From Ulota crispa (Eukaryota; Streptophyta; Bryopsida; Orthotrichales; Orthotrichaceae), in NCBI GenBank assembly GCA_963920765.1, contig OY987251.1:5272501-5336500 (forward strand): a DNA stretch of 64,000 bases, given 5' to 3'. Within the stretch, counting starts at the first letter, position 1; every line of letters starts with the position of its first letter. Position numbers and translations under genes: made by a program. The notes under the pieces were generated by a model, which saw nothing but the letters and a program-made list of their open reading frames with translations, searched no databases and had not been told where the DNA came from. This document shows, piece by piece, positions 1 through 64,000 of the stretch.

Positions 1-222
1 TTTGGAATGAACAAACGATTTGTGAATGTTCGTTCAATAAGTTTACTAATATAAGCTACTTTTATTCAAAATTTGGCAAACATAGTGTTTGTGTGAGGAG
101 GGAGGTGGCAAATTTTTTATCCACTTTCGTGCCTAGATTTCCTAGTGTATTGGTCACTTGTGATAGTAGGAGGTAAGATTTAGGCAAAAAATTGCCAAGA
201 AAAAAACCTTGACTCGAATTTT
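1..222 (-). repeat. Dispersed repeat family A, copy 1 (cut by window edge)
   Basis: Read on the minus strand this matches the repeats at 3795-4560, 19270-19560, 27985-28260 and 45385-45915. Shared landmarks are a stretch like TTTGCCTAAATCTTACCTC, then a segment like GGCAAATT..., then TTGGATGAA and ACTAATAT. Clear ends and target duplications were not found. It is a non-coding dispersed repeat of about 270 bp, probably a transposon fragment of unknown class. Confidence 0.6.
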
Positions 223-1077
223 TTATTTAGCCATTTAGGTATGACTATTATGAAAGAGTGCCAAATGGCATTCTTTCCCACATAATCTCTTATTACATAT
301 GTAGGATTTACAATATCTATTCATTTTGTTTCAAGTACTCACACAAAAATGTAGGGATTGTAAAATCCTTCTTTTTTAAATCAATTGAATTACATTTCAG
401 AACAAATTACAAAATTACAAGTGAGTTCCAGTTTTAAATACATGTATATAAATATACTTTTTTTCTTTTGTGTTCCAAGAGTTTGTTTTTGTATGTTATT
501 TCACAAAATTATAAAGATTAAGTTGGAGGAATTACTCTTGAATGCATAGTTAAAAAAATTACATTTATTTTTTGTAAAAGTCCAATTTGATTGTAATTTT
601 TTTGGGGGATTGATGAGTCATTTCATTGTGTATGACTTATTGATTATACAAAGATTTTTTTTTTGAAAAATCACATACAATGAGTGATTTTAAAAGGATG
701 GATTTATAAACGTAAGAAATTGACATGTTCAATACAACTCTCATTGCATTCAATACTTTGGATTTTTTCTTTTTGTATGTTTGTTGGGATTCTTTCTCTA
801 TTTTAAGAACAAATCACAAATAATATTATATAGACAAAAATTACAATATTTTCAACGAAGTTGTACAATTCTTAATTTCTACCTTAGGTATAAAATATGT
901 AAATTGTCTAACATAATATTTTATTAGGTGCATACAAATAATGAACATATAGACCTCCCGTGCTTCATGTGAAAGTCTAAGTTTGATGTTTTTTTGTGTA
1001 TATATTTTTATATCAATCAAGCATTGTTGTAGTTTTATGCAAGTTTAATAAAATGTAACACATTGATTTCATAGTAT
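223..1077. other. AT-rich DNA with no recognised gene
   Basis: Low-complexity AT-rich sequence with many A and T runs. A small imperfect inverted repeat lies near 622-685 (TCATTGTGTATGA against TCACATACAATGA). No convincing open frame, RNA gene or transposon end was seen. Confidence 0.6.
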
Positions 1078-1861
1078 CTTGGGGAGATCATTTAGAGGGT
1101 CCATTCAAAACCACATGCGTTAAGATTTTGGACCCCCTATCTTATGTTCTAAAACTTAAATAAAAGGAAAAGAAAAGAAAAAAAGTAAATTCTCCTACTT
1201 TGAAAATTTATGTTCTGAATTAACAATGATTTGCTTTGTTAATTATAATTGGTTACAAATTTTTGAAGTAAAATGATACACTGCATAGCTGAAAATAACT
1301 TTCACACCCTAATCTTATGTAAGAAAAAACTTTTTAAACAATAACCAAAAAATTCTAAAAAATGAGGTTGTATTGAAAGCTTATATTTCTTGAATATTGA
1401 TGCAATGGTCATTCAAATGTGTTCTTTATAAATATTTGAGTAGAAAAACATGCCATTTTAGTTCATTTTTCAACCTTCTCTAGAAGTCATTTAATATATT
1501 ATTTGGATTGAAGGTTTTGGCAATAGAATCCTATAGTCACGATTAAACAATGCCCAGAATTATAAACTAAAATCATAGTTCATTTAAAAGTAAATAGCGT
1601 GACAAAAAATCACTTAACTCACGTGGTTAGTTATAGGTACACTAGTGGACTCGTGCACCCGCCGTTCCGGCGGAAGGCTATTGTGCAAGAAAGTTTAAAC
1701 GGTTTGCCTCCTTCTCCCGCGGCCACCTCCTATCCCCGTGTATAACCCATCCCCAAGGTCAACCATAACCGCCATTTAGTCTTCTTGTAGCACATACACC
1801 CAACTACCCAACTAATAGAATCAAGACTATTACAGAAATAAGACTAAGTGATCTCCCCAAG
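1078..1861. mobile_element. hAT-like non-autonomous element with 8-bp duplication
   Basis: The ends are an 18-bp terminal inverted repeat, CTTGGGGAGATCATTTAG on the left and CTAAGTGATCTCCCCAAG on the right, matching at 17 of 18 positions. The flanks carry a perfect 8-bp direct repeat, CATAGTAT, at 1070-1077 and 1862-1869. An 8-bp duplication is the hallmark of the hAT superfamily; P-type elements also make 8 bp. The interior has no transposase frame. About 200 bp of the right half is a nested Helitron, leaving about 580 bp of original element. Confidence 0.72.
1642..1843 (-). mobile_element. Short non-autonomous Helitron, copy 1
   Basis: On the minus strand the element starts with TCTTATTTCTGTAATAG and ends with a GC-rich hairpin (CCGCC, AACGG loop side, GGCGG), then about ten bases and CTAG, followed by T. 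This is the standard Helitron 3' structure: hairpin plus CTRR, inserted before T. The interior (TATTAGTTGGGTAGTTGGG, AATGGCGGTTATGG) matches copies at 21492-21748 and 22260-22512. No Rep/helicase is encoded. It sits inside the hAT-like element. Confidence 0.78.
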
Positions 1862-1869
1862 CATAGTAT

Positions 1870-2301
1870 CTTAGTTTCAAAAAGCACTATCTCTTATTGT
1901 AAACTTGTACTACTTTTTTTTTTTTGTTCTTAATACAAAAAAAGAGGATTGGGGTTAGATGGCATACCATTTTGTGGAGATAAGGTGGAAAATCTTGTAT
2001 TTATTTGCTAGAAAATATAAGAATTTTAGACATTTTTCATCAAGTGATTAAATTTGGGAGTTTTGAGTTCACTTGTGGATTCAAAGATTTGATTTTGTCT
2101 AAAATAATGAAGGAGAACAAGATTAATCATTGTCAACAGTGAGGGCAAAATTTTACTTTTACTTTTGTATGTAAGAAGAATTGAAAAATTTCACCTTGAA
2201 CCCAAAAAACAACATATCTTGTAACCCCACCTGAGTTTTTTTAAACCCCTATTTGGCCCAAATGTTAGAAACCGGCTGCTCAAACCGACGTTTTCTAAAA
2301 A
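1870..2301. other. AT-rich DNA with no recognised gene
   Basis: AT-rich stretch between the hAT-like element and the foldback MITE. It contains homopolymer runs and no coding frame or transposon end that I can support. The last bases before 2302 run directly into the H-family foldback. Confidence 0.55.
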
Positions 2302-2712
2302 GGGAATCGATATGTGTACCACACCCTTTCAATTACTGTACCACACCCCAGAGTAAATTTAAGATTTCTACCATCAAAAAGCTAAATTTGAGAATTTGGA
2401 ATTTAGATTTGGACTTAGAGACCATGATTTAGTCTAGAACCACAAAAAAAGTTGCAATTCAACAACACCCAATAAAAAAGCTTATCTTTTTTTACAATAA
2501 AAATAAAAATAACACTTTTCTCCCTAACTAAACTTTTTCATTGGGTGTTGTTGAATTGCAACTTTTTTTATAGTTCTAGACTAAATCATGGACTCTAAGT
2601 CCAAATCTGAATTCCAAATTCTCAAATTCAGCTTTTTGATGGTAGAAATCTTAAATTTACTTTGGGGGTGTGGTACGGTAATTGAAAGGGTGTGGTACAC
2701 ATATCAATTCCC
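2302..2712. mobile_element. Foldback MITE family H, copy 1
   Basis: Palindromic element of about 410 bp with arms near 190 bp. It opens with GGGAATCGATATGTGTACCA and closes with the complement, GTGTGGTACACATATCAATTCCC-like. The arms include TTCTACCATCAAAAAGCT and CAATTCAACAACACCCAA. Related copies are at 21834-22220 and 42973-43363, and a related core sits in the two large foldbacks near 12.5 and 18.6 kb. It is non-coding; a target duplication could not be fixed because the right end abuts T1. Confidence 0.8.
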
Positions 2713-2714
2713 TT

Positions 2715-3457
2715 TTAACCCCTAAATCCCTGAGTGTCATCTCGGAGGACAAATGAGATTTTGGGCAGGTAGCTATGACTAAACTACTTTGTGTGATATT
2801 TTGAAACTTTTAAGGAAGATAGGGAATTCAAAGATACGTGTGCACATCTAAATTCTTTTTCATCTTGACATTTTTTGAAGAAGTAGAAAATGAATTTCTG
2901 AACTTTTTTGGAGATGGGGCAATTTGGGCAGCCCAATTTGTTTTTTTTTTTAATTTACATTTTTTTGAAATAAAAATCTGAAATTGGTTCTTTGAGTTTA
3001 CATATACGTGGGAAGCTTTGAATCACTTGTTTCCAGTAAATGAAATGAAAGTTATGAGGACTTTTAATGAACTGGTAGATTTGGAGCCATATCTACCAGT
3101 TAACTAAAAGTCCTCATAACTTTCATTTCATTTACTGGAAACAAGTGATTCAAAGCTTCCCACGTATATGTAAACTCAAAGAACCAATTTCAGATTTTTA
3201 TTTCAAAAAATTGTAAATTAGAAAAAAAAACAAATTGGGCTGCCCGAATTGCCCCATCTCTAAAAAAGTTCAGAAATTCATTTTCTACTTCTTCAAAAAA
3301 TGTCAAAATGAAAAAGAATTTAGATGTGCACACGTATTTTTGAATCCCCCATCTTCCATAAAAGTTTCAAAATATCACACAAAGTAGTTTAGTCATAGCT
3401 ACCTGCCCAAAATCTCATTTGTCTCCCGAGGGGACACTTAGGGATTTAGGGGGTTAA
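2715..3457. mobile_element. TTAA element T1: near-perfect long hairpin
   Basis: Flanked by TTAA at 2715-2718 and 3454-3457, with inner ends CCCCTAAATCCCTGAGTG on both sides (one extra G on the right). The whole element is an inverted repeat: about 350 bp of the left half, including GGTAGCTATGACTAAACTAC, returns in the right half as the complement, with a loop of about 20 bases near 3080. Only scattered mismatches separate the arms. The arm sequence is also found as an end module of T10, T15, T16 and T18. It is non-coding. Confidence 0.82.
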
Positions 3458-3794
3458 AAACGCCTGTTTAAACAACTGGTTTTTGGGCCTGTGTGGCCCC
3501 AGCATGAGAAATTAGGACTGGAATAAAAACGGTGTTTGCGTGACCGTGATTGCACACGGTTTTTGTGACCTTTTCCTGCACCTGAGGGCCAGCCATACAT
3601 GACCTTTCCGGCTTCGGACTTCAGGGCATAGGCCACATGCATGCATGCGTGCATGTGCTGTGTTGGGCTGTGCTGACATGGTGAACTCGGACTTGGTGGG
3701 GTTCTCAGAATTGGTTTGCCTGTTGAGATGTTGAAAGGATTGCCCAAGAATGCTCCTTTGTCTGCTTTTCATGCATCCCGCCCTACTTGGCAGG
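3458..3794. other. GC-richer stretch, no recognised gene
   Basis: Noticeably more GC-rich than its surroundings, with a CATGCATGCATGCGTGCATG run at about 3637. Two overlapping minus-strand frames of 86-97 codons exist, but their proteins are low-complexity and unlike any family I know, so I do not call a gene. It may be the remnant of an older insertion. Confidence 0.45.
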
Positions 3795-4560
3795 GTTCTC
3801 TTTCATGGCTAAATTTTGCCTAAATCTTACCTTAGAGCATCTCCACCCTTCCTAGCCATACACTCGAGCCTCAACTGGCTTGCAGGCAAGTATTGGGCCT
3901 TGTCTCAACTAGCTTGCAAATTTGGATCCAAGAGGAGCTCACCAAATGAGGAAATTGGTGGGCCTCACCAAAAATTGCCTCCAAGATATTAAACTCTATT
4001 GTCATCTTCAAATTTCAGGGTGCTTGATTGTCGCTTTTATTCTTGTAAGTTGGTCTTTTTTTGTGAGGTGGTCCATGATTTTTGTGGCAAGTAGCATGGA
4101 TGAATTGGTTTGCTCTTTGTGCGTCTTTAATTGTTGTTTTGAAGCAGAGGAGGTTTTCACAACATCGGATCATGAATCCCACTATCATTCCTTGGCAAGT
4201 GTGGTTGACGAGGAAGGTTGGCTCTCTAACTTGGAACCATTGTCGTCAAGGAAATTAGTGCACTTCAAACCCTCCTTTGTGTGCTCTGTGTGACTAGGAA
4301 AGGTGGAGATGCTCTCAAATTGTCCCTAGTTCCCACTACAATAAAAAAAAATTGGGGGAAAAAGTAGACGACATTGCCAAACCTGTCCTCCAGCAAACAC
4401 ATATTAGCCAAATTCTAGATGAAAGGATTTTATATTAGTGAATTTTATGGATGAACGGGCCCACATTGTTGATTCTATCTAATCTTTATCCAAATTTTCC
4501 TTGTATGCTTGCATTCTTTGGTGCTAGTCCCTCTACCTTGATTATAAAAAAGAAAAAAAA
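3795..4560 (+). repeat. Dispersed repeat family A, copy 2, split by a Harbinger-like element
   Basis: The left part (3795-3834, with TTTTGCCTAAATCTTACC) and the right part (about 4345-4560, with GGATGAACGG and CCAAATTTTCCTTGTATGCT) match contiguous sequence in copies at 19270 and 27985. The Harbinger-like element at 3835-4314 lies between them, so the repeat is older than that insertion. Confidence 0.6.
3835..4314. mobile_element. PIF/Harbinger-like MITE, copy 1
   Basis: Terminal inverted repeats GAGCATCTCCACCCTTCCTA and its complement match at about 20 of 21 positions. The left flank is TTA (3832-3834) and the right flank TCA, consistent with a 3-bp TTA duplication with one change. GAGCATCTCC ends at a TTA target are typical of plant PIF/Harbinger elements. 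A 123-codon plus-strand frame (3922-4293) lies inside but shows no transposase or Myb domain. Confidence 0.75.
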
Positions 4561-5601
4561 CTCTAGGGATTGGTTTACTGCACATATGTATCTGTGGACC
4601 CCAAGGTGGAAAGGCTCTAATTTTTCACATGCCAAATAGTGGAAGAGTTTAGACATTTCTTATATCAAATTTAGGAATTTTGAATCCACATTTAGATTTG
4701 GAGACTTCAGTTCAATATGTAAGTGAGGAGAATATAGCTTAACAATTCCAATACAAAGAGGCAAATCAAGATTTGGGAGGAACTAGCATTTAGTGTACTT
4801 TCAACTGGTAGAAATTGCAAAAAATCAATTGAAATTTGAAACCACTAGAGAAAAAATTGGCCAATTTTTTACAAAAAATAAGTTAAATGTGTATAGATAT
4901 CTATATAATCATGGATTTTTTTAAGGATACAGCCATTGCGTGCATGTTAAAAAACCAAATAAAAATAGAAAATATTATATTTTTAGCAGGTGAAACTAAA
5001 ATCTCTCCCAAACGCCAAGACGGATTTTTACTCTTACCAGACAGATCGTTACTTTTACCATTTATTGCAAAGACAACCTGAGATTTTCTACCATGATCCC
5101 ACAAACACACAACTTATGTGCAATACCCTGAGCACCTCCTCGGGAAGAGGAATTACCAGTGATTTTACTCTGGAATGCTCAGATAATGTCTGAGAAGAAC
5201 TGTCACGTAATAGGAAGTTAGCCAATGAACAAGATCGAATAACTGACCAAATTTCTAGTTTGATTGTTGAAAGCCAGTAACGTGAATTTCAATAAAGATG
5301 GATTATTTCATGAAAAATGGAATCCCATTTGAGGAAAATTGAGTCCACGTTCTGTAAATGTTGTATTATAATTTCTTCAAATATATTAAAGAGAAGTAAG
5401 AAAACACATTATTTACAAAAACATCTATGTTTTTTTCTTTTTATTTTTTTAACAAATTTTGTTGAATCGATTCTTCATGGAATATTTGTTTTCATCAAAT
5501 TTCATGTTAAATGGTACAAAGCGGAGCCATTGGTGTTGAAATAACATTGGGATGTATTTTGGCACCTTGAAAACCACTATTAGTGGATTTCTATCCATGT
5601 A
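4561..5601. other. AT-rich DNA with no recognised gene
   Basis: About 1 kb without recognisable transposon ends. Short frames at 4887-5193 and 5317-5544 have no recognisable domain, and overlapping frames on both strands argue against coding. It ends in the TTAA of element T2. Confidence 0.5.
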
Positions 5602-5828
5602 TTAACCCTTAAATAACCATAGTGCATAGTATATACACTGCAAAGTATTTGCTGCTAGTAAGAAGTTTTGATTTGGGATCTCAAGAAGCTCACTAGAACT
5701 GCTTTGATCTTTTCTCCAACTTCTTTGTTGATCTCAAATGTAGTAAAGGTGTGAATCTATTCCAAATACAAGAAAAATACTCCGTATTGTATTGGTCGCA
5801 GCGGCACTCTTAGACGTTTAGGGGTTAA
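5602..5828 (+). mobile_element. TTAA element T2 (short subfamily)
   Basis: Bounded by TTAA at 5602-5605 and 5825-5828. Inner ends are CCCTTAAATAACC on the left and, read inward from the right, CCCCTAAACGTC. The 227-bp sequence is colinear with T20 at 59841-60074: both share GCATAGTATATAC, TTTGGGATCTCAA and CTCCGTATTGTATTGGTCGC-type blocks. Two full-length copies with the same ends at distant loci establish it as a mobile element. Confidence 0.85.
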
Positions 5829-5889
5829 CCCTTGGAGCGGCTATTGGCTATTGGCCATTGGGTGAATTTACAATGAGTATTTTTCATCT

Positions 5890-6478
5890 TTAACCCTTAG
5901 GTGGTCTCTAATGAATTTTGCATCTTACTGTTTAAAATGTAGTTTGGATGCAAAAATCTGCATACAAGGTCTGGAAACTCTATTCAATATCATTTGTTTT
6001 ATTGCAGTAATAAGGTTTCCTTTGCACAGCTTGATGAAATTTACATTTTTTTGGACAAATATTGTACAAGTAATAAAAAGTTTTGTGTACGTAAAAAGGC
6101 CCCAAAAAGCATGAAGAGTTGTACAAAGTGAGTTTGGCAACCCCAATTAACAAACCTTCTTGATGGCACATCACATATCCAATCACCAATTTTCAAAACA
6201 TCTGGTCACCATCTCCATTTGCATATACAAATGCAATCTATAGTAGTGTTATGTTTAGTGTGGTATACTCTTGCAACATAAAAAAAGCTCTATTACACAT
6301 TCCCCAATTTCTCCATGTGAAGTTGAATTTTTGTGTTTCACGCATCTGTAATTTCAAACCAAAAGTGCCAACGTTGATGCAATCTACTTCAAACTCCAAC
6401 ATGGATGCAAGCATGATGATCATTGACTTTTACAGATCTCATGGACATGGTATGTCCAGTAATTCATTTAGGGGTTAA
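5890..6478. mobile_element. TTAA element T3
   Basis: TTAA at 5890-5893 followed by CCCTTAGGTGG, and at the other end CATTTAGGGG followed by TTAA at 6475-6478. The 589-bp interior is single-copy in this window. Overlapping short frames on both strands show no known domain. It is assigned to the TTAA group on its ends alone. Confidence 0.6.
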
Positions 6479-6738
6479 AGCATTCAATGAATGAATTTGA
6501 TGAAGTACATCAAAGTATGTTTCAAATGTCATTTTGGTCTAATCTTCAACTATGTGACAAGCTTGATCATTGGGAGCTTCCGATGATTTTGTGTAAGGAT
6601 GTGGATCAATTCATATAGAAAGGGAAGAAAACAAAAACTTCCTAAAAAAAATAAGATTTTTTGTACGATTTATTTGTAAAGCATCATTTATTTTGCTTCA
6701 AAAACTTAGAACCCAAGTACTTTATCTTCCTAGGCTTT

Positions 6739-6950
6739 TTAACCCCTCAACACCCCTGGAATTTTGGAGTATCTCAAAATTTGCTTGAAAGTGAACAAAA
6801 TGCTGGCATTTTGATCAATCTTATCAATTTTCTTTGAAATGTAACCATACAAATTCAAAATAGACATGTTATAGATTGCATACAAACAAAATTCACAACT
6901 ATATCACTTATGGATTGAAAGATTACAATGTTTGATCATGAGGGTGTTAA
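6739..6950. mobile_element. Possible TTAA element T4
   Basis: Starts TTAACCCCTCAACACCCC and ends GATCATGAGGGTGTTAA. The inner ends agree only approximately (CCCCTCA against CACCCTCA), and no second copy is present, so this could be chance. It is adjacent to the palindrome at 7000-7390. Confidence 0.38.
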
Positions 6951-6999
6951 AAATGTGAAAGTGATTTGAAGTCTTTCAATCCTCTTTTTGCCACCCCTC

Positions 7000-7390
7000 T
7001 TTTTGATATTGCCACCCCTCTTTTTGATAATACCACCCCCCCTCTTTTACAACATTGTTCAATTCTTAGTTGTTTTTGGGATATTTGTATTTTTTAAAAT
7101 TTAATATTAAATATGTATCAAGCCAAGTGATTTTTTGTTGGTGATTTTCAAAATGATAAACTACAATCAAATTTTTTGATAAGAAAAGATAACACTCTAT
7201 TATCTTTTCTTATCAAAAAATTTGATTGCAATTTATCAGTTTGAAAAACACCAACAAAAAATAACTTGGTTTTATACATATTTAATATTAAATTTTAAAA
7301 AATACAAATATCCCAAAAACAACTAAGAATTGAAAAATGCTGTAAAAGAGGGAGTGGCAATATCAAAAAGGAGGGTGGCAATATCAAAAA
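7000..7390. repeat. Foldback repeat K, about 390 bp
   Basis: A long inverted repeat: the left arm (TTTTTGATATTGCCACCCCT, then AGTTGTTTTTGGGATATTTG) returns as the complement, ending in GGTGGCAATATCAAAAA. The centre is near 7200 (GATAAGAAAAGATAA and its complement). The termini are built from short direct repeats of TTTTTGATATTGCCACCCC, two or three times per side. Non-coding, probably a MITE. Confidence 0.75.
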
Positions 7391-7763
7391 CCAAACAATA
7401 CTAGTATGTAAAGTATAAAATGCATAACCCCGATGAATTTGCACCTTATTAAAATCTATTCTGCAATTTTTTTAAATGAATTTTTAATGCAACTTTTTCT
7501 CCAAGTTCTAGTGTACTTGAGGCTCATTTCCAAGAGCCTCGTCAACACTAGAAAGTGAAGATTTGCAATGGACACCCTTGCACAAAATCTTGAATAGACA
7601 AATCATGTAAATTCATTTTCAAGATCAGACTCTTGATGCTGAAACTAGACTTCAACAACAATTTAGATATAATAATAACCACACAAAAAATCTTCAAAAA
7701 TCTTTGGTTATCCCTGAACAAAATTTAGAGGGGCGCAATTTCAGTCCCTCGAGCATTGAGGGG

Positions 7764-8678
7764 TTAACCCATAAAGGACCAAGCAACGTTTTCACCAAAA
7801 ACTCTTCAAAATTGTCATTTTTAGAGCATCAATCAAATTTGAAAGAAAAATATTTTTATGCATACACAGCCGTAGGATCTTGTTGTAGGATAATTTGAGA
7901 AGACTTCAAAAAATTCAAAAAAATTCACCATGTGGATTGGAAGATACAATAGTTTGAATATTCAAAAACATCTTGTGAAAACCGAGCAGCTACCCTTCAC
8001 AAGGTGAAATTCTTAAGGAAAAAAACCCGTGTGGGTGGTGCTTCTCTAGGCTACTTATTCTGCCTAAGTAGGATACATGCTAAAAAAATTCAAATCATTT
8101 GGAATTATACAACACATGGGACAAAAATAATAAGTGAAAAGAAGTAGAGAATGATTCAAAACACAAAATTATTGAGAATTTAATTATGGAATTGAAAAAT
8201 GCCAATCCTAATGGTTGTAATGATGTATTAAACAATTTACATCCTTTGGCTTTGTTTTATTTCCAAAATAACAAAAATTGAGTCAAATAAAGGACTTCAA
8301 AGTTTATTTTAGAGTAGAGAATCTAGAATTGCCTACAAACAAAAACTCATAACTCTCATCTCATTGATCAAAATAGAATCATTCAAAGCTTTCTACATTC
8401 ACCTAAATCTCATTAACCATTTTATTTTTTTGATTTTTTGAAAAAAATGATTTTTAAAAATATGCTTGGGCTGCCCGACGAGTGAAAAAAACAATATATT
8501 AGGCCATATCTTCTTATTCATACTTTCAAATGTCATAAAAATTAGTGCATATGAAAAATGAACCTCTTTCCCACATTTTATTAAAATTTCATCCTAGAAT
8601 ATGAAAATCTCTAATCACAAGTACCTGCCCAAAATCGCTATGTTGCTAAGAAAGGGGGCTTTGTCCATGAGGGGTTAA
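7764..8678 (+). mobile_element. TTAA element T5, 0.92-kb subfamily C
   Basis: TTAA at 7764-7767 then CCCATAAAGGACCAAG; the right end reads GTCCATGAGGGG then TTAA at 8675-8678. It is colinear over its length with T13 (28491-29410) and T19 (53373-54292, opposite strand), which are 920 bp each against 915 bp here. Shared blocks include TTTTCACCAAAAACTCTTC and CAAGTACCTGCCCAAAATCG. The sequence just left of it (GCATTGAGGGGTTAA) looks like the end of a further TTAA element whose start I could not place securely. Confidence 0.85.
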
Positions 8679-9133
8679 CTCATTAACGTCTGTGGTCGAT
8701 TTTGGGGGTGGGCAATCCTTTGTATTGCCATTTGAGGCAAGTTTTAAAACTACTGAATATAGATGTCTACCACATATTTGACCGTACAGATGGAACTATT
8801 GAATACAGATGTCTACCATAGATCCGACCGTACAGATGGAAGTATCTTGCAAGGTTTAGTGTTATGCATCATGAATTATGCTCACTCTTTAGTTGTTATG
8901 GTCATCTTTTTGCATTTATTGGTGTATTTTCAATTGGTGCTCTTTTAGTTTTTTCAACCTTCTAGCAACATGCCACCTCATATTGGCGTGGTTATTGTCC
9001 TAAACTCTTCACTTTCCAATTCCCTAAACCTGTCTCCTTTGCCACGTCATCAAATTCCTTGACATGCTCTCTCTACAAACTGAAAAGAGTCAAAATCAAC
9101 CAGGAAATGGTCGACCACACGTTAATGGGTTAA
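8675..9133. mobile_element. TTAA element T6, sharing its left TTAA with T5
   Basis: Left end TTAACTCATTAACGTCTGTG, right end CACACGTTAATGGGTTAA, giving a terminal repeat of about 20 bp that includes GTGGTCGA. Bounded by TTAA at 8675-8678 (shared with T5) and 9130-9133. The ends are a divergent version of the CCCCTAAA signature. A 46-bp internal tandem duplication is listed separately. No coding domain. Confidence 0.7.
8755..8846 (+). repeat. 46-bp tandem duplication inside T6
   Basis: Two adjacent copies of a unit containing AGATGTCTACCA and GACCGTACAGATGGAA, starting at 8755 and 8801 and differing at a few bases. The small frame that reads through it reflects the repeat, not a gene. Confidence 0.8.
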
Positions 9134-9479
9134 GGAAGCAAGAATAATGCACATGCTTTGCTGTGTGTGACTTTTCTATGTGAAGTTATTCCCACCTTTT
9201 CCCTACCTTTTCATCTCCCTCCCCCTTCCCTCCCAATGCAATAAAGAGTTTCAAACTTATAATTTTTTAAATAATGAATTGGAATATTTTAATGGCTTCT
9301 CATAATTCCAATGAGTGAATTTCCAAAATTTCATTGACTTCTCATAGTTCCAATGAGTGACTTTTCACAATTTCAATGATTTTTCACCCTCCAATTGGGT
9401 GCCTTTTCCTCTCCCTTTGTAATATTTCAACCTCTCTTTCTACATTTATCTCTCCTTTCCCCTATTAGAACTTGTGATG

Positions 9480-9810
9480 TTAAAGAGAATTATGGCATGA
9501 CATGTCATTACATCATGAGACATTATATCATGAGCCATTATATTATGAGACACTATATCATTTAACCCATGAAAGGATGTTGGGCTCTGGAGATACAATA
9601 CTAAATACGGTTGCAACCAATATTCAAAAGTTTGAATCAATTGGAAATTAAGTGTTACAACCATACATATTGAAGGGTTGTGTGATGGTGGGTGCATAAA
9701 AAAATTTGGAAAGCCCTCAGAGCAGCTCAAATACGTCTGTACATACGGCTGCAAAGGGCTTTTGTGCTATCCATGGGTTAACATTATATCATGAGATAGA
9801 CACACTAACA
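9480..9810 (+). repeat. Degenerate short tandem repeat interrupted by T7
   Basis: Repeated variants of ACATTATATCATGAG run from about 9500 to 9561 and resume right after T7 at 9782-9800. The TTAA target of T7 lies within this array. The stretch before it (9134-9480) is unclassified AT-rich DNA with repeated CAATGAGTGA motifs and no gene. Confidence 0.65.
9562..9781 (+). mobile_element. TTAA element T7 (subfamily D)
   Basis: TTAA at 9562-9565 then CCCATGAAAGG, and GCTATCCATGGG then TTAA at 9778-9781. The 220-bp interior matches 25985-26217 in the opposite orientation, sharing GGGCTCTGGAG and TGAATCAATTGGAAATTAAG-type blocks. The flanking tandem repeat continues on both sides, which supports insertion into a single TTAA. 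Confidence 0.82.
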
Positions 9811-9921
9811 TTTATAATATAGATAATTGACTAGTATTTGTAACATACTATTGACTAATATTTAGAGTGCAAACACAAAAGGTTCAGCAATAGACTCATA
9901 AATATATACATTTATAAGAAA

Positions 9922-10243
9922 GGGGAAATTTCATGGATACCCTTAAATTTTGCAATATTTTCACAAGTACCAATGCTTTTTCAAAAATTACACAAATACC
10001 TTTGGACCAAATAAACTAGGCTTTTGTTTTGTTTGGCATGCCACTTCCCTTCTTTCTTTGTGCGCACATTGCTTCTTTTTTGTTTCATTACATTCCCTTC
10101 TTCAACATTGGTCATGAAGAAATTACAAGCACAACAAATAAATGTCTAATTCTTTGGGTCCAAAGGTATTTGTGTAATTTCTGAAAAAGCAGGGATATCT
10201 ATGAAAATATTGCAAACCCCAAGTGTATCCGTAAAAATTTCCC
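9922..10243. mobile_element. Mutator-like MITE family J, copy 1
   Basis: Terminal inverted repeats start GGGGAAATTTCATGGATACC and end with the complement (GTATCCGTAAAAATTTCCC); the repeats extend past TTTGCAATATTTTCA and TTTTTCAAAAATTACACAAA. The second copy at 62368-62689 has an 8-of-9 duplication; here the 9-bp flanks (TATAAGAAA, TATAATATA) agree at 7 of 9. Long terminal repeats plus 9-bp duplication indicate a Mutator-type MITE. No coding capacity. Confidence 0.75.
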
Positions 10244-10580
10244 TATAATATATATAGATGGATTGTATCACAATTAAAGACAATGTTGTTATTGGGTGCT
10301 TAAAAACAATTATGCATATTAGGCAACTTTTACAGAGAAAATAGTGACATACAGCATTTAGTATCTTGTTTAGATGGAATCAAAATTCATGGTACAAAAG
10401 AAACGATTATTGTTCAATGGGTTCCAAAGGTAACTTTTGTGGCAAACTTGATGGGCTCATTCATTTAACATTGTTTGTCAGCAAAGGAAAGAACATAATC
10501 ACCCCCAGTTTTCCAATCAACTTGACCTTACTCTATCGATGTATATATGAAAGGAAATCAGGAAGAACATCCTTTAATTC

Positions 10581-11091
10581 TTAACCCACCAGAGGAAAAA
10601 CATGTCTTAAACAACTAGTTCACAATAATTGGAAATGTTCTAAACAACCATACAAGAACTCAATTATAGTTGTTTAGGATATTTGTAATTGTTGTGAACT
10701 TTTTTTTATAAGACATGTTCTTCTTCTTGTGATATTTGAATGCTAGTGCAGACGTTTTTTGTCCAATGAATGATAAAAATACAGTTTGTTAGAGGTAAGA
10801 AACCGAAACTTAATTTAAATCCATTTATATAAAAAAATCATGAAGACATGATTCATCATGGAAGGCAAAATTAACCTCGCTGAATTAGTCCAAGTTTTTA
10901 AGTATCCCAAAATGTGAAAAGATTCACAAGGACACTATTAGGTTCCATGTTGTCCTCCTTGCAAATTTCATGAGGTCCCCACTACATGCTAGCTTATGCA
11001 ATTTTAAATAACACCATTAAATTTTGAGGGCATTTTTGCCACACTACTATAGAAGACGGCCATAGTGATTGACCCTGCGTTTAAGGGTTAA
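10581..11091 (+). mobile_element. TTAA element T8 (subfamily E) with nested foldback
   Basis: TTAA at 10581-10584 then CCCACCAGAGG; right end GCGTTTAAGGG then TTAA at 11088-11091. From about 10735 to the end it is colinear with T12 (27528-27896), sharing TTTGTCC, AAATTTCATGAGG and a terminal block TGACC-TGC-TTTA. The extra 120-150 bp on the left is a nested foldback. Confidence 0.75.
10603..10723. repeat. Small foldback nested in T8
   Basis: Inverted repeat of about 120 bp: ACATGTCTTAAACAAC and AATTGGAAATGTTCTAAACA on the left return as complements ending in ATAAGACATGT. The corresponding segment is absent from the sister element T12, consistent with a secondary insertion. A related TTGTGAAC...GTTGT block occurs near 16680-16705. 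Confidence 0.6.
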
Positions 11092-11971
11092 GAACTAGTA
11101 GGAACTGACGTCAATAAAATGCTATGCAAAGTTTTGTGACACTAGGGGTTTTTTTACACTAGTGACCATAGCCATTGACCAAGCCAGCCTAAATGATATG
11201 ATTGGAGGAGAAAAGCCTATTGGTCCAATGTTGCTTTACACTAACTGAAAAAAGGGAGTGACCATGGGCAAAAATGAATGAGAAAATGACATGGAATCCT
11301 ACATGTCATAAAGTGGATAATGTTTCATGATCATCTAGATTTTGTGTTGAGACACTCTCAAAAAATTCTTTGGCTGTATTTTTAAAGTGACCAAGCCATC
11401 TCAAATTTTTTAATTGGTCTATTTTTGTCAAGTTTCAATGCTATTTGTTATAAAGAATGCTGTTTACTAATGTTTTACTGTTATGAAAATATTTACTACT
11501 GTATACACAATTTTTGTTGCTGACATGTTGTTTTGCTACAAGAAATGCATCGAGGTTGCAATAATTTCAGTTTTACCGTAGCAACTAAATTTTATTGAAG
11601 TGCTTCTTGTAAGAAGTGATTTATATTCAATATCACGTTTTCTTAACTCTAATTCCATTGTTAAAATACACCAATATTATTATATTGTAAAAATACGTCT
11701 AAACAATAGCATGATCATTTTTTGTAGTTTTCACTTTGTACTGTTGACTGAAGTTTTAATAGTAAAATTTTGTAGTCTTTTTGATTTTAAGTTTCCTCCT
11801 TTATATTTTTACATCCAAATTTTTGAAAATTTATTAAGAAATGAGAAAAAAATTAGGAAGGAGAAAGTAAAAAAAAGAAAATAAAGAAAAGAGTAGAGTA
11901 AATGACCGAATTTTCAAGGAATTGGTCTAAGTGCACTTTACATTATTGAAGGTGACTAATGAATGAAACAA
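11092..11971. other. AT-rich DNA with no recognised gene
   Basis: AT-rich and devoid of a believable coding frame; a 94-codon frame at 11600-11884 is lysine/isoleucine-rich and unlike any family I know. CACTAG-type motifs near 11140-11160 might be transposon ends, but no partner was found. Confidence 0.5.
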
Positions 11972-13041
11972 GGGGAAATATTGAAAATGGGCTTGACAAT
12001 TGGCTGTATTTCAAAAATAGTCTTAACAATTCCAAAATATCAAAAATAGGCCTCATCCGGTCCGGGTCTAGGAAATGTTTGAGTTTTTGCGGTTGATTTT
12101 CTTTGATTCCAAACTGGTTTATCGAGGAACTTTTCCATCATTTTCTCTATTTCATACTATGAATTCAAAAAATAAATAAAGTTTCAATCGGCTTTGTAGC
12201 CAATGTTTACAAATTGCATACGGTTTTGTCATTTCAACCGGCTAGCTTGGAACTAGTTGCTGGTTCTTCCCCAACGTCTCATCATATATAAAAAGTAGGC
12301 CTTGCAACTAAGGCGGCCAAAATTTTGGTGCATGTTTATTTATGGGAATTGATATGAACACACCCAGGGTTTGATATATGCACACAAGGAAAGGCGTAAT
12401 TTGAAAATTTTATCATCAAAAGCTAAATTTGGAAAAATTGAATTCAAATTTGGATATATAGTTGCATTTTTGTGTTAGGAACAAAACAACATCAAGTAGA
12501 TTATGTTGACTTTCACACAATTTTTTCAATTCTTCTTCTAGTGAATCTAGGTCTATAAATCCAAATTTAAATTCAATTTTTCCAAATTTAGCTTCTGATG
12601 ATAAAAATTTCAAATTACCCCTCTCCTTGTGTGCATATATCAAACCCCGGGTGTGTTCATATCAATTCCCATAAATAAACATGCACAAAATTTTGGCCAC
12701 CTTAGTTGCAAGGCCTACTTTTTATATATGATGAGACGTTGGGGAAAAACTAGCGACTAGTTCCAAGCTAGCCGGTTGAAATGACAAAACCATATGCAAT
12801 TTGTAAACATTGGCTACAAAGCCGATTGAAACTTTATTTATTTTTTGAATTCATAGAATGAAATAGAGAAAATAATGGAAAAGTTCCTCAATAAACCAGT
12901 TTGGAATCAAAGAAAATCAACCGCAAAAACTCAAACATTTCCCAGACCCGGACCGGATGAGGCCTATTTTTGATATTTTGGAATTGTCAAGACTATTTTT
13001 GAAATACGGCCAATTGTCAGGCCCATTTTTGATATTTCCCC
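11972..13041. mobile_element. Mutator-type foldback element I, copy 1
   Basis: A 1,070-bp palindrome with arms of about 500 bp. It starts GGGGAAATATTGAAAATGGG and ends with the complement, finishing TGATATTTCCCC. Flanks are ATGAAACAA and ATGAATCAA, a 9-bp duplication with one mismatch, which indicates the Mutator superfamily. The arms share CAAAATATCAAAAATAGGCC and CCTTGCAACTAAGG. It is homologous to 18149-19265. The centre is occupied by an H-related foldback. Non-coding. Confidence 0.85.
12344..12670. repeat. H-related foldback at the centre of element I copy 1
   Basis: Starts GGGAATTGATATGAACACAC and ends with its complement. It is flanked symmetrically by TTTATTTAT and ATAAATAAA of the outer arms. 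Its arms resemble family H (ATCATCAAAAGCTAAATTTG). The same arrangement in copy 2 means the inner piece is part of the transposed unit rather than a recent insertion. Confidence 0.7.
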
Positions 13042-13773
13042 ATGAATCAATTGGTTCTTGATCACCTACACTATTTATGGTATTTAGTGTTATGTTACTA
13101 ATAGTGTTACTTGCATTTTTACTTCACTCACTCTAAATCTCAAGTAGTTTGCATTTCGAGTTGCCTTTTTTTTGTGCACACCACTCTTTGTTGCCTCATC
13201 TCCTTACCCTAAACCCCATGTAGTTTACTCAACCTCTTTGCTTGAAACCCACATTGCACCTCCATCTCCTACTAGCTAGCTTACTTCAATTGCGTCGCTC
13301 CCCTCATGACTTTGCCTTTGTCACATTGCTTTGATTAGAAGGTTGATCTTTGTTACGTCTCCTACACGCTCATTGTTCCACGCTGCTCCATTTGCATGCC
13401 TTGCATTGCTCACATTGTCGGAGAGCCACATTGTTCAATAAGTGATTTTTCTCCTGATTTATTTCAATTTTGGTGTGTTTCTTCCAATTTTCAAGAGTGC
13501 AATACTTTTGTTGAATCAAATGTAGAAGATAAATACAATCCCCAACTTCCATGAGCCCTAACCCTCCTCATGCAATCATTCTGGGAAGATATCCATTGCT
13601 TCTTCACCGGTTACTTATTTCTCAAGCACCTTGCTTTACCAAGAAAAAAGCCTTTGTTTTTTGTTGATGTCGCTTCAATAACTAGGATTTTGGCTACAAA
13701 TACGGGAATTTGTGTTAGGGCCACTTTATGCATGGTTTGGGCCTAGATGGAAGGCTGGCCTGATTTGAAGACC
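13042..13773. other. Unclassified DNA left of T9
   Basis: No gene recognised. The last 60 bases (GTTTGGGCC, GGCCTGATTTGAAGACC) form an approximate inverted repeat with the sequence just right of T9 (14690-14720), so T9 sits at the centre of a small older palindrome. Confidence 0.5.
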
Positions 13774-14689
13774 TTAACCCCTAAAGGACCAAGAAGCCCA
13801 CTTTGGGCTTTATGAGAACTTGGGCAAGCTCTATTGACTTCATAATTTGGAAAATTTTCATGAAATTTTTAGGATGGATGCTTCTCATCATAATCTACAT
13901 GTGAAGCTTCATTTCATGTCATTCCAATAAGTATTGCAAAAGTTAGAAGGTTTTTTCAATTTCAATGTCAAACCGGGCAGCAAAAAATATGTTCTAAATT
14001 TATTTTTTATTTTTTATAGAATTGTGTAGATTGATACCTACTCAAAAAAAATTGAATCACTCAATTCCAAATAATGAGGTAAGAGTTACAAGGAGTTTTC
14101 TTTTGCGGGCAATGAAGGTAGGAAGAGGGTACAAAAAACATATAAAGTTATATTTTACTCTCAATTTTGAAAAACTAGAAATGAAAATGAAAAATGAAGC
14201 TACTAATTGTCTATTAGAGCATTTCTCACCATTGGGATTAACAATTTTCAAATTCTTCAAAACTTATTAGCATACTAGTTATATCTTTCATTCATCAATA
14301 CCTTTGACTTTACAATTTCTGTAAAAATGAATCCAAGTTTTTTTGGTTACATTTTTTTATATATGCTTTCAACCCATTTTCCGACATATTGCCAAAATTG
14401 CACAAGAAATACAACATATGTGTTTTTTTCTAAAAAGTTTGAAAATCAAAACTTCACCTTTTGGAAGGACTAGAAAACAACATTTTGAAGTTTAGGCACA
14501 TTGATCTTGCAATTGGTGGGGATATTCATTCTAAAATTTTGGAAAAATGTACTTGTGCAAGTCAACCAAAGGATCCTACAGCTAGATTTGTTAAAAAATA
14601 AATTTCAATGAAGATTTTGATCCTGATTTGGGGACTAGTATTTTGAAGCATTTTTGGACCTCTAAACACAAAAGAATTTTAGGGGTTAA
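13774..14689 (+). mobile_element. TTAA element T9
   Basis: TTAA at 13774-13777 then CCCCTAAAGGACCAAG; right end GAATTTTAGGGG then TTAA at 14686-14689. The 916-bp length equals subfamily C, and the layout is similar (a CCGGGCAGC block, then TTTTCTTTTGCGGGCAAT, then CATTGGGATTAACAATTTTC), but most of the interior has diverged. Small frames on both strands overlap each other and are not credible genes. Confidence 0.8.
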
Positions 14690-16242
14690 GGCCTTCAATC
14701 TGGCCCCAAACCTTGCAACCAACACAATTGTGTATAAAGCTAGTAGGGCCAAAGACTACAAGTTCCCAAACTATGGGAACTTTGGGAACGTCATATGGGA
14801 ACTTTTGGAACATCACATTATAACATTAAGTAAAAAAGTTAACTTTTTTTAAGAAAGAAAGTTAATATTTTCTCTTTAAAGATTTTTTTTATTTGTTGAT
14901 TTTGATTTTGATTTTTTTATTTATTAATGAACAGTGACAATGATTTTAATGTAATGGACGAGCTCAATCTGACCCAAATTTGTGGTTTGGGCCAAATAGT
15001 TGTTTAGTTATTAACTCATAAATTTTAATTTATATAAATGTTTTTATAGTAAAAACGAACCGATTTCTAACACTAGATGTAAACTTGTAAAATATTTATA
15101 TTCACAAAAATTACTATAGTAGACAAATAGTGTATAACTTGACATTTAATGTTGGTAGCATTAAGAGGATTGTTGAACAATTAGTTTTAGGGTTTGTAAT
15201 TAGTGTTGTCAACACTAAATACCATTATTAGTGTAGTGTAAAGAGGCACTCAACATTGCAATAAAGTATTTGATACTGGTAGTCTTTGTTCTCAAAGGCA
15301 GAAACTCACACATTCACTTTTATATTTCCAAAACCTCGTAGAAATCCAGTTTTAGGCTTTTTAATGGTATTCTTGATTAGAAGAGCCAATATAAGCTTCT
15401 ACTACCATCCCTAGAGGCCGCTAATAGGGTGAACAAATTATGCTTTACAAGTAATCCGTTTCCGCTCATTAACTTATTAGTTTGGTTCTTGGCTATTCAA
15501 GTAACACTTGAAATGTGGAGGTTTTTATAACATTTTCCTACAGATACTTTCTACAGTGAAGAACTGAAGTTGGTCAATTTCAAAATCATATTGGAAAGCA
15601 CCCCCTAAAAATAATACCTTAAAAAAATCATGACATACAAATATAAATATAATCCATGCGTAAAAACTTGCAAATTTTTACTACAAAATTGTCAATACTT
15701 AGGATGTTGATAAATCTAGAAATGGCTTTTGGATTCTAAATTTCAAAGTAGATTTTTGAATGTTGGTGATATAAATTTTAGAGAATCTAGTTGTAAAAAT
15801 ATAATTTCAGAATTCAGGTTTTATGGTTATTGTTCAAAATCCAGTATCATATGATTTTGAGAATTTTAAATTTTAATGCAATCTTACATAATTTCAAAGC
15901 TTTAGATAAATAAAGGCAATTAGAGGTCAAAACCCAGTATAGTTGGCACTTAACCTTGAGCGCCTAGCGCGTGTTTTAGAATTGGGGGCCAAATGGAGAG
16001 TTTATTGGGCACCAAAGATCGAAAAAGTACATCCAAGAGAAACTGATCGTAGGATTGGAACAATACGACCTCCCTTGTTGATGGGGACCAATCTTGAGAT
16101 ATTTAACCGTACCAATAAAGAACTGAAGTGAAAATTTATTTTTGATCCCCAGCGATAGTATACTGTCGCTAGGGCGCTTAGGGCTTGGGCGCAGGGGTTG
16201 ATAAATGTTACTTCTTCTAATGCAATATCATCCTAAATGTTA
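14690..16242. other. Unclassified AT-rich DNA
   Basis: No gene recognised. A near-perfect 20-base palindrome, AGCGATAGTATACTGTCGCT, lies near 16152. A GC-richer patch at 15945-16130 has a 62-codon frame without known domains. Otherwise AT-rich. Confidence 0.5.
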
Positions 16243-16644
16243 CTCCCTTTGTCCCTCTAAAAACGTCCAAATCAGATACATTTCTTATACCACAAAAAGC
16301 TCCCTTTTGTTGATTTCGAATGCTGAGAAAGTGTTTTTTACATTCAATGATCTCATGGAGGCAAGTCAAGCAATTAGGGAGCATTCCTCTCCTAACAAGC
16401 TTGGCCTTGCCCATATGAGGTAACATTGTTGCTACTAACCTTTAAATCATTAATAACGAGGAGTTAGCAACATGCACAAATAAAGTACTTTTTGCATGGA
16501 ATTTGGGTCAAAGTTGGAGATTTTGCATACATTTGATAAATGGTATATTGAATCTAGAATGTACGTGTCACTAACACAAAAACTAAAAACATAATTACTT
16601 CTTTGCGAAAAGCTTTTTAGACATTTTTAAAGGAACAAAGGGAG
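16243..16644. mobile_element. Stowaway-type (Tc1/mariner) MITE
   Basis: Ends are CTCCCTTTGTCCCTCTAAAA on the left and the complement TTTAAAGGAACAAAGGGAG on the right, flanked by TA at 16241-16242 and 16645-16646. CTCCCTCCGTCCC ends with a TA duplication define the Stowaway group of plants. The 402-bp interior is non-coding; short frames at 16205-16426 run across the left end and are not genes. Confidence 0.85.
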
Positions 16645-16950
16645 TACACAATAACTAACAGATGACTCAATTATAGTAGTTGTGAACATTTTCAATTGTT
16701 GTAAATTAGTTGTTTCTTTCTGTTTTTCTTCTATTCCAATAGTATAATAGTGAATGCTTTCTTGTCCATCTTCCTTCATATTTGACACTAGCAATCTCAA
16801 CACTAAACAATATTTGGTATAAAAACAAATGAAATTGCCAAGTCCTCCCAAAGAAGCATTTGGTATTTGGATGCCAACTAAATGGACAAACATACACATC
16901 GTGGGTAATTTTGCCCATATATGCTTCTACTTTTTTTTTAATGCATTGTC

Positions 16951-17267
16951 TACACCAAATAGTGCATTTAGGTTGCCTAGGCAATTAAGTAGCTTTTCTT
17001 TGGCAAAGTTACTTCCTGACTCACCCTTGGCCATATGGAGTGACATGCAAATCTCTTTATGCTATAGTTATTCATAGTTTTGTCCTAAATTCTAGCTTCC
17101 TTGCTTCTTAACTTTGGCGCTTTTTGTTGCACCCAACCTGTACTTGCATATTTCATTGTTTATCACAGTGATTATTGACAAAAGTTAATGTAATCTTGAT
17201 AAATATTCACATAGTGTGAAATGTCAAGAAATTAATATGGGGCAATCAAAATGCACTATTTGGTGTA
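16951..17267 (+). mobile_element. TA-flanked MITE family G, copy 1
   Basis: Terminal inverted repeats CACCAAATAGTGCATTTAGG and the complement, flanked by TA on both sides. Interior landmarks are GGCAAAGTTAC, CTTGGCCA, TTTATGCTA and TATCACAGT. Copies lie at 17373-17692 (same strand), 32412-32712 (minus) and 61494-62095. The TA duplication suggests a Tc1/mariner-type MITE. Non-coding. Confidence 0.8.
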
Positions 17268-17372
17268 GGGTGCATGTTGCTCAACCAATAAAACACCCCA
17301 ACAAATATCCATGCACTATGATAATGAATGTCATCTACATGCGCTCTAGAATCAAGCTTTCTAAAGGAACTA

Positions 17373-17692
17373 TACACCAAATAGTGCATTTAGGTCGCGT
17401 TAACAATTAGGTTGCCTTACCTTGGCAAAGTTAACCCACAAGTAGCCCTTGGCCACCTAGAGGGGCATGCAACTCTTTATGCTACAATAATTCTTGATTT
17501 TGTCTAAAGTTCTAAATTCCTTGCTCCCTAGCTTTTAGTGCATATTGCAGTGACCAACCTCTACTTGCTTCCTCCATTGTCTATCACAGTAACTATTGGC
17601 AGAAGTTACTATAGTCTTGGCAAATATTTAAAATGAAGTGCCAAGAAATTAGTATGGGGCAACCTAAATGGCTAAATGCACTATTTGGGGTA
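17373..17692 (+). mobile_element. TA-flanked MITE family G, copy 2 (tandem)
   Basis: Begins CACCAAATAGTGCATTTAGG after TA and ends GCACTATTTGGGG before TA, 320 bp. It is colinear with copy 1, which lies about 105 bp upstream in the same orientation. The right end carries a short internal repeat of CTAAATG. Confidence 0.8.
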
Positions 17693-18148
17693 ATGAGAAA
17701 TGAGCGTATGGATGTGGGGCTACGTGTTGGATGTATGGTCGATCAGGAATGCGGGAAGTTTTAAGGTGTAATAATGGATGGTAAGGGAAAAGTGCACAAT
17801 TGTCTGGGTGTCAGGATAGACTGCAGGGGACCTGCTTGGCTTGTGGGCCCAGGGAACCTGGGGTCCGGGGACTAGGGGGAAGAGTGGGGCCAAGGGGGAC
17901 TGGGATCTATTAGAGTCTAGTAGGGAGTGGGGCCTGGGGAGTGGGGACCAAAGTATTAGACAATCTTCGAAAATCAGAATCCCGCAGAATCTGGTATGAC
18001 TGGATATATTGCTCGATTTAGTCCAATGACTGCAGTTCCCCTTCTCGGCTTAGAATGGGACAGGTCATTATGACATCTGGAAAGTTCTCCAGTCTTACTT
18101 TACCTGTTCCCTACTTCCCTCTCTCTTGTTGCAAATGCGTTTAATTTT
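17693..18148 (+). other. G-rich patch with quadruplex-forming potential
   Basis: Between 17826 and 17946 the plus strand has at least ten runs of three to five G, for example GGGGTCCGGGGACTAGGGGG. This is a sharp departure from the AT-rich surroundings. No gene or transposon end was recognised. The rest of the stretch is ordinary sequence. Confidence 0.6.
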
Positions 18149-19265
18149 GCGAAAATATCGAAAGTAGGCTTCACAATTGCCCGTATTTCGAAAACAGGCC
18201 TCACAATTCAAAAATATCGAAAATAGGCCTCATCCGGGTTTGGGAAATATTTGAGTGTTTCCTTCAATTCTCAAACCATTTTATTAAGGAACTTTTTTCC
18301 GTTATTTTCTCTATAACATACTATAAATACATAAAAATTAGATTTTTCAACCAATTTTTCAGCCAATGTTTACAAATTGCAAACATTTTTTCCTCATTTC
18401 AACTAGCTAGCTTTGAACTAGCTGCGGGTTCTTCTAAGGACTTGGGCCTCATCATGTATCAAAAGTAGGCCTTGCAACTAAGGTGACCAAACATTTGTGC
18501 ATGTTTATTTATGGGAATTGATATGAGCACACCTAGGGTTTGATATATGCACACTAGGGGAGGGAAAATTTTAAATATTTATCATTAAGAAGCTAAATTT
18601 GGAAAATTTGAATTCAAGATTGGATTTAGAAACCTTGATTTAGTCTAGAACCACAATGGAAATTACAATTGAACTACGCCCAATGGAAAAGCTTATTTGG
18701 GGGGCAATTTATTATTTCTAACCTTCTTTGTAAAAAACATTAAGCTTTTCCATTGGGCGTAGTTCAATTATAATTTCCATTGTGGTTCTAGACTAAATCA
18801 AGGTTTTTTTCCAAATTTAGCTTCTTAATGATAAATATTTAAAATTTTCCCCTCCCCTAGTGTGCATATATCAAACCCTAAGTGTGCTCATATCAATCCC
18901 CATAAATAAACATGCACAAATGTTTGGTCACCTTAGTTGCAAGGCCTACTTTTGATACATGATGAGGCCCAAGTCCTTAGAAGAACCTGCAGCTAGTTCA
19001 AAGCTAGCTGGTTGAAATGAGGAAAAAATGTTTGCAATTTGTAAACATTGGCTGAAAAATCGGTTGAAAAATCTAATTTTTATGTATTTATAGTATGTTA
19101 TAGAGAAAATAACGGAAAAAAGTTCCTTGATAAATTGGTTTGGGAATTGAAGGAAACACTCAAATATTTCTCAAACCCGGATGAGGCCTATTTTTGATAT
19201 TTTTGAATTGTGAGGCCTGCTTTTGAAATACGGGCAATTGTGAGGCCCATTTTCAATATTTTCCC
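18149..19265. mobile_element. Mutator-type foldback element I, copy 2
   Basis: A 1,117-bp palindrome homologous to 11972-13041. The flanks are a perfect 9-bp direct repeat, TTTAATTTT, at 18140-18148 and 19266-19274, the Mutator hallmark. The arms include CCTCACAATT, GGCCTCATCCGGGTT and CCTTGCAACTAAGG. The centre is an H-related foldback with TTGAACTACGCCCAATGGAA. Non-coding. Confidence 0.88.
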
Positions 19266-19269
19266 TTTA

Positions 19270-19560
19270 ATTTTTTGGCAAAAGTTTGCCTAAATCTTAC
19301 CTTAGAACCTGAGTGGCGATTGGAACACTAGAAAAGTTTCTGAAAAAATGGATGAATTCGCCAAATCCCTCCCCATGTTTGCACCAAATTTATCAGCTTT
19401 TGGATGAAAGCTTCTAATATTAGTATATTTCTTGGATGAATGTACACACGCCGTTTATTCTATTCAACTCTATCCAAATTTTCCCTATTTGCTAGCATGG
19501 TGGAGTGAGTGTCGTTCTACCTAGGAAAATCCAAAAATTAAAACCCGACTTGCAATATGG
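19270..19560 (+). repeat. Dispersed repeat family A, copy 3
   Basis: Begins TTTTTTGGCAAAAGTTTGCC and continues through CTAAATCTTACCTTAG, CACTAGAAAAGTTT and ACTCTATCCAAATTTTCCCT. It is the most complete uninterrupted copy and shows the junction that the Harbinger element splits in copy 2. It immediately follows foldback I copy 2. Confidence 0.65.
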
Positions 19561-19641
19561 AATAATAGACATCCTCCAGTGTGATACTCTACCAAATTTC
19601 TTTTCTCTTTTTGAGTAAATAAGTGAGTTCATTTGAACTTA

Positions 19642-20050
19642 GAGCATCTCTAGTCTTGCTTGCCAGTGGTCCCATGGAAGGCGCCAAATAAGGTTTGGAT
19701 TGTGGCAATTTACTTGACGTGGGCAATTTTGAGCTAGAGACCCAACGCTTGTTGTGATTGTGACCTAAATCTAATCCCTACTCCCCAAGACGCCTAAGGG
19801 AGCTCGCCTGCAAACAAAAGTGATTATTGTTTTATTCTGGTATTTGGGAGGGAGAAGATCAACTTTTTAGGAAAAGATGCATGATTTAAGTTTGCTAGAG
19901 CTTGGAGAAGACACTCCAACTTGTTGTGTCAAAAAACATGTTTGACGAGACCTTTGTAAAATTTATGTATGATAAAGACTCCGTTTCAAAGGCCAACCAA
20001 ATTAGGGCCCAATACTTGGCCGTCTAACAAGAAAGGCTAGAATACTGCTC
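19642..20050. mobile_element. PIF/Harbinger-like MITE, copy 2
   Basis: Left end GAGCATCTCTAGTCTTGCTT, right end AAGGCTAGAATACTGCTC, an imperfect terminal repeat. TTA flanks both sides (19639-19641 and 20051-20053). Size 409 bp, close to the other copies. No transposase frame. Confidence 0.68.
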
Positions 20051-20957
20051 TTATTAAGCAACAGTGAAAGTATAGGGTATTAGCATTTCAGCCATGCACA
20101 CTACACATAATGTGCCTAGCAACTCTTGAAGTGTGTAAATTTGGAGCGGCTACATGCTGGAGGACCAACATTGCTCTTCAAACAAGCACGCCAAGCGTCA
20201 CTGGAAGGTTGCGGGTGTCATATGCAACCAATTTTTTTATCCTACTTTGCTATTGCAGCCAACTTAGTCGTTAGCAATGCAACTTTGTACTTGTCAATCT
20301 CCACATCCATCTCAACATTCCTTGTATTAGCAAGTAATTTGTAATGATCAAATCTAGCTTGCATCTCTTCTATGAAGGTGAGTCCTTTGAGCTCTCTCCT
20401 ACCATAACTTGCATTCTCTCACCAACTTATCAATTTCAAGTCATTCATTAGCTCCCAAAACACCATATGGGATTTGGCGTGGAAATTCAAACTAGCCATT
20501 GATTTTCATATAGTTTTGGAAGTCAAATAAAATTGCTAATTCTTTGAAGATTCCAATGTCTCACATTCCAAAGCTTTGTGTCTCGCAACAAAAGTTTAGT
20601 ATGATACAAAGGTTGGAAAGAAAATAATACCATAATACCACGGAAGGCTTTTTCTTCTACTTCTAAGAAACAAAAGAGATAGAATGATACACAAACTACC
20701 TACAGACTTTGTGCATTGCTAGATCAATTCACATAGTAAGAAATGATAGAATTTTGAGTATAATCTTGATTTTGCAAATCACCATTTTCTCATATCATGA
20801 AATCTTAAAACCCATGACCATTTGCTTATGCAAACGGCATCAACATCTCTATTCTTTAAAATGTGCAAAAAAGATTTGCTGAGTGCAACAAGTATAAGCA
20901 ATTTTGGTTTCTCACTAAAAGAAAAATGTGTCCAATCCTACCAAAGCAACTACAATT
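20051..20957. other. Unclassified DNA, no recognised gene
   Basis: Single-copy in the window and slightly less AT-rich at 20126-20400. A 72-codon frame is not convincing. No transposon ends found. Confidence 0.5.
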
Positions 20958-21082
20958 CACTACAAGAAAATCATGGTTGAACCTACAAAGAGTTGACAAA
21001 GATTGTGACTTAATCAGCAGTATTATGTAGAGTCACAATCTTTGTCAACTTTTTTAAATTCGACCATGGTTTTCTTGTAGTG
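20958..21082. mobile_element. CACTA-type MITE, 125 bp
   Basis: Ends CACTACAAGAAAATCATGGT and the complement ACCATGGTTTTCTTGTAGTG, flanked by a perfect 3-bp duplication ATT (20955-20957 and 21083-21085). The inner arms (TTGACAAAGATTGTGACT) also fold back, leaving almost no unique interior. CACTACAAGAAAA ends with 3-bp duplication define CACTA (En/Spm). Confidence 0.88.
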
Positions 21083-21491
21083 ATTGGTTGTTTCAAATGA
21101 CTATATCCTAACTAAAAAAGCAATTCAACAACCCTCCCTTTGACGTAGACTTTTGACAAATATGATGTAGTTGCATTATTGCAGACACAACTCTCATGAT
21201 AAGATATGATGGAATTTAGGGGATTCCTCTAATTTTTAAGAAGATTAAAACCATAATTTAAGTATAAATGCCTCAAACAAGAACACATATGAAGTTGGAT
21301 TTCTAGAAACAAGAGTGTATTAATCATCAAATATTACAAATTGAACAAGTCACAACTGGTGATGATGAGAGTGAAAAGCCATTTCTCTCACATCTTTATC
21401 TATATAAAGTGGAGTTTTTTTTTTCCATGCTCACCTTGAGGGTTATTGTTTCCCTTTTGTGTAAATGTGCTCTCATGTATATGTATATGTA
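21083..21491. other. AT-rich DNA, no recognised gene
   Basis: No feature recognised other than a short T run near 21415. It ends in ATGTATATGTATATGTA repeats that abut Helitron copy 2. Confidence 0.5.
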
Positions 21492-21747
21492 TCTTATTCC
21501 TATAATAGGCTTAGTTCTATTAGTTGGGTAGTTGGGTGTTTGTGCTCCAAAAAGATTAAATGGCGGTTATGGTTGGTTATTCCTATTAGTTGGGTGTGTG
21601 TGCTCCAAGAAGATTAAATGGCGTTTTTGATCGGCCTCGGGGATGGGGTATACACGGGGGCAAGGGGTGGCCATGGGAGGAGGCAAACCACTTAAACTTT
21701 CTTGCACGATAGCCTTCCACCAGAACGGCGGGTGCACGAGTTCATTG

Positions 21748-21748
<1 letters not shown>
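21492..21748 (+). mobile_element. Short non-autonomous Helitron, copy 2 (decayed 3' end)
   Basis: Starts TCTTATTCCTATAATAGGC and shares TTCTATTAGTTGGGTAGTTG and AGCCTTCCACCAGAACGGCG with copy 1. The terminal CTAG has changed to TTGG. An internal segment with ATTAGTTGGGTG...AGATTAAATGGCG is duplicated, making it longer than copy 1. Frames reading into the adjacent microsatellite are not genes. Confidence 0.72.

Positions 21749-21833
<85 letters not shown>
21749..21833. repeat. Compound (TG)n(TA)n microsatellite
   Basis: About 30 bp of TG repeats followed by about 53 bp of TA repeats, wedged between Helitron copy 2 and foldback H copy 2. Confidence 0.95.
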
Positions 21834-21835
<2 letters not shown>

Positions 21836-22220
21836 GATTGATATGTCTACCACACCCTTTCAGCTATTCTACCACATCCTGGTGTAAATTTTAGATTTCT
21901 ACCATCAAATAGTTGAATATGAGAATTTGGAATTTAGATTTGGATTTAGAAACCATTATTTTGTTTAGAACCTTAAAAAAAAGGTTGTAATTGAACAACA
22001 CCCAATGAAAAAACTTAGCTTGGGGAAAAAGTATTACTTTTACTTTTGTTTATAAAAAAGGATAAACTTTTTCATTGGATATTGTTCAAGTAGAACCCTT
22101 TTATGATTCTAGACAATATCACGATCTCTAAGTTCAAATCTAAATTTCAAATCCTCAAATTCAAATTTTTGATGGGAGAAATCAAAAATTTACCCCAAGG
22201 TGTGGTAGACATAGCAATCC
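21834..22220. mobile_element. Foldback MITE family H, copy 2
   Basis: Begins GGGATTGATATGTCTACCAC and ends GGTAGACATAGCAATCC. Arms match copy 1 (TTCTACCATCAAATAGTTGA, TTGAACAACACCCAATGAAA) with more divergence between the two halves. It is flanked on both sides by TA-rich repeats. Confidence 0.78.
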
Positions 22221-22259
22221 TCATATATATACATATATATATATACATACATATATCAC

Positions 22260-22512
22260 TCTTTTATTTCTATAATAGACTTAGTTCTATTAGTTGGGTA
22301 GTTGGGTGACAAAATAATATACTGTAAGGCGGTTGAGAAACTAATTAATAACCAAAAAAATTGTAACCAAAATTTCTACCTTATTAGCCAACATTGGATG
22401 GATCATGGGCATGGGATGAGACTTGTCATGAACATGATATGTACTTTTTTTTTGTAGGGACCTCCTCCCATGATGGCCTTCCGCCAGAACAGTGGGTACA
22501 CTGGCCCACTAG
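22260..22512 (+). mobile_element. Short non-autonomous Helitron, copy 3
   Basis: Begins TCTTTTATTTCTATAATAGA, shares TTCTATTAGTTGGGTAGTTG with the other copies, and ends GGCCTTCCGCCAGAACAGTG ... CCCACTAG followed by T. The 3' hairpin and CTAG are intact. The middle differs from copies 1 and 2, so the shared parts are mainly the two ends. Confidence 0.75.
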
Positions 22513-22526
22513 TATATATATATATA

Positions 22527-22891
22527 GGAAATTGCTAACGCCACACCCTTGTGAGCATGTACTTTGAGAATTTAATGCTATTTGATTTTATTCAAGTGGT
22601 CCATCACTCATTTGATCATAGCATTACCACCTCCTTGAAAGAAAGAACAAAAAATGCAAATTTTTGCTGAATTTTTATTGCACAATTGCTAATTTTTTAA
22701 TGTAATTTTGCTTCAAGTAATTCAAAATTTATATATTTTTTGTTTCAAATTCAAGCACCTCCAATTTTTGTGAATATAGCCTCAAAACAATAGTGGTCAA
22801 ACAAATCTTTAGATGCGAATTTGAAAAAAATGTTGTTAAATTCTCACATTTCATGCTCAAAGCACAAATCGGGTGTGGCGTTAGCAATTCC

Positions 22892-22892
<1 letters not shown>
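22527..22892. mobile_element. MITE Q with GGGAATTGCTAACGCCACAC ends
   Basis: Left end GGAAATTGCTAACGCCACAC and right end GTGTGGCGTTAGCAATTCCC form a terminal repeat of over 20 bp; TA repeats lie on both sides. The 366-bp interior is single-copy here and non-coding. The style of ends resembles families H and J, so a Mutator-type MITE is possible. Confidence 0.75.
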
Positions 22893-22966
<74 letters not shown>

Positions 22967-22976
22967 TACATACAAG
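22893..22976. repeat. (TA)n microsatellite with CA and CATA tail
   Basis: About 62 bp of uninterrupted TA repeats followed by CACACATATATACATACA. The small frames of alternating Tyr-Ile across it are artefacts of the repeat. Confidence 0.95.
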
Positions 22977-24603
22977 TCTTGTAAACCCATTTATCAGGGT
23001 AAATGAATGCCTTAACACATTCTCAATGTTTGTGTTATCTTATGTTTGAGGTTTCTTATTAAAAATAGTTACACTTTATGAACCTCACGTGCAAGCAAGC
23101 ATAAATGCTACAAAGTAATTGAAGATGCAAAGATCAAAAACATCATGGGCAAGCACAGAGAAAGTGCAAAGATCCACAACCTAACCACCTAAGTGTCAAG
23201 TACAATATTTAGGGTTTTGCAAGTCGTTGTGGGAGAGACAAAGCCTCACCGGCAACCTAATCGCCTAACATCGGTTACAAACTATTTTTTGACAACAAGT
23301 AAACCAGTCAATTAGCAATTGTACGGACAAGTTGCCAACGTGAGTTTTTTTATTAATTATATATATATAGTCACCTAAATCATATTTTAAACTCCTTTAG
23401 AACCAATAAGGTATGTTTTATGTCTTCATCACCCTATATGTGAATTTGCCTTTTGCAATTCATATTGCTACTTACCCAAGGAAAAAGGTAGGAGATGCAA
23501 TCAATATTAATCTAACCACCAATCTTAGACTTTGATTGGTTTATTGTAAAGTATACAAATGAAAGGCCTAATCTATTGTAAATTCATAATCAGTTTTGAT
23601 GATCCTGAATGATAGTCCCAACAAAGAGATGACCCATGTTTACTAGCCTCTAATTTGTGCAAAGAAGGTTAAGGAATGGTCACCTATACTTGCCACTTAT
23701 GTCAATGAAGCAAAATTTGATTAGTATTTGAAAGAAAATACAACTAATTTTTAAAGTATAAAAGATGGTCTATCAAAGTGGAAATATAAATACCTTGCTT
23801 TACAAAGGAGAAACATTTATTTTAATAGTTCATTTGAGCCATAGTTACACTTAAAATCGATGAAAAGGCTGCTATTAAGTTGAGCACATTGCATGTTGAG
23901 AAGAACATAGTGAACACACAAAATGGACTTTATACATAACCACACATGGTAAATGATAAATTTTTAAACTTACAATTGTTCAATGGTTTCTCCAAGTTTG
24001 TTTGATTTGTGATGTCTTGCTTAAAATTCATGCTCTCAATTAATGCGTCAGTATGTGGACAAGATTGAAAATGAATGCTTATACCTTACAAGCCTTGACC
24101 TGAAGCATGCTTAGAAGTAGCGAACAAATTTTTGTTTTGTATCATTGTAATGCTTCATACAATATGTGTATTATACGGCATGCCACGCATTAGAAACAAT
24201 GTAAGTTAGTTTTTTTTAGTAGCCAGGCTAGCCTCCATCTTTCCCAAATCCTTTGTTTCCTAAACATCCCAAGGTGGAAAAACCCTTTTTTTACCGAGAA
24301 GAAAATTAGAAAAATATGCTCTTTTATTGTAATAGTTCAATTTTACCCTTTTTAATCTAGTAATCTAATTAAAGGTCTTTGAATCCAAAGATAAATTCAT
24401 GAAAACCAAATTTGGAGTATTGTCATAACCGTTTAGATATTCGCATATTCACCATGCAAATTTTTGAGAATTTTCACCTATACGTCATCCATATTGCATA
24501 TCCATCCAAACTTTCCTTCTACCTTGTGTTTCAACCAACTTTTTGATTTGAAAAGCTCAAGAATGGGACCATTTTGGAGTCCAGGAAGGTCCCAACATTT
24601 GCC
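22977..24603. other. Unclassified DNA, no recognised gene
   Basis: About 1.6 kb without recognisable transposon ends. No frame exceeds 60 codons. One plus-strand stretch near 24070-24110 reads Leu-Thr-Ser-Leu-Asp-Leu-Lys, faintly like an LTR-retrotransposon reverse transcriptase block, but stops surround it and I do not call it. Confidence 0.5.
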
Positions 24604-25883
24604 TTAACCCCTAAAGGCACAAGTCTTTTTTTGTGTGAAAGTCAGTGAAAACTACCAGTTTTAGAGGAATAAGTCAAAAAGTAGATTTTTTTTTTGAAAG
24701 TCCAACCTTAGGATCTTGTCCTAGACTATTGGAGATAATTGAGGGAAAACAATTAACTCATCCTAGAGGAGTAAGATATTGATGTCTAAAGTGAAAAATA
24801 AAGTGTTTTTCTTTCATTAGGAGAAATTTGAGCCCTCTAGAGGGCCCTTATGATTCCGTGCCCAATGTGCATATAGAGAAAATTTTAGATGTCAGATCTG
24901 ACCTTTGTCACGCAGTCAGATCAGATGACACAATGTACAAACCATGTACGAACTAGTATAAAAAATAAAATAAAAATCACTACTTTTTTTCACCTCCATT
25001 ATGTAGCGGGCACGGATTCATAAGGGCCTTCTGGAGGGCTCAAAATTTTGCTAATGGCTATTCAAGAATTCAAGAAACCTTTTACCACTCTTATAGCAAA
25101 AAAAATTGTTCTGCACGGTTTAATTGTTCCATGTAGAAGACCAAGTTGGGTATATGCGGGAGAAGTTTTAGATCAATTGAAAGTGTACAACATACTTCAA
25201 AAAAGCTTTGAATGCCCAAGGTCATGAAATTTGCAAATACACTAGGCACAATTGGAGGATTTATGTAAAATTCAAAAATCCAAATCACATTGATCAAAAT
25301 GGTGAAAACCAAGGAATCTTAGCCTACTACAACTTGGGAAAAAAAATCAAAGAAATAATACTCAAGCCGCTCAAAAAATTAAAGCACCAAATTTAACAAG
25401 GGGCAAAAGGAATGGAGGTTTGGGACCTTCCCAAGATGGGCACCTTCCACTCCAATTCCATTTGCTCAAGTGTCCACACCAAGGCATTTTGTTCTAGAGA
25501 CATAAATGTAACTGTTGTCATTGTGTTTGCTTAGAATTGGAGGGATTGATTTTGGTTTGTTTAGAATTGTTGATGTTGCTAGAAAAAATTGCCCTGGCCC
25601 GCACATTGTGCCCACAAGGGCTCACCCTCTTTGGAGTCAATGCCCACTTACAAAGAAGAGGCTGTGCCCAAACTACCCATTCTTGCCTAGTTTTGGAGAA
25701 TTCTTCATAAATTCTTCATCAAATGTCAAAATGAAGAAAAATTAGATGCCCCACATGTAAGTCTTGGGATTCCCCACCTTTGACTAATAAAAGTTTCAAA
25801 AAATCACACAATTTAATTTACTTAAAGATACATGCCCAAAATCCATTTGTCCCTTGAGGGACAGTTGGGCCTTTAGGGGTTAA
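24604..25883 (+). mobile_element. TTAA element T10 with a nested 212-bp element
   Basis: TTAA at 24604-24607 then CCCCTAAAGGCACAAG; right end GGGCCTTTAGGGG then TTAA at 25880-25883. The first 220 bp and the part after 25045 are colinear with T18 (shared GTGTGAAAGTCA, TATCTTGTCCTAGACTA-type and TCCATGTAGAAGACCAAGTT blocks). The right end carries the module also seen in T1 and T16 (ACATGCCCAAAATC). Without the nested insertion it is about 1,070 bp. Confidence 0.85.
24830..25041. mobile_element. TIR element nested in T10
   Basis: Left end GAGCCCTCTAGAGGGCCCTT and right end AAGGGCCTTCTGGAGGGCTC form a terminal repeat of about 34 bp that continues through CCGTGCCC. The segment is absent from the sister copy T18, so it is a secondary insertion. 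The flanks AAATTT and AAAATTTT are too simple to fix a duplication. Class unknown. Confidence 0.75.
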
Positions 25884-25984
25884 GTTGATTGAGTTTACAA
25901 AACCAACCACAAGTCTTTTCACAATAGAAGTTAAGGTTTGTATGCCAGAGGCAAAGACAATTGTCCAAACCATTTCAAAATTAG

Positions 25985-26217
25985 TTAACCCCTGAACAGC
26001 CCCAAAGCCCTTTGCGGACGTATATACGGTTGTGTATACAAAATATTTGAGCTGCACTAAAGGCTTTTCAAAAAATTTATGCACCCACCATCATACAACC
26101 CTTCAATATATATGGTTGTAACACTTAATTTCCAGCTGATTCAAACTTTTGAATATTGATTGAGACTGTATTTGATACCGTAGCTCCAGAGCCCAAATGC
26201 CGTTCAGGAATGAATAA
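25985..26217 (-). mobile_element. TTAA element, second copy of subfamily D
   Basis: TTAA at 25985-25988 then CCCCTGAACAGCCCC; the other end reads CGTTCAGGAATGAATAA, where TTAA has changed to ATAA. The interior is the reverse complement of T7 (AATTTCCAGCTGATTCAAAC, GTAGCTCCAGAGCCCAA). It lies about 100 bp right of T10. Confidence 0.75.
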
Positions 26218-26572
26218 ACTATTGATGAAAAAAAATCAACAAAGGAAAATTTAAAAAAATTGGGGAAAAATATATGCAACAAAGATGACGTTTTGATGAT
26301 TATATTTATTATTTATCTAATACGTGGTGAAACTTTTCTCCAACTAAAGTATATAACTAGGCTAAATTGACCCTTCAATTGTCATGTTTATTTGTTAGAG
26401 CATTCATACTAGCACTTGCCAAAATTTTGACACAAACCAAATTTGGATGTGAAGTCCTTCCTGCTCCTACGGAACTCAATCCTAACGTGTCAATGGCTCT
26501 TGAAATTGTTATTCGGCTTAAGTTTAGTGACTTTTGTCCCATGCTCCACTTATTAATCAATTAAGATGTTCC
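26218..26572. other. AT-rich DNA with one Harbinger-like 5' end
   Basis: TTAGAGCATTCATACTAGCA near 26395 resembles the left end of the GAGCATCTCC elements, but no matching right end was found. The 65-codon frames on both strands here are not convincing. Confidence 0.4.
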
Positions 26573-27531
26573 ATAACCGCTAAAGCCAGAGGGTGTTGCA
26601 GAGAAAAATAAGACCAAAACTGTCAATTTTTGATGATTTATTTAAAATTCAAAATAATAACTTTTTTTTATTGCGTTTCAACCATACAAAAGTGTAATAT
26701 ACAAGTAAGGCAATGTGTGAAAAAAAATTCATCCCATTTGACCGCCTCGATTGTAAAGTTATAATGTTTGAATTGAGAAAAACAATATTTTTTCATTCTT
26801 GCTAAGTAAGGTTAGCAGACTTCTAGCCCTCATAAAGTAAAGTTTTTGCTTTACATATAAACAATTTTTTGACCATTCACAAGTATATGATGTTAGGTCC
26901 ACTCATGAAAAATTCTAGAAACAAACTTAGAATCTAGCTTATTCTAAATCACCCTGCAATACAAGGAGGTTCAATGAATTGGCAATACACTAGTTATTTT
27001 TTCATGATTTCTTGTGCAATGAGGAAGTCTTTTGTTTGAAATCTGAATAGTCAAAAGTTAGAGGCAAACATTCAAAATATGTGAAAAAAGTTTCAAAAAC
27101 TTTTAATTTATGAAATGCAAGATAATAGGGCTTGAAGTTAGAAGAAACTATTTTTTCTTGAAACCACCTGGACATAATTAACAAAGTTTGACTCCTCTTA
27201 GATTGTGATTTGTGAGCTCAATTTTTTATTTTAGTTTTGACAATTGTATACCATATTTTATTAGTAACATATATGTCAAGTTTCAGAAGTTGATGAGAGT
27301 TTTGCATAAGATTCTTCAAAGATGCCCAAATTGCCCAAGGTGCCCAAATTATTTTGGGAAGGATAACTTTTTACTCCAGCATCCAATTAGAGCTTCTTTT
27401 TTCACAAAAAGGTGTTCATTGTGTGCACCTTATCTCCAAATTTCAAAAACATCCGCCAAAATTTGACTTCATAGGAACCTATCCAAACTTACAACTTGTT
27501 GTTGAACAAACAATTGTGGTTTATGGGTTAA
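26573..27531 (+). mobile_element. TTAA element T11 (subfamily B)
   Basis: Left end ATAACCGCTAAAGCCAGAGG, right end GGTTTATGGG then TTAA at 27528-27531. It is colinear in opposite orientation with T17 (49921-50884); the lengths are 959 and 964 bp. Shared blocks include TTGCGTTTCAACCATACAAA, AGTATATGATGTTAGGTCCA and TTTCACAAAAAGGTGTTCAT. The small frames inside (for example 27212-27466) are not conserved as proteins. Confidence 0.85.
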
Positions 27532-27896
27532 CTCATAAACGCTAGAGCGGACATTTTTGTCCTATGGAGAACAAGAACACTTTGCACAATGGAAAAAGTT
27601 GTTTTTTATCTTACTTTTTTTCAAAAGCAATCATAAACACATGTTCCATAGTGGAAAGCAAAAATTACCTCACAAAATACACTCATATTTTTAGGTTACC
27701 CACTTTGTGAGAAGATTCAAAAGCACAGTGTTAGGTCTCATGCTACCCTTAACTCTTACAAATTTCATGAGGGCAACATGTACTTTTGAGTATTGCAACT
27801 TTTAGAAACAATATTATAATGGGTGGGCACTTGCATACTAGTGTCAAGCACTTTAAAAGACTAGTCACAATGACCAGCCTTGCATTTAGGGGTTGA
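27528..27896 (+). mobile_element. TTAA element T12 (subfamily E), sharing TTAA with T11
   Basis: Left end TTAACTCATAAACGC (TTAA shared with T11), right end TTGCATTTAGGGGTTGA, where TTAA has become TTGA at 27893-27896. Colinear with the right two-thirds of T8 (CATTTTTGTCC, GAGAAGATTCA, AAATTTCATGAGGGC). Confidence 0.75.
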
Positions 27897-27984
27897 GATT
27901 GATGTTGCAATTTCATCCATTATCTCATCCGGTGTGGTAAAATTCTGGCAAAATTCTTCAAAAAAACATTTCTCTAGTCCATGG

Positions 27985-28260
27985 CAAGGTTTTTTTTTCA
28001 AAACTTTGCCTATATCTTACTTCAATTCTTCACTGGCAATTGTAACACTACAAAAAGTTGATGGAAAAGTAGATGAATTTGCCAATTCTCTCCCTAGACA
28101 AACATCAAATTTGTCATATTTGGATGAAGTTTGCTAATATTAGTACAATTTATGGATGAATATGCACCTGTCATTGATTCTATCCAATTTTGCCCATTTT
28201 TCCCTTACTTGCTTATATTGCTGGGTGCCGGTCGGTCTACCAACAAAAAAAAAAAAAAAC
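27985..28260 (+). repeat. Dispersed repeat family A, copy 4
   Basis: Begins near AAGGTTTTTTTTTCAAAACT, then TTGCCTATATCTTACTTC, GATGGAAAAGTAGATGAATT and GGGTGCCGGTCGGTCTACC. Colinear with copy 3 and with 45385-45605. It ends in a run of A near 28245-28258. Confidence 0.65.
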
Positions 28261-28490
28261 TCCAGTCCCTAGGGTTTTTATTTTGGGCAATTTAAGGCCC
28301 AATTGCCTCAAAAAACAGAGGCTAGCTTCAAGCCTATAGAAAAAAGGGGGAATTTTTTCAAAAAGTGCAAGATTGCAATAATGGAAATTGCTTTGCAGCC
28401 TAGGCTTTCATATAATTCTTATCAAATTGAAAATTGATGTCGTTGTCTTAAATTGTTTGAGGTGTTGTCTAATCCAATTCGATGCAATTA

Positions 28491-29410
28491 TTAACCCCTA
28501 AACGACCCAGCAAAGTTTTCACCCAAAACTCTTCAAAATTGCCATTTTTAGAGCATCAACCAAATTTGAAAAAAAAACAATTTTATTCATATGTGATCGT
28601 AGAATCTTGTAGAAGAATGGTTTTAGAAGATGTGGAAAAAAATTCAAAGTTCTCCACCATGCAGATTGGAAGTTAGAATGGTTTGAATATTAAAAAATGT
28701 CTAGTGAAAAATCGGGCAGCTACCCTTTAGAAGGTGAAATTCCTAAGGAAAAAAGGCCATGTGGGTGGTGCTTCCCTAAATTCCTTATTCCACCTAAGTA
28801 AAGTACATGTCAAAAAAGTTTCAAATCATTTGGAATTGTATAACATATGGAAAAAAATTAGTAAGTAAAAAGAAGAAGAGAATGATTCAAAACACAAAAT
28901 TGTTAAGAATTTCATTATGGAAATGAAAAATGCCAATCCCAATGGTCATAATGTTGTCATAAGCAAAATTCATCCTCTAGGTTTGTTCTTTTTCCAAAAT
29001 GTTGAAAATTGAGTAAATGAAAGGACTTCAAAGTTTATTTTGGAGTAGAGAATCCATAACTGCCTGTAAACAAAAAATCCTCATAACTTTCATCTCGTTG
29101 ATCCAAATAGAATGGTTTGAAGCTTCCTACATTCACATAAATCTCCTAAACCAATTGAAAATATTTGTTTTTGAAAAAAGTGATTTTTAGAAATCTGCCC
29201 AAGCGCCGGATGAACGTAAAAAACAACATATTAGGCCATAGATTTTTACTCATAATTCCAAATGTCATGAAATTTAATGCATATGAAATATAAACCTCGT
29301 CCCCACATTCTATTAAAATTTCAGCCTAAAATATGAAAAGCTCCAATCACAAGTACCTGCTTGAAATCGCTATGTTTTTAAAAAAGGGGGTTTGGTCCTT
29401 TAGGAATGAA
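28491..29410 (+). mobile_element. TTAA element T13, 0.92-kb subfamily C
   Basis: TTAA at 28491-28494 then CCCCTAAACGACCCAGC. The right end GGTTTGGTCCTTTAGGAATGAA shows decay of AGGGGTTAA. Length 920 bp, colinear with T5 and T19 (TTTTTAGAGCATCAACCAAA, GTGTTTTGAATCATTCTC complement, CAAGTACCTGC). A 64-codon frame at its left end is conserved only because the whole element is. Confidence 0.85.
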
Positions 29411-29997
29411 GCAATGTCAATGACTATTTGGATGTTTTCAAAACTGGTCAATGAATACTTTTTGTTTACAAAAAATTCAAAAAAATACAAAAAAATCTCA
29501 TAATATTACAAAAATTCATGCATAGGGCCACCTTCAACTCCAACCAAAATAGGGATGGAGCCCACAAGCTACGAACCATTTTCAAGGAATGCCACATAGC
29601 CACTGGTCAGAAAACCAAAAAAAAGCCCTGCTGGTCCCTGGTCCAGATAGTTTGATGGGGGACACGCTTCCTCTGACCCCTGGGCTTTATTCTTGTACTC
29701 CACGGGACATGCTCTGTTGTATCAATTTGACCATTGGAAGGTATCTTCCCCAGTGAATTCTGACTCCTGAGTTCCCCTCCCTTAGACAGACCTCGTCCAT
29801 CCAAATAAACGGAAGTAAAGGAGGTGGCCGTGGTGATGCAACTGGGATTGGATGGTTCTCATTCATCCCTTGGATGGTCCCCGTCGTTGTGGCACTGGTG
29901 GTAGGCTGGTAGCCCTAGGGGGTGTCCAGTCAATGATGAAGGGGGAAGATCTTGCAGATTGTGGCGTGATAAAGGTTCTGCCTCATGTCTGAAAGTA
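29411..29997. other. Mixed stretch, GC-richer at 29590-29950
   Basis: Contains a block TTGACCAGTTTTG-like and CAAAAATTCATGCATAGG also found near 45050-45150 in reverse. The 29590-29950 part is GC-richer with a 65-codon minus-strand frame but no known domain. No gene called. Confidence 0.45.
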
Positions 29998-30058
29998 CAA
30001 TACCAGGCAAGCATGAATTGTCCAGTGTCTTGCTGCAGTTCAAAGAACTTCTCATGTA

Positions 30059-30639
30059 CAGTAGAACCCCTCTAAACCTATATTCTATAAGGTAAGAGGC
30101 TCATAGACCAACTACTTAAGGGTTGAAATTGAATCTTGGGAAGGTGAAACTTCTTGAAATATTTTTCAGTAAATTTTCCTTGAAAGACAAGAGGAATCGG
30201 CATCTAACTCAAGTTATTTTGTATTTTTAAGAGCAATGTGGAATTAGTTATGAAATTTTGAAGTGGAAAGGTCATAAGGCTCTAAAACTGCCCACCTCCA
30301 CAAATGTACGTCCAATGTACATTTCTGAAAGGCTCTAAATAAGACATGTACTGGCAAGTTCATTTAGGGAGGTGAGCGATTTTAGTGCCCTAACGGAGTT
30401 TGAGCCTCCTACCTTAAACTGATATCCTCTATAATCTAATATACAACACAAATCTCAATGTCAGACCATACGTCAGTCATAAACCAAAGCAATTAATTCA
30501 ATAGTAGTAATGCTCCTTGGTGCTATCCCGGCACTAACCTCAAGGCCACTTCACTTACAATTCCACAAAATTAACTAATAACTTACTTAAACTAATCTAG
30601 TTCTTGGAGTCCCCATATTAGTTTAGAGGAGTTCTATTG
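30059..30639. mobile_element. Emigrant-like (pogo/mariner) MITE holding a further MITE
   Basis: Left end CAGTAGAACCCCTCTAAACC and right end GTTTAGAGGAGTTCTATTG, flanked by TA on both sides (30057-30058, 30640-30641). The ends resemble the Emigrant/Lemi1 group of plant pogo-type MITEs. Total 581 bp, of which 323 bp is MITE N copy 1. Comparison with the other arm of palindrome M1 confirms insertion at one TA. Confidence 0.83.
30091..30413 (+). mobile_element. MITE family N, copy 1
   Basis: Left end GGTAAGAGGCTCATAGACC, right end GAGCCTCCTACC, so the ends are inverted copies of GGTAGGAGGCTCA. Colinear with 31891-32211 and with 59775-60197 (minus). Shared blocks are TTCCTTGAAAGACAAGAGGA and AATTTTGAAGTGGAAAG. 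It lies within the Emigrant-like element. Superfamily not determined. Confidence 0.8.
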
Positions 30640-31536
30640 TAATACATAGCAAAATTGAGATTTTGTTGTTTTGAATCATAGAGATTGATTCTTATGCAAT
30701 CCCAACCAAACATACCAAATTTTGATTCCAAAAAACCAAAACCCTATTTTTGGTGAATTATTTTGTATTAAATTCATGATTTTATATGAAAATAGATTGA
30801 AGAAAATAGGTGATGAATTTTTTAGATTTGATTGCATGGATATGTTGGAAACATCCATAAGCACATTTTCTCTTCTAAAAAGAGCCCCCTTAAGTAACAA
30901 AATTATGATTGACAAAGAGTTCAATGTGGGTTGTGGTAAGACCAAAATTTGTAAAGTAGATATTTCTATTTTTCAAATTATTTTTGGCTAAGTAAACATA
31001 TTGTCATGTTCGAATGTACAAATTTAGTCACTGTGTATGAATCAAATAACAAAATTTGATTATCATAAAGAAATATCTACTTTACAAATTTTGGTCTTAC
31101 CACAACTCACATTGAACTCTTTGTCAATCATAATTTTGTTACTTAAGGGGGCTCTTTTTAGAAGAGAAAATGTGCTTATGGATGTTTCCAACATATCCAT
31201 GCAATCAAATCTAAAAAATTCATCACCCATTTTCTTCAATCTATTTTCATGTAAAATCATGAATTTAATACAAAATAATTCACCAAAAATAAGGTTTTGG
31301 TTTTTTGGAATCAAAATTTGGTATGCTTGGTTGGGATTGCATAAGAATCAATCTCTATGATTCAAAACAACAAAATCTCAATTTTGCTATATATTATGGG
31401 AAGTTCTTTGAACTATAGCAAGGCACCAGACAATTCATGCTTGCCTTGTTGTTGGGCACTCCCATCTACTCCAAATCCATGGAAGTTACACTCTTCTTTT
31501 GTAACTTTCACCAAATAAGGTGCGTACACCTAATCA

Positions 31537-31866
31537 CTGAAAATATTTTGGATGTGTGGCCTTAGTTTTTTTTCTAACCATAAAATGGTTGAGTAGCAAG
31601 GATGGCTACATTTTTTTACAAATGTAAAGTTGGATGCTTTCAAGCTTTATCAAAGCTAAATTCCATGATGGTTTTGTGAGAAATTAGAATATTACACTAG
31701 TAGGATGAGGCAACATCAAGTGGAACCCCCAAATCTAGGCTCCCTACTCCCAAACCCATGTATAAAAGTTGGCTATATATTTTATATTTTTTCAAAAAGT
31801 AGTATAGAACAATTAGCTACACCAATTTTGGTGTAGCAAAAAAGCAATAATTAGCACAAAACATTT
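31537..31866 (+). repeat. Dispersed repeat R, copy 1
   Basis: Direct copy of 60957-61262. Shared blocks are GAAAATATTTTGGATG, AGCAAGGATGGCTACATTTT, GATGGTTTTGTGAGAAATTA and ATTAGCACAAAA. Ends are not defined. Copy 1 has an extra piece with TTTTTTTCTAACCATAAAAT near 31570. Confidence 0.7.
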
Positions 31867-31890
31867 TTTGTGCATCTAATTCCGACTAAA

Positions 31891-32211
31891 GTAGGAGGCT
31901 CATAAATCAATCATCTAAGGGCTGAAACTAAATTTTGAGGAGGTTGAATTTCTTGAAATGTTTTTTAGTAAATTTTCCTTGAAAGACAAGAGGAATTGGC
32001 ATCTAACCCAAGTTGTTTCATATTTTTGAAACTTTGTGGAATTAGTTGTGAAATTTTGAAGTGGAAAGACCATAGGGCTCTAAAACCGTCCACCTCCTTA
32101 AATGTATTATGCTTGTACGTTGTTGAAATTTATGAAAAACAACAAGTACAAACTGTGTACATTGAGAAGGTGGATGATTTTAGAGCTTGAGTAGAATTTG
32201 AGCCTCCTACC
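31891..32211 (+). mobile_element. MITE family N, copy 2
   Basis: Left end GTAGGAGGCTCATAAATC, right end GAGCCTCCTACC, 321 bp. It is the best-preserved uninterrupted copy and shows the empty-site sequence (ATATTTTTG... read on the complement as ATGAAACAACTTGGG) corresponding to the place where T20 has inserted in copy 3. A 64-codon frame inside is not a gene. Confidence 0.82.
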
Positions 32212-32411
32212 TTACTTAATGCCGTCACATTTGCACTTCAAAAATATTTTAAATCTAAAATCTAGGCTGGTCCTAGATAACTTATTATATGTGTCACACA
32301 TTACAGATGATAAGCTATCTATAAATGGTCCAAATTTCAGATTTAATATGTTTTTAAAGTATACATGTGACGGCATTAGGTACAGGAGTCAGCATAGGGT
32401 GTACTCACTTT

Positions 32412-32712
32412 AGAGCATTTAGATTGCCCAAAGTTAATTTCTCAACATTCACACTAGAGATTTGTCAAGATTACAATAATTTTGTCAACAATTATTGTGA
32501 TAAATAATGGAAGAAGTAAGTAGAGGTTGGGCGGAGCAACAAGCACCAAAGTCAAGGAGTGTGGAAGTTGGAACTTTCCACATAACCAAGAATTATTGTA
32601 GCATAAAGAGAGTTACATGCCCCCTCCACGTGGCCAAGAGTGAGTCATGAGGTAACTTTGCCAAAGTAAGGCAACCTAATTGTTTAGGCACCTAAATGCA
32701 CTATATGGTATA
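32412..32712 (-). mobile_element. TA-flanked MITE family G, copy 3
   Basis: Minus-strand copy of family G. The right end GCACCTAAATGCACTATATGG then TATA is clear; the left end is degraded (GAGCATTTAGATTGCC). Interior matches include AAGAATTATTGTAGCATAAA and GAGGTAACTTTGCCAAAGTA. It abuts the Harbinger-like element at 32713. Confidence 0.72.
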
Positions 32713-33590
32713 GAGCATCTCTACATGTATGGCAAAACACCGTGTTAGGTTCACTTCCAAATGAAAAGAGTCAATTAATGTTTGGACTGGTCAAAATATT
32801 TTCTCTTGCATTGCAAAATTTGCATTTTCCTAGTGCTCAAAAACTCCTCTAAAAACTAATTATCTTTGATCAATTAAAAGTTGAGGAAGCAGTGATGGAG
32901 AATCTATCTACATTTTCAAACAAAAAGGCTTGTCATTGATTAACCCCTAAGCACCCAAGAGGTAAGGGCAAAACATATATGTATTATAAAATAATACTTA
33001 TGTAACTTTGATGAATTTTGCTTCAAAAGAGAAAACAAGAATCATGGTGTTTAGTAATTATCCATATAGTCAAACATTCAAAAAAAGTTTTAAATTTTTA
33101 TTTGATGAAGTTAGAAGCATTTACCATTTAATATTCACCAAAATTACAAATTTTATTCATAGATTTTAAAATTTGGTGTGCTTGGTTCAAAACATACATT
33201 ATATTGTAAACTTCAATAATGCAATCTTTTCCAAAGAGAGAACATCATTAGTTTCTTGAAATAGTAAATTTTATAACACTAACAAATATTGAAGTGTTTG
33301 TCCTTGAAAAATTCTCCTTGATGAAGTTTAACTTGGACTAACATGCTTCAAGTTGGGTTGAAAAGTAGACTTGATTTTCTAAAGGATTTTTTAATTTTTT
33401 TAAAAGTTTTTTTTCATTGCAGGCAATCCACAAAAATGGGTAGCGACCAAAAAATGGTCAATTGAGTGCTTAGGGGTTAAGCACTATTCTACCTAGTTGC
33501 ATGGGTGGAAGAAATATCATATCAACACAAAGAAATGAGAGGCACGGTGTTTCCCCATGATGCATTCCTAGAGGTTTGGTAGATATGCTC
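32713..33590. mobile_element. PIF/Harbinger-like MITE, copy 3, split by T14
   Basis: Left end GAGCATCTCTACATGTATGG, right end TTTGGTAGATATGCTC followed by TTA; the left flank is ATA. Of 878 bp, 537 bp plus one TTAA belong to T14, so the original element is about 337-341 bp. A decayed homologue without the T14 insertion lies at about 44745-44935 (GATAGAGAATACATCTAC, TTTTTCAAACAAGAAGGCTT). Confidence 0.68.
32940..33480. mobile_element. TTAA element T14 with empty-site evidence
   Basis: TTAA at 32940-32943 then CCCCTAAGCACCCAAG; right end GAGTGCTTAGGGG then TTAA at 33477-33480. The related sequence near 44806-44825 reads TCATTGGTTTAGCACTA where this locus reads TCATTGATTAA [element] TTAAGCACTA, so one TTAA/TTTA is present without the element and two with it. 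The 533-bp interior is single-copy and non-coding. Confidence 0.88.
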
Positions 33591-34277
33591 TTAAACCATT
33601 TCTACCCCAATAGCCAAGCTAAACTTTGCAACTCAGCACGCAACAAGGTGGAAGCACAATATGGTGGCAGGATGGTTCAAGTAGCAGGGTTGCTAAAGTG
33701 TGAGCAGGGAGCAATGAGCGTTGAGCGTTGAGTAGTGAGCATTGAGCGGTGGGCAGACTTTTCCTGAAAATTGAGAAATTGAAAATGATATTTTGGTGAT
33801 TTTCATACGTTTGTAAATATGCAAAAATGTCACTACATGAATAGAATTTTTGGATGATATTTAAAATTCATCCATTGATACAAACAAATGAAAAACAATA
33901 CTACATGGATGAAAATGAAATGGATGAATGTAGATGAAAATAGGACAAAAATTATGATGGAAATGCATTTAGGAAGATACATTACAACAAGAAAATCAAA
34001 GGAGACTACTCAAAACGAGAAAATACAAAATTTCATTGATACCCACTTTTTGAAAGAAAAAAAATCAAGTACAAGATTTCTTGCATTACTAACAATTTCA
34101 AGAAAAGAAAATCAAGAATAAATTTACATTGAACCTTTCATATATTATTTTTCTATTTTTGTTGTACTCTCAATTCAAAAGAATCCAAAATCCTTAATTT
34201 TTAATTTGCAATTTTGAACTCGTTCAAATTTTGAGGATACAAGTCTACAATAATAGTAGTGAAATAAATATTATAAC
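33591..34277. other. Unclassified DNA with a short GTTGAGC-type repeat
   Basis: Around 33705-33755 there are repeated variants of GAGCGTTGAGC and GAGCAATGAG; a reverse-complement relative lies near 40370-40420, so this may be the end of a dispersed element. A 77-codon frame at 33888-34121 is Lys/Glu/Thr-rich with no known domain. Confidence 0.45.
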
Positions 34278-34429
34278 CACTACAAAGGAAGTTGTCCAAA
34301 ATGACAAGAACATGTCCAAATCAACATGGTTGAATCTACAGAAATTGTCCAATTTGACAAGTTGTTTTGTCATTTTGAACACATTTAGTCAATTCAGACA
34401 TGTCAATTAGGATACAATTTCTTGTAGTA
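34278..34429. mobile_element. CACTA-type MITE, 152 bp
   Basis: Left end CACTACAAAGGAAGTTGTCC and right end GGATACAATTTCTTGTAGTA, an imperfect terminal repeat of the CACTA type. The last base of the canonical TAGTG is changed to A. The flanks AAC and AAT are a plausible decayed 3-bp duplication. Subterminal repeats of TTGTCCAAWWTGACAAG and its complement fill the interior. Confidence 0.68.
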
Positions 34430-35339
34430 AATTCCAATAAAAAGAAATTTGAATTTACATCTCAAATTCTACAATGAAAGTACAATTTTAATCACCACTT
34501 CAATACTTTTGAATATTGATATAATAATTCCAAAAATATATTGTAAAAAATTTCAAACAAATTTTGAACAAATATTTAATCAAAAAAAAAATTGGATGAA
34601 AAACCTCAAATTTGAATAAACTAGTAAAATCATTAGAAACACAAAATTCACTACAATTCTCTTCATTTAGTAATTTAGCAAATTAAAAATGCTAAGATAT
34701 TTTCTAATTCTTTATTATATATGAAGGATGTAGAAAAATTGAATAGTTTTTCATTGTGAATGATTATAAAATTTAAAAATTATTAATAAAAACGTAAATA
34801 TATTGCTAATTTGTAAAATCTTTGGAGACACATTGGGGCATTTGAAAACCCTAAGAAAACATTTGGCAAGGTCACAATACAATAAAATGAATAATAGATT
34901 AAAGTTGATGCGAATCAAACATCTTGAGGACTTCATAATGGTATAAAAAATGCTACCAATGCACTACTACGTATTGCCTTTCACTTCACAATTTTTAAAA
35001 ATGGCCCTATGTTAATCAAGATTGTCAAAATTACAATAATTGACCAATTTCTCCTTTCCTTTTTTCTTCTAAAGCTAGCTAAAATCTAAAACTCCACCAT
35101 TTACGTTTTGAATTTAATTTTTATTTAGAAGATAAAAACTAATGAAATAAAAGTTTTGTATGAGAACTTTCTTGACACTTCTCATTTTAGCTTTTTAGTA
35201 TGTGTTTCTCAATTTGAAAATGTTACAAACAAATTTAGGCATAAGACCAAGTTTAACACAAAAAGTAATCTAAAAAATTGCAATAAAAAAAGTGAAATCA
35301 ATTGGTCCAGAAACCTCTCCAAACTTGATCATTGATCTT
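34430..35339. other. AT-rich DNA with no recognised gene
   Basis: About 0.9 kb of AT-rich sequence. No transposon ends, no frame longer than about 60 codons, no RNA gene seen. Confidence 0.55.
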
Positions 35340-35672
35340 TGTAGTAATTATTTGAAGAGAGTTTTATTTCAACAATTATTATTTTGACAATTACATGCTA
35401 AGGTAAATTGTATAGAATCTTAAATAATATTGATTTTCATATGCATTTGCAACACAAAACATTTTGAAACAAGCACGTTTAGAGCAACCTTTATTGTTTT
35501 GCAAAATAGAGTAGTGGCCTCTAGAGACCAACTCGGAACCTGGATTGGGTATATGGGGGTTCAACTAATTTGTGTTTTGAACAAAGTTCCATTTTCATTG
35601 GCTAAACAAGCACCTTTTTATTTATTTGTTTATTTTATTTTTCATTTAAATTCTTTTTCTTGCTTTTTACAA

Positions 35673-36285
35673 ATTTGGTTGGTGTGTCGCAAGACCCTAT
35701 TTGGAACCCGAGAGCCCTATTTGTGCTTGTCACGGGTTTTGTAAAGGGCTCTTCAGATTCCAAAGACCCCTCATTAACAAGATATGTACTTTTTTTTTCC
35801 TAATTTTTTCTTAGGATTTTCACCAATTTTTTTGTTTTTGTTTTTTTTACAGATTGGTTGGTGTGACTTAGGACCCTCTTTGGAACCCAAGAGCCCTTTA
35901 TGTGCTTGTCACAGTTTTGTAAAGGGCTCTTTGGATTCCAAAGAGCCCTCATTTACAAGTTATGAACTTTTTTTTTTTCCAAATTTTCTTAAGTTATTCA
36001 CCAATTTTTTCTTTTTTCTTAATTTTACAGATTGAACAGTGTGACTTAGGACCCTCTTTGGATCCCAGAAGCCCTATTTGTACTTGTCACAATTATTTAA
36101 AGGGCTCTTTGGATTCCGCAGAGCCCTCATTCACAAGTTATGTACTATTTTTTTTCCCCAAATTTTCTTAAGATTTTTCACAAGTTGTTTTTGTTTTTGT
36201 TTCTTTTACGGATTGGTTGGTGTGACTTAGGCTCTTTGGACCAAGAGCCCTTTTTGTGCTTGTCACAATTTTGTAAATGAGTCAT
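35673..36285 (+). repeat. About 180-bp tandem repeat in the left arm
   Basis: Units start at about 35673, 35853, 36031 and 36212 (last one partial), each opening with a variant of ATTGGTTGGTGTGACTTAGG and containing AAGAGCCCT, TGCTTGTCAC, GTAAAGGGCTCTTTGGATTC and a T-rich tract of about 60 bases. The right arm repeats them in reverse at 37317-37730. Similar frames recur in each unit with no known domain. Confidence 0.85.
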
Positions 36286-36590
36286 AAAATTTGTTGAAAT
36301 TGCACAATGTATGAAATCTCAAGAACAATTAGTGTTTTTATTAAGAAACTTAGTTATATATGCTACATTTGATAAATTTGAATTGCTTAATTCAACATAA
36401 TGATTGTATGGACTTGGCAACAATGCAACAAATTTGGCACTTATGGTTATAGAAAGGTCATTTAAGTTGATTTTAGCCCCAATTTATCATATATAACTAA
36501 GTTTCTCTATAAGAACACTAATTATTCTTTAGGTTTCATGCATTGTCCAATTTTTACAAATTTTATGACTCCTTTACATAATTGTGAAAG
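36064..36590 (+). repeat. 527-bp segment identical to 36791-37317
   Basis: From CCCAGAAGCCCTATTTGTAC to ATAATTGTGAAAG the sequence is the same, as far as I can read, as the first 527 bases after the N gap. It is the last sequence before the gap, so it looks like an unmerged contig overlap. Confidence 0.85.
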
Positions 36591-36790
36591 NNNNNNNNNN
36601 NNNNNNNNNNNNNNNNNNNNNNNNNNNNNNNNNNNNNNNNNNNNNNNNNNNNNNNNNNNNNNNNNNNNNNNNNNNNNNNNNNNNNNNNNNNNNNNNNNNN
36701 NNNNNNNNNNNNNNNNNNNNNNNNNNNNNNNNNNNNNNNNNNNNNNNNNNNNNNNNNNNNNNNNNNNNNNNNNNNNNNNNNNNNNNNNNN
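36591..36790. other. Assembly gap of exactly 200 N
   Basis: A run of 200 N, a conventional placeholder length. It sits between two identical 527-bp segments inside a palindrome, so the true gap is probably nil. Confidence 0.95.
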
Positions 36791-37317
36791 CCCAGAAGCC
36801 CTATTTGTACTTGTCACAATTATTTAAAGGGCTCTTTGGATTCCGCAGAGCCCTCATTCACAAGTTATGTACTATTTTTTTTCCCCAAATTTTCTTAAGA
36901 TTTTTCACAAGTTGTTTTTGTTTTTGTTTCTTTTACGGATTGGTTGGTGTGACTTAGGCTCTTTGGACCAAGAGCCCTTTTTGTGCTTGTCACAATTTTG
37001 TAAATGAGTCATAAAATTTGTTGAAATTGCACAATGTATGAAATCTCAAGAACAATTAGTGTTTTTATTAAGAAACTTAGTTATATATGCTACATTTGAT
37101 AAATTTGAATTGCTTAATTCAACATAATGATTGTATGGACTTGGCAACAATGCAACAAATTTGGCACTTATGGTTATAGAAAGGTCATTTAAGTTGATTT
37201 TAGCCCCAATTTATCATATATAACTAAGTTTCTCTATAAGAACACTAATTATTCTTTAGGTTTCATGCATTGTCCAATTTTTACAAATTTTATGACTCCT
37301 TTACATAATTGTGAAAG
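36791..37317 (+). repeat. Second copy of the 527-bp segment after the gap
   Basis: Starts immediately after the last N with CCCAGAAGCCC and runs through the inner foldback to GTGAAAG, then continues into the right arm with GCACAAATAGGGCTC. See 36064-36590. Confidence 0.85.
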
Positions 37318-38061
37318 GCACAAATAGGGCTCTTGGTTCCAAAGAGGGTCCTAAGTCACATTGTTCAATCTGTAAAATTAAAAAAAAAGAAAAAATTGGT
37401 GAATAACTTAAGAAAATTTGGAAAAAAAAAAAGTTCATAACTTGTAAATGAGGGCTCTTTGGAATCCAAAGAGCCCTTTACAAAACTGTGACAAGCACAT
37501 AAAGGGCTCTTGGGTTCCAAAGAGGGTCCTAAGTCACACCAACCAATCTGTAAAAAAAACAAAAACAAAAAAATTGGTGAAAATCCTAAGAAAAAATTAG
37601 GAAAAAAAAAGTACATATCTTGTTAATGAGGGGTCTTTGGAATCTGAAGAGCCCTTTACAAAACCCGTGACAAGCACAAATAGGGCTCTCGGGTTCCAAA
37701 TAGGGTCTTGCAACACACCAACCAAATTTGTAAAAAGCAAGAAAAAGAATTTAAATGAAAAATAAAATAAACAAATAAATAAAAAGGTGCTTGTTTAGCC
37801 AATGAAAATGGAACTTTGTTCAAAACACAAATTAGTTGAACCCCCATATACCCAATCCAGGTTCCGAGTTGGTCTCTAGAGGCCACTACTCTATTTTGCA
37901 AAACAATAAAGGTTGCTCTGAACGTGCTTGTTTCAAAATGTTTTGTGTTGCAAATGCATATGAAAATCAATATTATTTAAGATTCTATACAATTTACCTT
38001 AGCATGTAATTGTCAAAATAATAATTGTTGAAATAAAACTCTCTTCAAATAATTACTACAA

Positions 38062-38600
38062 TGGTCAAGCTTGGCTTCTTTGACATTTAGTAAATTAAGA
38101 GACTTTAATGTGAACATTATTAACTTAAGGTGTTGTAGAAAGTTATAACATAAACATTAATGGTTAGAACTCTATCTAGGTTCCAAGTTGCCTTTATTAT
38201 GTGGATTCTTTAGCTTGTAAAAAATTAGTTTAGTAGAACTAAGAATCAATCTAACTTGTAATAGAGTTCTAGGATACTATTTTGTTGTTTAGAAATGAGT
38301 TGTAAAATCCACCTAAAGTAAGAAGCTCAAAATTCAATTGAGCATTTCAAATTGTTCATATAGAATTGCCAAAAATAATATAGAGAGTTTTTAAAATGAA
38401 TCATGATTTCTATGGTGCTAAATTGTCATTGCATATGCAAGGTTTTAGAGATTTAAGAAAGTGACAATTAAGGACTATTGTTCATTGGGATAATTGGTCA
38501 TAGTTGTACATAGAGTGAACTAGCATTTTGCATGGTATTAAATTATACTCATATTAGATTGCAAAGGAGCTTTGATTGCATAGTCACATCATAATATCAA

Positions 38601-38661
<61 letters not shown>

Positions 38662-39618
38662 ACAAAGCACCAATTGTTGCAAATCAATAATGTTTTTTGA
38701 ATTGTTTTTTTTAATGTACATAAGTAGTAATAGTTATTGCTCTGTATTATTATTTTTGTCAAGGAATACCAAAATCACATTTGGAGTAATCAATTGACCA
38801 TATACTTACTCAAATAAATTTATCTTGTAGACCCAAGCTTTTTTAGATTTGTAGGAGGCTTAATATGCATTGTTATTAAGGTTGTTAGTTTAACTGTTTT
38901 GTCTTTTATGAATTGCAATTTTGTCTTTCTGTGACCTATTAGATTTAAAAATGGATGACTTTTTTGTGTCACAGAATTTGTAAGCATGAGTTTTTATGGT
39001 TAAAGCCTCAATTGAGTTTGTAGAGGTTGTCATTGTATCATATCTATATTTACTAATTCAACTTTTAAGTCTTTGAAAGATCTCATGACAACTCCCTTGA
39101 TACCTCTTTGGTTCCAAAGAGAGGGTTTCATATGTGCCAACAAATTTGTAAATGTGAGTTTATCATAGCCCGCAGCCTTCTCAAAATTCAAAGAGGCTAT
39201 CTAAAATTCAGAATTTTGCATATACATCTAGTTGTTTAGCCGTTGACAGTTCACATGGCAGCTTATGTGAGACCTTATTGGTTCTGAAGAGGAAGTTTGT
39301 ACTGTGCAAGTGAATTTGTAAATGTTAGTATATCAGAGCTTGAAGTCTCTTTGGAAGCTGAAGAGGTTATCTTAATTTCATATTTTTGCACGTCATTTCT
39401 TTTTGTATCCAAAATTCGCGTCATAATCTCATTCATGGGATGATACTTGGATGGATGATTGGATGAATGTTTTTGATTATGGATGATTGAATTTTTTTTT
39501 TGTTCATAAAAGCTCTCTTCTTCCAATTTTATTTAATAATCTTTCCACTTCAATAGTTCATCCATTATTGTTTTTTAACCCAAATTCACTTAATAATGCT
39601 CTAAAATATATTATTTTT
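38062..39618. other. Unclassified AT-rich DNA with a (TA)n(CA)n microsatellite
   Basis: No gene recognised. TA repeats run from about 38607 to 38647, followed by CA repeats to about 38662. A weakly repeated theme (TTTGGTTCCAAAGAG, TTCTGAAGAGG, AGCTGAAGAGG) at 39110-39370 recalls the units of the neighbouring palindrome. Confidence 0.5.
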
Positions 39619-40333
39619 AGGGTGATTGCAAGAATGACCTGTACTACATTCTGGCCCCCTCACCTTGTGCAGCTTGTCTTTTGCTTGTAACTTTTGCAAA
39701 AGAGGTCATATTGACTTGTCCTTTTAGAGTAACGTGAACATGCAAGTTATTGACGTTTAATGATTTTTTGGTGTTTTTTAAAACTGTTTTGCTATTTTTA
39801 AATAGCCCCCAAATAGGTGTCTACCTTGGCCATTATGGGGGTTTTTAGTACTATTTTGGGTCCAAAAAAGCTTTTCTAGGGTTATAAATCAGGGATGTTG
39901 TTTATGGAGCATGCTTAAACGCATTTATTAAAGGGTTTTGCAAAATTATAAATTCCATGGCATCTACATTGTCTCAAAGTGGGCATCCTATCTCCTTTCA
40001 TTGGCAAAATACAAAGAAATTCCTCAGCAAAGCAATTGTACCATGTGAATGTGTTTAATGGATTTTCAAATGGCCAATTTATTTTATTTTATTGAATGAT
40101 TTCACTATTTTCTAAAAAGCAAGAAAGAAATTGGCTTTTTAAGGTGATTTTGTTTTGCGCATAACTTTTAGAATAAAAAATTTCTAGGTCTGACTTTTCA
40201 CGAGTATGCTACTTTAAGTGCTTTACAAATTGTCCATATTTTATTTTATTCCAAAAACTCGGTAGTACTATTAGTACTACCAGGACTAAGGGTGTTTGAG
40301 ACAAAATAGAAAGGTCATTCTTGCAACTACCCT
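39619..40333. mobile_element. TIR element P, 715 bp
   Basis: Left end AGGGTGATTGCAAGAATGACC and right end GGTCATTCTTGCAACTACCC, a terminal inverted repeat of about 20 bp. TTTA lies just outside or overlapping each end, so the duplication is ambiguous. A 67-codon frame spans the left end and is not a gene. Class unknown; single copy here. Confidence 0.65.
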
Positions 40334-41150
40334 TTAGTAAGACGTGAATTTTCACTGCTCAAATCCAACTGCCCTCTCCTCAACGCTCATTGCTCACTGC
40401 TTACACTCTAGCATCGTTGGCTCATGTAGTCGACCCTTTTTATAGCGTCACGTCACTATTCTGCCAGTATAGTTGCCTTCCGCCATTGGAGGCTTCCAAA
40501 GTTATTGCAACTTGCTGTACGGTAGTCACAATTGTGTCATGTGTCAATTCACGACTAGTTCCTTTAACTCCTTGAGATTGCTAAACCGCATACATGAGTA
40601 TTAATGAGCCACATGTCAAGAAATCATTAGCTTTTAGCCACATTGTTTCCTCTCCTTTCTTGCCATTGGAAAGGGAAATGTTGAGGCTACAAACCTTTGG
40701 CTAGCAACCCACCTCCCAACCTAGTGCACAGTGGAGGAGGTTAGGGTCACCTCACATGCCTAGCCGACGTCATAGGCCAAGCCAATGAGCTCGGGTGGAG
40801 ATGTTTACCCATTTACGTTGATGTAAACACACCATACATATTTTGTAAGGCTCTTTATGACCAAAGTGGGTCAAGACAATTGGAATCTTTTTCACAACAC
40901 AAAAAATGAATGCATCGAAATTTTAAAATAGGAGCTCAAAGATAAAGGAGTTATTATTTTGGGATTCAATGCTTGGAAGATGCTTTTGTGTCTTGCCATG
41001 CAAGCATGTGGAGTCTAACACATGGCTCTAGCCTTTCATTTTCTAGGACAAAATAGGCAAATTAGTTAACTTGTATCTCTCAATTTTGAAACAAATTAGA
41101 AAACAAGCGCGTTGAGAAAGAAAAAGGTCATGGTAAGTGCCCATCTTAGG
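40334..41150. other. Unclassified DNA, slightly GC-richer
   Basis: Contains a reverse relative of the GTTGAGC-type repeat of 33705-33755 at about 40370-40420. GGGTGGAGATGTTTA near 40795 resembles a Harbinger right end without an identified left end. No coding domain in the 61-codon frame at 40390-40575. Confidence 0.45.
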
Positions 41151-41306
41151 GCGTCCTTCCATGCTAGCCCAGTGGTTGGTGAAGGCAAAAATAGCCCACT
41201 GATAATTGGTCAAATCGATTTTTAGAAAAATCAAAACCTAATCTGATCGATTATTGGTCGGTTATTTTTGCCTTCACTGCCCATTGGGTTGGCATGGAAG
41301 GATGCC
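41151..41306. repeat. 156-bp foldback
   Basis: Left arm GCGTCCTTCCATGCTAGCCC and GAAGGCAAAAATAGCC; right arm returns with GGCATGGAAGGATGCC. Arms are about 62 bp with several mismatches around a loop containing AATCAAAACCTAATCTGATC. Non-coding. Confidence 0.7.
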
Positions 41307-41554
41307 TTTAATAGTCCAATTTGACATGGTTGCCCAAATATCTAGCATTGGTGTGCATACAAAGGAGTTTTGCAACATGACTAGGAGCATGATGGCCCAA
41401 CTCTATTAGAAAACTCCGTCCAAAACAACAGAAAACCAACAGTTTCTTGTTGTTTTGGGCACTTGCCCACGCTAATTGATTAATTTAACAGAATTCTGTA
41501 AAAAACTAAATACGTTTTGTTGATTTGGACACCATTATCTAAATCAACAGAAAT

Positions 41555-42010
41555 TTTGGAATCTTTGAAAATCTTTTGGGAATCTTTTTGGAATATTTGA
41601 GAATCTTTGAGAATCTTTGAGAATCTTTTCAAGATTTTAGAATCTTTGAGAATCTTTTAGGAATCTTTGAGAATCTTTTAGGAATCTTTGAGAATCTTTG
41701 GAAATCTTTTCAAGTTCTTTAGAATCTTTGAGAATATTTGAGAACAGTTGAGAATCTTTGAGAAAATCTTTTGGAAATCTTTGAGAATCTTTGAGAATCT
41801 TCTTGAAATCTTGGAGAATCTTTTAGGAATCTTCAAGAATCTTTGAGAATCTTTGAGAATAGTTTGGAATACTTGAGAATCTTTGGAAATGTTTTAGGAA
41901 TTTTAACTTTTCTTGAGAATTTTTGAAAATCTTTACAAATCTTCTTGGAATCTTCTTAGAAGCTTTGAGAAGCTTTGAGAATCTTCAACAACCTTTGTAG
42001 AATTTTTGAG
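41555..42010 (+). repeat. 10-bp tandem array, GAATCTTTGA
   Basis: Variants of GAATCTTTGA, with interspersed GAATCTTTTAG and GAAATCTTTTCAAG, fill about 450 bp. The array decays towards 42200 (GAATCTTTTTGGAATC). It begins just inside the left subterminal region of the CACTA-like element. Confidence 0.9.
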
Positions 42011-42972
42011 AATCTTTATGAAATTTGTTAAAATACTTCAAAATATTTACAAAAATAGAGTCTTTTAGACTAAATTAGAGTCCTTTTGGAATCTTTTTGG
42101 AATTCATCAAAATACATTAAAATGTTTTTTAATAAAAAAACTATTAGAATAGTCTAGGTTTGTTTTTGAAATCTTTTTGGAATCTTTTTGGACTTTATTA
42201 AACTGTTTTGAAGTTTTAAAAATAAAAGAATTTTTCAAAAAAATTGGAATCTTTTAGAATTTTAAGTGTACATTGACTGGTTTTATTTTCTTTATTTTTC
42301 ACAATTTGGTTAGATTTAAAATTAGCAGCCTTTAAAATCAAGTAAAAACATGACCATAACAACAAAAAATCAACAATTTTTTGTTGATCTGGACACTTTT
42401 AAACACAACTTCACTAATTCAACAAAATTTTATATAAAAAGTACGACATTTTGTTGTTTTAAATACCACAATTTCTTTACAAAAAAGATAAAAGGTGCTC
42501 TTCAATTCTTTGAAAAAATCATATATGTCCCTCAAAGATTAAAAGTACAAAAAATATCTTTCCTTTTTGTATAAATATCAACTATGCTTCTAATATATTG
42601 GGAAAATATTAAAAATGCTCCTCAACTATTTTAAATTATTAATATCTTTGTATTGTATGATAACCAAGTGTATAGTTTAATGCATGTTCTTACAAAACAC
42701 CAAAGGTGATTTTTACATTTCAAATAAAATGAGGTTATATTTAACATTTCAAAATAGAAGAGCTTTTTTATTATTTTTCCAAAATAATAGGAGTATAATT
42801 GATACTCCTACAACAAATAAGGAATGTTTTTTATGTTTCAAATATATTTGGCGTAAACTTGATATTTTGAAAGACTTAAATGGTACTTTTAGTATTTTTC
42901 CTTCTATTACTAACCAAATGAATTTAAAAAAAAAAAAATCATATAAAATATTTTTATAAGCTTTAAAAGATA

Positions 42973-43363
42973 GGAATTGATATGTGTACCACACCCTTCC
43001 AATTACTATACCACACCCCAAGGTAAATGTTAGATTTCTACTATCAAAAAGCTAAATTTGAGAAATTTGAATTCAGATTTGGACGTAGAGACCATGGTAT
43101 TGTCTAGAACCATTAAAAAAGTTGCAGTTCAACAACATCCAATGAAAAAGTTTAGTTAGGGAGAGAATTGTTACTTTTACTTTTGTTTGTAAAAAAAGAT
43201 AAGCTTTTTCATTAGTTGTTGTTGAATTGCAACTTTTTTTATGGTCCTAGATAATATCATGGTCTCTAAGTCCAAATTTGAATTCAAATTTTCAAACTCA
43301 AATTTTTGATGGTAGAAATTTAGAATTTACCCCTGGAGTGTGGTACAGTAGTTCAAAGGGTGT
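42973..43363. mobile_element. Foldback MITE family H, copy 3, right end truncated
   Basis: Begins GGAATTGATATGTGTACCAC, shares TTCTACTATCAAAAAGCTAA and AGTTCAACAACATCCAATGA with copy 1, and folds back around 43180. The right end stops at CAAAGGGTGT before the final ATATCAATTCC. Nested in the CACTA-like element. Confidence 0.78.
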
Positions 43364-43865
43364 CCCTTAAAAAATATCCAAAACTATTCAAAAGTTTATA
43401 GAATTTTGATTTTATAATTGCAAGGTTTTATTTCCGTAACTTTTCACAATTTTATGTTATTTAAAACTATCAAACTATGGAGGCTATTTTAATAGAATAA
43501 GGTTTTATTTTACAAATACATTAGCACTAAAAAATATTTAAAAATGAATCCAACCTTCACCTGCAGCAATCCTTTTGAGATTTTTGAATTCCAATAAAAG
43601 TTTATAAACAAAATCAAAAGGATGAAAATAAACAATTTTTTTAAAATTTTTGAACACCTTCTCTGATTTTAGCTCATAACTTTTGATAAAAAGATTGAAA
43701 TCCAAATAAACTATTGGAGGTGAAAGTAAAATACATTTACCAACTTTTCTTAATTCTAAGTTTTTCGAAGAAAAGTCCTTTAATAGGCCAAAATAACCTC
43801 CAAAGTCTATTGACTTACCAAAAACATGAACATTTAATGTATAAATAGAATCATGATTCTATAGT

Positions 43866-44025
43866 GCACATGTGTGGGTGCATGTGTTCTAGTGGTTGTG
43901 AGTGATGTAGTAGTCTTGTGGTGCGTGAGCCCGGAGGTGGGGGGTTTGAACTCCATTGTTAGTCATTCTTGGCAACAGCCTTGCTTGGGGCCGTGGCCGT
44001 TGGATAGCGCCCAGTCCCTAACAAA
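43866..44025 (+). mobile_element. Probable tRNA-derived SINE
   Basis: Contains an A-box-like TAGTGGTTGTGAG near 43890 and a B-box match GGTTTGAACTCC at 43943-43954, about 45 bases apart, as in a pol III internal promoter. It is markedly GC-richer than its host CACTA-like element and is followed by a non-tRNA tail (CTTGGGGCCGTGGCC, ATAGCGCCC). The cloverleaf is not intact, so it is not a tRNA gene. Target duplication not identified. Confidence 0.5.
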
Positions 44026-44340
44026 TAATAATTTTGATTTTTTGATTTAAAAAAAAGAAAATTTTATGAAAAAAATAACATTTAAATTTTAAAAAATTAG
44101 AATTGAACAACATAAAATAAGTAAAAATTAACAGAAAGTTAATAGAAAACAACAAATAATCAACAAAAAATCCACAAAAAATCAACATACTCTTGTTGAA
44201 AAGTACCCAAATCAACTTGACCAAATCAACAGAAAAAATCAACAGTTTTTAGTTGAAATTCTGTTGATTTTGTGCTAAATTTTCTACTAGTGCAATAAAA
44301 CCCAATGGTGCACTAATGACTGGAGATGCTTTTACCCACT

Positions 44341-44510
44341 TTAATTCCTAAAGGACCATTGTTCCTTTGGGAGACAAATGGGATTTTGGGCATGTACCTA
44401 CGACTAAACTACTTATTGTGATTTTTGAATTTTTAATGGAAGATGGGAAATTCAAAAATCTACATGGGCATCTAATTTTTTCTTCATTCCAAGATTTAAT
44501 GAAGTAGTTA
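44341..44510 (+). mobile_element. TTAA element T15, truncated
   Basis: TTAATTCCTAAAGGACCATTG, then GGGATTTTGGGCATGTACCT and GGGCATCTAATTTTTTCTTC, matches the left 170 bp of T16 (46820). No right end was found. It follows a Harbinger-like right end (GGAGATGCTTTTA) at about 44325. Confidence 0.65.
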
Positions 44511-45384
44511 TGCAAGAAATTATTCAAACTATGGTAGGACTGTAGAGGGGCAGTTTGAACATGGCCTCTCATGAGTAAGTGAGTGACTCCAAAAATGGTC
44601 AGTCCTTCCCAGCACAAGGTGTGGATACTTGGGCAAAGGGGAGTGGTGTGGAAGGAGCTCATATTGGGGGACTTCCAACCCTCCATTCCTTTTGCTCCTT
44701 TTAAAATTTGGGACTTTCATTTTTTAAGCGGTTTATGTATTTGTTTTTTAATAAGTTGAGTAAGCCATGATAGAGAATACATCTACTTTTTCAAACAAGA
44801 AGGCTTCTCATTGGTTTAGCACTATAATGCCAGATTGCACAAGTGGGGGAAATTGCAAGTCAACATAGGAAACGCAAGATGTGGCATTTCCTTGGGATGA
44901 ACTCATGCTGGTGTGGTGGAGATTAGCATATCCTTACCTCAAAAGTTTGCTGGCAACCAAGGTTTTTTATTTGGTTTTGTGACCAATGCTTGTGTTTTTT
45001 GCAAATGATTTGTAGCTTGCAAGCACCATTCCTATTTTGGTTGGAGTTGAAGGTGGCCTCTATGCATGGATTTTTTAGCATGATGAGATTCTTTAGTAAG
45101 CTAAAAGTATTCATGTCCTTTTTTTGAAAATTTCCAAACAACCATTGGCATTACTTAATTTTTGCATATTTGCATGGAATTGGATTAGGCAATACCTCAA
45201 ACAAGTTTAAAATGGTGGCATCAATTTTCAATTTGATAATATTTTTATGAAAGCCTAGGCAGCAATGCAATTTTCATTGTTGCAATTTGGCATTTCTTGA
45301 AAATTTCCCCCCTTTTTTCTATAGGTTTGAAGCTCACCTTTTTTTTGGAGGCAATTGGGCCTTAAGTTGCCCAAAAAAAAACAC
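44511..45384. other. Repeat-derived stretch including a Harbinger homologue
   Basis: 44640-44720 is a reverse relative of 25390-25460 and 52385-52430 (CCCTCCATTCCTTTTGCTC). 44745-44935 is homologous to Harbinger copy 3 without T14 and ends near GTGGTGGAGATTAGCA. 45170-45360 is related in reverse to 28260-28490 (ATTTTCAATTTGATAA). No gene. Confidence 0.5.
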
Positions 45385-45915
45385 TACTGGAGAGCATTTC
45401 ATTAAGAAACCCGCATGACAAATTGGATGAAATTGTCAAATCCTCTATAAAGCACTATCCCAATTTGCCATGTTTTGGATGAAAATAGCTTATATTAGTA
45501 GTTTTTGGATGAATTTTTGTATATCATTCTTTTGTTCCAGTTTTAGCCAAATTTTCCTTACTTGCTTGCATTTTGGGATGCAAGTTGCTCTACCTTGACA
45601 AAAACAAAAATTAAACCGTGGTGGAGAAGCTCTTTGCCGGGTTTGTTTTAGTCTATGTAGACCGACCGGCACCCCAAAATGTACGCAAGTAAGGAAAACT
45701 TGTCTAAATTTGGAGAGAATGAATGAGATGTGGATGTTCATCCAAAAAACTACTCTTACAAGCTACTTTCATCCAAAATATGGCAAATTGGGTTTCTGCT
45801 GAAAGAGGGGTTTGGCGATTTCCTCCACGTTTTCACTAGTTTCTTAGTGTATTGGTAGCTTGGCAACTTTTGAGGTAAGATTTCGGCAAAAATTTGCCAA
45901 AAAAAAGAACCCTAG
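45385..45915. repeat. Dispersed repeat family A, copies 5 and 6, head to head
   Basis: Copy 5 on the plus strand runs to about 45605 (TTTGGATGAAAATAGCTTAT, CTTGCTTGCATTTTGGGATG). Copy 6 on the minus strand runs from about 45650 to 45915, ending GGTAAGATTTCGGCAAAAAT. Both are joined near GACCGACCGGCACC, the block that copy 4 carries at its right end, giving an imperfect inverted pair. Confidence 0.65.
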
Positions 45916-45981
45916 TCTCAAGCCAACAAAGTGAGAAGAAAAAAGAGAACAACAATACAAGGGGTCGGAGCCACATGGTAA

Positions 45982-46397
45982 GAGCATCCCCGCATGTGGA
46001 CTCTAGCCAAGCAAACAATGTGGGAGTGGAGTATTGTTCACAACTCCAATCTCCACCAGTGTCGTGAGCCGGGGACTTTCTTCAATAGCCTTGTCAAACA
46101 TAGCTTATGGGACGTTGATCTGTTGAGACAATTGTTTCTTGTAGCACTAGAATTGCGTTTTACCGCTAATCAAAGGTGAGCTTTCATGGGCTTGCTTCTG
46201 CATGTGTGGCAAAAAAAATCTTGTTATCGTGTCCGATTGAGCTAGCAAGGCCATTTTTCTCGCTCAAAACCGTCTATTGCGTTGCTCCAATGCGACACTG
46301 TTGGACATCCAAGCCATCATTTGGGCACTATTCACTCCACGGGTCTTGGGTAACTTGTTTAGTGCATCTAGCTTTGCTCGTATTGGTGGAGATGCTC
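45982..46397. mobile_element. PIF/Harbinger-like MITE, copy 4
   Basis: Left end GAGCATCCCCGC after TAA, right end GTGGAGATGCTC before CAA, 416 bp. GC-richer than its surroundings, like the other copies. Frames of 61 and 114 codons inside and across the right end show no transposase or Myb motif. It directly adjoins copy 5. Confidence 0.65.
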
Positions 46398-46400
46398 CAA

Positions 46401-46819
46401 GAACATCTCCATTGGTGGCTCAAACACGGTGAGATAGTAGGGGCAGAGGGATATTTTAGGGCTCCAGATCTCCATTGGCGGAATGCTCAAGTAGATGGTT
46501 TGAACAGCCTTGTCATATAGATGTTCAAAAACGCTCACGTCTGTGATTTCATTTTTTTTGGTGAGCTTTAATTGCGCTCTTTGGTTCTATTTTGAGTGAC
46601 CACCGGATGAGCTGGCTCTAGCGTGGATGAGCTAACTTTGCCCTCCCCCCCAACCGCCCATGTGGCAAACGTGCTCTCAAATTTCATGAATAAACTGTTT
46701 GCCAGTCGGCCTCGTACAAACAAGTGCACATCCTAGCTATGCACTCTCTACTTGGCCTCGGCGTCCTTGCTCAGATACATTTTGAGCATGGCAATCTTGC
46801 CAAACCAGTGGAGATGCCC
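46401..46819. mobile_element. PIF/Harbinger-like MITE, copy 5 (tandem)
   Basis: Left end GAACATCTCCATTGGTGGCT, right end CCAGTGGAGATGCCC followed by TTA, 419 bp. Separated from copy 4 by CAA only. Its left end matches copy 6 (GAGCATCTCCATCGGTGGCT). The TTA after its right end is overlapped by the TTAA of T16. Confidence 0.7.
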
Positions 46820-47545
46820 TTAACCCCTAAAGGACCATTGTTCCTTTGGGGGAGAGATTGGACTTTGGGCATGTACCTATGGCTAAACTACTTTGTGTGA
46901 TTTTTAGAAATTATTATGAAATGTGAAGAATTCAAGGATCTATGTGGGCATCTAATTCTTTCTTCATTCCGACATTTGATGAAGAAGTTATTTATGAATT
47001 TATGAAAATTTGGAGAGGACTGCCCAAATGGGCACCCAAAAACTTCTTTACAATTCACATTTTTTTAAAATTAAAAATTAAAATTGGTTCTTTAGATTAT
47101 TTTATACGTGAGAAGCTTTGAATCATTCAATTTCAATCAATGAGATGAAAGTTATGAGGAGTTTTTGTTTGCGGGCAATTATGGATTCTCTACTTTAAAA
47201 TAAACTTTGAAGTCCTTTACTTTACTCAATTTTCAATATTTTGGAAAAAAATTAAACCAAAGGAAGTAGATTGTTTATAACAACCTTATAACTGCTCGGA
47301 TTTTCATTTTATCATTTTAATATTTAAACTCTTAACAATTTAGTGTTTGGCTCATTCTCTACTTCTTTTTACTTACTATTTTTTCTCATGTGTTGTATAG
47401 TTCCAATTGATTTGAAAATTCTCCCACACACATCTAACTTGATTTCCTACATGGTAAAAATAAAGTGCAACTTCAGGTAGAGCAATTTTTTTGTTATAAG
47501 AGTGGTCAAAGGCTTTTGAAATGTTTGGGTAGCATGGAAAAAAAC

Positions 47546-47579
<34 letters not shown>

Positions 47580-47788
47580 ATTTTTATACTTCAAATGTAA
47601 ATATCTCACTCTTCTCCTTTTGGAATGAGCTAATTTATTTCCCACAAGTACCTCTTCTAATCTGGGGCAAGGTCCTATGGTTGGATTTCCCAAAAACAAA
47701 ACATAAAATCCCTTTTTACTAAACTTCCTAGAAGTGGTAGTTTTTAGTGATTTTCACAGAAAAGAGGGTTTGGTCCTTTAGGGGTTGC
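46820..47788 (+). mobile_element. TTAA element T16 (hybrid of end modules)
   Basis: TTAA at 46820-46823 then CCCCTAAAGGACCATTG; right end GGTTTGGTCCTTTAGGGG followed by TTGC in place of TTAA. The left 200 bp matches the arm of T1 and the ends of T10/T18 (CATGTACCTATGGCTAAACT). The right part matches subfamily C in reverse (CATTCTCTACTTCTTTTTAC). A pure T run of about 25 bases lies at 47546-47570. Confidence 0.8.
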
Positions 47789-47816
47789 GCTATATGTGAA
47801 GTTGGGTAAAAGTTTA

Positions 47817-48243
47817 GAGCATCTCCATCGGTGGCTCAAACCCACTCAGTGAGCGGGGCCAGAGGTTGTTGTTCTTGTGTTTAATCTCCACCAATGACTT
47901 GCCCCGCTCAAATTCCAAAGCAGGCTTGTCAAACAAGTGCCCGGGGACGGTGTCCTCCCGGGAAGCTCTTCATTTCTAGCGCGCTAATTTTACGGTCATT
48001 GTTTCAAGATTCTGTCCCTAATCTCATCGAAAGGTACTTTAAGGCTGACTTATCGAGACTCTGGTGCTTCGTGGCCCAATCAGCAATGCCCAACCAACAT
48101 CGTGAAACCTACAATGGAGCATTAGCGAGTTTGCTTGTCTTCACCAGTGAAGATTGCCTTCATTGCTAACGCAGAAGTGCACTTTAGGGCTAGCTCAAAA
48201 AAATTCAGCCAGTCTAGATTTGACTAGACGGGTGGAGATGCCC
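47817..48243. mobile_element. PIF/Harbinger-like MITE, copy 6 (clean TTA duplication)
   Basis: Left end GAGCATCTCCATCGGTGGCT, right end CGGGTGGAGATGCCC, flanked by TTA on both sides (47814-47816 and 48244-48246). At 427 bp it is the best-defined copy and sets the family. The 91-codon frame inside is not a transposase. It lies 28 bp right of T16. Confidence 0.82.
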
Positions 48244-49920
48244 TTAGCTTGGGTGGTGAGGGACTGGGCCAGGACTCAAGAGGCGGAAGGGGATCTTGGC
48301 AGGAGATTATGTGGGGGCCATTGCTCATACGGGGTTATGGCTTGTGTGCCGGCCAGCCGGGGCCAGGGCCAGGGGCCAAAGGAGAATCCGAATCTGGTTA
48401 GGGTCACCAAATCTAACACGGAAGTACGGCATTGTCGTTGCCGTTGCCGTGCGGAGCAGCCCAGTAGCTGCCCTGTAGTTGCCTGACCGCTGGTCCTTGC
48501 ACATGTGGCTGGGCAGCAGCAAACTTTCGTTTCTAATTCATTGGTGAAGTGACACGCACCCCAGAATCCTACGCCAATTACGAACACATGGGTCGGATAA
48601 TCTAAATTATAACTTAGGCTTGGTCCAGACTACCAGAAGGACAAAGTAGCGAAATTGGCACTTTTGCCGGTGGTTTGTCCGGCAGAAACTTTTCCGTGTA
48701 ATCTTGCATCATCCAAGAGTGTGCCTCTCCCGGACAAGTTTGGTATCACCTTTGGAGAAGGCCCCAAATCTTCACCGCTGCCGTGGCTATAACGGTGGTC
48801 TAAGGCTGGTCCCGAGGCTGGTGAAGTTGGATGTAAAGGTACCAGACAAACTCGCAGTCTGAACCCAACCGCGGAGGAAACCAAATTTCAACCAATCACG
48901 TTCAAGAAATTTTCGGCCGGCTGCTAGTCTAAATCAAGCCTTATACCCCCGTTCACCTATGCTACCAACTACCATGAGTACCAGCGGTAATAAATCCGGC
49001 TAAATTTAACAAAATTTCTATCTAAAATTTGGTTGTGCTAAAACTCTATTGTAAAATAAAGAGGAAATTTTAAAAAGTAACCAAAATTTCAAAATGCAAA
49101 ACTATCTTTGAGGTGAGGTACGATTTGACATGCTCCCCTGTAGGTGATGGGACCTCAAATTAAGACAACTTGAGTAGCCATCATTCATATTTGATTCCCC
49201 CCACCTAGTTATAATGCGAAGTGTAAATATGCTTTTTATTCACTTGTCCTCCCTCAAATGACTACTTGTAGTTATTGTGTCATGGTAGGGTTTGGCGCTT
49301 GTACAAATGTACTAAATAGTCTTTTAGTGACTTTTTGATAAAATTGTTAGTGTACACTTTGCAAATGTCCAAATTTAGCATTATTCTTAAACCCTAAAAA
49401 AACTATGGAAGACTGATGCTAGATATCACCAATTCACATAATTGAAGAATATATGAACTAAACTTAAAAGTTGCCATTTATAACCTAAAAAGCTGCCATG
49501 CATGTAGCTAAAAGTTCTTAAACAAGAAAAAACTTGTAAACAAAATACTAAACTAATCGAGAAAGTATTGCAACCTACCTACTACTAAAATTCAAGACAG
49601 ATTGCAAAAAATCCAACCTACAACCCACGTCTTTGGCAGGTAAAGCTAAACAAAAAAAATGAAAACAATAGAGCTGGTGAGTACCGTCAGCTATTTGTAG
49701 TAACTTTCATCCAATTCCAGGCGACTATAATGGTCCTTCATCCCTTTTCCAACCTATTTCCATTCGAGGTTTAGGTGGCCAGTGGCTAGTGTCCAAATGA
49801 GGTAAGATTCCAGCGAAAATCTCCCTTCTAAAACAATTAGCTGTCGGGATTGTTGAAAACACAAGTACTGTGAAACCTCCCATAATGCAAATTTCCTCTT
49901 TGCTTAATTAATTGTAATTC
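48244..49920. other. Unclassified DNA, GC-rich at 48245-48960
   Basis: The first 700 bp is clearly GC-richer, with five overlapping frames of 60-110 codons on both strands; none shows a recognisable domain, and the overlap argues against all of them. The remainder is AT-rich. No transposon ends were seen. If any unrecognised exon exists in the window, this is one of the more likely places. Confidence 0.45.
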
Positions 49921-50884
49921 ATAACGCCTAAACCACAAATATTTGTTCAATAATCAATTGAAAATTTGGGTAGGTTCCTATGAAGTCAAATTTTGGCAAA
50001 TATTTCTGAAATTTGGAAATAAGGTGCACACAATGAACACCTTTTTGTGAAAAAGAAAACTCCAATAAGATGCTCAAGTAAAAAAAATTGCTATTCAAAT
50101 TCTTTTGGGCATCTTAGGTAATTTGGGCATCTTTGAAGAATCTTATGCTAAAACTCTCATCAACTTTTGAAACTTGACATATATGTTACTAATAAAATAT
50201 GGTATACAATTGTCAAAACTAAAATAAAAAATTGAGCTCACAAATCACAATCTAAGAGGAGTCAAACTTTGTTAATTATGTCCGGGTGGTTTCAAGAAAA
50301 AATAGTTTCTTCTAACTTCAAGCCCTATTATCTTGCATTCCATAAATTATAAGTTTTTGAAACTTTTTTCACATATTTTGAATGTTTGCCTCTAACTTTT
50401 GATTGTTCAGATTTTAAACAAAAGACCTCTTCATTGCACAAGAAATCATGAAAAAATGACTAGTGTATTGCTAATTCATTGGACCTCCTTGCATTACAAG
50501 GTGATTTAGAATAAGTTAGATCCTATATTTGCTTCTAGAATTTTTCATGAGTGGACCTAACATCATATACTTGTGAATGGTCAAAAATATTGTTCTTGTG
50601 TAGAGAATTTTATTTTATTTTAGGAGGGCTAGAAGTTTGTTGACTTTGTTTAGCAAGAATGAAAAAATATTGTTTTTCTCAATTCAAACATTATAACTTT
50701 ACAATCGAGGCGGTCAAATGGGATGAATTTTTTTTTCACACATTGCCTTACTTGTATATTACACTTTTGTATGGTTGAAACGCAATAAAAAAAAGTTATT
50801 ATTTTGAATTTTAAATAAATCATCAAAAATTGACAGTTTTGGTCTTATTTTTCTCCGCAACACCCTCCGGGCTTTAGGGGTTAA
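49921..50884 (-). mobile_element. TTAA element T17 (subfamily B)
   Basis: Reverse-orientation copy of T11. The left end here reads ATAACGCCTAAACCAC (TTAA decayed to ATAA) and the right end GGGCTTTAGGGG then TTAA at 50881-50884. Length 964 bp. Identity to T11 is high through ATTGAGCTCACAAATCACAA and TTGGACCTCCTTGCATTACA. Confidence 0.85.
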
Positions 50885-51825
50885 AAAGTGTACGGCATTC
50901 AAGTAAAAAAATACTTCAACTCTCTAATGAATTGGTGTACTTGAAGAATTAGTTTGCTCAAATGTGTATTCTAAATTTCTAACCAACTTTTATAATATAG
51001 TGATTTAAGAGCTTATATTTTCTTTTCTTCTTTCTAAGGTTGGAAACTACTAATTGAGAAAATTTTGTAGATCACAAGACATTGAAATGCACAATATTAT
51101 GTTGGCGAGTTTGTTGGTGGCACTTTGTTGACTTGCCATGACAATTTCGCAATAGCAATGTTCAATAGCTATGGCATGGCTACCATCAAGCATGCAGCCA
51201 ATATGAACTAAATGACATGAAGGTGGAGCTTTATTGTGAAATATAGCAAGGCAAGGCAAGGGATAAGGAGCCATAGAATAACAAGGGATTTTTAATGTAT
51301 ATTAAGGATGTAGTTTTACACTATCACATATATCAGCAACAATCGCATTCAACCACGCTCATTAATCCGTATTAAGGTGGAAGCACCCATAACCGATAAA
51401 TTAAGCGATTGTGCAGAAAACTACAAAGAGTTTGAGGCAAAAAATATTTTTCTCATGTAGGAAGATAAGAAGTATTGGGATTGCAATTTTTTCATAATTT
51501 TATTTGCAAAATTGAAATTACTGTGAATTTTGGGAGTCAAAAAGTGTTTTTCACCCATTGCCAATGTTCAAATGTATACAATTCCAATACTAGCCAAATT
51601 AATTTCAGCTCATTACTTTCTACCTCACTTTGGGACATGTGGCATGCCTTGATTGGCCCTAACCTTGAAAAAGTCAGAAAAACGCATTCCAAAGCACCTA
51701 TCCTTGCTCATGGTGGAAATAGCACCCCCTACTACTTGGGAATGGGGCATTATCAGGAATGGGTGCTTCCACCTTAATGCAAGCAGTTGGTTACATGGAG
51801 CTCCAAAGGCAAATTTCATTATGAC
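50885..51825. other. Unclassified DNA, no recognised gene
   Basis: A 100-codon plus-strand frame (51475-51777) and overlapping minus-strand frames show no known domain. GGTGGAAGCACCCAT near 51375 and GGGTGCTTCCACCTTAA near 51760 form an inverted pair (ATTAAGGTGGAAGCACCC), so 51374-51776 is probably another TIR element of about 400 bp flanked by TAA/TTA-like bases. Confidence 0.5.
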
Positions 51826-52778
51826 TTAACCCCTAAAGGACCAAGCCTTTTTTTATGTGAAAGTCATTGAAATTTGCCATTTTTGGGGAGTGAGTAGAAA
51901 TGTAGGAAAAAAAGTTTTTTGTTTTGAAATCCTACTATAAAATCTTGCCCTAGACTATGGGAGGTACTAGTGGGAAAAAAATCAGCTCATTTTAGAAGTA
52001 GAGGAGTTAGATATTGACATTTGAAGTAAAAAAAAGGTTTTTTCCTTGCTGCCCAAAAATTTCAAAAGCCTTTGACCACTCCTATATCAAAAAAAATGCT
52101 CTTTGCAAAATTGAGGTTTATTTTTTCCATGTAGAAGACCAAGTTAGGTAAGTGTAGGAGAAATTTCAAATGAATTAGAGGTGTGAATTATACTTTGTAA
52201 AATCCTCCAATGTTGTAAGGCCATGAAATTTGCGTATACACGAGGCAAAATTGGAGGATTTACAAAAAACTTAGAAATCTGAATTGCTTTGATCCAAATG
52301 GTGAAAATCAAGGAATCTTATTCTATTACAACTTGGGAAAAAAGTGAATAAAAAAACTAATACACAAAGAGCTCAAAACAATAAAGCACCAAATTTTACA
52401 AGGGGCAAAAAGAATGGAGGTTTGGGAGTCCCATACCTACCAGCAAACTAAAACTTCTCACTCATCAATCGAAATTGAATGATTCAAAGCTTCCCACATA
52501 TATACAAATCTAAAGAACAAATTTTAGATTTTTATTTTTTTTAAATGCAAATTTTAAAGAAGTTTTTGGATTGCCCACCCTCCCCTATTTTCCAAAAATT
52601 CATGCATAACTTCTTCAATAAATGTTGGAATGAAGAAAAAATTAGATGCCCACATAGATCTTAGAATTCCCCTTCTACCATAAAGGTTTCAAAAAATCAT
52701 ACAAAGTAGTTTAGCCATAGATACATGCCCAAAATCCCAAATGTCCTCTAAGGGGACAATTGGTCCTTTCTAAGTTAA
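51826..52778 (+). mobile_element. TTAA element T18 (c-type left end, a-type right end)
   Basis: TTAA at 51826-51829 then CCCCTAAAGGACCAAG; right end GGACAATTGGTCCTTTCTAAG then TTAA at 52775-52778. It is colinear with T10 minus its nested element. The right 200 bp matches the arm of T1 (CAAAGTAGTTTAGCCATAGA, ACATGCCCAAAATCCC). Confidence 0.83.
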
Positions 52779-53372
52779 AAAGATTCCAAAAGTAAGACTT
52801 TCATATTTACTTCCATTTTTTACAAGAATTAACTCAAATCCATGCACAAATATTGCAACATGCAATGGATCAAATTAGTCACATATATGAAAAATAACAA
52901 ATGAATAGTTTTTTAATAACAAATGAATAGTTTTTTAAAGTACACTTGAGCGTACTTCATCCATTTCTTGCAGCTCTTACCGTAAGCATTTGAAGTCATC
53001 AATCACTCACATCATCACCTAGATGTTGACACTCTTAAAAGCATCTTGAACATTGCCTTGCAAGGGTTTGACACAATTCAAGTATAGATAACAAGTGCTT
53101 TGGGCTCCTCAAAAGACTCTCATCTCATGGCACTCCATCCTAGTGTATTGAGCAATGATTCTTCAAAACACTATGTATTTTAAATTAGTGAGCTTTATCC
53201 TAAATTTCTCTTGATGAATAGTCAAATGATTATTTATAAGGCACGTGTGAGATGCAAGGTGCACATTTGAAGAGCAATGATGGAGAACAAGAATTTTGAG
53301 GACTCTTCCAAAATAGATCTAATCTCTTGAAGTGTCAAGTTTGAAGTGCAACATTGGAGATGCTCTTAGGGC
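52779..53372. other. Unclassified DNA ending in a Harbinger-like right end
   Basis: Contains a direct duplication of AACAAATGAATAGTTTTTTA near 52895-52935. ACATTGGAGATGCTCTTA near 53352 looks like the right end of a GAGCATCTCC element, but no left end was located. T19 begins a few bases later. Confidence 0.45.
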
Positions 53373-54292
53373 TTAACCCTTAAAGGACCAAACCCCCTTT
53401 TTTAGCAACATAGCAATTTTGGGTAGGTACTTGTGATTAGCGCTTTTCATATTTTAGGTTGAAAATATAATAGAATGTGGGAACGAGGTTCATCTTTCAT
53501 ATGCACTAAATTTCATGACATTTGGAATTATGAGTAAAAATCTATGGCCTAATATGTTGTTTTTTTCACTTTGCGGGCAACTTGGGCAGATTTTTAAAAA
53601 TCGCTTTTTTCAAAAACAAATATTTTCAATTGGTTTAGGAGATTTATGTGAATGTAGGAAGCTTTGGACCATTCCGTTTTGATCAACGAGATGAAAGCTA
53701 TGAGGATTTTTAGTTTGCGAGCAGTTATGGATTCTCTACTCTAAAATAAACTTTGAAGTCCTTTCTTTTACTCAATTTTCATTATTTTGGAAAAAAAAAA
53801 ACCAAAGGATGTAGATTTTTTATTACAACATTATGACCATTGGGATTGGCATTTTTCATTTCCATAATGAAATTCTTAACAATTTTGTGTTTTGAATCAT
53901 TCTCTACTTCTTTTTACTTACTAATTTTTTTCCATATGTTATACAATTCCAAATGATTTGAAACTTTTTTGACATGTACTTTACTTAGGTGGAATAAGTA
54001 ATTTAGAGAAGCACCACCCACACGGCCTTTTTTCCTTAGGAATTTCACCTTCTGAAGGGTAGCTGCCCGATTTTTCACAAGTCGTTTTAGAATATTCAAA
54101 CCATTCTAACTTCCAATCCATGCGATTAAAAAATTTTGAATTTTTTTCCACATCATCTAAAACCATTCTTCTACAAGATCCTATGGTCACATATGAATAA
54201 AAATGTTTTTTTTTCAAATTTGGTTAATGCTTTAAAAATGGCAGTTTTGGAGAGTTTTTGGTGAAAACTTTGCTTGGTCCTTTAGGGGTTAA
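53373..54292 (-). mobile_element. TTAA element T19, 0.92-kb subfamily C
   Basis: TTAA at 53373-53376 then CCCTTAAAGGACCAAAC; right end TTGGTCCTTTAGGGG then TTAA at 54289-54292. It has intact TTAA on both sides and is 920 bp, the reverse complement of T5 and T13. Frames at 53914-54217 overlap on the same strand and are not genes. Confidence 0.88.
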
Positions 54293-57180
54293 AGAGTGTA
54301 CAAAAGTGAACTCCATAATGTCAAAGTATGTCAATATAACTCCATGTTTTGGGCAGCTATTACGAAATCCTTCTATAAATCTGCAGTAACTACTTTATAA
54401 GCCTGTTCAGATATCCATCTATATATCAACAATTATTTAGGTCATGAATTTAGTAAGTAACATGCATTTGGAAAAGTAATTAAATTTCTAGAAACTGATA
54501 CGTCCTTATAGTTTGGCAAAAGAACATTGAAAGATTTTATGGCAACATGAATTTTAAAAAGCAAAAAAAGATAGTGCTTCAACAAGAAAATAATTCAATC
54601 TGGTATCCTGGTACGGTTTCAATCTTGCTAGAGTACTGGAGTATCCAAAATCAATCACTCAAATCCTCTGCCAATACGTAAGTTAGAATGTTAGATGCAA
54701 AGAGAGTTCACCAAATTATTTAAAATAGACTAAACCTGGCCTTTTCCCAGATCATTTAAATATGATAATTATTTCTGTTATTAGTACTCATTCCAAACAC
54801 AAAAGAGGCTACTATCATGATGGGTCTACTTAAATTCTCCTATTTCTCATCACCTAACAAGTGATCCCCAATGTGATATTCATTATTAGCGTAAGTGGCT
54901 AAAAATAATGCGCTAAATTTGCTAGAAAAGTAAGAAGTCAAGATTCACACTACGTATAATAATGTTCACATTTCTTTTGGTAGCTGCACAAGGATTTGGG
55001 CACATTTATAATAACTGCACCTAACAAATGAATAAACAAGTGGGAAATGATGACTAAAATGAAGCTTTGGGAATAAAACAACTTCAAAAACGGCGTACAG
55101 TTTATTGTCCATGTCCGTTGGCTTGGCTTTGTTTTGTTTTTAGGGTAAAAAAATCCAATTCAAATGAAGTTATTTTATTGGAGGGGATTGTCCACCTTGG
55201 TTTGATGCTATAAGCAGTGATGAGTCTGATGACCTTCATAATGAATTCAAGTGGCTAAAAACCCCTGCTAAACGTGCTAAAACATTCAAACTTAGGAATG
55301 TGGAGTTCTTGCCATAATTTTCCAAAAATAATGTTGGTAAAAGTTTGGAACTTTACATATAAAGGCACAAAATCACCAAACAATTACAAGTTGAGGTGTA
55401 CTCACAGTTATATCATGACTCTATTGAACAAGCATGCCATTAGGCATAAAGAAGGTCCACCTTAAAAAATGTGGGAAAATTCGTTGTGGAGTAAAAGTGC
55501 GCATGGAAAGTGTGGTGAGAAGGAACAAAAAAAATCCATATAGAGTTCTTGGTAAGAGGTTCTTGGGAGTAACTTACATGAAGTAAGGCAATGGGTGGCA
55601 AGCATTTGGCGATAGTTTGTCAACAAGCACTAGGTAACTATTGGTTGACACTTGGGAGTTATTGGTTGACAGTTCATAGAAGCTAGTGGTGATGTGCGGC
55701 TTATACTGTAGTTGAGAGTCAATTGTGAACAAAGGATAGCCATTGTGTTGTAGGTGTGCGATATTTATAATTAGCTGTTAGGAAGTCAGCAAAGGGCAAT
55801 AACAATATTGTGGGAGTGCACCTATTTGTAATTGGTAGCAAAGAACAACAAAAATATTGTGAGTGCGTTCCTCTTTACAAGTACTCTGACTTTGTGTACA
55901 ATTATTTTGTGATTTCATGACCTCATTTTTAATTCCCCCAACAAGTTACAACTTAGCCACATTTGAATGCACTCTTCAAACAAAGTGAGATGCAAAGCAT
56001 CATTGACTTGGCTTGTTTGCTAAAGGGAATGCTAAATTGTGAGCATGGATCCATGAGTCTGTGAGTTGTGAGCCTAGATTTTTAGTCAAAATATTAAACA
56101 TCATTTATAAATGTGTACATAGGGCCTTATAATTATACATTGTAAATGTTTAGCTCTTGAAAAACTTGTTGTTTTATAAAAATTTCTAATTGGTTTTGAG
56201 CTCAAAATTGGTTTTGCTCACAAAATCTTGGCTCACCGTTCTTGGGCCCACTATTTTTTGCTCACAAAATAGAATTGTCCTTTGCTAAGATGCAACTACT
56301 CCCAATCGTTTCCATACTCAAAACTTTGACAACCTAGCATCTCAAAATCTCAAAAACAATTGGACGCAAAAAATAATTACTATTAATGAGGTTAGTTTTT
56401 GCCTTCCATGATGAATTGTGTTTCCATCATAACACTAAAATCACTATGACCTTTATAATATCACATCTTCAATCTGTGTGATATTATAGAAACTAAGGAG
56501 ATAGTTGTTGAAGTTGAGGTGATATTAAAGAGGATGCATAGAGTGATGTTAAAGAGGTCTCACTTTTATTGCTTCTCTTTGCTTCACACTTCCTTGCTTT
56601 TCAAAATTTTGTGATTTTGGGAAACGTTAAACTTTCATGATTTCACTTTTCTATTGCTATTACCAAATGATTTGAAACATTTGTTACATTGAAGTAATTT
56701 TGAATTTCACAACAATTCTAATGGTGAGTGCATATTGTAGCAAGCGCCAACCACTAATGTAGGAGGTTCTAAAAGCGTGTAGGCTCTAAAATGGCACACC
56801 TCTTGTAAAATGCCTAGTTGTATTTTAAAGCAAAATTTCAATGAATAGGTGTTCTATTCCTACTTTTGAGCAGGTTTAGTGCAACCAGCTGGTTAAGAAG
56901 ATACAATTAGGTCATAGGGATTGGAAAAAAGCTAAATTGGCTAAGATTCAATGGGTTTTGTGAAGAGATAGGGTGGGAGATCCAAATATGTGGGTGAATA
57001 CTATAAAAGGAAAGAATTTTAAACATGGAAGGACCCACTGCAAGGAGCGTGAGAGTCCCGGCCAAGTTGGTCATGTAAGTTTCTATTTTTTGTTTTGCTT
57101 GTGTTTATAATATAGTGATATATTACTATTTGTTGTGTTGAGTATGCATGTGTTGCAAATTGGATTGTATGAATGATTGT
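54293..57180. other. Longest stretch with little recognised repeat
   Basis: About 2.9 kb with no transposon ends found. Repeated words occur (for example GTGAGCATGG and TGTGAGTTGTGAGCC near 56040-56070, with GCTCACAAAATCTTGGCTCAC at 56220), hinting at an undefined element. No frame exceeds 65 codons and no splice-consistent exon chain was recognised. Confidence 0.5.
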
Positions 57181-58324
57181 AATGCCGAATGTTCAAACTG
57201 GACGGAACCAAGTGGTGAGAAATTGTGTTATGAATGAGTTTGATTCCTAATTGTGGAACCCAAATGAAATCTTGAGTGAAGGATTTCAGAACCCAAGTTG
57301 AGAGAGATTTTGAGTGTTGAAAATTGTGTGTCTACTTAGGTGAATTTTCTTTATGTGTGTGAGAATTATCATTGAGTTTGTATGACTGCAAGTTAATAAA
57401 TCAAATTGGTTTGAATGCCAAGTGCATGCGAGTGTGTATTAATTCCTAATTGAGTTGAATCTGTGGGTGGGAAAGAGTCTTGAGGAATGCTTGTTTCCTT
57501 TATGTCGTTGTAGTGGAATTAAAGCAAATTGGAAATGAGTGAATATTTCATGCCTAATAGGAAGTGATTGGATATTAACCATTGAGTGGGTATGAGTAGA
57601 AAGAACACTGGTTGAGAGTGACATAAGGCGATTTGGAGCGAAAAGGAATAAATAAATTAAATCCGAGTTGTGAGTGGATAAGCCGAGTTGGAAAGTAAGG
57701 GTATTGAGAGAAGATTACCAGCCAAGTCGGAGTGAAACCATGAAGTTTGAAGGAGAATATTCCAAGTTGATAGAGAGTATGTAAAGAATAAAATACCAAA
57801 CTTGGAGAGTGATTGATGAGTGACTAAAAGAATAATCAATTCCTACTTGTGAGTAAAAGTCGAGTGACTGTGAGTTCTATATTCACAACTTGGAGTAAAA
57901 AGAGGAAATTTGATGCTGCAAAACTGGATAATAAAGATTGTTGCTGATTGGAAGACAAAAGTATAAAGCTAAAGAATTTGGACAAATGGGAGAAAAAGAT
58001 AAAGAATGGAGAAAGAAAGCTTGAAGATTTGAAGATTGTTGGAGGTTAAAGAAAAAGAAAGCAATCACATTTGAGTATTCTAACTCTACTTGGGTATTCT
58101 TTTAAGAGTGAAACATCCTAATAGTAATTAGGAGCCTAGTCATGATTCGATTAATAAAGGAATTTCCTACTCGGGTTTTAAGTACAATTGAAAGAGTTTT
58201 GCAAACCTATGAGAAATAGTCTCCCTGAACAAACTCATCCCTAGATTAGGGTTACAACAGAGTAATCCAAATATTACTCTATACCTCCTCAAATGTACTT
58301 TGTTTATACATGTTGTTTTTCATA
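57180..58324. other. Purine-rich tract on the plus strand
   Basis: From about 57180 to 58060 the plus strand is strongly enriched in A and G with recurrent GAGTTG, GAGTGA and AAGTTGGAG words (for example CCGAGTTGGAAAG, GCCAAGTCGGAGTG). Minus-strand frames here are Ser/Phe/Leu-rich, reflecting composition. It may be an LTR or leader of a retrotransposon, but no LTR pair or primer-binding site was found. Confidence 0.45.
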
Positions 58325-59760
58325 GCCTTGCAACAATGTATAGTGCCCTCCAACAAGTCCTTGTTACACCATGTTTTGCCATTCAAAGAACTTTGCTAAT
58401 ACAGAAAGTAATTGATATTTTGTTGTTTTAAATCATAGAAATCTGATTCTTATGCAATCCCAATCAAGCATACCAAATTTTGTTTCCTTGAAACCAAAAC
58501 CCCATTTCTGATGAATTATTTTGTATTAAACTCATGGTTTTACATAATAATTGATAAAAAAATATTGGTGATGATTTTTTTGAGATTTGATTGCATGAGT
58601 GTGTAGGAAACATCCATACACACACCTTTTATGCTAAAAAAACCCCCTTTAAGTAACAAAAAAATGTTTTACAAAGGTTTCAATGTGACATGTGATATGC
58701 CCAAGTTTTGTAAAATAAATATTTTGGTTTTTTAACTAACTTTTCACCAAATAAACATAACATCATGTTCAAAGGTACAAACTTAGTCACAATGTATAAA
58801 CCAAATAGCAAAATTATTATATTATGTATTAGCAAAATTCTTTGAATGACAAAATAGGGTGTTTGAGGGCTTGTTGGAGGACAGTGTATAGTACCCTCAA
58901 GAAAGTCTACGTACCACCCTTTTTTGACATCCAAAGAAGTATGTATAACAAAGAACATAACTAGCATTTCATTCTCACATTGTTATTATGCAGTCCTCAT
59001 GCAATCTTGATCAAGCATACCAAAGTTTAGTGACTAAAACCCAAAATCCTATTTTTGGTAAATAGTTTTGCGTCAAAATCATGGTTTTACAAGAAAATTG
59101 ATCAAAAAACATTGGTGGTGAATTTTTGTGATTTGATTGCATGGATTTGTAGGAGACATCAAACGCACATCTTTCTTTCAAACAAACATTTTCAGAAGAT
59201 TCAAAACTCCTTCTATGGAGTTTTTAATGTTAGGGTGATCATGACCAAATTTAGTAAAATACATATTTCTTCATGAAACTTAGTTTTTGAGAGACATATC
59301 ATCATGTTTAAAGGTACAAACTTAATCACAAATGTATGAGTCAAATAACAAAAACTAATTTTCATGAAGAAATATGTATTTTACTAAATTTGGTCGTTAT
59401 CACCCTAACATGAAAATCTCTATAGAAGGAATTTTGAACTTTTTAAAATGTTCGTTTGAAAGAAAGATGTGCGTTTGATGTCTCCTACATGTCCATGCAA
59501 TCAAATCTCAAAAATTCATCACCAATATTTTTTGATCTACTTTCTTGTAAAACCATGATTTTGACGCAAAACTATTTACTAAAAATAGGATTTTGGTTTT
59601 TAGTCACTGAACTTGGGCATGCTTGATCAAGATTGCATGAGGATTGCATACTAGCAATGCGAGAATGAAATGTCAGTTATATTCCTTGTTATACATATTT
59701 CTTTGGATGCCATAAAAGAGTGGTACGTAGACTTTCTTGAGGGTACTGTATTGTACAACA
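58325..59760. repeat. Cluster of two M-type palindromes
   Basis: A degraded palindrome at about 58325-58895 (AGTGCCCTCCAACAAG against CTTGTTGGAGGACAGTG) is followed by a better one at about 58890-59760, whose arms share AGAAAGTCTACGTACCACCC, CAAGCATACCAAAGTTTAGT and TTTGCGTCAAAATCATGG. Both are homologous to palindrome M1 (TTGATTGCATGGATTTGTAG and similar). Mirror-image short frames are not genes. Confidence 0.75.
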
Positions 59761-59774
59761 AGCAATATACATTT

Positions 59775-60197
59775 GAGAGGGTGCACCATTTAGAGCCCTA
59801 TGGCCTTTCCACTTGAAAATAAAGCTCCAAAAAATATGAATTAACCCTTAAACGTCCACAGGGCATAGTATATACGCTGACATATAATTGTCATTTGTTA
59901 CCAATCAGAAATTTTAATTTGGGATCTCAAGTAGCTCACTAAAACCGCATTGATCTATTCTCCAACTTTTTTGTTGATCTCAAATGTAGTAGAGGTGTGA
60001 ATCCATTCCAAACACAAGAAAAATACCCCGTATTGTATTGGTCGCAACGGCACGCTAGAACGTTTAGGGGTTAACTCGGGTTAGATGCCAATTCCTCTTG
60101 CCTTTCAAAGAAAATTTACTGAAAAACATTTCAAGAAGTGTCACCTCCGCAAAATTCAGTTTCAGCCCTTAGATGCTCCATTCATGAGCCTCCTACC
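59775..60197 (-). mobile_element. MITE family N, copy 3, split by T20
   Basis: Minus-strand copy: AGAGCCCTATGGCCTTTCCA at the left, TTCCTCTTGCCTTTCAAAGA and GAGCCTCCTACC at the right. The left end is truncated. T20 (59841-60074) interrupts it between ATATGAA and CTCGGGTTAGATGCC, positions that are adjacent in copies 1 and 2. Confidence 0.8.
59841..60074 (+). mobile_element. TTAA element T20 with empty-site evidence
   Basis: TTAA at 59841-59844 then CCCTTAAACGTCC; right end GAACGTTTAGGGG then TTAA at 60071-60074. Full-length partner of T2. The host MITE copies without it read ATGAAACAACTTGGG (copy 2, complement) where this locus reads ATGAATTAA [element] TTAACTCGGG, so the insertion duplicated just four bases. 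Confidence 0.9.
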
Positions 60198-60956
60198 GTA
60201 GTGATCACTAAAAAGAAGATGAAAAATGATTTTCTTACATCCAGCAGGCTATATTTTTGTCATTCATCGGACAGAGCCAAACAGAATTGTCTCCCTTCAG
60301 GGAGCAGCAACAAGTCTCCAAAAGCCTCATCACCAGATTCTGTGCAGAGAAGACGACCTCGTCTTTCAAGTTTCTACACGCTGGCCATGGGGAATCAGTC
60401 CTCCCCTTGTTTCGTGATTCTGCAGAATCTTTTGTTCTTCTCATTTTCTCCGTATCAAATGAGGGCATCGTCTTCGTGTCATCTATGTAATCAGCTCTTG
60501 CTCGGTATTACAAGGTTTTTAGGAAGCCTTTTCACAATCCAGAATAATCCTCCCGCTTTGTCGAGACAGCAAAGTGGAGCAAGCGTGACAAGGGAGAAAC
60601 AAAGCAGCAACCACTGGTTAGAGAATAACTCACAAAACCTGATTACGTTATGGAATGGACGTTGGGAGGAGTGTTGCTGGATATAATTTGCTGTTCCCAC
60701 TTGTGGCTCCCGTCGCTTGCTGGGATCAACGGATTATATCCTGCAACGCTCCTCCCAACGTCCATTCTATAGTACATTATTGAAGCCTAGTGAGGCAGAA
60801 GAAGACAAAGAATGACTTTGGTGTTGAAACCCTTGTGATCGTGAACGAGGAGGAGTCTGTTGGTGCCTGCACGCTAAAGTTCGGAGGGTGTGACTTTGTT
60901 TGGTGTCGTCAGATTGAAAAGGAGCATATCTTGTAGGTCAAACTCCACTAAGGGAT
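60198..60956. other. GC-richer stretch with open frames, no gene called
   Basis: A 182-codon plus-strand frame (60138-60686) starts inside MITE N, and competing frames exist on both strands, so none is supported as coding. No known domain is visible in any of them. The stretch is free of recognised repeats except for the hairpin at 60649-60771. Confidence 0.5.
60649..60771. ncRNA. Candidate small-RNA hairpin (39-nt arms, 45-nt loop)
   Basis: The left arm 60649-60687 and right arm 60733-60771 pair at 36 of 39 positions, with core GGACGTTGGGAGGAGTGTTG against CAACGCTCCTCCCAACGTCC. Arm and loop lengths fit a plant microRNA precursor, and the surroundings are not repeat-derived as far as I can see. 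Equally it could be a small MITE or chance inverted repeat. I do not recognise the arm as a known miRNA family. No promoter evidence. Confidence 0.35.
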
Positions 60957-61262
60957 AGTGAAAATATTTTGGATGGAGTGGCCTTAGTAGCAAGGATGGC
61001 TACATTTTTTTGCAAATGTAAAGTTGGATGCCTCCAACCTTTCATCAAATCTAATTCTCATGATGGTTTTGTGAGAAATTAGAATATCACACCAATAGAA
61101 TGAGGCGACATCAAATGGAATTGTGAAAATCAGGCTCTTACTCCCAAATCCATGTATAAAAGTTAGCTAAATATTTTAAATTTTTTCAAAAAATAGTATA
61201 GAACAATTAGTAAGACCAATTTTGGTTTAGCAAAAAGGCGATAATTAGCACAAAATAATTTC
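60957..61262 (+). repeat. Dispersed repeat R, copy 2
   Basis: Direct copy of 31537-31866: GAAAATATTTTGGATGGAG, AGCAAGGATGGCTACATTTT, CATGATGGTTTTGTGAGAAA, CCATGTATAAAAGTTAGCTA and ATTAGCACAAAAT. Ends undefined. The next 230 bp to 61493 is unclassified. Confidence 0.7.
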
Positions 61263-61493
61263 ACTACTCGGGGATCGACGTGCAAGCTCATCTGAGTGAT
61301 GTGGCATCTACATTGATAAGCTTACTACGCCTGCTGCAACGTGCAAGACAGAAGAGCCACAAGGGTTTCCAGAATTAGGTCAAGAAAAGAGCTCTAACCC
61401 TAACCCTATCAAATTTCTCTCGTCCAATTTGACCAAAAATTGATTTGTTCCAATAGCAACTTCACAAAATAAAGATTTCGAAGTAGTGTAGTG

Positions 61494-62095
61494 TACACTA
61501 AGTAGTGCATTTAGTATAGGGCAATGTTTGAGGAGAGGATTGCACAAAATAAAGGGCCGACTAGGAGGGCGGAGCCCAACAAGGAGACCCTTTATTTTGC
61601 TGAATACCTGCCAACAAGGGGCATTGTCCGGCGTAAACCACTGCATGGATGTTTGGATGAACATGTAAGTTTTTGGATGAAGAATCTGTAATCCTTGGTT
61701 ATGCAGGTTTTTTGCAAAACACTTCAAAATCCCTAATTTTACAGTAGAATCAGCCCAGGATATGAACGGCAAATATCCTTGGGGTGTGATGGTTTATGGT
61801 TACCTTGACAATTAGGTTGCCTTACCTTGTAAAGTTACCTCATAACTCATTGCTTGGTCACTTGGAGGTACATGCTATTCTCAAATTATTAGGATTTCAC
61901 ATGGTTTACGGCCTAAACAATGTTAGTTTGTATTTCTGCAGTGTAGTTGTTGTTGCCTAGTCCTTATTGTTGTTAAAAATTGTTTATTGCAATAAATATT
62001 GATTATATTTGTTGTAGTATCATTAAGTATTTATATACAGTAGGGTAAAATGCCAAATGTTAATGTGGGGCAACCTAAATGCACTATTTATTGTA
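61494..62095 (+). mobile_element. TA-flanked MITE family G, copy 4, with internal insertion
   Basis: Left end CACTAAGTAGTGCATTTAG after TA, right end GGGGCAACCTAAATGCACTA. From about 61795 (GACAATTAGGTTGCCTTACC) it is colinear with copies 1 and 2. Roughly 61520-61790 is extra sequence without recognised ends. The 130-codon minus-strand frame (61380-61772) crosses the element boundary, so it is not supported. Confidence 0.7.
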
Positions 62096-62367
62096 ACGTC
62101 CTCGTGAAACTGAATCTGCGAAAATTAGGTCACATGGGGTCCAATTTTTGCTCCATCTGTGCTTGTAGCTTCGAATCCTTTGTTTGGCACGCGTGCATCG
62201 TCGTTGACAGGGCTTGCTCCAACCGTTCAAACAAAGTAGGAGCGAGTCTTACGATGATTCATGACAAACCGAGGAAGTACAGTAGCAAAAATTGTTTTGG
62301 GTTATTGTTACAGTCGCCATTGGTAAAGCCAGTTTCATGGCAAGAATTGTGGACATCATTGGTTAAA

Positions 62368-62689
62368 GGGAAAATTTCATGGGTACCCCTGAAGTTTGCA
62401 ATATTTGTATATATACCTTTGCTTTTTCAGAAATTACACAAATATTCTTGGACCAAAATTTTGAGGCGTTTGTTTTGTTGTGCATGTCACTTCCCTTCTT
62501 CATTTATATGTATGTTGTTTCTTTTTTGTTTCATTAAATTTCCTTCTTCAACATTAGTCATGTAGGAAGTACAAGCACAACAAATAAATGTCTAAAAATT
62601 ATGGTCCAAGGGCATTTGAGTAATTTCTGAAAAAGCAAGGATATCTATATAAATATTGCAAACTTTAGGGGTATTCATGAAATTTTCCC
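62368..62689. mobile_element. Mutator-like MITE family J, copy 2 (9-bp duplication)
   Basis: Left end GGGAAAATTTCATGGGTACC, right end GTATTCATGAAATTTTCCC. The flanks TTGGTTAAA and TTGATTAAA form a 9-bp duplication with one mismatch. Interior matches copy 1 (TTTTTCAGAAATTACACAAA, CAACAAATAAATGTCTAA). A 171-codon frame at 62050-62565 runs from MITE G into this element and is rejected. Confidence 0.83.
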
Positions 62690-63796
62690 TTGATTAAACA
62701 AGTGCAGTCAGGTTTTCCTTCTTGACAAAAGCAAGCAAATTGAGATCTATTAAGTGCTTCTAAAACATGCAATGGTGGAGAATGGAGAATGAGTTTACTC
62801 AAAAAATGGTGATACATTAAGAAAGCAAGTTACATTCACACACTTAATCAAGGTTTACAACTACAAAGAAGATGAAAACAAGAAGATGAAAAAGAGACAT
62901 GGGGACAAATTTCACATGCTAAATCTTTCTCATGCCCACTCTTCTCCTTCAGAGGTGACAAGAATAAGTTCTCAATCTTCAGAGAATGGGTCCTCCACAA
63001 ATCTAGGAGAGAGTGCCACAACCCCCATTCTCTGGAGATTGAGAATGTGGTGAAGGTGTGACTGCCCCTATTATAAAAAGTTATAAACCAAGTGATATTT
63101 TTGAAAGGTGGATGGTTACGAGAGAAGTTAAAAAAACGTGAACTCAAGATTTCGGAACGTAAAACTCAGCGAAGGTTTTGCAAATTGCGCCTGAGGGAGT
63201 TGTCTCTTGAAACATTCTGGTCATTGTAGTGGTGAAAGAATGTTCCAGAGCTGCATATTGTTTTGACAAGTCTGAAGAAACTGGCTGAACTCTCTTCCCA
63301 GAAGAAAGCAGGATGAGGTTACCATCATTAGGCCTTGGAATACATATTTCGCAAAGCTCCATCAAATTTTCATGCCATGCTTAACCCTAATTCTGGCCCC
63401 AAGGCAAATCTGTGTCGTGCATAGGGCAGGGTCACAGTGATCAGGAGATAATCTACTTTTCTGCACATTCTCCAGACCTAATTCTCCAAGCATGGACTGT
63501 CTCTGCCCCGTTCAGTTGATATGGGTCATATGCATATTGGCAAAACTTCCAATTTTTCTTTGTTTTGCAATATGGTCTTTAACCAAGCGCTGGGGTCAAC
63601 GTGCCTACACAAGCCCCCATGTATGAGCAGGGACGTGAAATTTATTATTTTGACAAAAAATTCTTGCTCACAGCTCATCACTCATGTAATAGCATGGGAG
63701 TGACTAGGGAGACACCCCCTAGTTGCTATGTGTACACCCCCTATAGCTCAACCTATTAAATTTGAGATTATTATTATTTTGAAATATGAAATAAAA
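62690..63796. other. Unclassified DNA, no gene called
   Basis: Moderate base composition. Minus-strand frames at 62848-63147 and 63144-63365 (73 codons) abut, but no domain is recognised and no splice or start context supports a gene. A short hairpin at 62969-63045 is listed separately. Confidence 0.45.
62969..63045. ncRNA. Candidate small-RNA hairpin (22-nt arms)
   Basis: The left arm 62969-62990 and right arm 63024-63045 pair at 21 of 22 positions, core CTCAATCTTCAGAGAATGGG against CCCATTCTCTGGAGATTGAG, with a 33-base loop. Pairing is weaker outside the core. Size fits a plant microRNA precursor, but the family is not recognised and chance or a MITE remnant is possible. Confidence 0.3.
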
Positions 63797-64000
63797 TCAA
63801 AACAAATTTGTACTGCACATTTACATCTACAGGTGTTGCAAACGTATAACAAACATGTCTCATTTGTGACATGGTCAAAAGTTAAACTTATAAATGAAGG
63901 GAGCTATTGGTTTAACTCTTGACCATATCACAAATGAGACATATTTGTTATATTTTTGCAATGCTTGTAGATGCATGTATGCACTAAAATATTGTTTTGA
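63797..64000. repeat. Palindrome at the window edge
   Basis: The left arm from about 63797 (TCAAAACAAATTTGTACTGC, AACATGTCTCATTTGTGACA) returns as the complement at 63910-64000 (GTTTAACTCTTGACCATATC, ending ATTGTTTTGA). Arms are about 90 bp with a 22-base loop near 63898. It may extend beyond the window. Probably a foldback MITE; the 64-codon frame across it is not a gene. Confidence 0.75.

Follow-up and report, generated by a model that had tools for sequence, protein, structure and literature searches.

The window (i.e. the whole 64-kb stretch of DNA analysed here) contains a group of repeated, TTAA-flanked elements, whose reality was confirmed. Sixteen of the 20 starts listed in the first-pass annotation were paired by hand with an opposite end from the end lists and one element (6739-7767), absent from that list, was added. 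These 17 paired elements amount to 12,421 bp (i.e. 19.4% of the window). TTAA was present at 18 of the 20 listed starts; two (26573 and 49921) begin with ATAA. Ends for the elements starting at 25985 and 28491 (~26196 and ~29404, respectively) were set only by homology to other copies, and the starts at 27528 and 44341 were without a clear partner end. An automatic inverted-repeat test of the first 120 bp was passed only by 2715-3457 and by one cross-pair of related elements; past the terminal bases, the element ends are not long inverted repeats.

Family A includes a 1280-bp copy at 24604-25883, which matches a 953-bp copy at 51826-52778 at 73-78% in blocks, and a copy at 46820-47788 with a family C-like middle and a mutated right flank, GTTGC replacing GTTAA at 47788. 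A partial family A end (TTAATTCCTAAAGGACC) at 44341-44542 matches 46820-47022 at 79.8% over 203 bp. Family B was found at 26573-27531 (959 bp) and 49921-50884 (964 bp), both with ATAA as left flank and matching each other at 91.4%; a further copy lies at 1017-1942 of a transposase locus outside the window (L044). Comparisons within the window placed 7764-8678 (915 bp; 83% to 53373-54292), 28491-29404 (90.8% to 53381-54292) and 53373-54292 (920 bp) in family C. Family D consists of 5602-5828 (227 bp) and 59841-60074 (234 bp), matching at 84.6% over 234 bp, and family E of 9562-9781 (220 bp) and 25985-26196, matching at 80%. The 743-bp element at 2715-3457 is almost wholly palindromic, with two 372-bp inverted arms that resemble one end of family A. 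Further TTAA elements are located at 5890-6478 (589 bp; no relative within the window), 6739-7767 (1029 bp), 8675-9133 (459 bp), 10581-11091 (511 bp; part-like 27528-27892, 71.5% over 144 bp), 13774-14689 (916 bp; starting with the 20-base end TTAACCCCTAAAGGACCAAG) and 32940-33480 (541 bp). Single TTAAs are shared in a chain by 6739-7767, 7764-8678 and 8675-9133, and a possible element at 27528-27892, whose right end lacks a clear TTAA, shares its TTAA with the neighbouring family B copy. The presence of several unrelated interiors behind common ends, first remarked upon in the annotation, is borne out. Scanning the window for Rfam families and tRNAs gave no matches, and neither did two window ORFs against Pfam or element 13774-14684 against phage records.

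Abundance of the ends was assessed with a weighted profile (TTAA-CCCYTAAA...GNCCAAG) built from 67 ends, the window's own among them. The window yielded 28 ends at a score of ≥18 and 18 at ≥20. In five first-order Markov simulations, the counts at ≥18 were 1, 2, 1, 1 and 1; the reversed window reached 3, and none of these controls had an end at ≥20. As the profile was trained partly on window ends, genome counts provide the independent test. The 12-mer TTAACCCCTAAA occurred in 30,972 exact copies (15,477 + 15,495) in the whole genome as compared to 77 (41 + 36) for the reversed pattern; 13 exact copies lie in the window, a density ~1.8-fold the genome average. The 16-base end CCCCTAAAGGACCAAG had 3,614 exact genome copies, of which 3,038 (84%) directly followed TTAA. 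CTAG was considered as a common second target and rejected as rare, since it accompanied only 16 of these 3,614 ends.

Unoccupied sites were sought by joining the flanks of 46 candidate end pairs, four of which matched across the junction with six matches altogether. A transposase-bearing element of 5.3 kb (2301-7608 of locus L046) has an unoccupied site at window positions 33238-33381, within element 32940-33480, matching at 87.2% over 148 bp with the junction TTTAA intact; the left flank of this element is repetitive, a first-look search for it giving 1,380 candidates. The junction of a second transposase-bearing element (L052) had two more contiguous matches, known by position only (C3:17335126-17335324 and C9:10799187-10799382). 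Joined flanks of 32940-33480 matched window 44748-44865 and L044 8221-8395 across the junction, and related unoccupied sites for 59841-60074 were present at 31923-32116 and 30124-30286. For 2715-3457, the match (window 2388-2269) was to the other arm of a flanking foldback and had a gap at the junction. At the unoccupied sites of two elements, the four bases were TTTA, TTGA, ACAA or ATAA and not TTAA. Of 12 inspected family A copies, whose right ends are often degenerate, 11 had TTAA before the start and one (L059) lay between two copies of CTAG. This is the pattern that a target duplication would produce, the four bases then not belonging to the element. The proposal of a TTAA target duplication is upheld by these unoccupied sites and by the proportion of exact 16-base ends following TTAA.

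The genome was searched for transposases with PF13843 (i.e. the piggyBac DDE domain). At least 120 stretches scored above the cut-off, all on contigs C1-C11, with a best E value of 1.3e-73; stops were present in 110 of the 120 listed. Stop-free stretches included C1:1180709-1181995 (563-aa frame) and C8:19570986-19572215 (472-aa frame). In the window, there was no PF13843 match among those listed (116 of 528 candidates scored). Comparison of the transposase to PDB at E ≤ 0.001 returned only piggyBat (1.7e-16) and piggyBac (3e-13). The first two catalytic Asp columns (D191 and D278 in L052) were invariant in all seven aligned copies; the third motif, GVDxxDQ, was found in L052 (second frame), L019, L044 and L045, with GVNVGDQ in L047. 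These three positions are presumably the piggyBac catalytic DDD residues. A strict motif search of 30 loci detected the third motif in 14 and all three motifs in four. A Cys/His cluster was visible by eye in the tails of L052 and L044, a simple pattern for it matched two of the 30 loci, and no separate Pfam match to a Cys-rich C-terminal domain was obtained at E ≤ 0.01. Among viral contigs, 33 pattern matches to transposase relatives were found, none of which was confirmed. The predicted transposase in this genome is, by homology, a piggyBac.

With 1.5 kb of flank on each of the first 30 transposase loci, only three weak 6-mismatch matches to the ends were seen, in two loci; wider flanks showed that this margin had been insufficient. 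Among ten loci with wide flanks, four copies were bounded at both ends and measured 5.0-5.7 kb, and six (L044 and L047-L051) showed a recognisable end beyond the gene only. The most complete link between ends and gene was provided by L052, a 5,746-bp element with TTAA and near-identical CCCCTAAATGCCTAA ends enclosing a piggyBac DDE domain (E 2.6e-59). Its terminal sequences, TTAACCCCTAAATGCCTAAG and TTAACCCCTAAATGCCTAAA, are short terminal inverted repeats starting with CC[C/T]T and, together with the end profile, agree with the CCC-starting ends originally described. Together with L043, L045 and L046, which are bracketed likewise, L052 supplies what the first-pass annotation had proposed to look for, a large element whose ends match and which encloses a transposase gene, here of piggyBac type. 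In L048-L051, a terminus lies 1,633-1,765 bp beyond the DDE match and aligned with the first part of the family A copy at 51826 over 362-611 bp in 4/4 copies, which argues strongly that family A (51826 and kin) is a descendant of piggyBac. Family A is the sole window family tied to transposase elements beyond the terminal bases; for the remaining families, similarity to the transposase elements examined is confined to the terminal bases. The suggestion of piggyBac as the source is thus supported by the gene inside the TTAA ends of L052 and by the family A terminal alignment.

The accompanying idea that one transposase mobilised all of these sequences proved too narrow. Mobilisation of every family by a single lineage would fit the ~8-12 terminal bases common to all families but is unlikely, as the 30 loci fell into 13 groups at the DNA level (i.e. 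eight multi-copy groups and five singletons) and the terminal sequences differ among transposase loci (TTAACCCCTCATCGCC, TTAACCCTTGACCGCC, TTAACCCCTTGAGGAC and TTAACCCCTAAATGCC). Much less probable is that the TTAA-flanked elements belong to Kolobok or Sola3 and that the piggyBac genes are present yet unrelated: TTAA by itself cannot separate these superfamilies, but CC[C/T]T ends with TTAA are stated hallmarks of piggyBac in the relevant passage of PMC2872659. This reading is also opposed by the piggyBac gene within the matched TTAA-CCCCTAAA ends of L052 and by the terminal stretch common to L048-L051 and family A. An origin of the ends from telomere arrays, whose plant unit CCCTAAA is contained in CCCCTAAA, or from other simple repeats instead of transposon termini can be dismissed, as the conserved signal is 20 bases long (TTAACCCCTAAAGGACCAAG, with 3,038 exact copies against 0 for the control), the ends occur as opposed pairs and unoccupied sites exist.

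A flowering-plant host, as originally implied, was not supported by the angiosperm marker test. A LEAFY exon was identical at 103 of 105 positions to PDB 4bhk (7.5e-72), which we take to be moss LEAFY, with a weaker match to 2vy1 (2.6e-49), and about 13 NAC genes were present. The LEAFY exon and NAC set point to a moss, which on these sequence matches is most likely the host.

We consider it highly probable that the window elements are non-autonomous transposons of the piggyBac superfamily in a moss. In the proposed mechanism, elements of ~5.0-5.7 kb would carry one piggyBac-type DDD transposase gene between short repeats (CCCYTNANNGNCCAAG) adjoining TTAA; the transposase would bind the ends, excise the element and reinsert it at another TTAA with duplication, presumably by cut-and-paste. 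Copies that were internally deleted or refilled and kept their ends could then have been mobilised by several related transposases acting in trans, reaching tens of thousands of ends. We infer such cross-mobilisation for window families other than A. The piggyBac copies look old, and most piggyBac activity in this genome probably lies in the past. A more tentative possibility, to which we would not yet commit, is that piggyBac is long-resident and highly diversified in mosses, with derivatives forming a leading share of non-coding repeats and the few stop-free stretches being perhaps active elements or transposase-derived host genes; if true, no land-plant group before mosses would have been shown to have a genome driven by piggyBac.

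The superfamily itself is known, but its massive amplification here is in mosses, a land-plant group for which the papers listed in literature searches contained no report of piggyBac; in the one moss paper among them, the occurrence of the term that was displayed (one of two) was 'piggybacking'. Passages of PMC12732532 describe piggyBac as common across animals, fungi and protists and occasional in plants (e.g. red algae). The available portion of a land-plant TE review (PMC9033089) recognises six TIR superfamilies in plants and is without an occurrence of 'piggybac'. PiggyBac is listed among plant superfamilies in PMC10794571, PMC10004981 and PMC10813416, in passages that contain no transposase-bearing plant element, and an excerpted fern repeat table gives 1,230 PiggyBac copies (122 kb). 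A moss with ~31,000 exact 12-base ends of piggyBac type, and with transposase stretches numbering at least 120, would establish that piggyBac can thrive on a large scale in land plants. The moss elements offer a native plant piggyBac system for study, and the findings suggest that repeat annotations of other moss genomes are worth re-checking for piggyBac.

Features shared by the moss elements with T. ni piggyBac and bat piggyBat are the DDE domain (PF13843), catalytic Asp residues at conserved positions, the TTAA target, short CCC-starting ends and, by eye, a possible Cys/His-rich tail; the moss host is a difference. At 5.0-5.7 kb, copies bounded at both ends are longer than the classic piggyBac (2,472 bp, in the section of PMC10813416 concerned) and the beetle copies (2,074-3,465 bp) in the part of PMC12732532 describing them; lengths to 9.51 kb from small animal genomes are given in the same section of PMC10813416. 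As in piggyBac-derived MITEs such as the coral CMITEs, in the portion of PMC2872659 describing them, TTAA flanks and CC[C/T]T ends are present and terminal sequence links one family to an element that carries a transposase. Unlike these CMITEs (~100 bp), the moss elements span 0.2-1.3 kb and include several unrelated interiors and a 743-bp palindromic form. Angiosperm PiggyBac MITEs, as treated in an excerpt of PMC10004981, bear the same name and were likewise recognised by their ends and target duplication, the features by which they were grouped, whereas in the moss a transposase lies within such ends.

Judged by the features examined, these are elements of the piggyBac superfamily. The piggyBac transposase DDE domain profile (PF13843) was searched against the source genome (274.8 Mb, 157 contigs), with 116 of 528 candidates scored. 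At least 120 scored stretches were obtained, all over the curated cut-off and all on 11 contigs, namely C1-C10 (15.8-41.4 Mb each, 264.8 Mb in sum) and C11 (at least 6 Mb); the search drew no response in 14 control genomes. Wide flanks were examined at 10 transposase loci, four of which contained elements bounded at both ends: L043 (1463-6489; 5,027 bp), L045 (1396-6497; 5,102 bp), L046 (2301-7608; 5,308 bp) and L052 (1267-7012; 5,746 bp), with agreement at 12, 12, 13 and 15 positions, respectively, of the terminal 16 bases. For L044 and L047-L051, the recognised end was only that beyond the gene. A long element with matching ends and a piggyBac gene, which the first-pass annotation had proposed to seek, was thus located in L052 1267-7012. 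Of the three long frames on the minus strand of this element, 5299-6591 matches nothing in Pfam, 3914-5020 contains the DDE domain (2.6e-59), and 3446-3913 contains the domain's end (3.7e-7) together with a Cys/His cluster. Comparison of the DDE frame to the PDB produced piggyBat and piggyBac, known animal elements, as the sole matches at E<=0.001. The first two catalytic Asp columns were invariant in an alignment of seven copies. A strict motif search detected all three catalytic motifs in just 4 of 30 loci, in line with widespread damage.

Stop-free piggyBac-type stretches were observed at C1:1180709-1181995 (563-aa frame) and C8:19570986-19572215 (472-aa frame), which may represent either intact copies or host genes that arose from a transposase. 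Pairs of oppositely oriented transposase copies with equal or near-equal scores, both members lying on one contig, were also present (C2:36764772-36766318 and C2:36779360-36780906; further pairs at C7:18203169 and 18223004 and at C10:676128 and 785346) and are perhaps inverted segmental duplications.

The connection between the window and these genes was examined by alignment. Family A (51826-52778 and its kin at 24604-25883, 46820-47788 and, in part, 44341-44542) matched the ends beyond the gene in L048 (74.5% over 542 bp), L049 (76.9% over 528 bp), L050 (76.0% over 362 bp) and L051 (72.3% over 611 bp), and matched L044 as two shorter blocks. In each of L048-L051, the family A-like end was located 1,633-1,765 bp beyond the DDE match, indicating that it forms the terminus of the element itself rather than lying next to it by chance. 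As these termini align with family A, the proposed piggyBac origin is borne out for this family, which on alignment is a piggyBac descendant. A 743-bp palindrome at 2715 consists of two inverted copies of the family A end. Families B (starting at 26573 and 49921), C (7764, 28491 and 53373), D (5602 and 59841) and E (9562 and 25985) and the single elements had only terminal bases in common with the transposase copies read; we infer that they were mobilised by the same enzymes.

The TTAA target suggested by the first-pass annotation held genome-wide: of the 3,614 places where the 16-base end CCCCTAAAGGACCAAG occurs exactly, 3,038 are immediately preceded by TTAA and 16 by CTAG. CTAG was also observed on both sides of the family A copy L059 (around 1500 and 2460), and opposed CTAG-CCCCTAAAGGACCAAG ends bound C5:22273593-22274117. 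Within the window, single TTAAs were common to neighbours in the chain 6739-7767, 7764-8678 and 8675-9133, and one shared TTAA joined 26573-27531 to the element starting at 27528. Unoccupied sites were sought by fusing flanks around one TTAA and searching the window and fetched loci. Junction-spanning matches (six in total) were obtained for 4 of 46 candidate end pairs. Since all opposed ends lying up to 6 kb apart were combined to make these pairs, many do not correspond to genuine elements, and the lack of a match for the remaining 42 does not count as failure. The clearest unoccupied site, for the transposase-bearing L046 element (2301-7608), was window 33238-33381 (87%, TTAA intact); the left flank of this element is repetitive, having 1,380 first-look candidates. 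Related unoccupied sites for the 32940 and 59841 elements had the four bases TTTA, TTGA, ACAA and ATAA, and hence give the length of the duplication and not its sequence. The match for the 2715 element was gapped at the junction. Of the 26 joined-flank matches scored for L052, one on C3 and one on C9 were contiguous across the junction, by position, another spanned it minus ~40 bases, two were the flanks of L052 itself and the rest were one-sided.

The element ends listed for the window were present, with TTAA at 18 of 20 starts and ATAA at 2. A weighted 20-base end profile detected 28 window ends at a score >=18 and 18 at >=20, as compared to 1-2 and 0 in five Markov simulations and 3 and 0 in the reversed window. 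Because the 67 ends used to build this profile included the window's own, the genome counts provide the independent test: 15,477 + 15,495 copies of TTAACCCCTAAA versus 41 + 36 for the reversed pattern, and 1,532 + 1,506 copies of TTAACCCCTAAAGGACCAAG versus 0 + 0 for the control. If exact 12-mers make up the same fraction of recognisable ends across the genome as in the window (13 of 28), the genome would, as a rough inference, contain some 67,000 ends. Seventeen elements with ends paired by hand covered 19.4% of the window; no long inverted repeats extended inward from the paired ends of window elements except in 2715-3457.

The piggyBac label already exists in plants, according to four papers: PiggyBac appears among angiosperm MITE superfamilies (PMC10004981), plant class II superfamilies (PMC10794571) and the rows of a fern repeat table (PMC6890710), and piggyBac is stated to have been isolated from plants too (PMC10813416). 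No moss report of a transposase-bearing piggyBac or of such amplification was found among the papers listed in literature searches, which covered mostly non-subscription papers.

Most transposition activity looks old. A 605-bp family A query produced 5,904 first-look candidates genome-wide, and the 39 non-self matches among the best 40, which were scored, were 85-87% identical to the query. Mean identities among 12 inspected copies were 84-87%; 11 started after TTAA and one after CTAG, and right ends were often degenerate. For two transposase genes, the nearest relatives among the matches scored were 81% identical, and 90% was the highest identity for any pair of the 30 loci compared. No internal stop was present in 10 of 120 listed PF13843 stretches, some of these being partial.

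Other repeats were also observed in the window. A different long-foldback family, with ends like GGAATTGATATGTGTACCACACCC and without TTAA-CCC ends, occupies 2301-2713, 21830-22207 and 42973-43363, with copies also in L004, L048, L049, L051 and L052. Five more long inverted-repeat elements (11964-13049, 18151-19263, 30640-31396, 58887-59750 and 35332-38068) have arms of 319-738 bp that are 90-99% complementary, the outer arms of 35332-38068 being 99% complementary. This last repeat contains an N run at ~36590-36790 (200 N in the window in total), giving X in an ORF.

Host marker genes were also examined, and they lend good support to a moss as the host. LEAFY produced two exon matches, with a 105-residue exon identical at 103/105 residues to 4bhk (E 7.5e-72), which we take to be Physcomitrium patens LEAFY, as compared to E 2.6e-49 for 2vy1, presumably Arabidopsis LEAFY. 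NAC produced 25 exon matches, representing about 13 genes; flowering plants have far more NAC genes.
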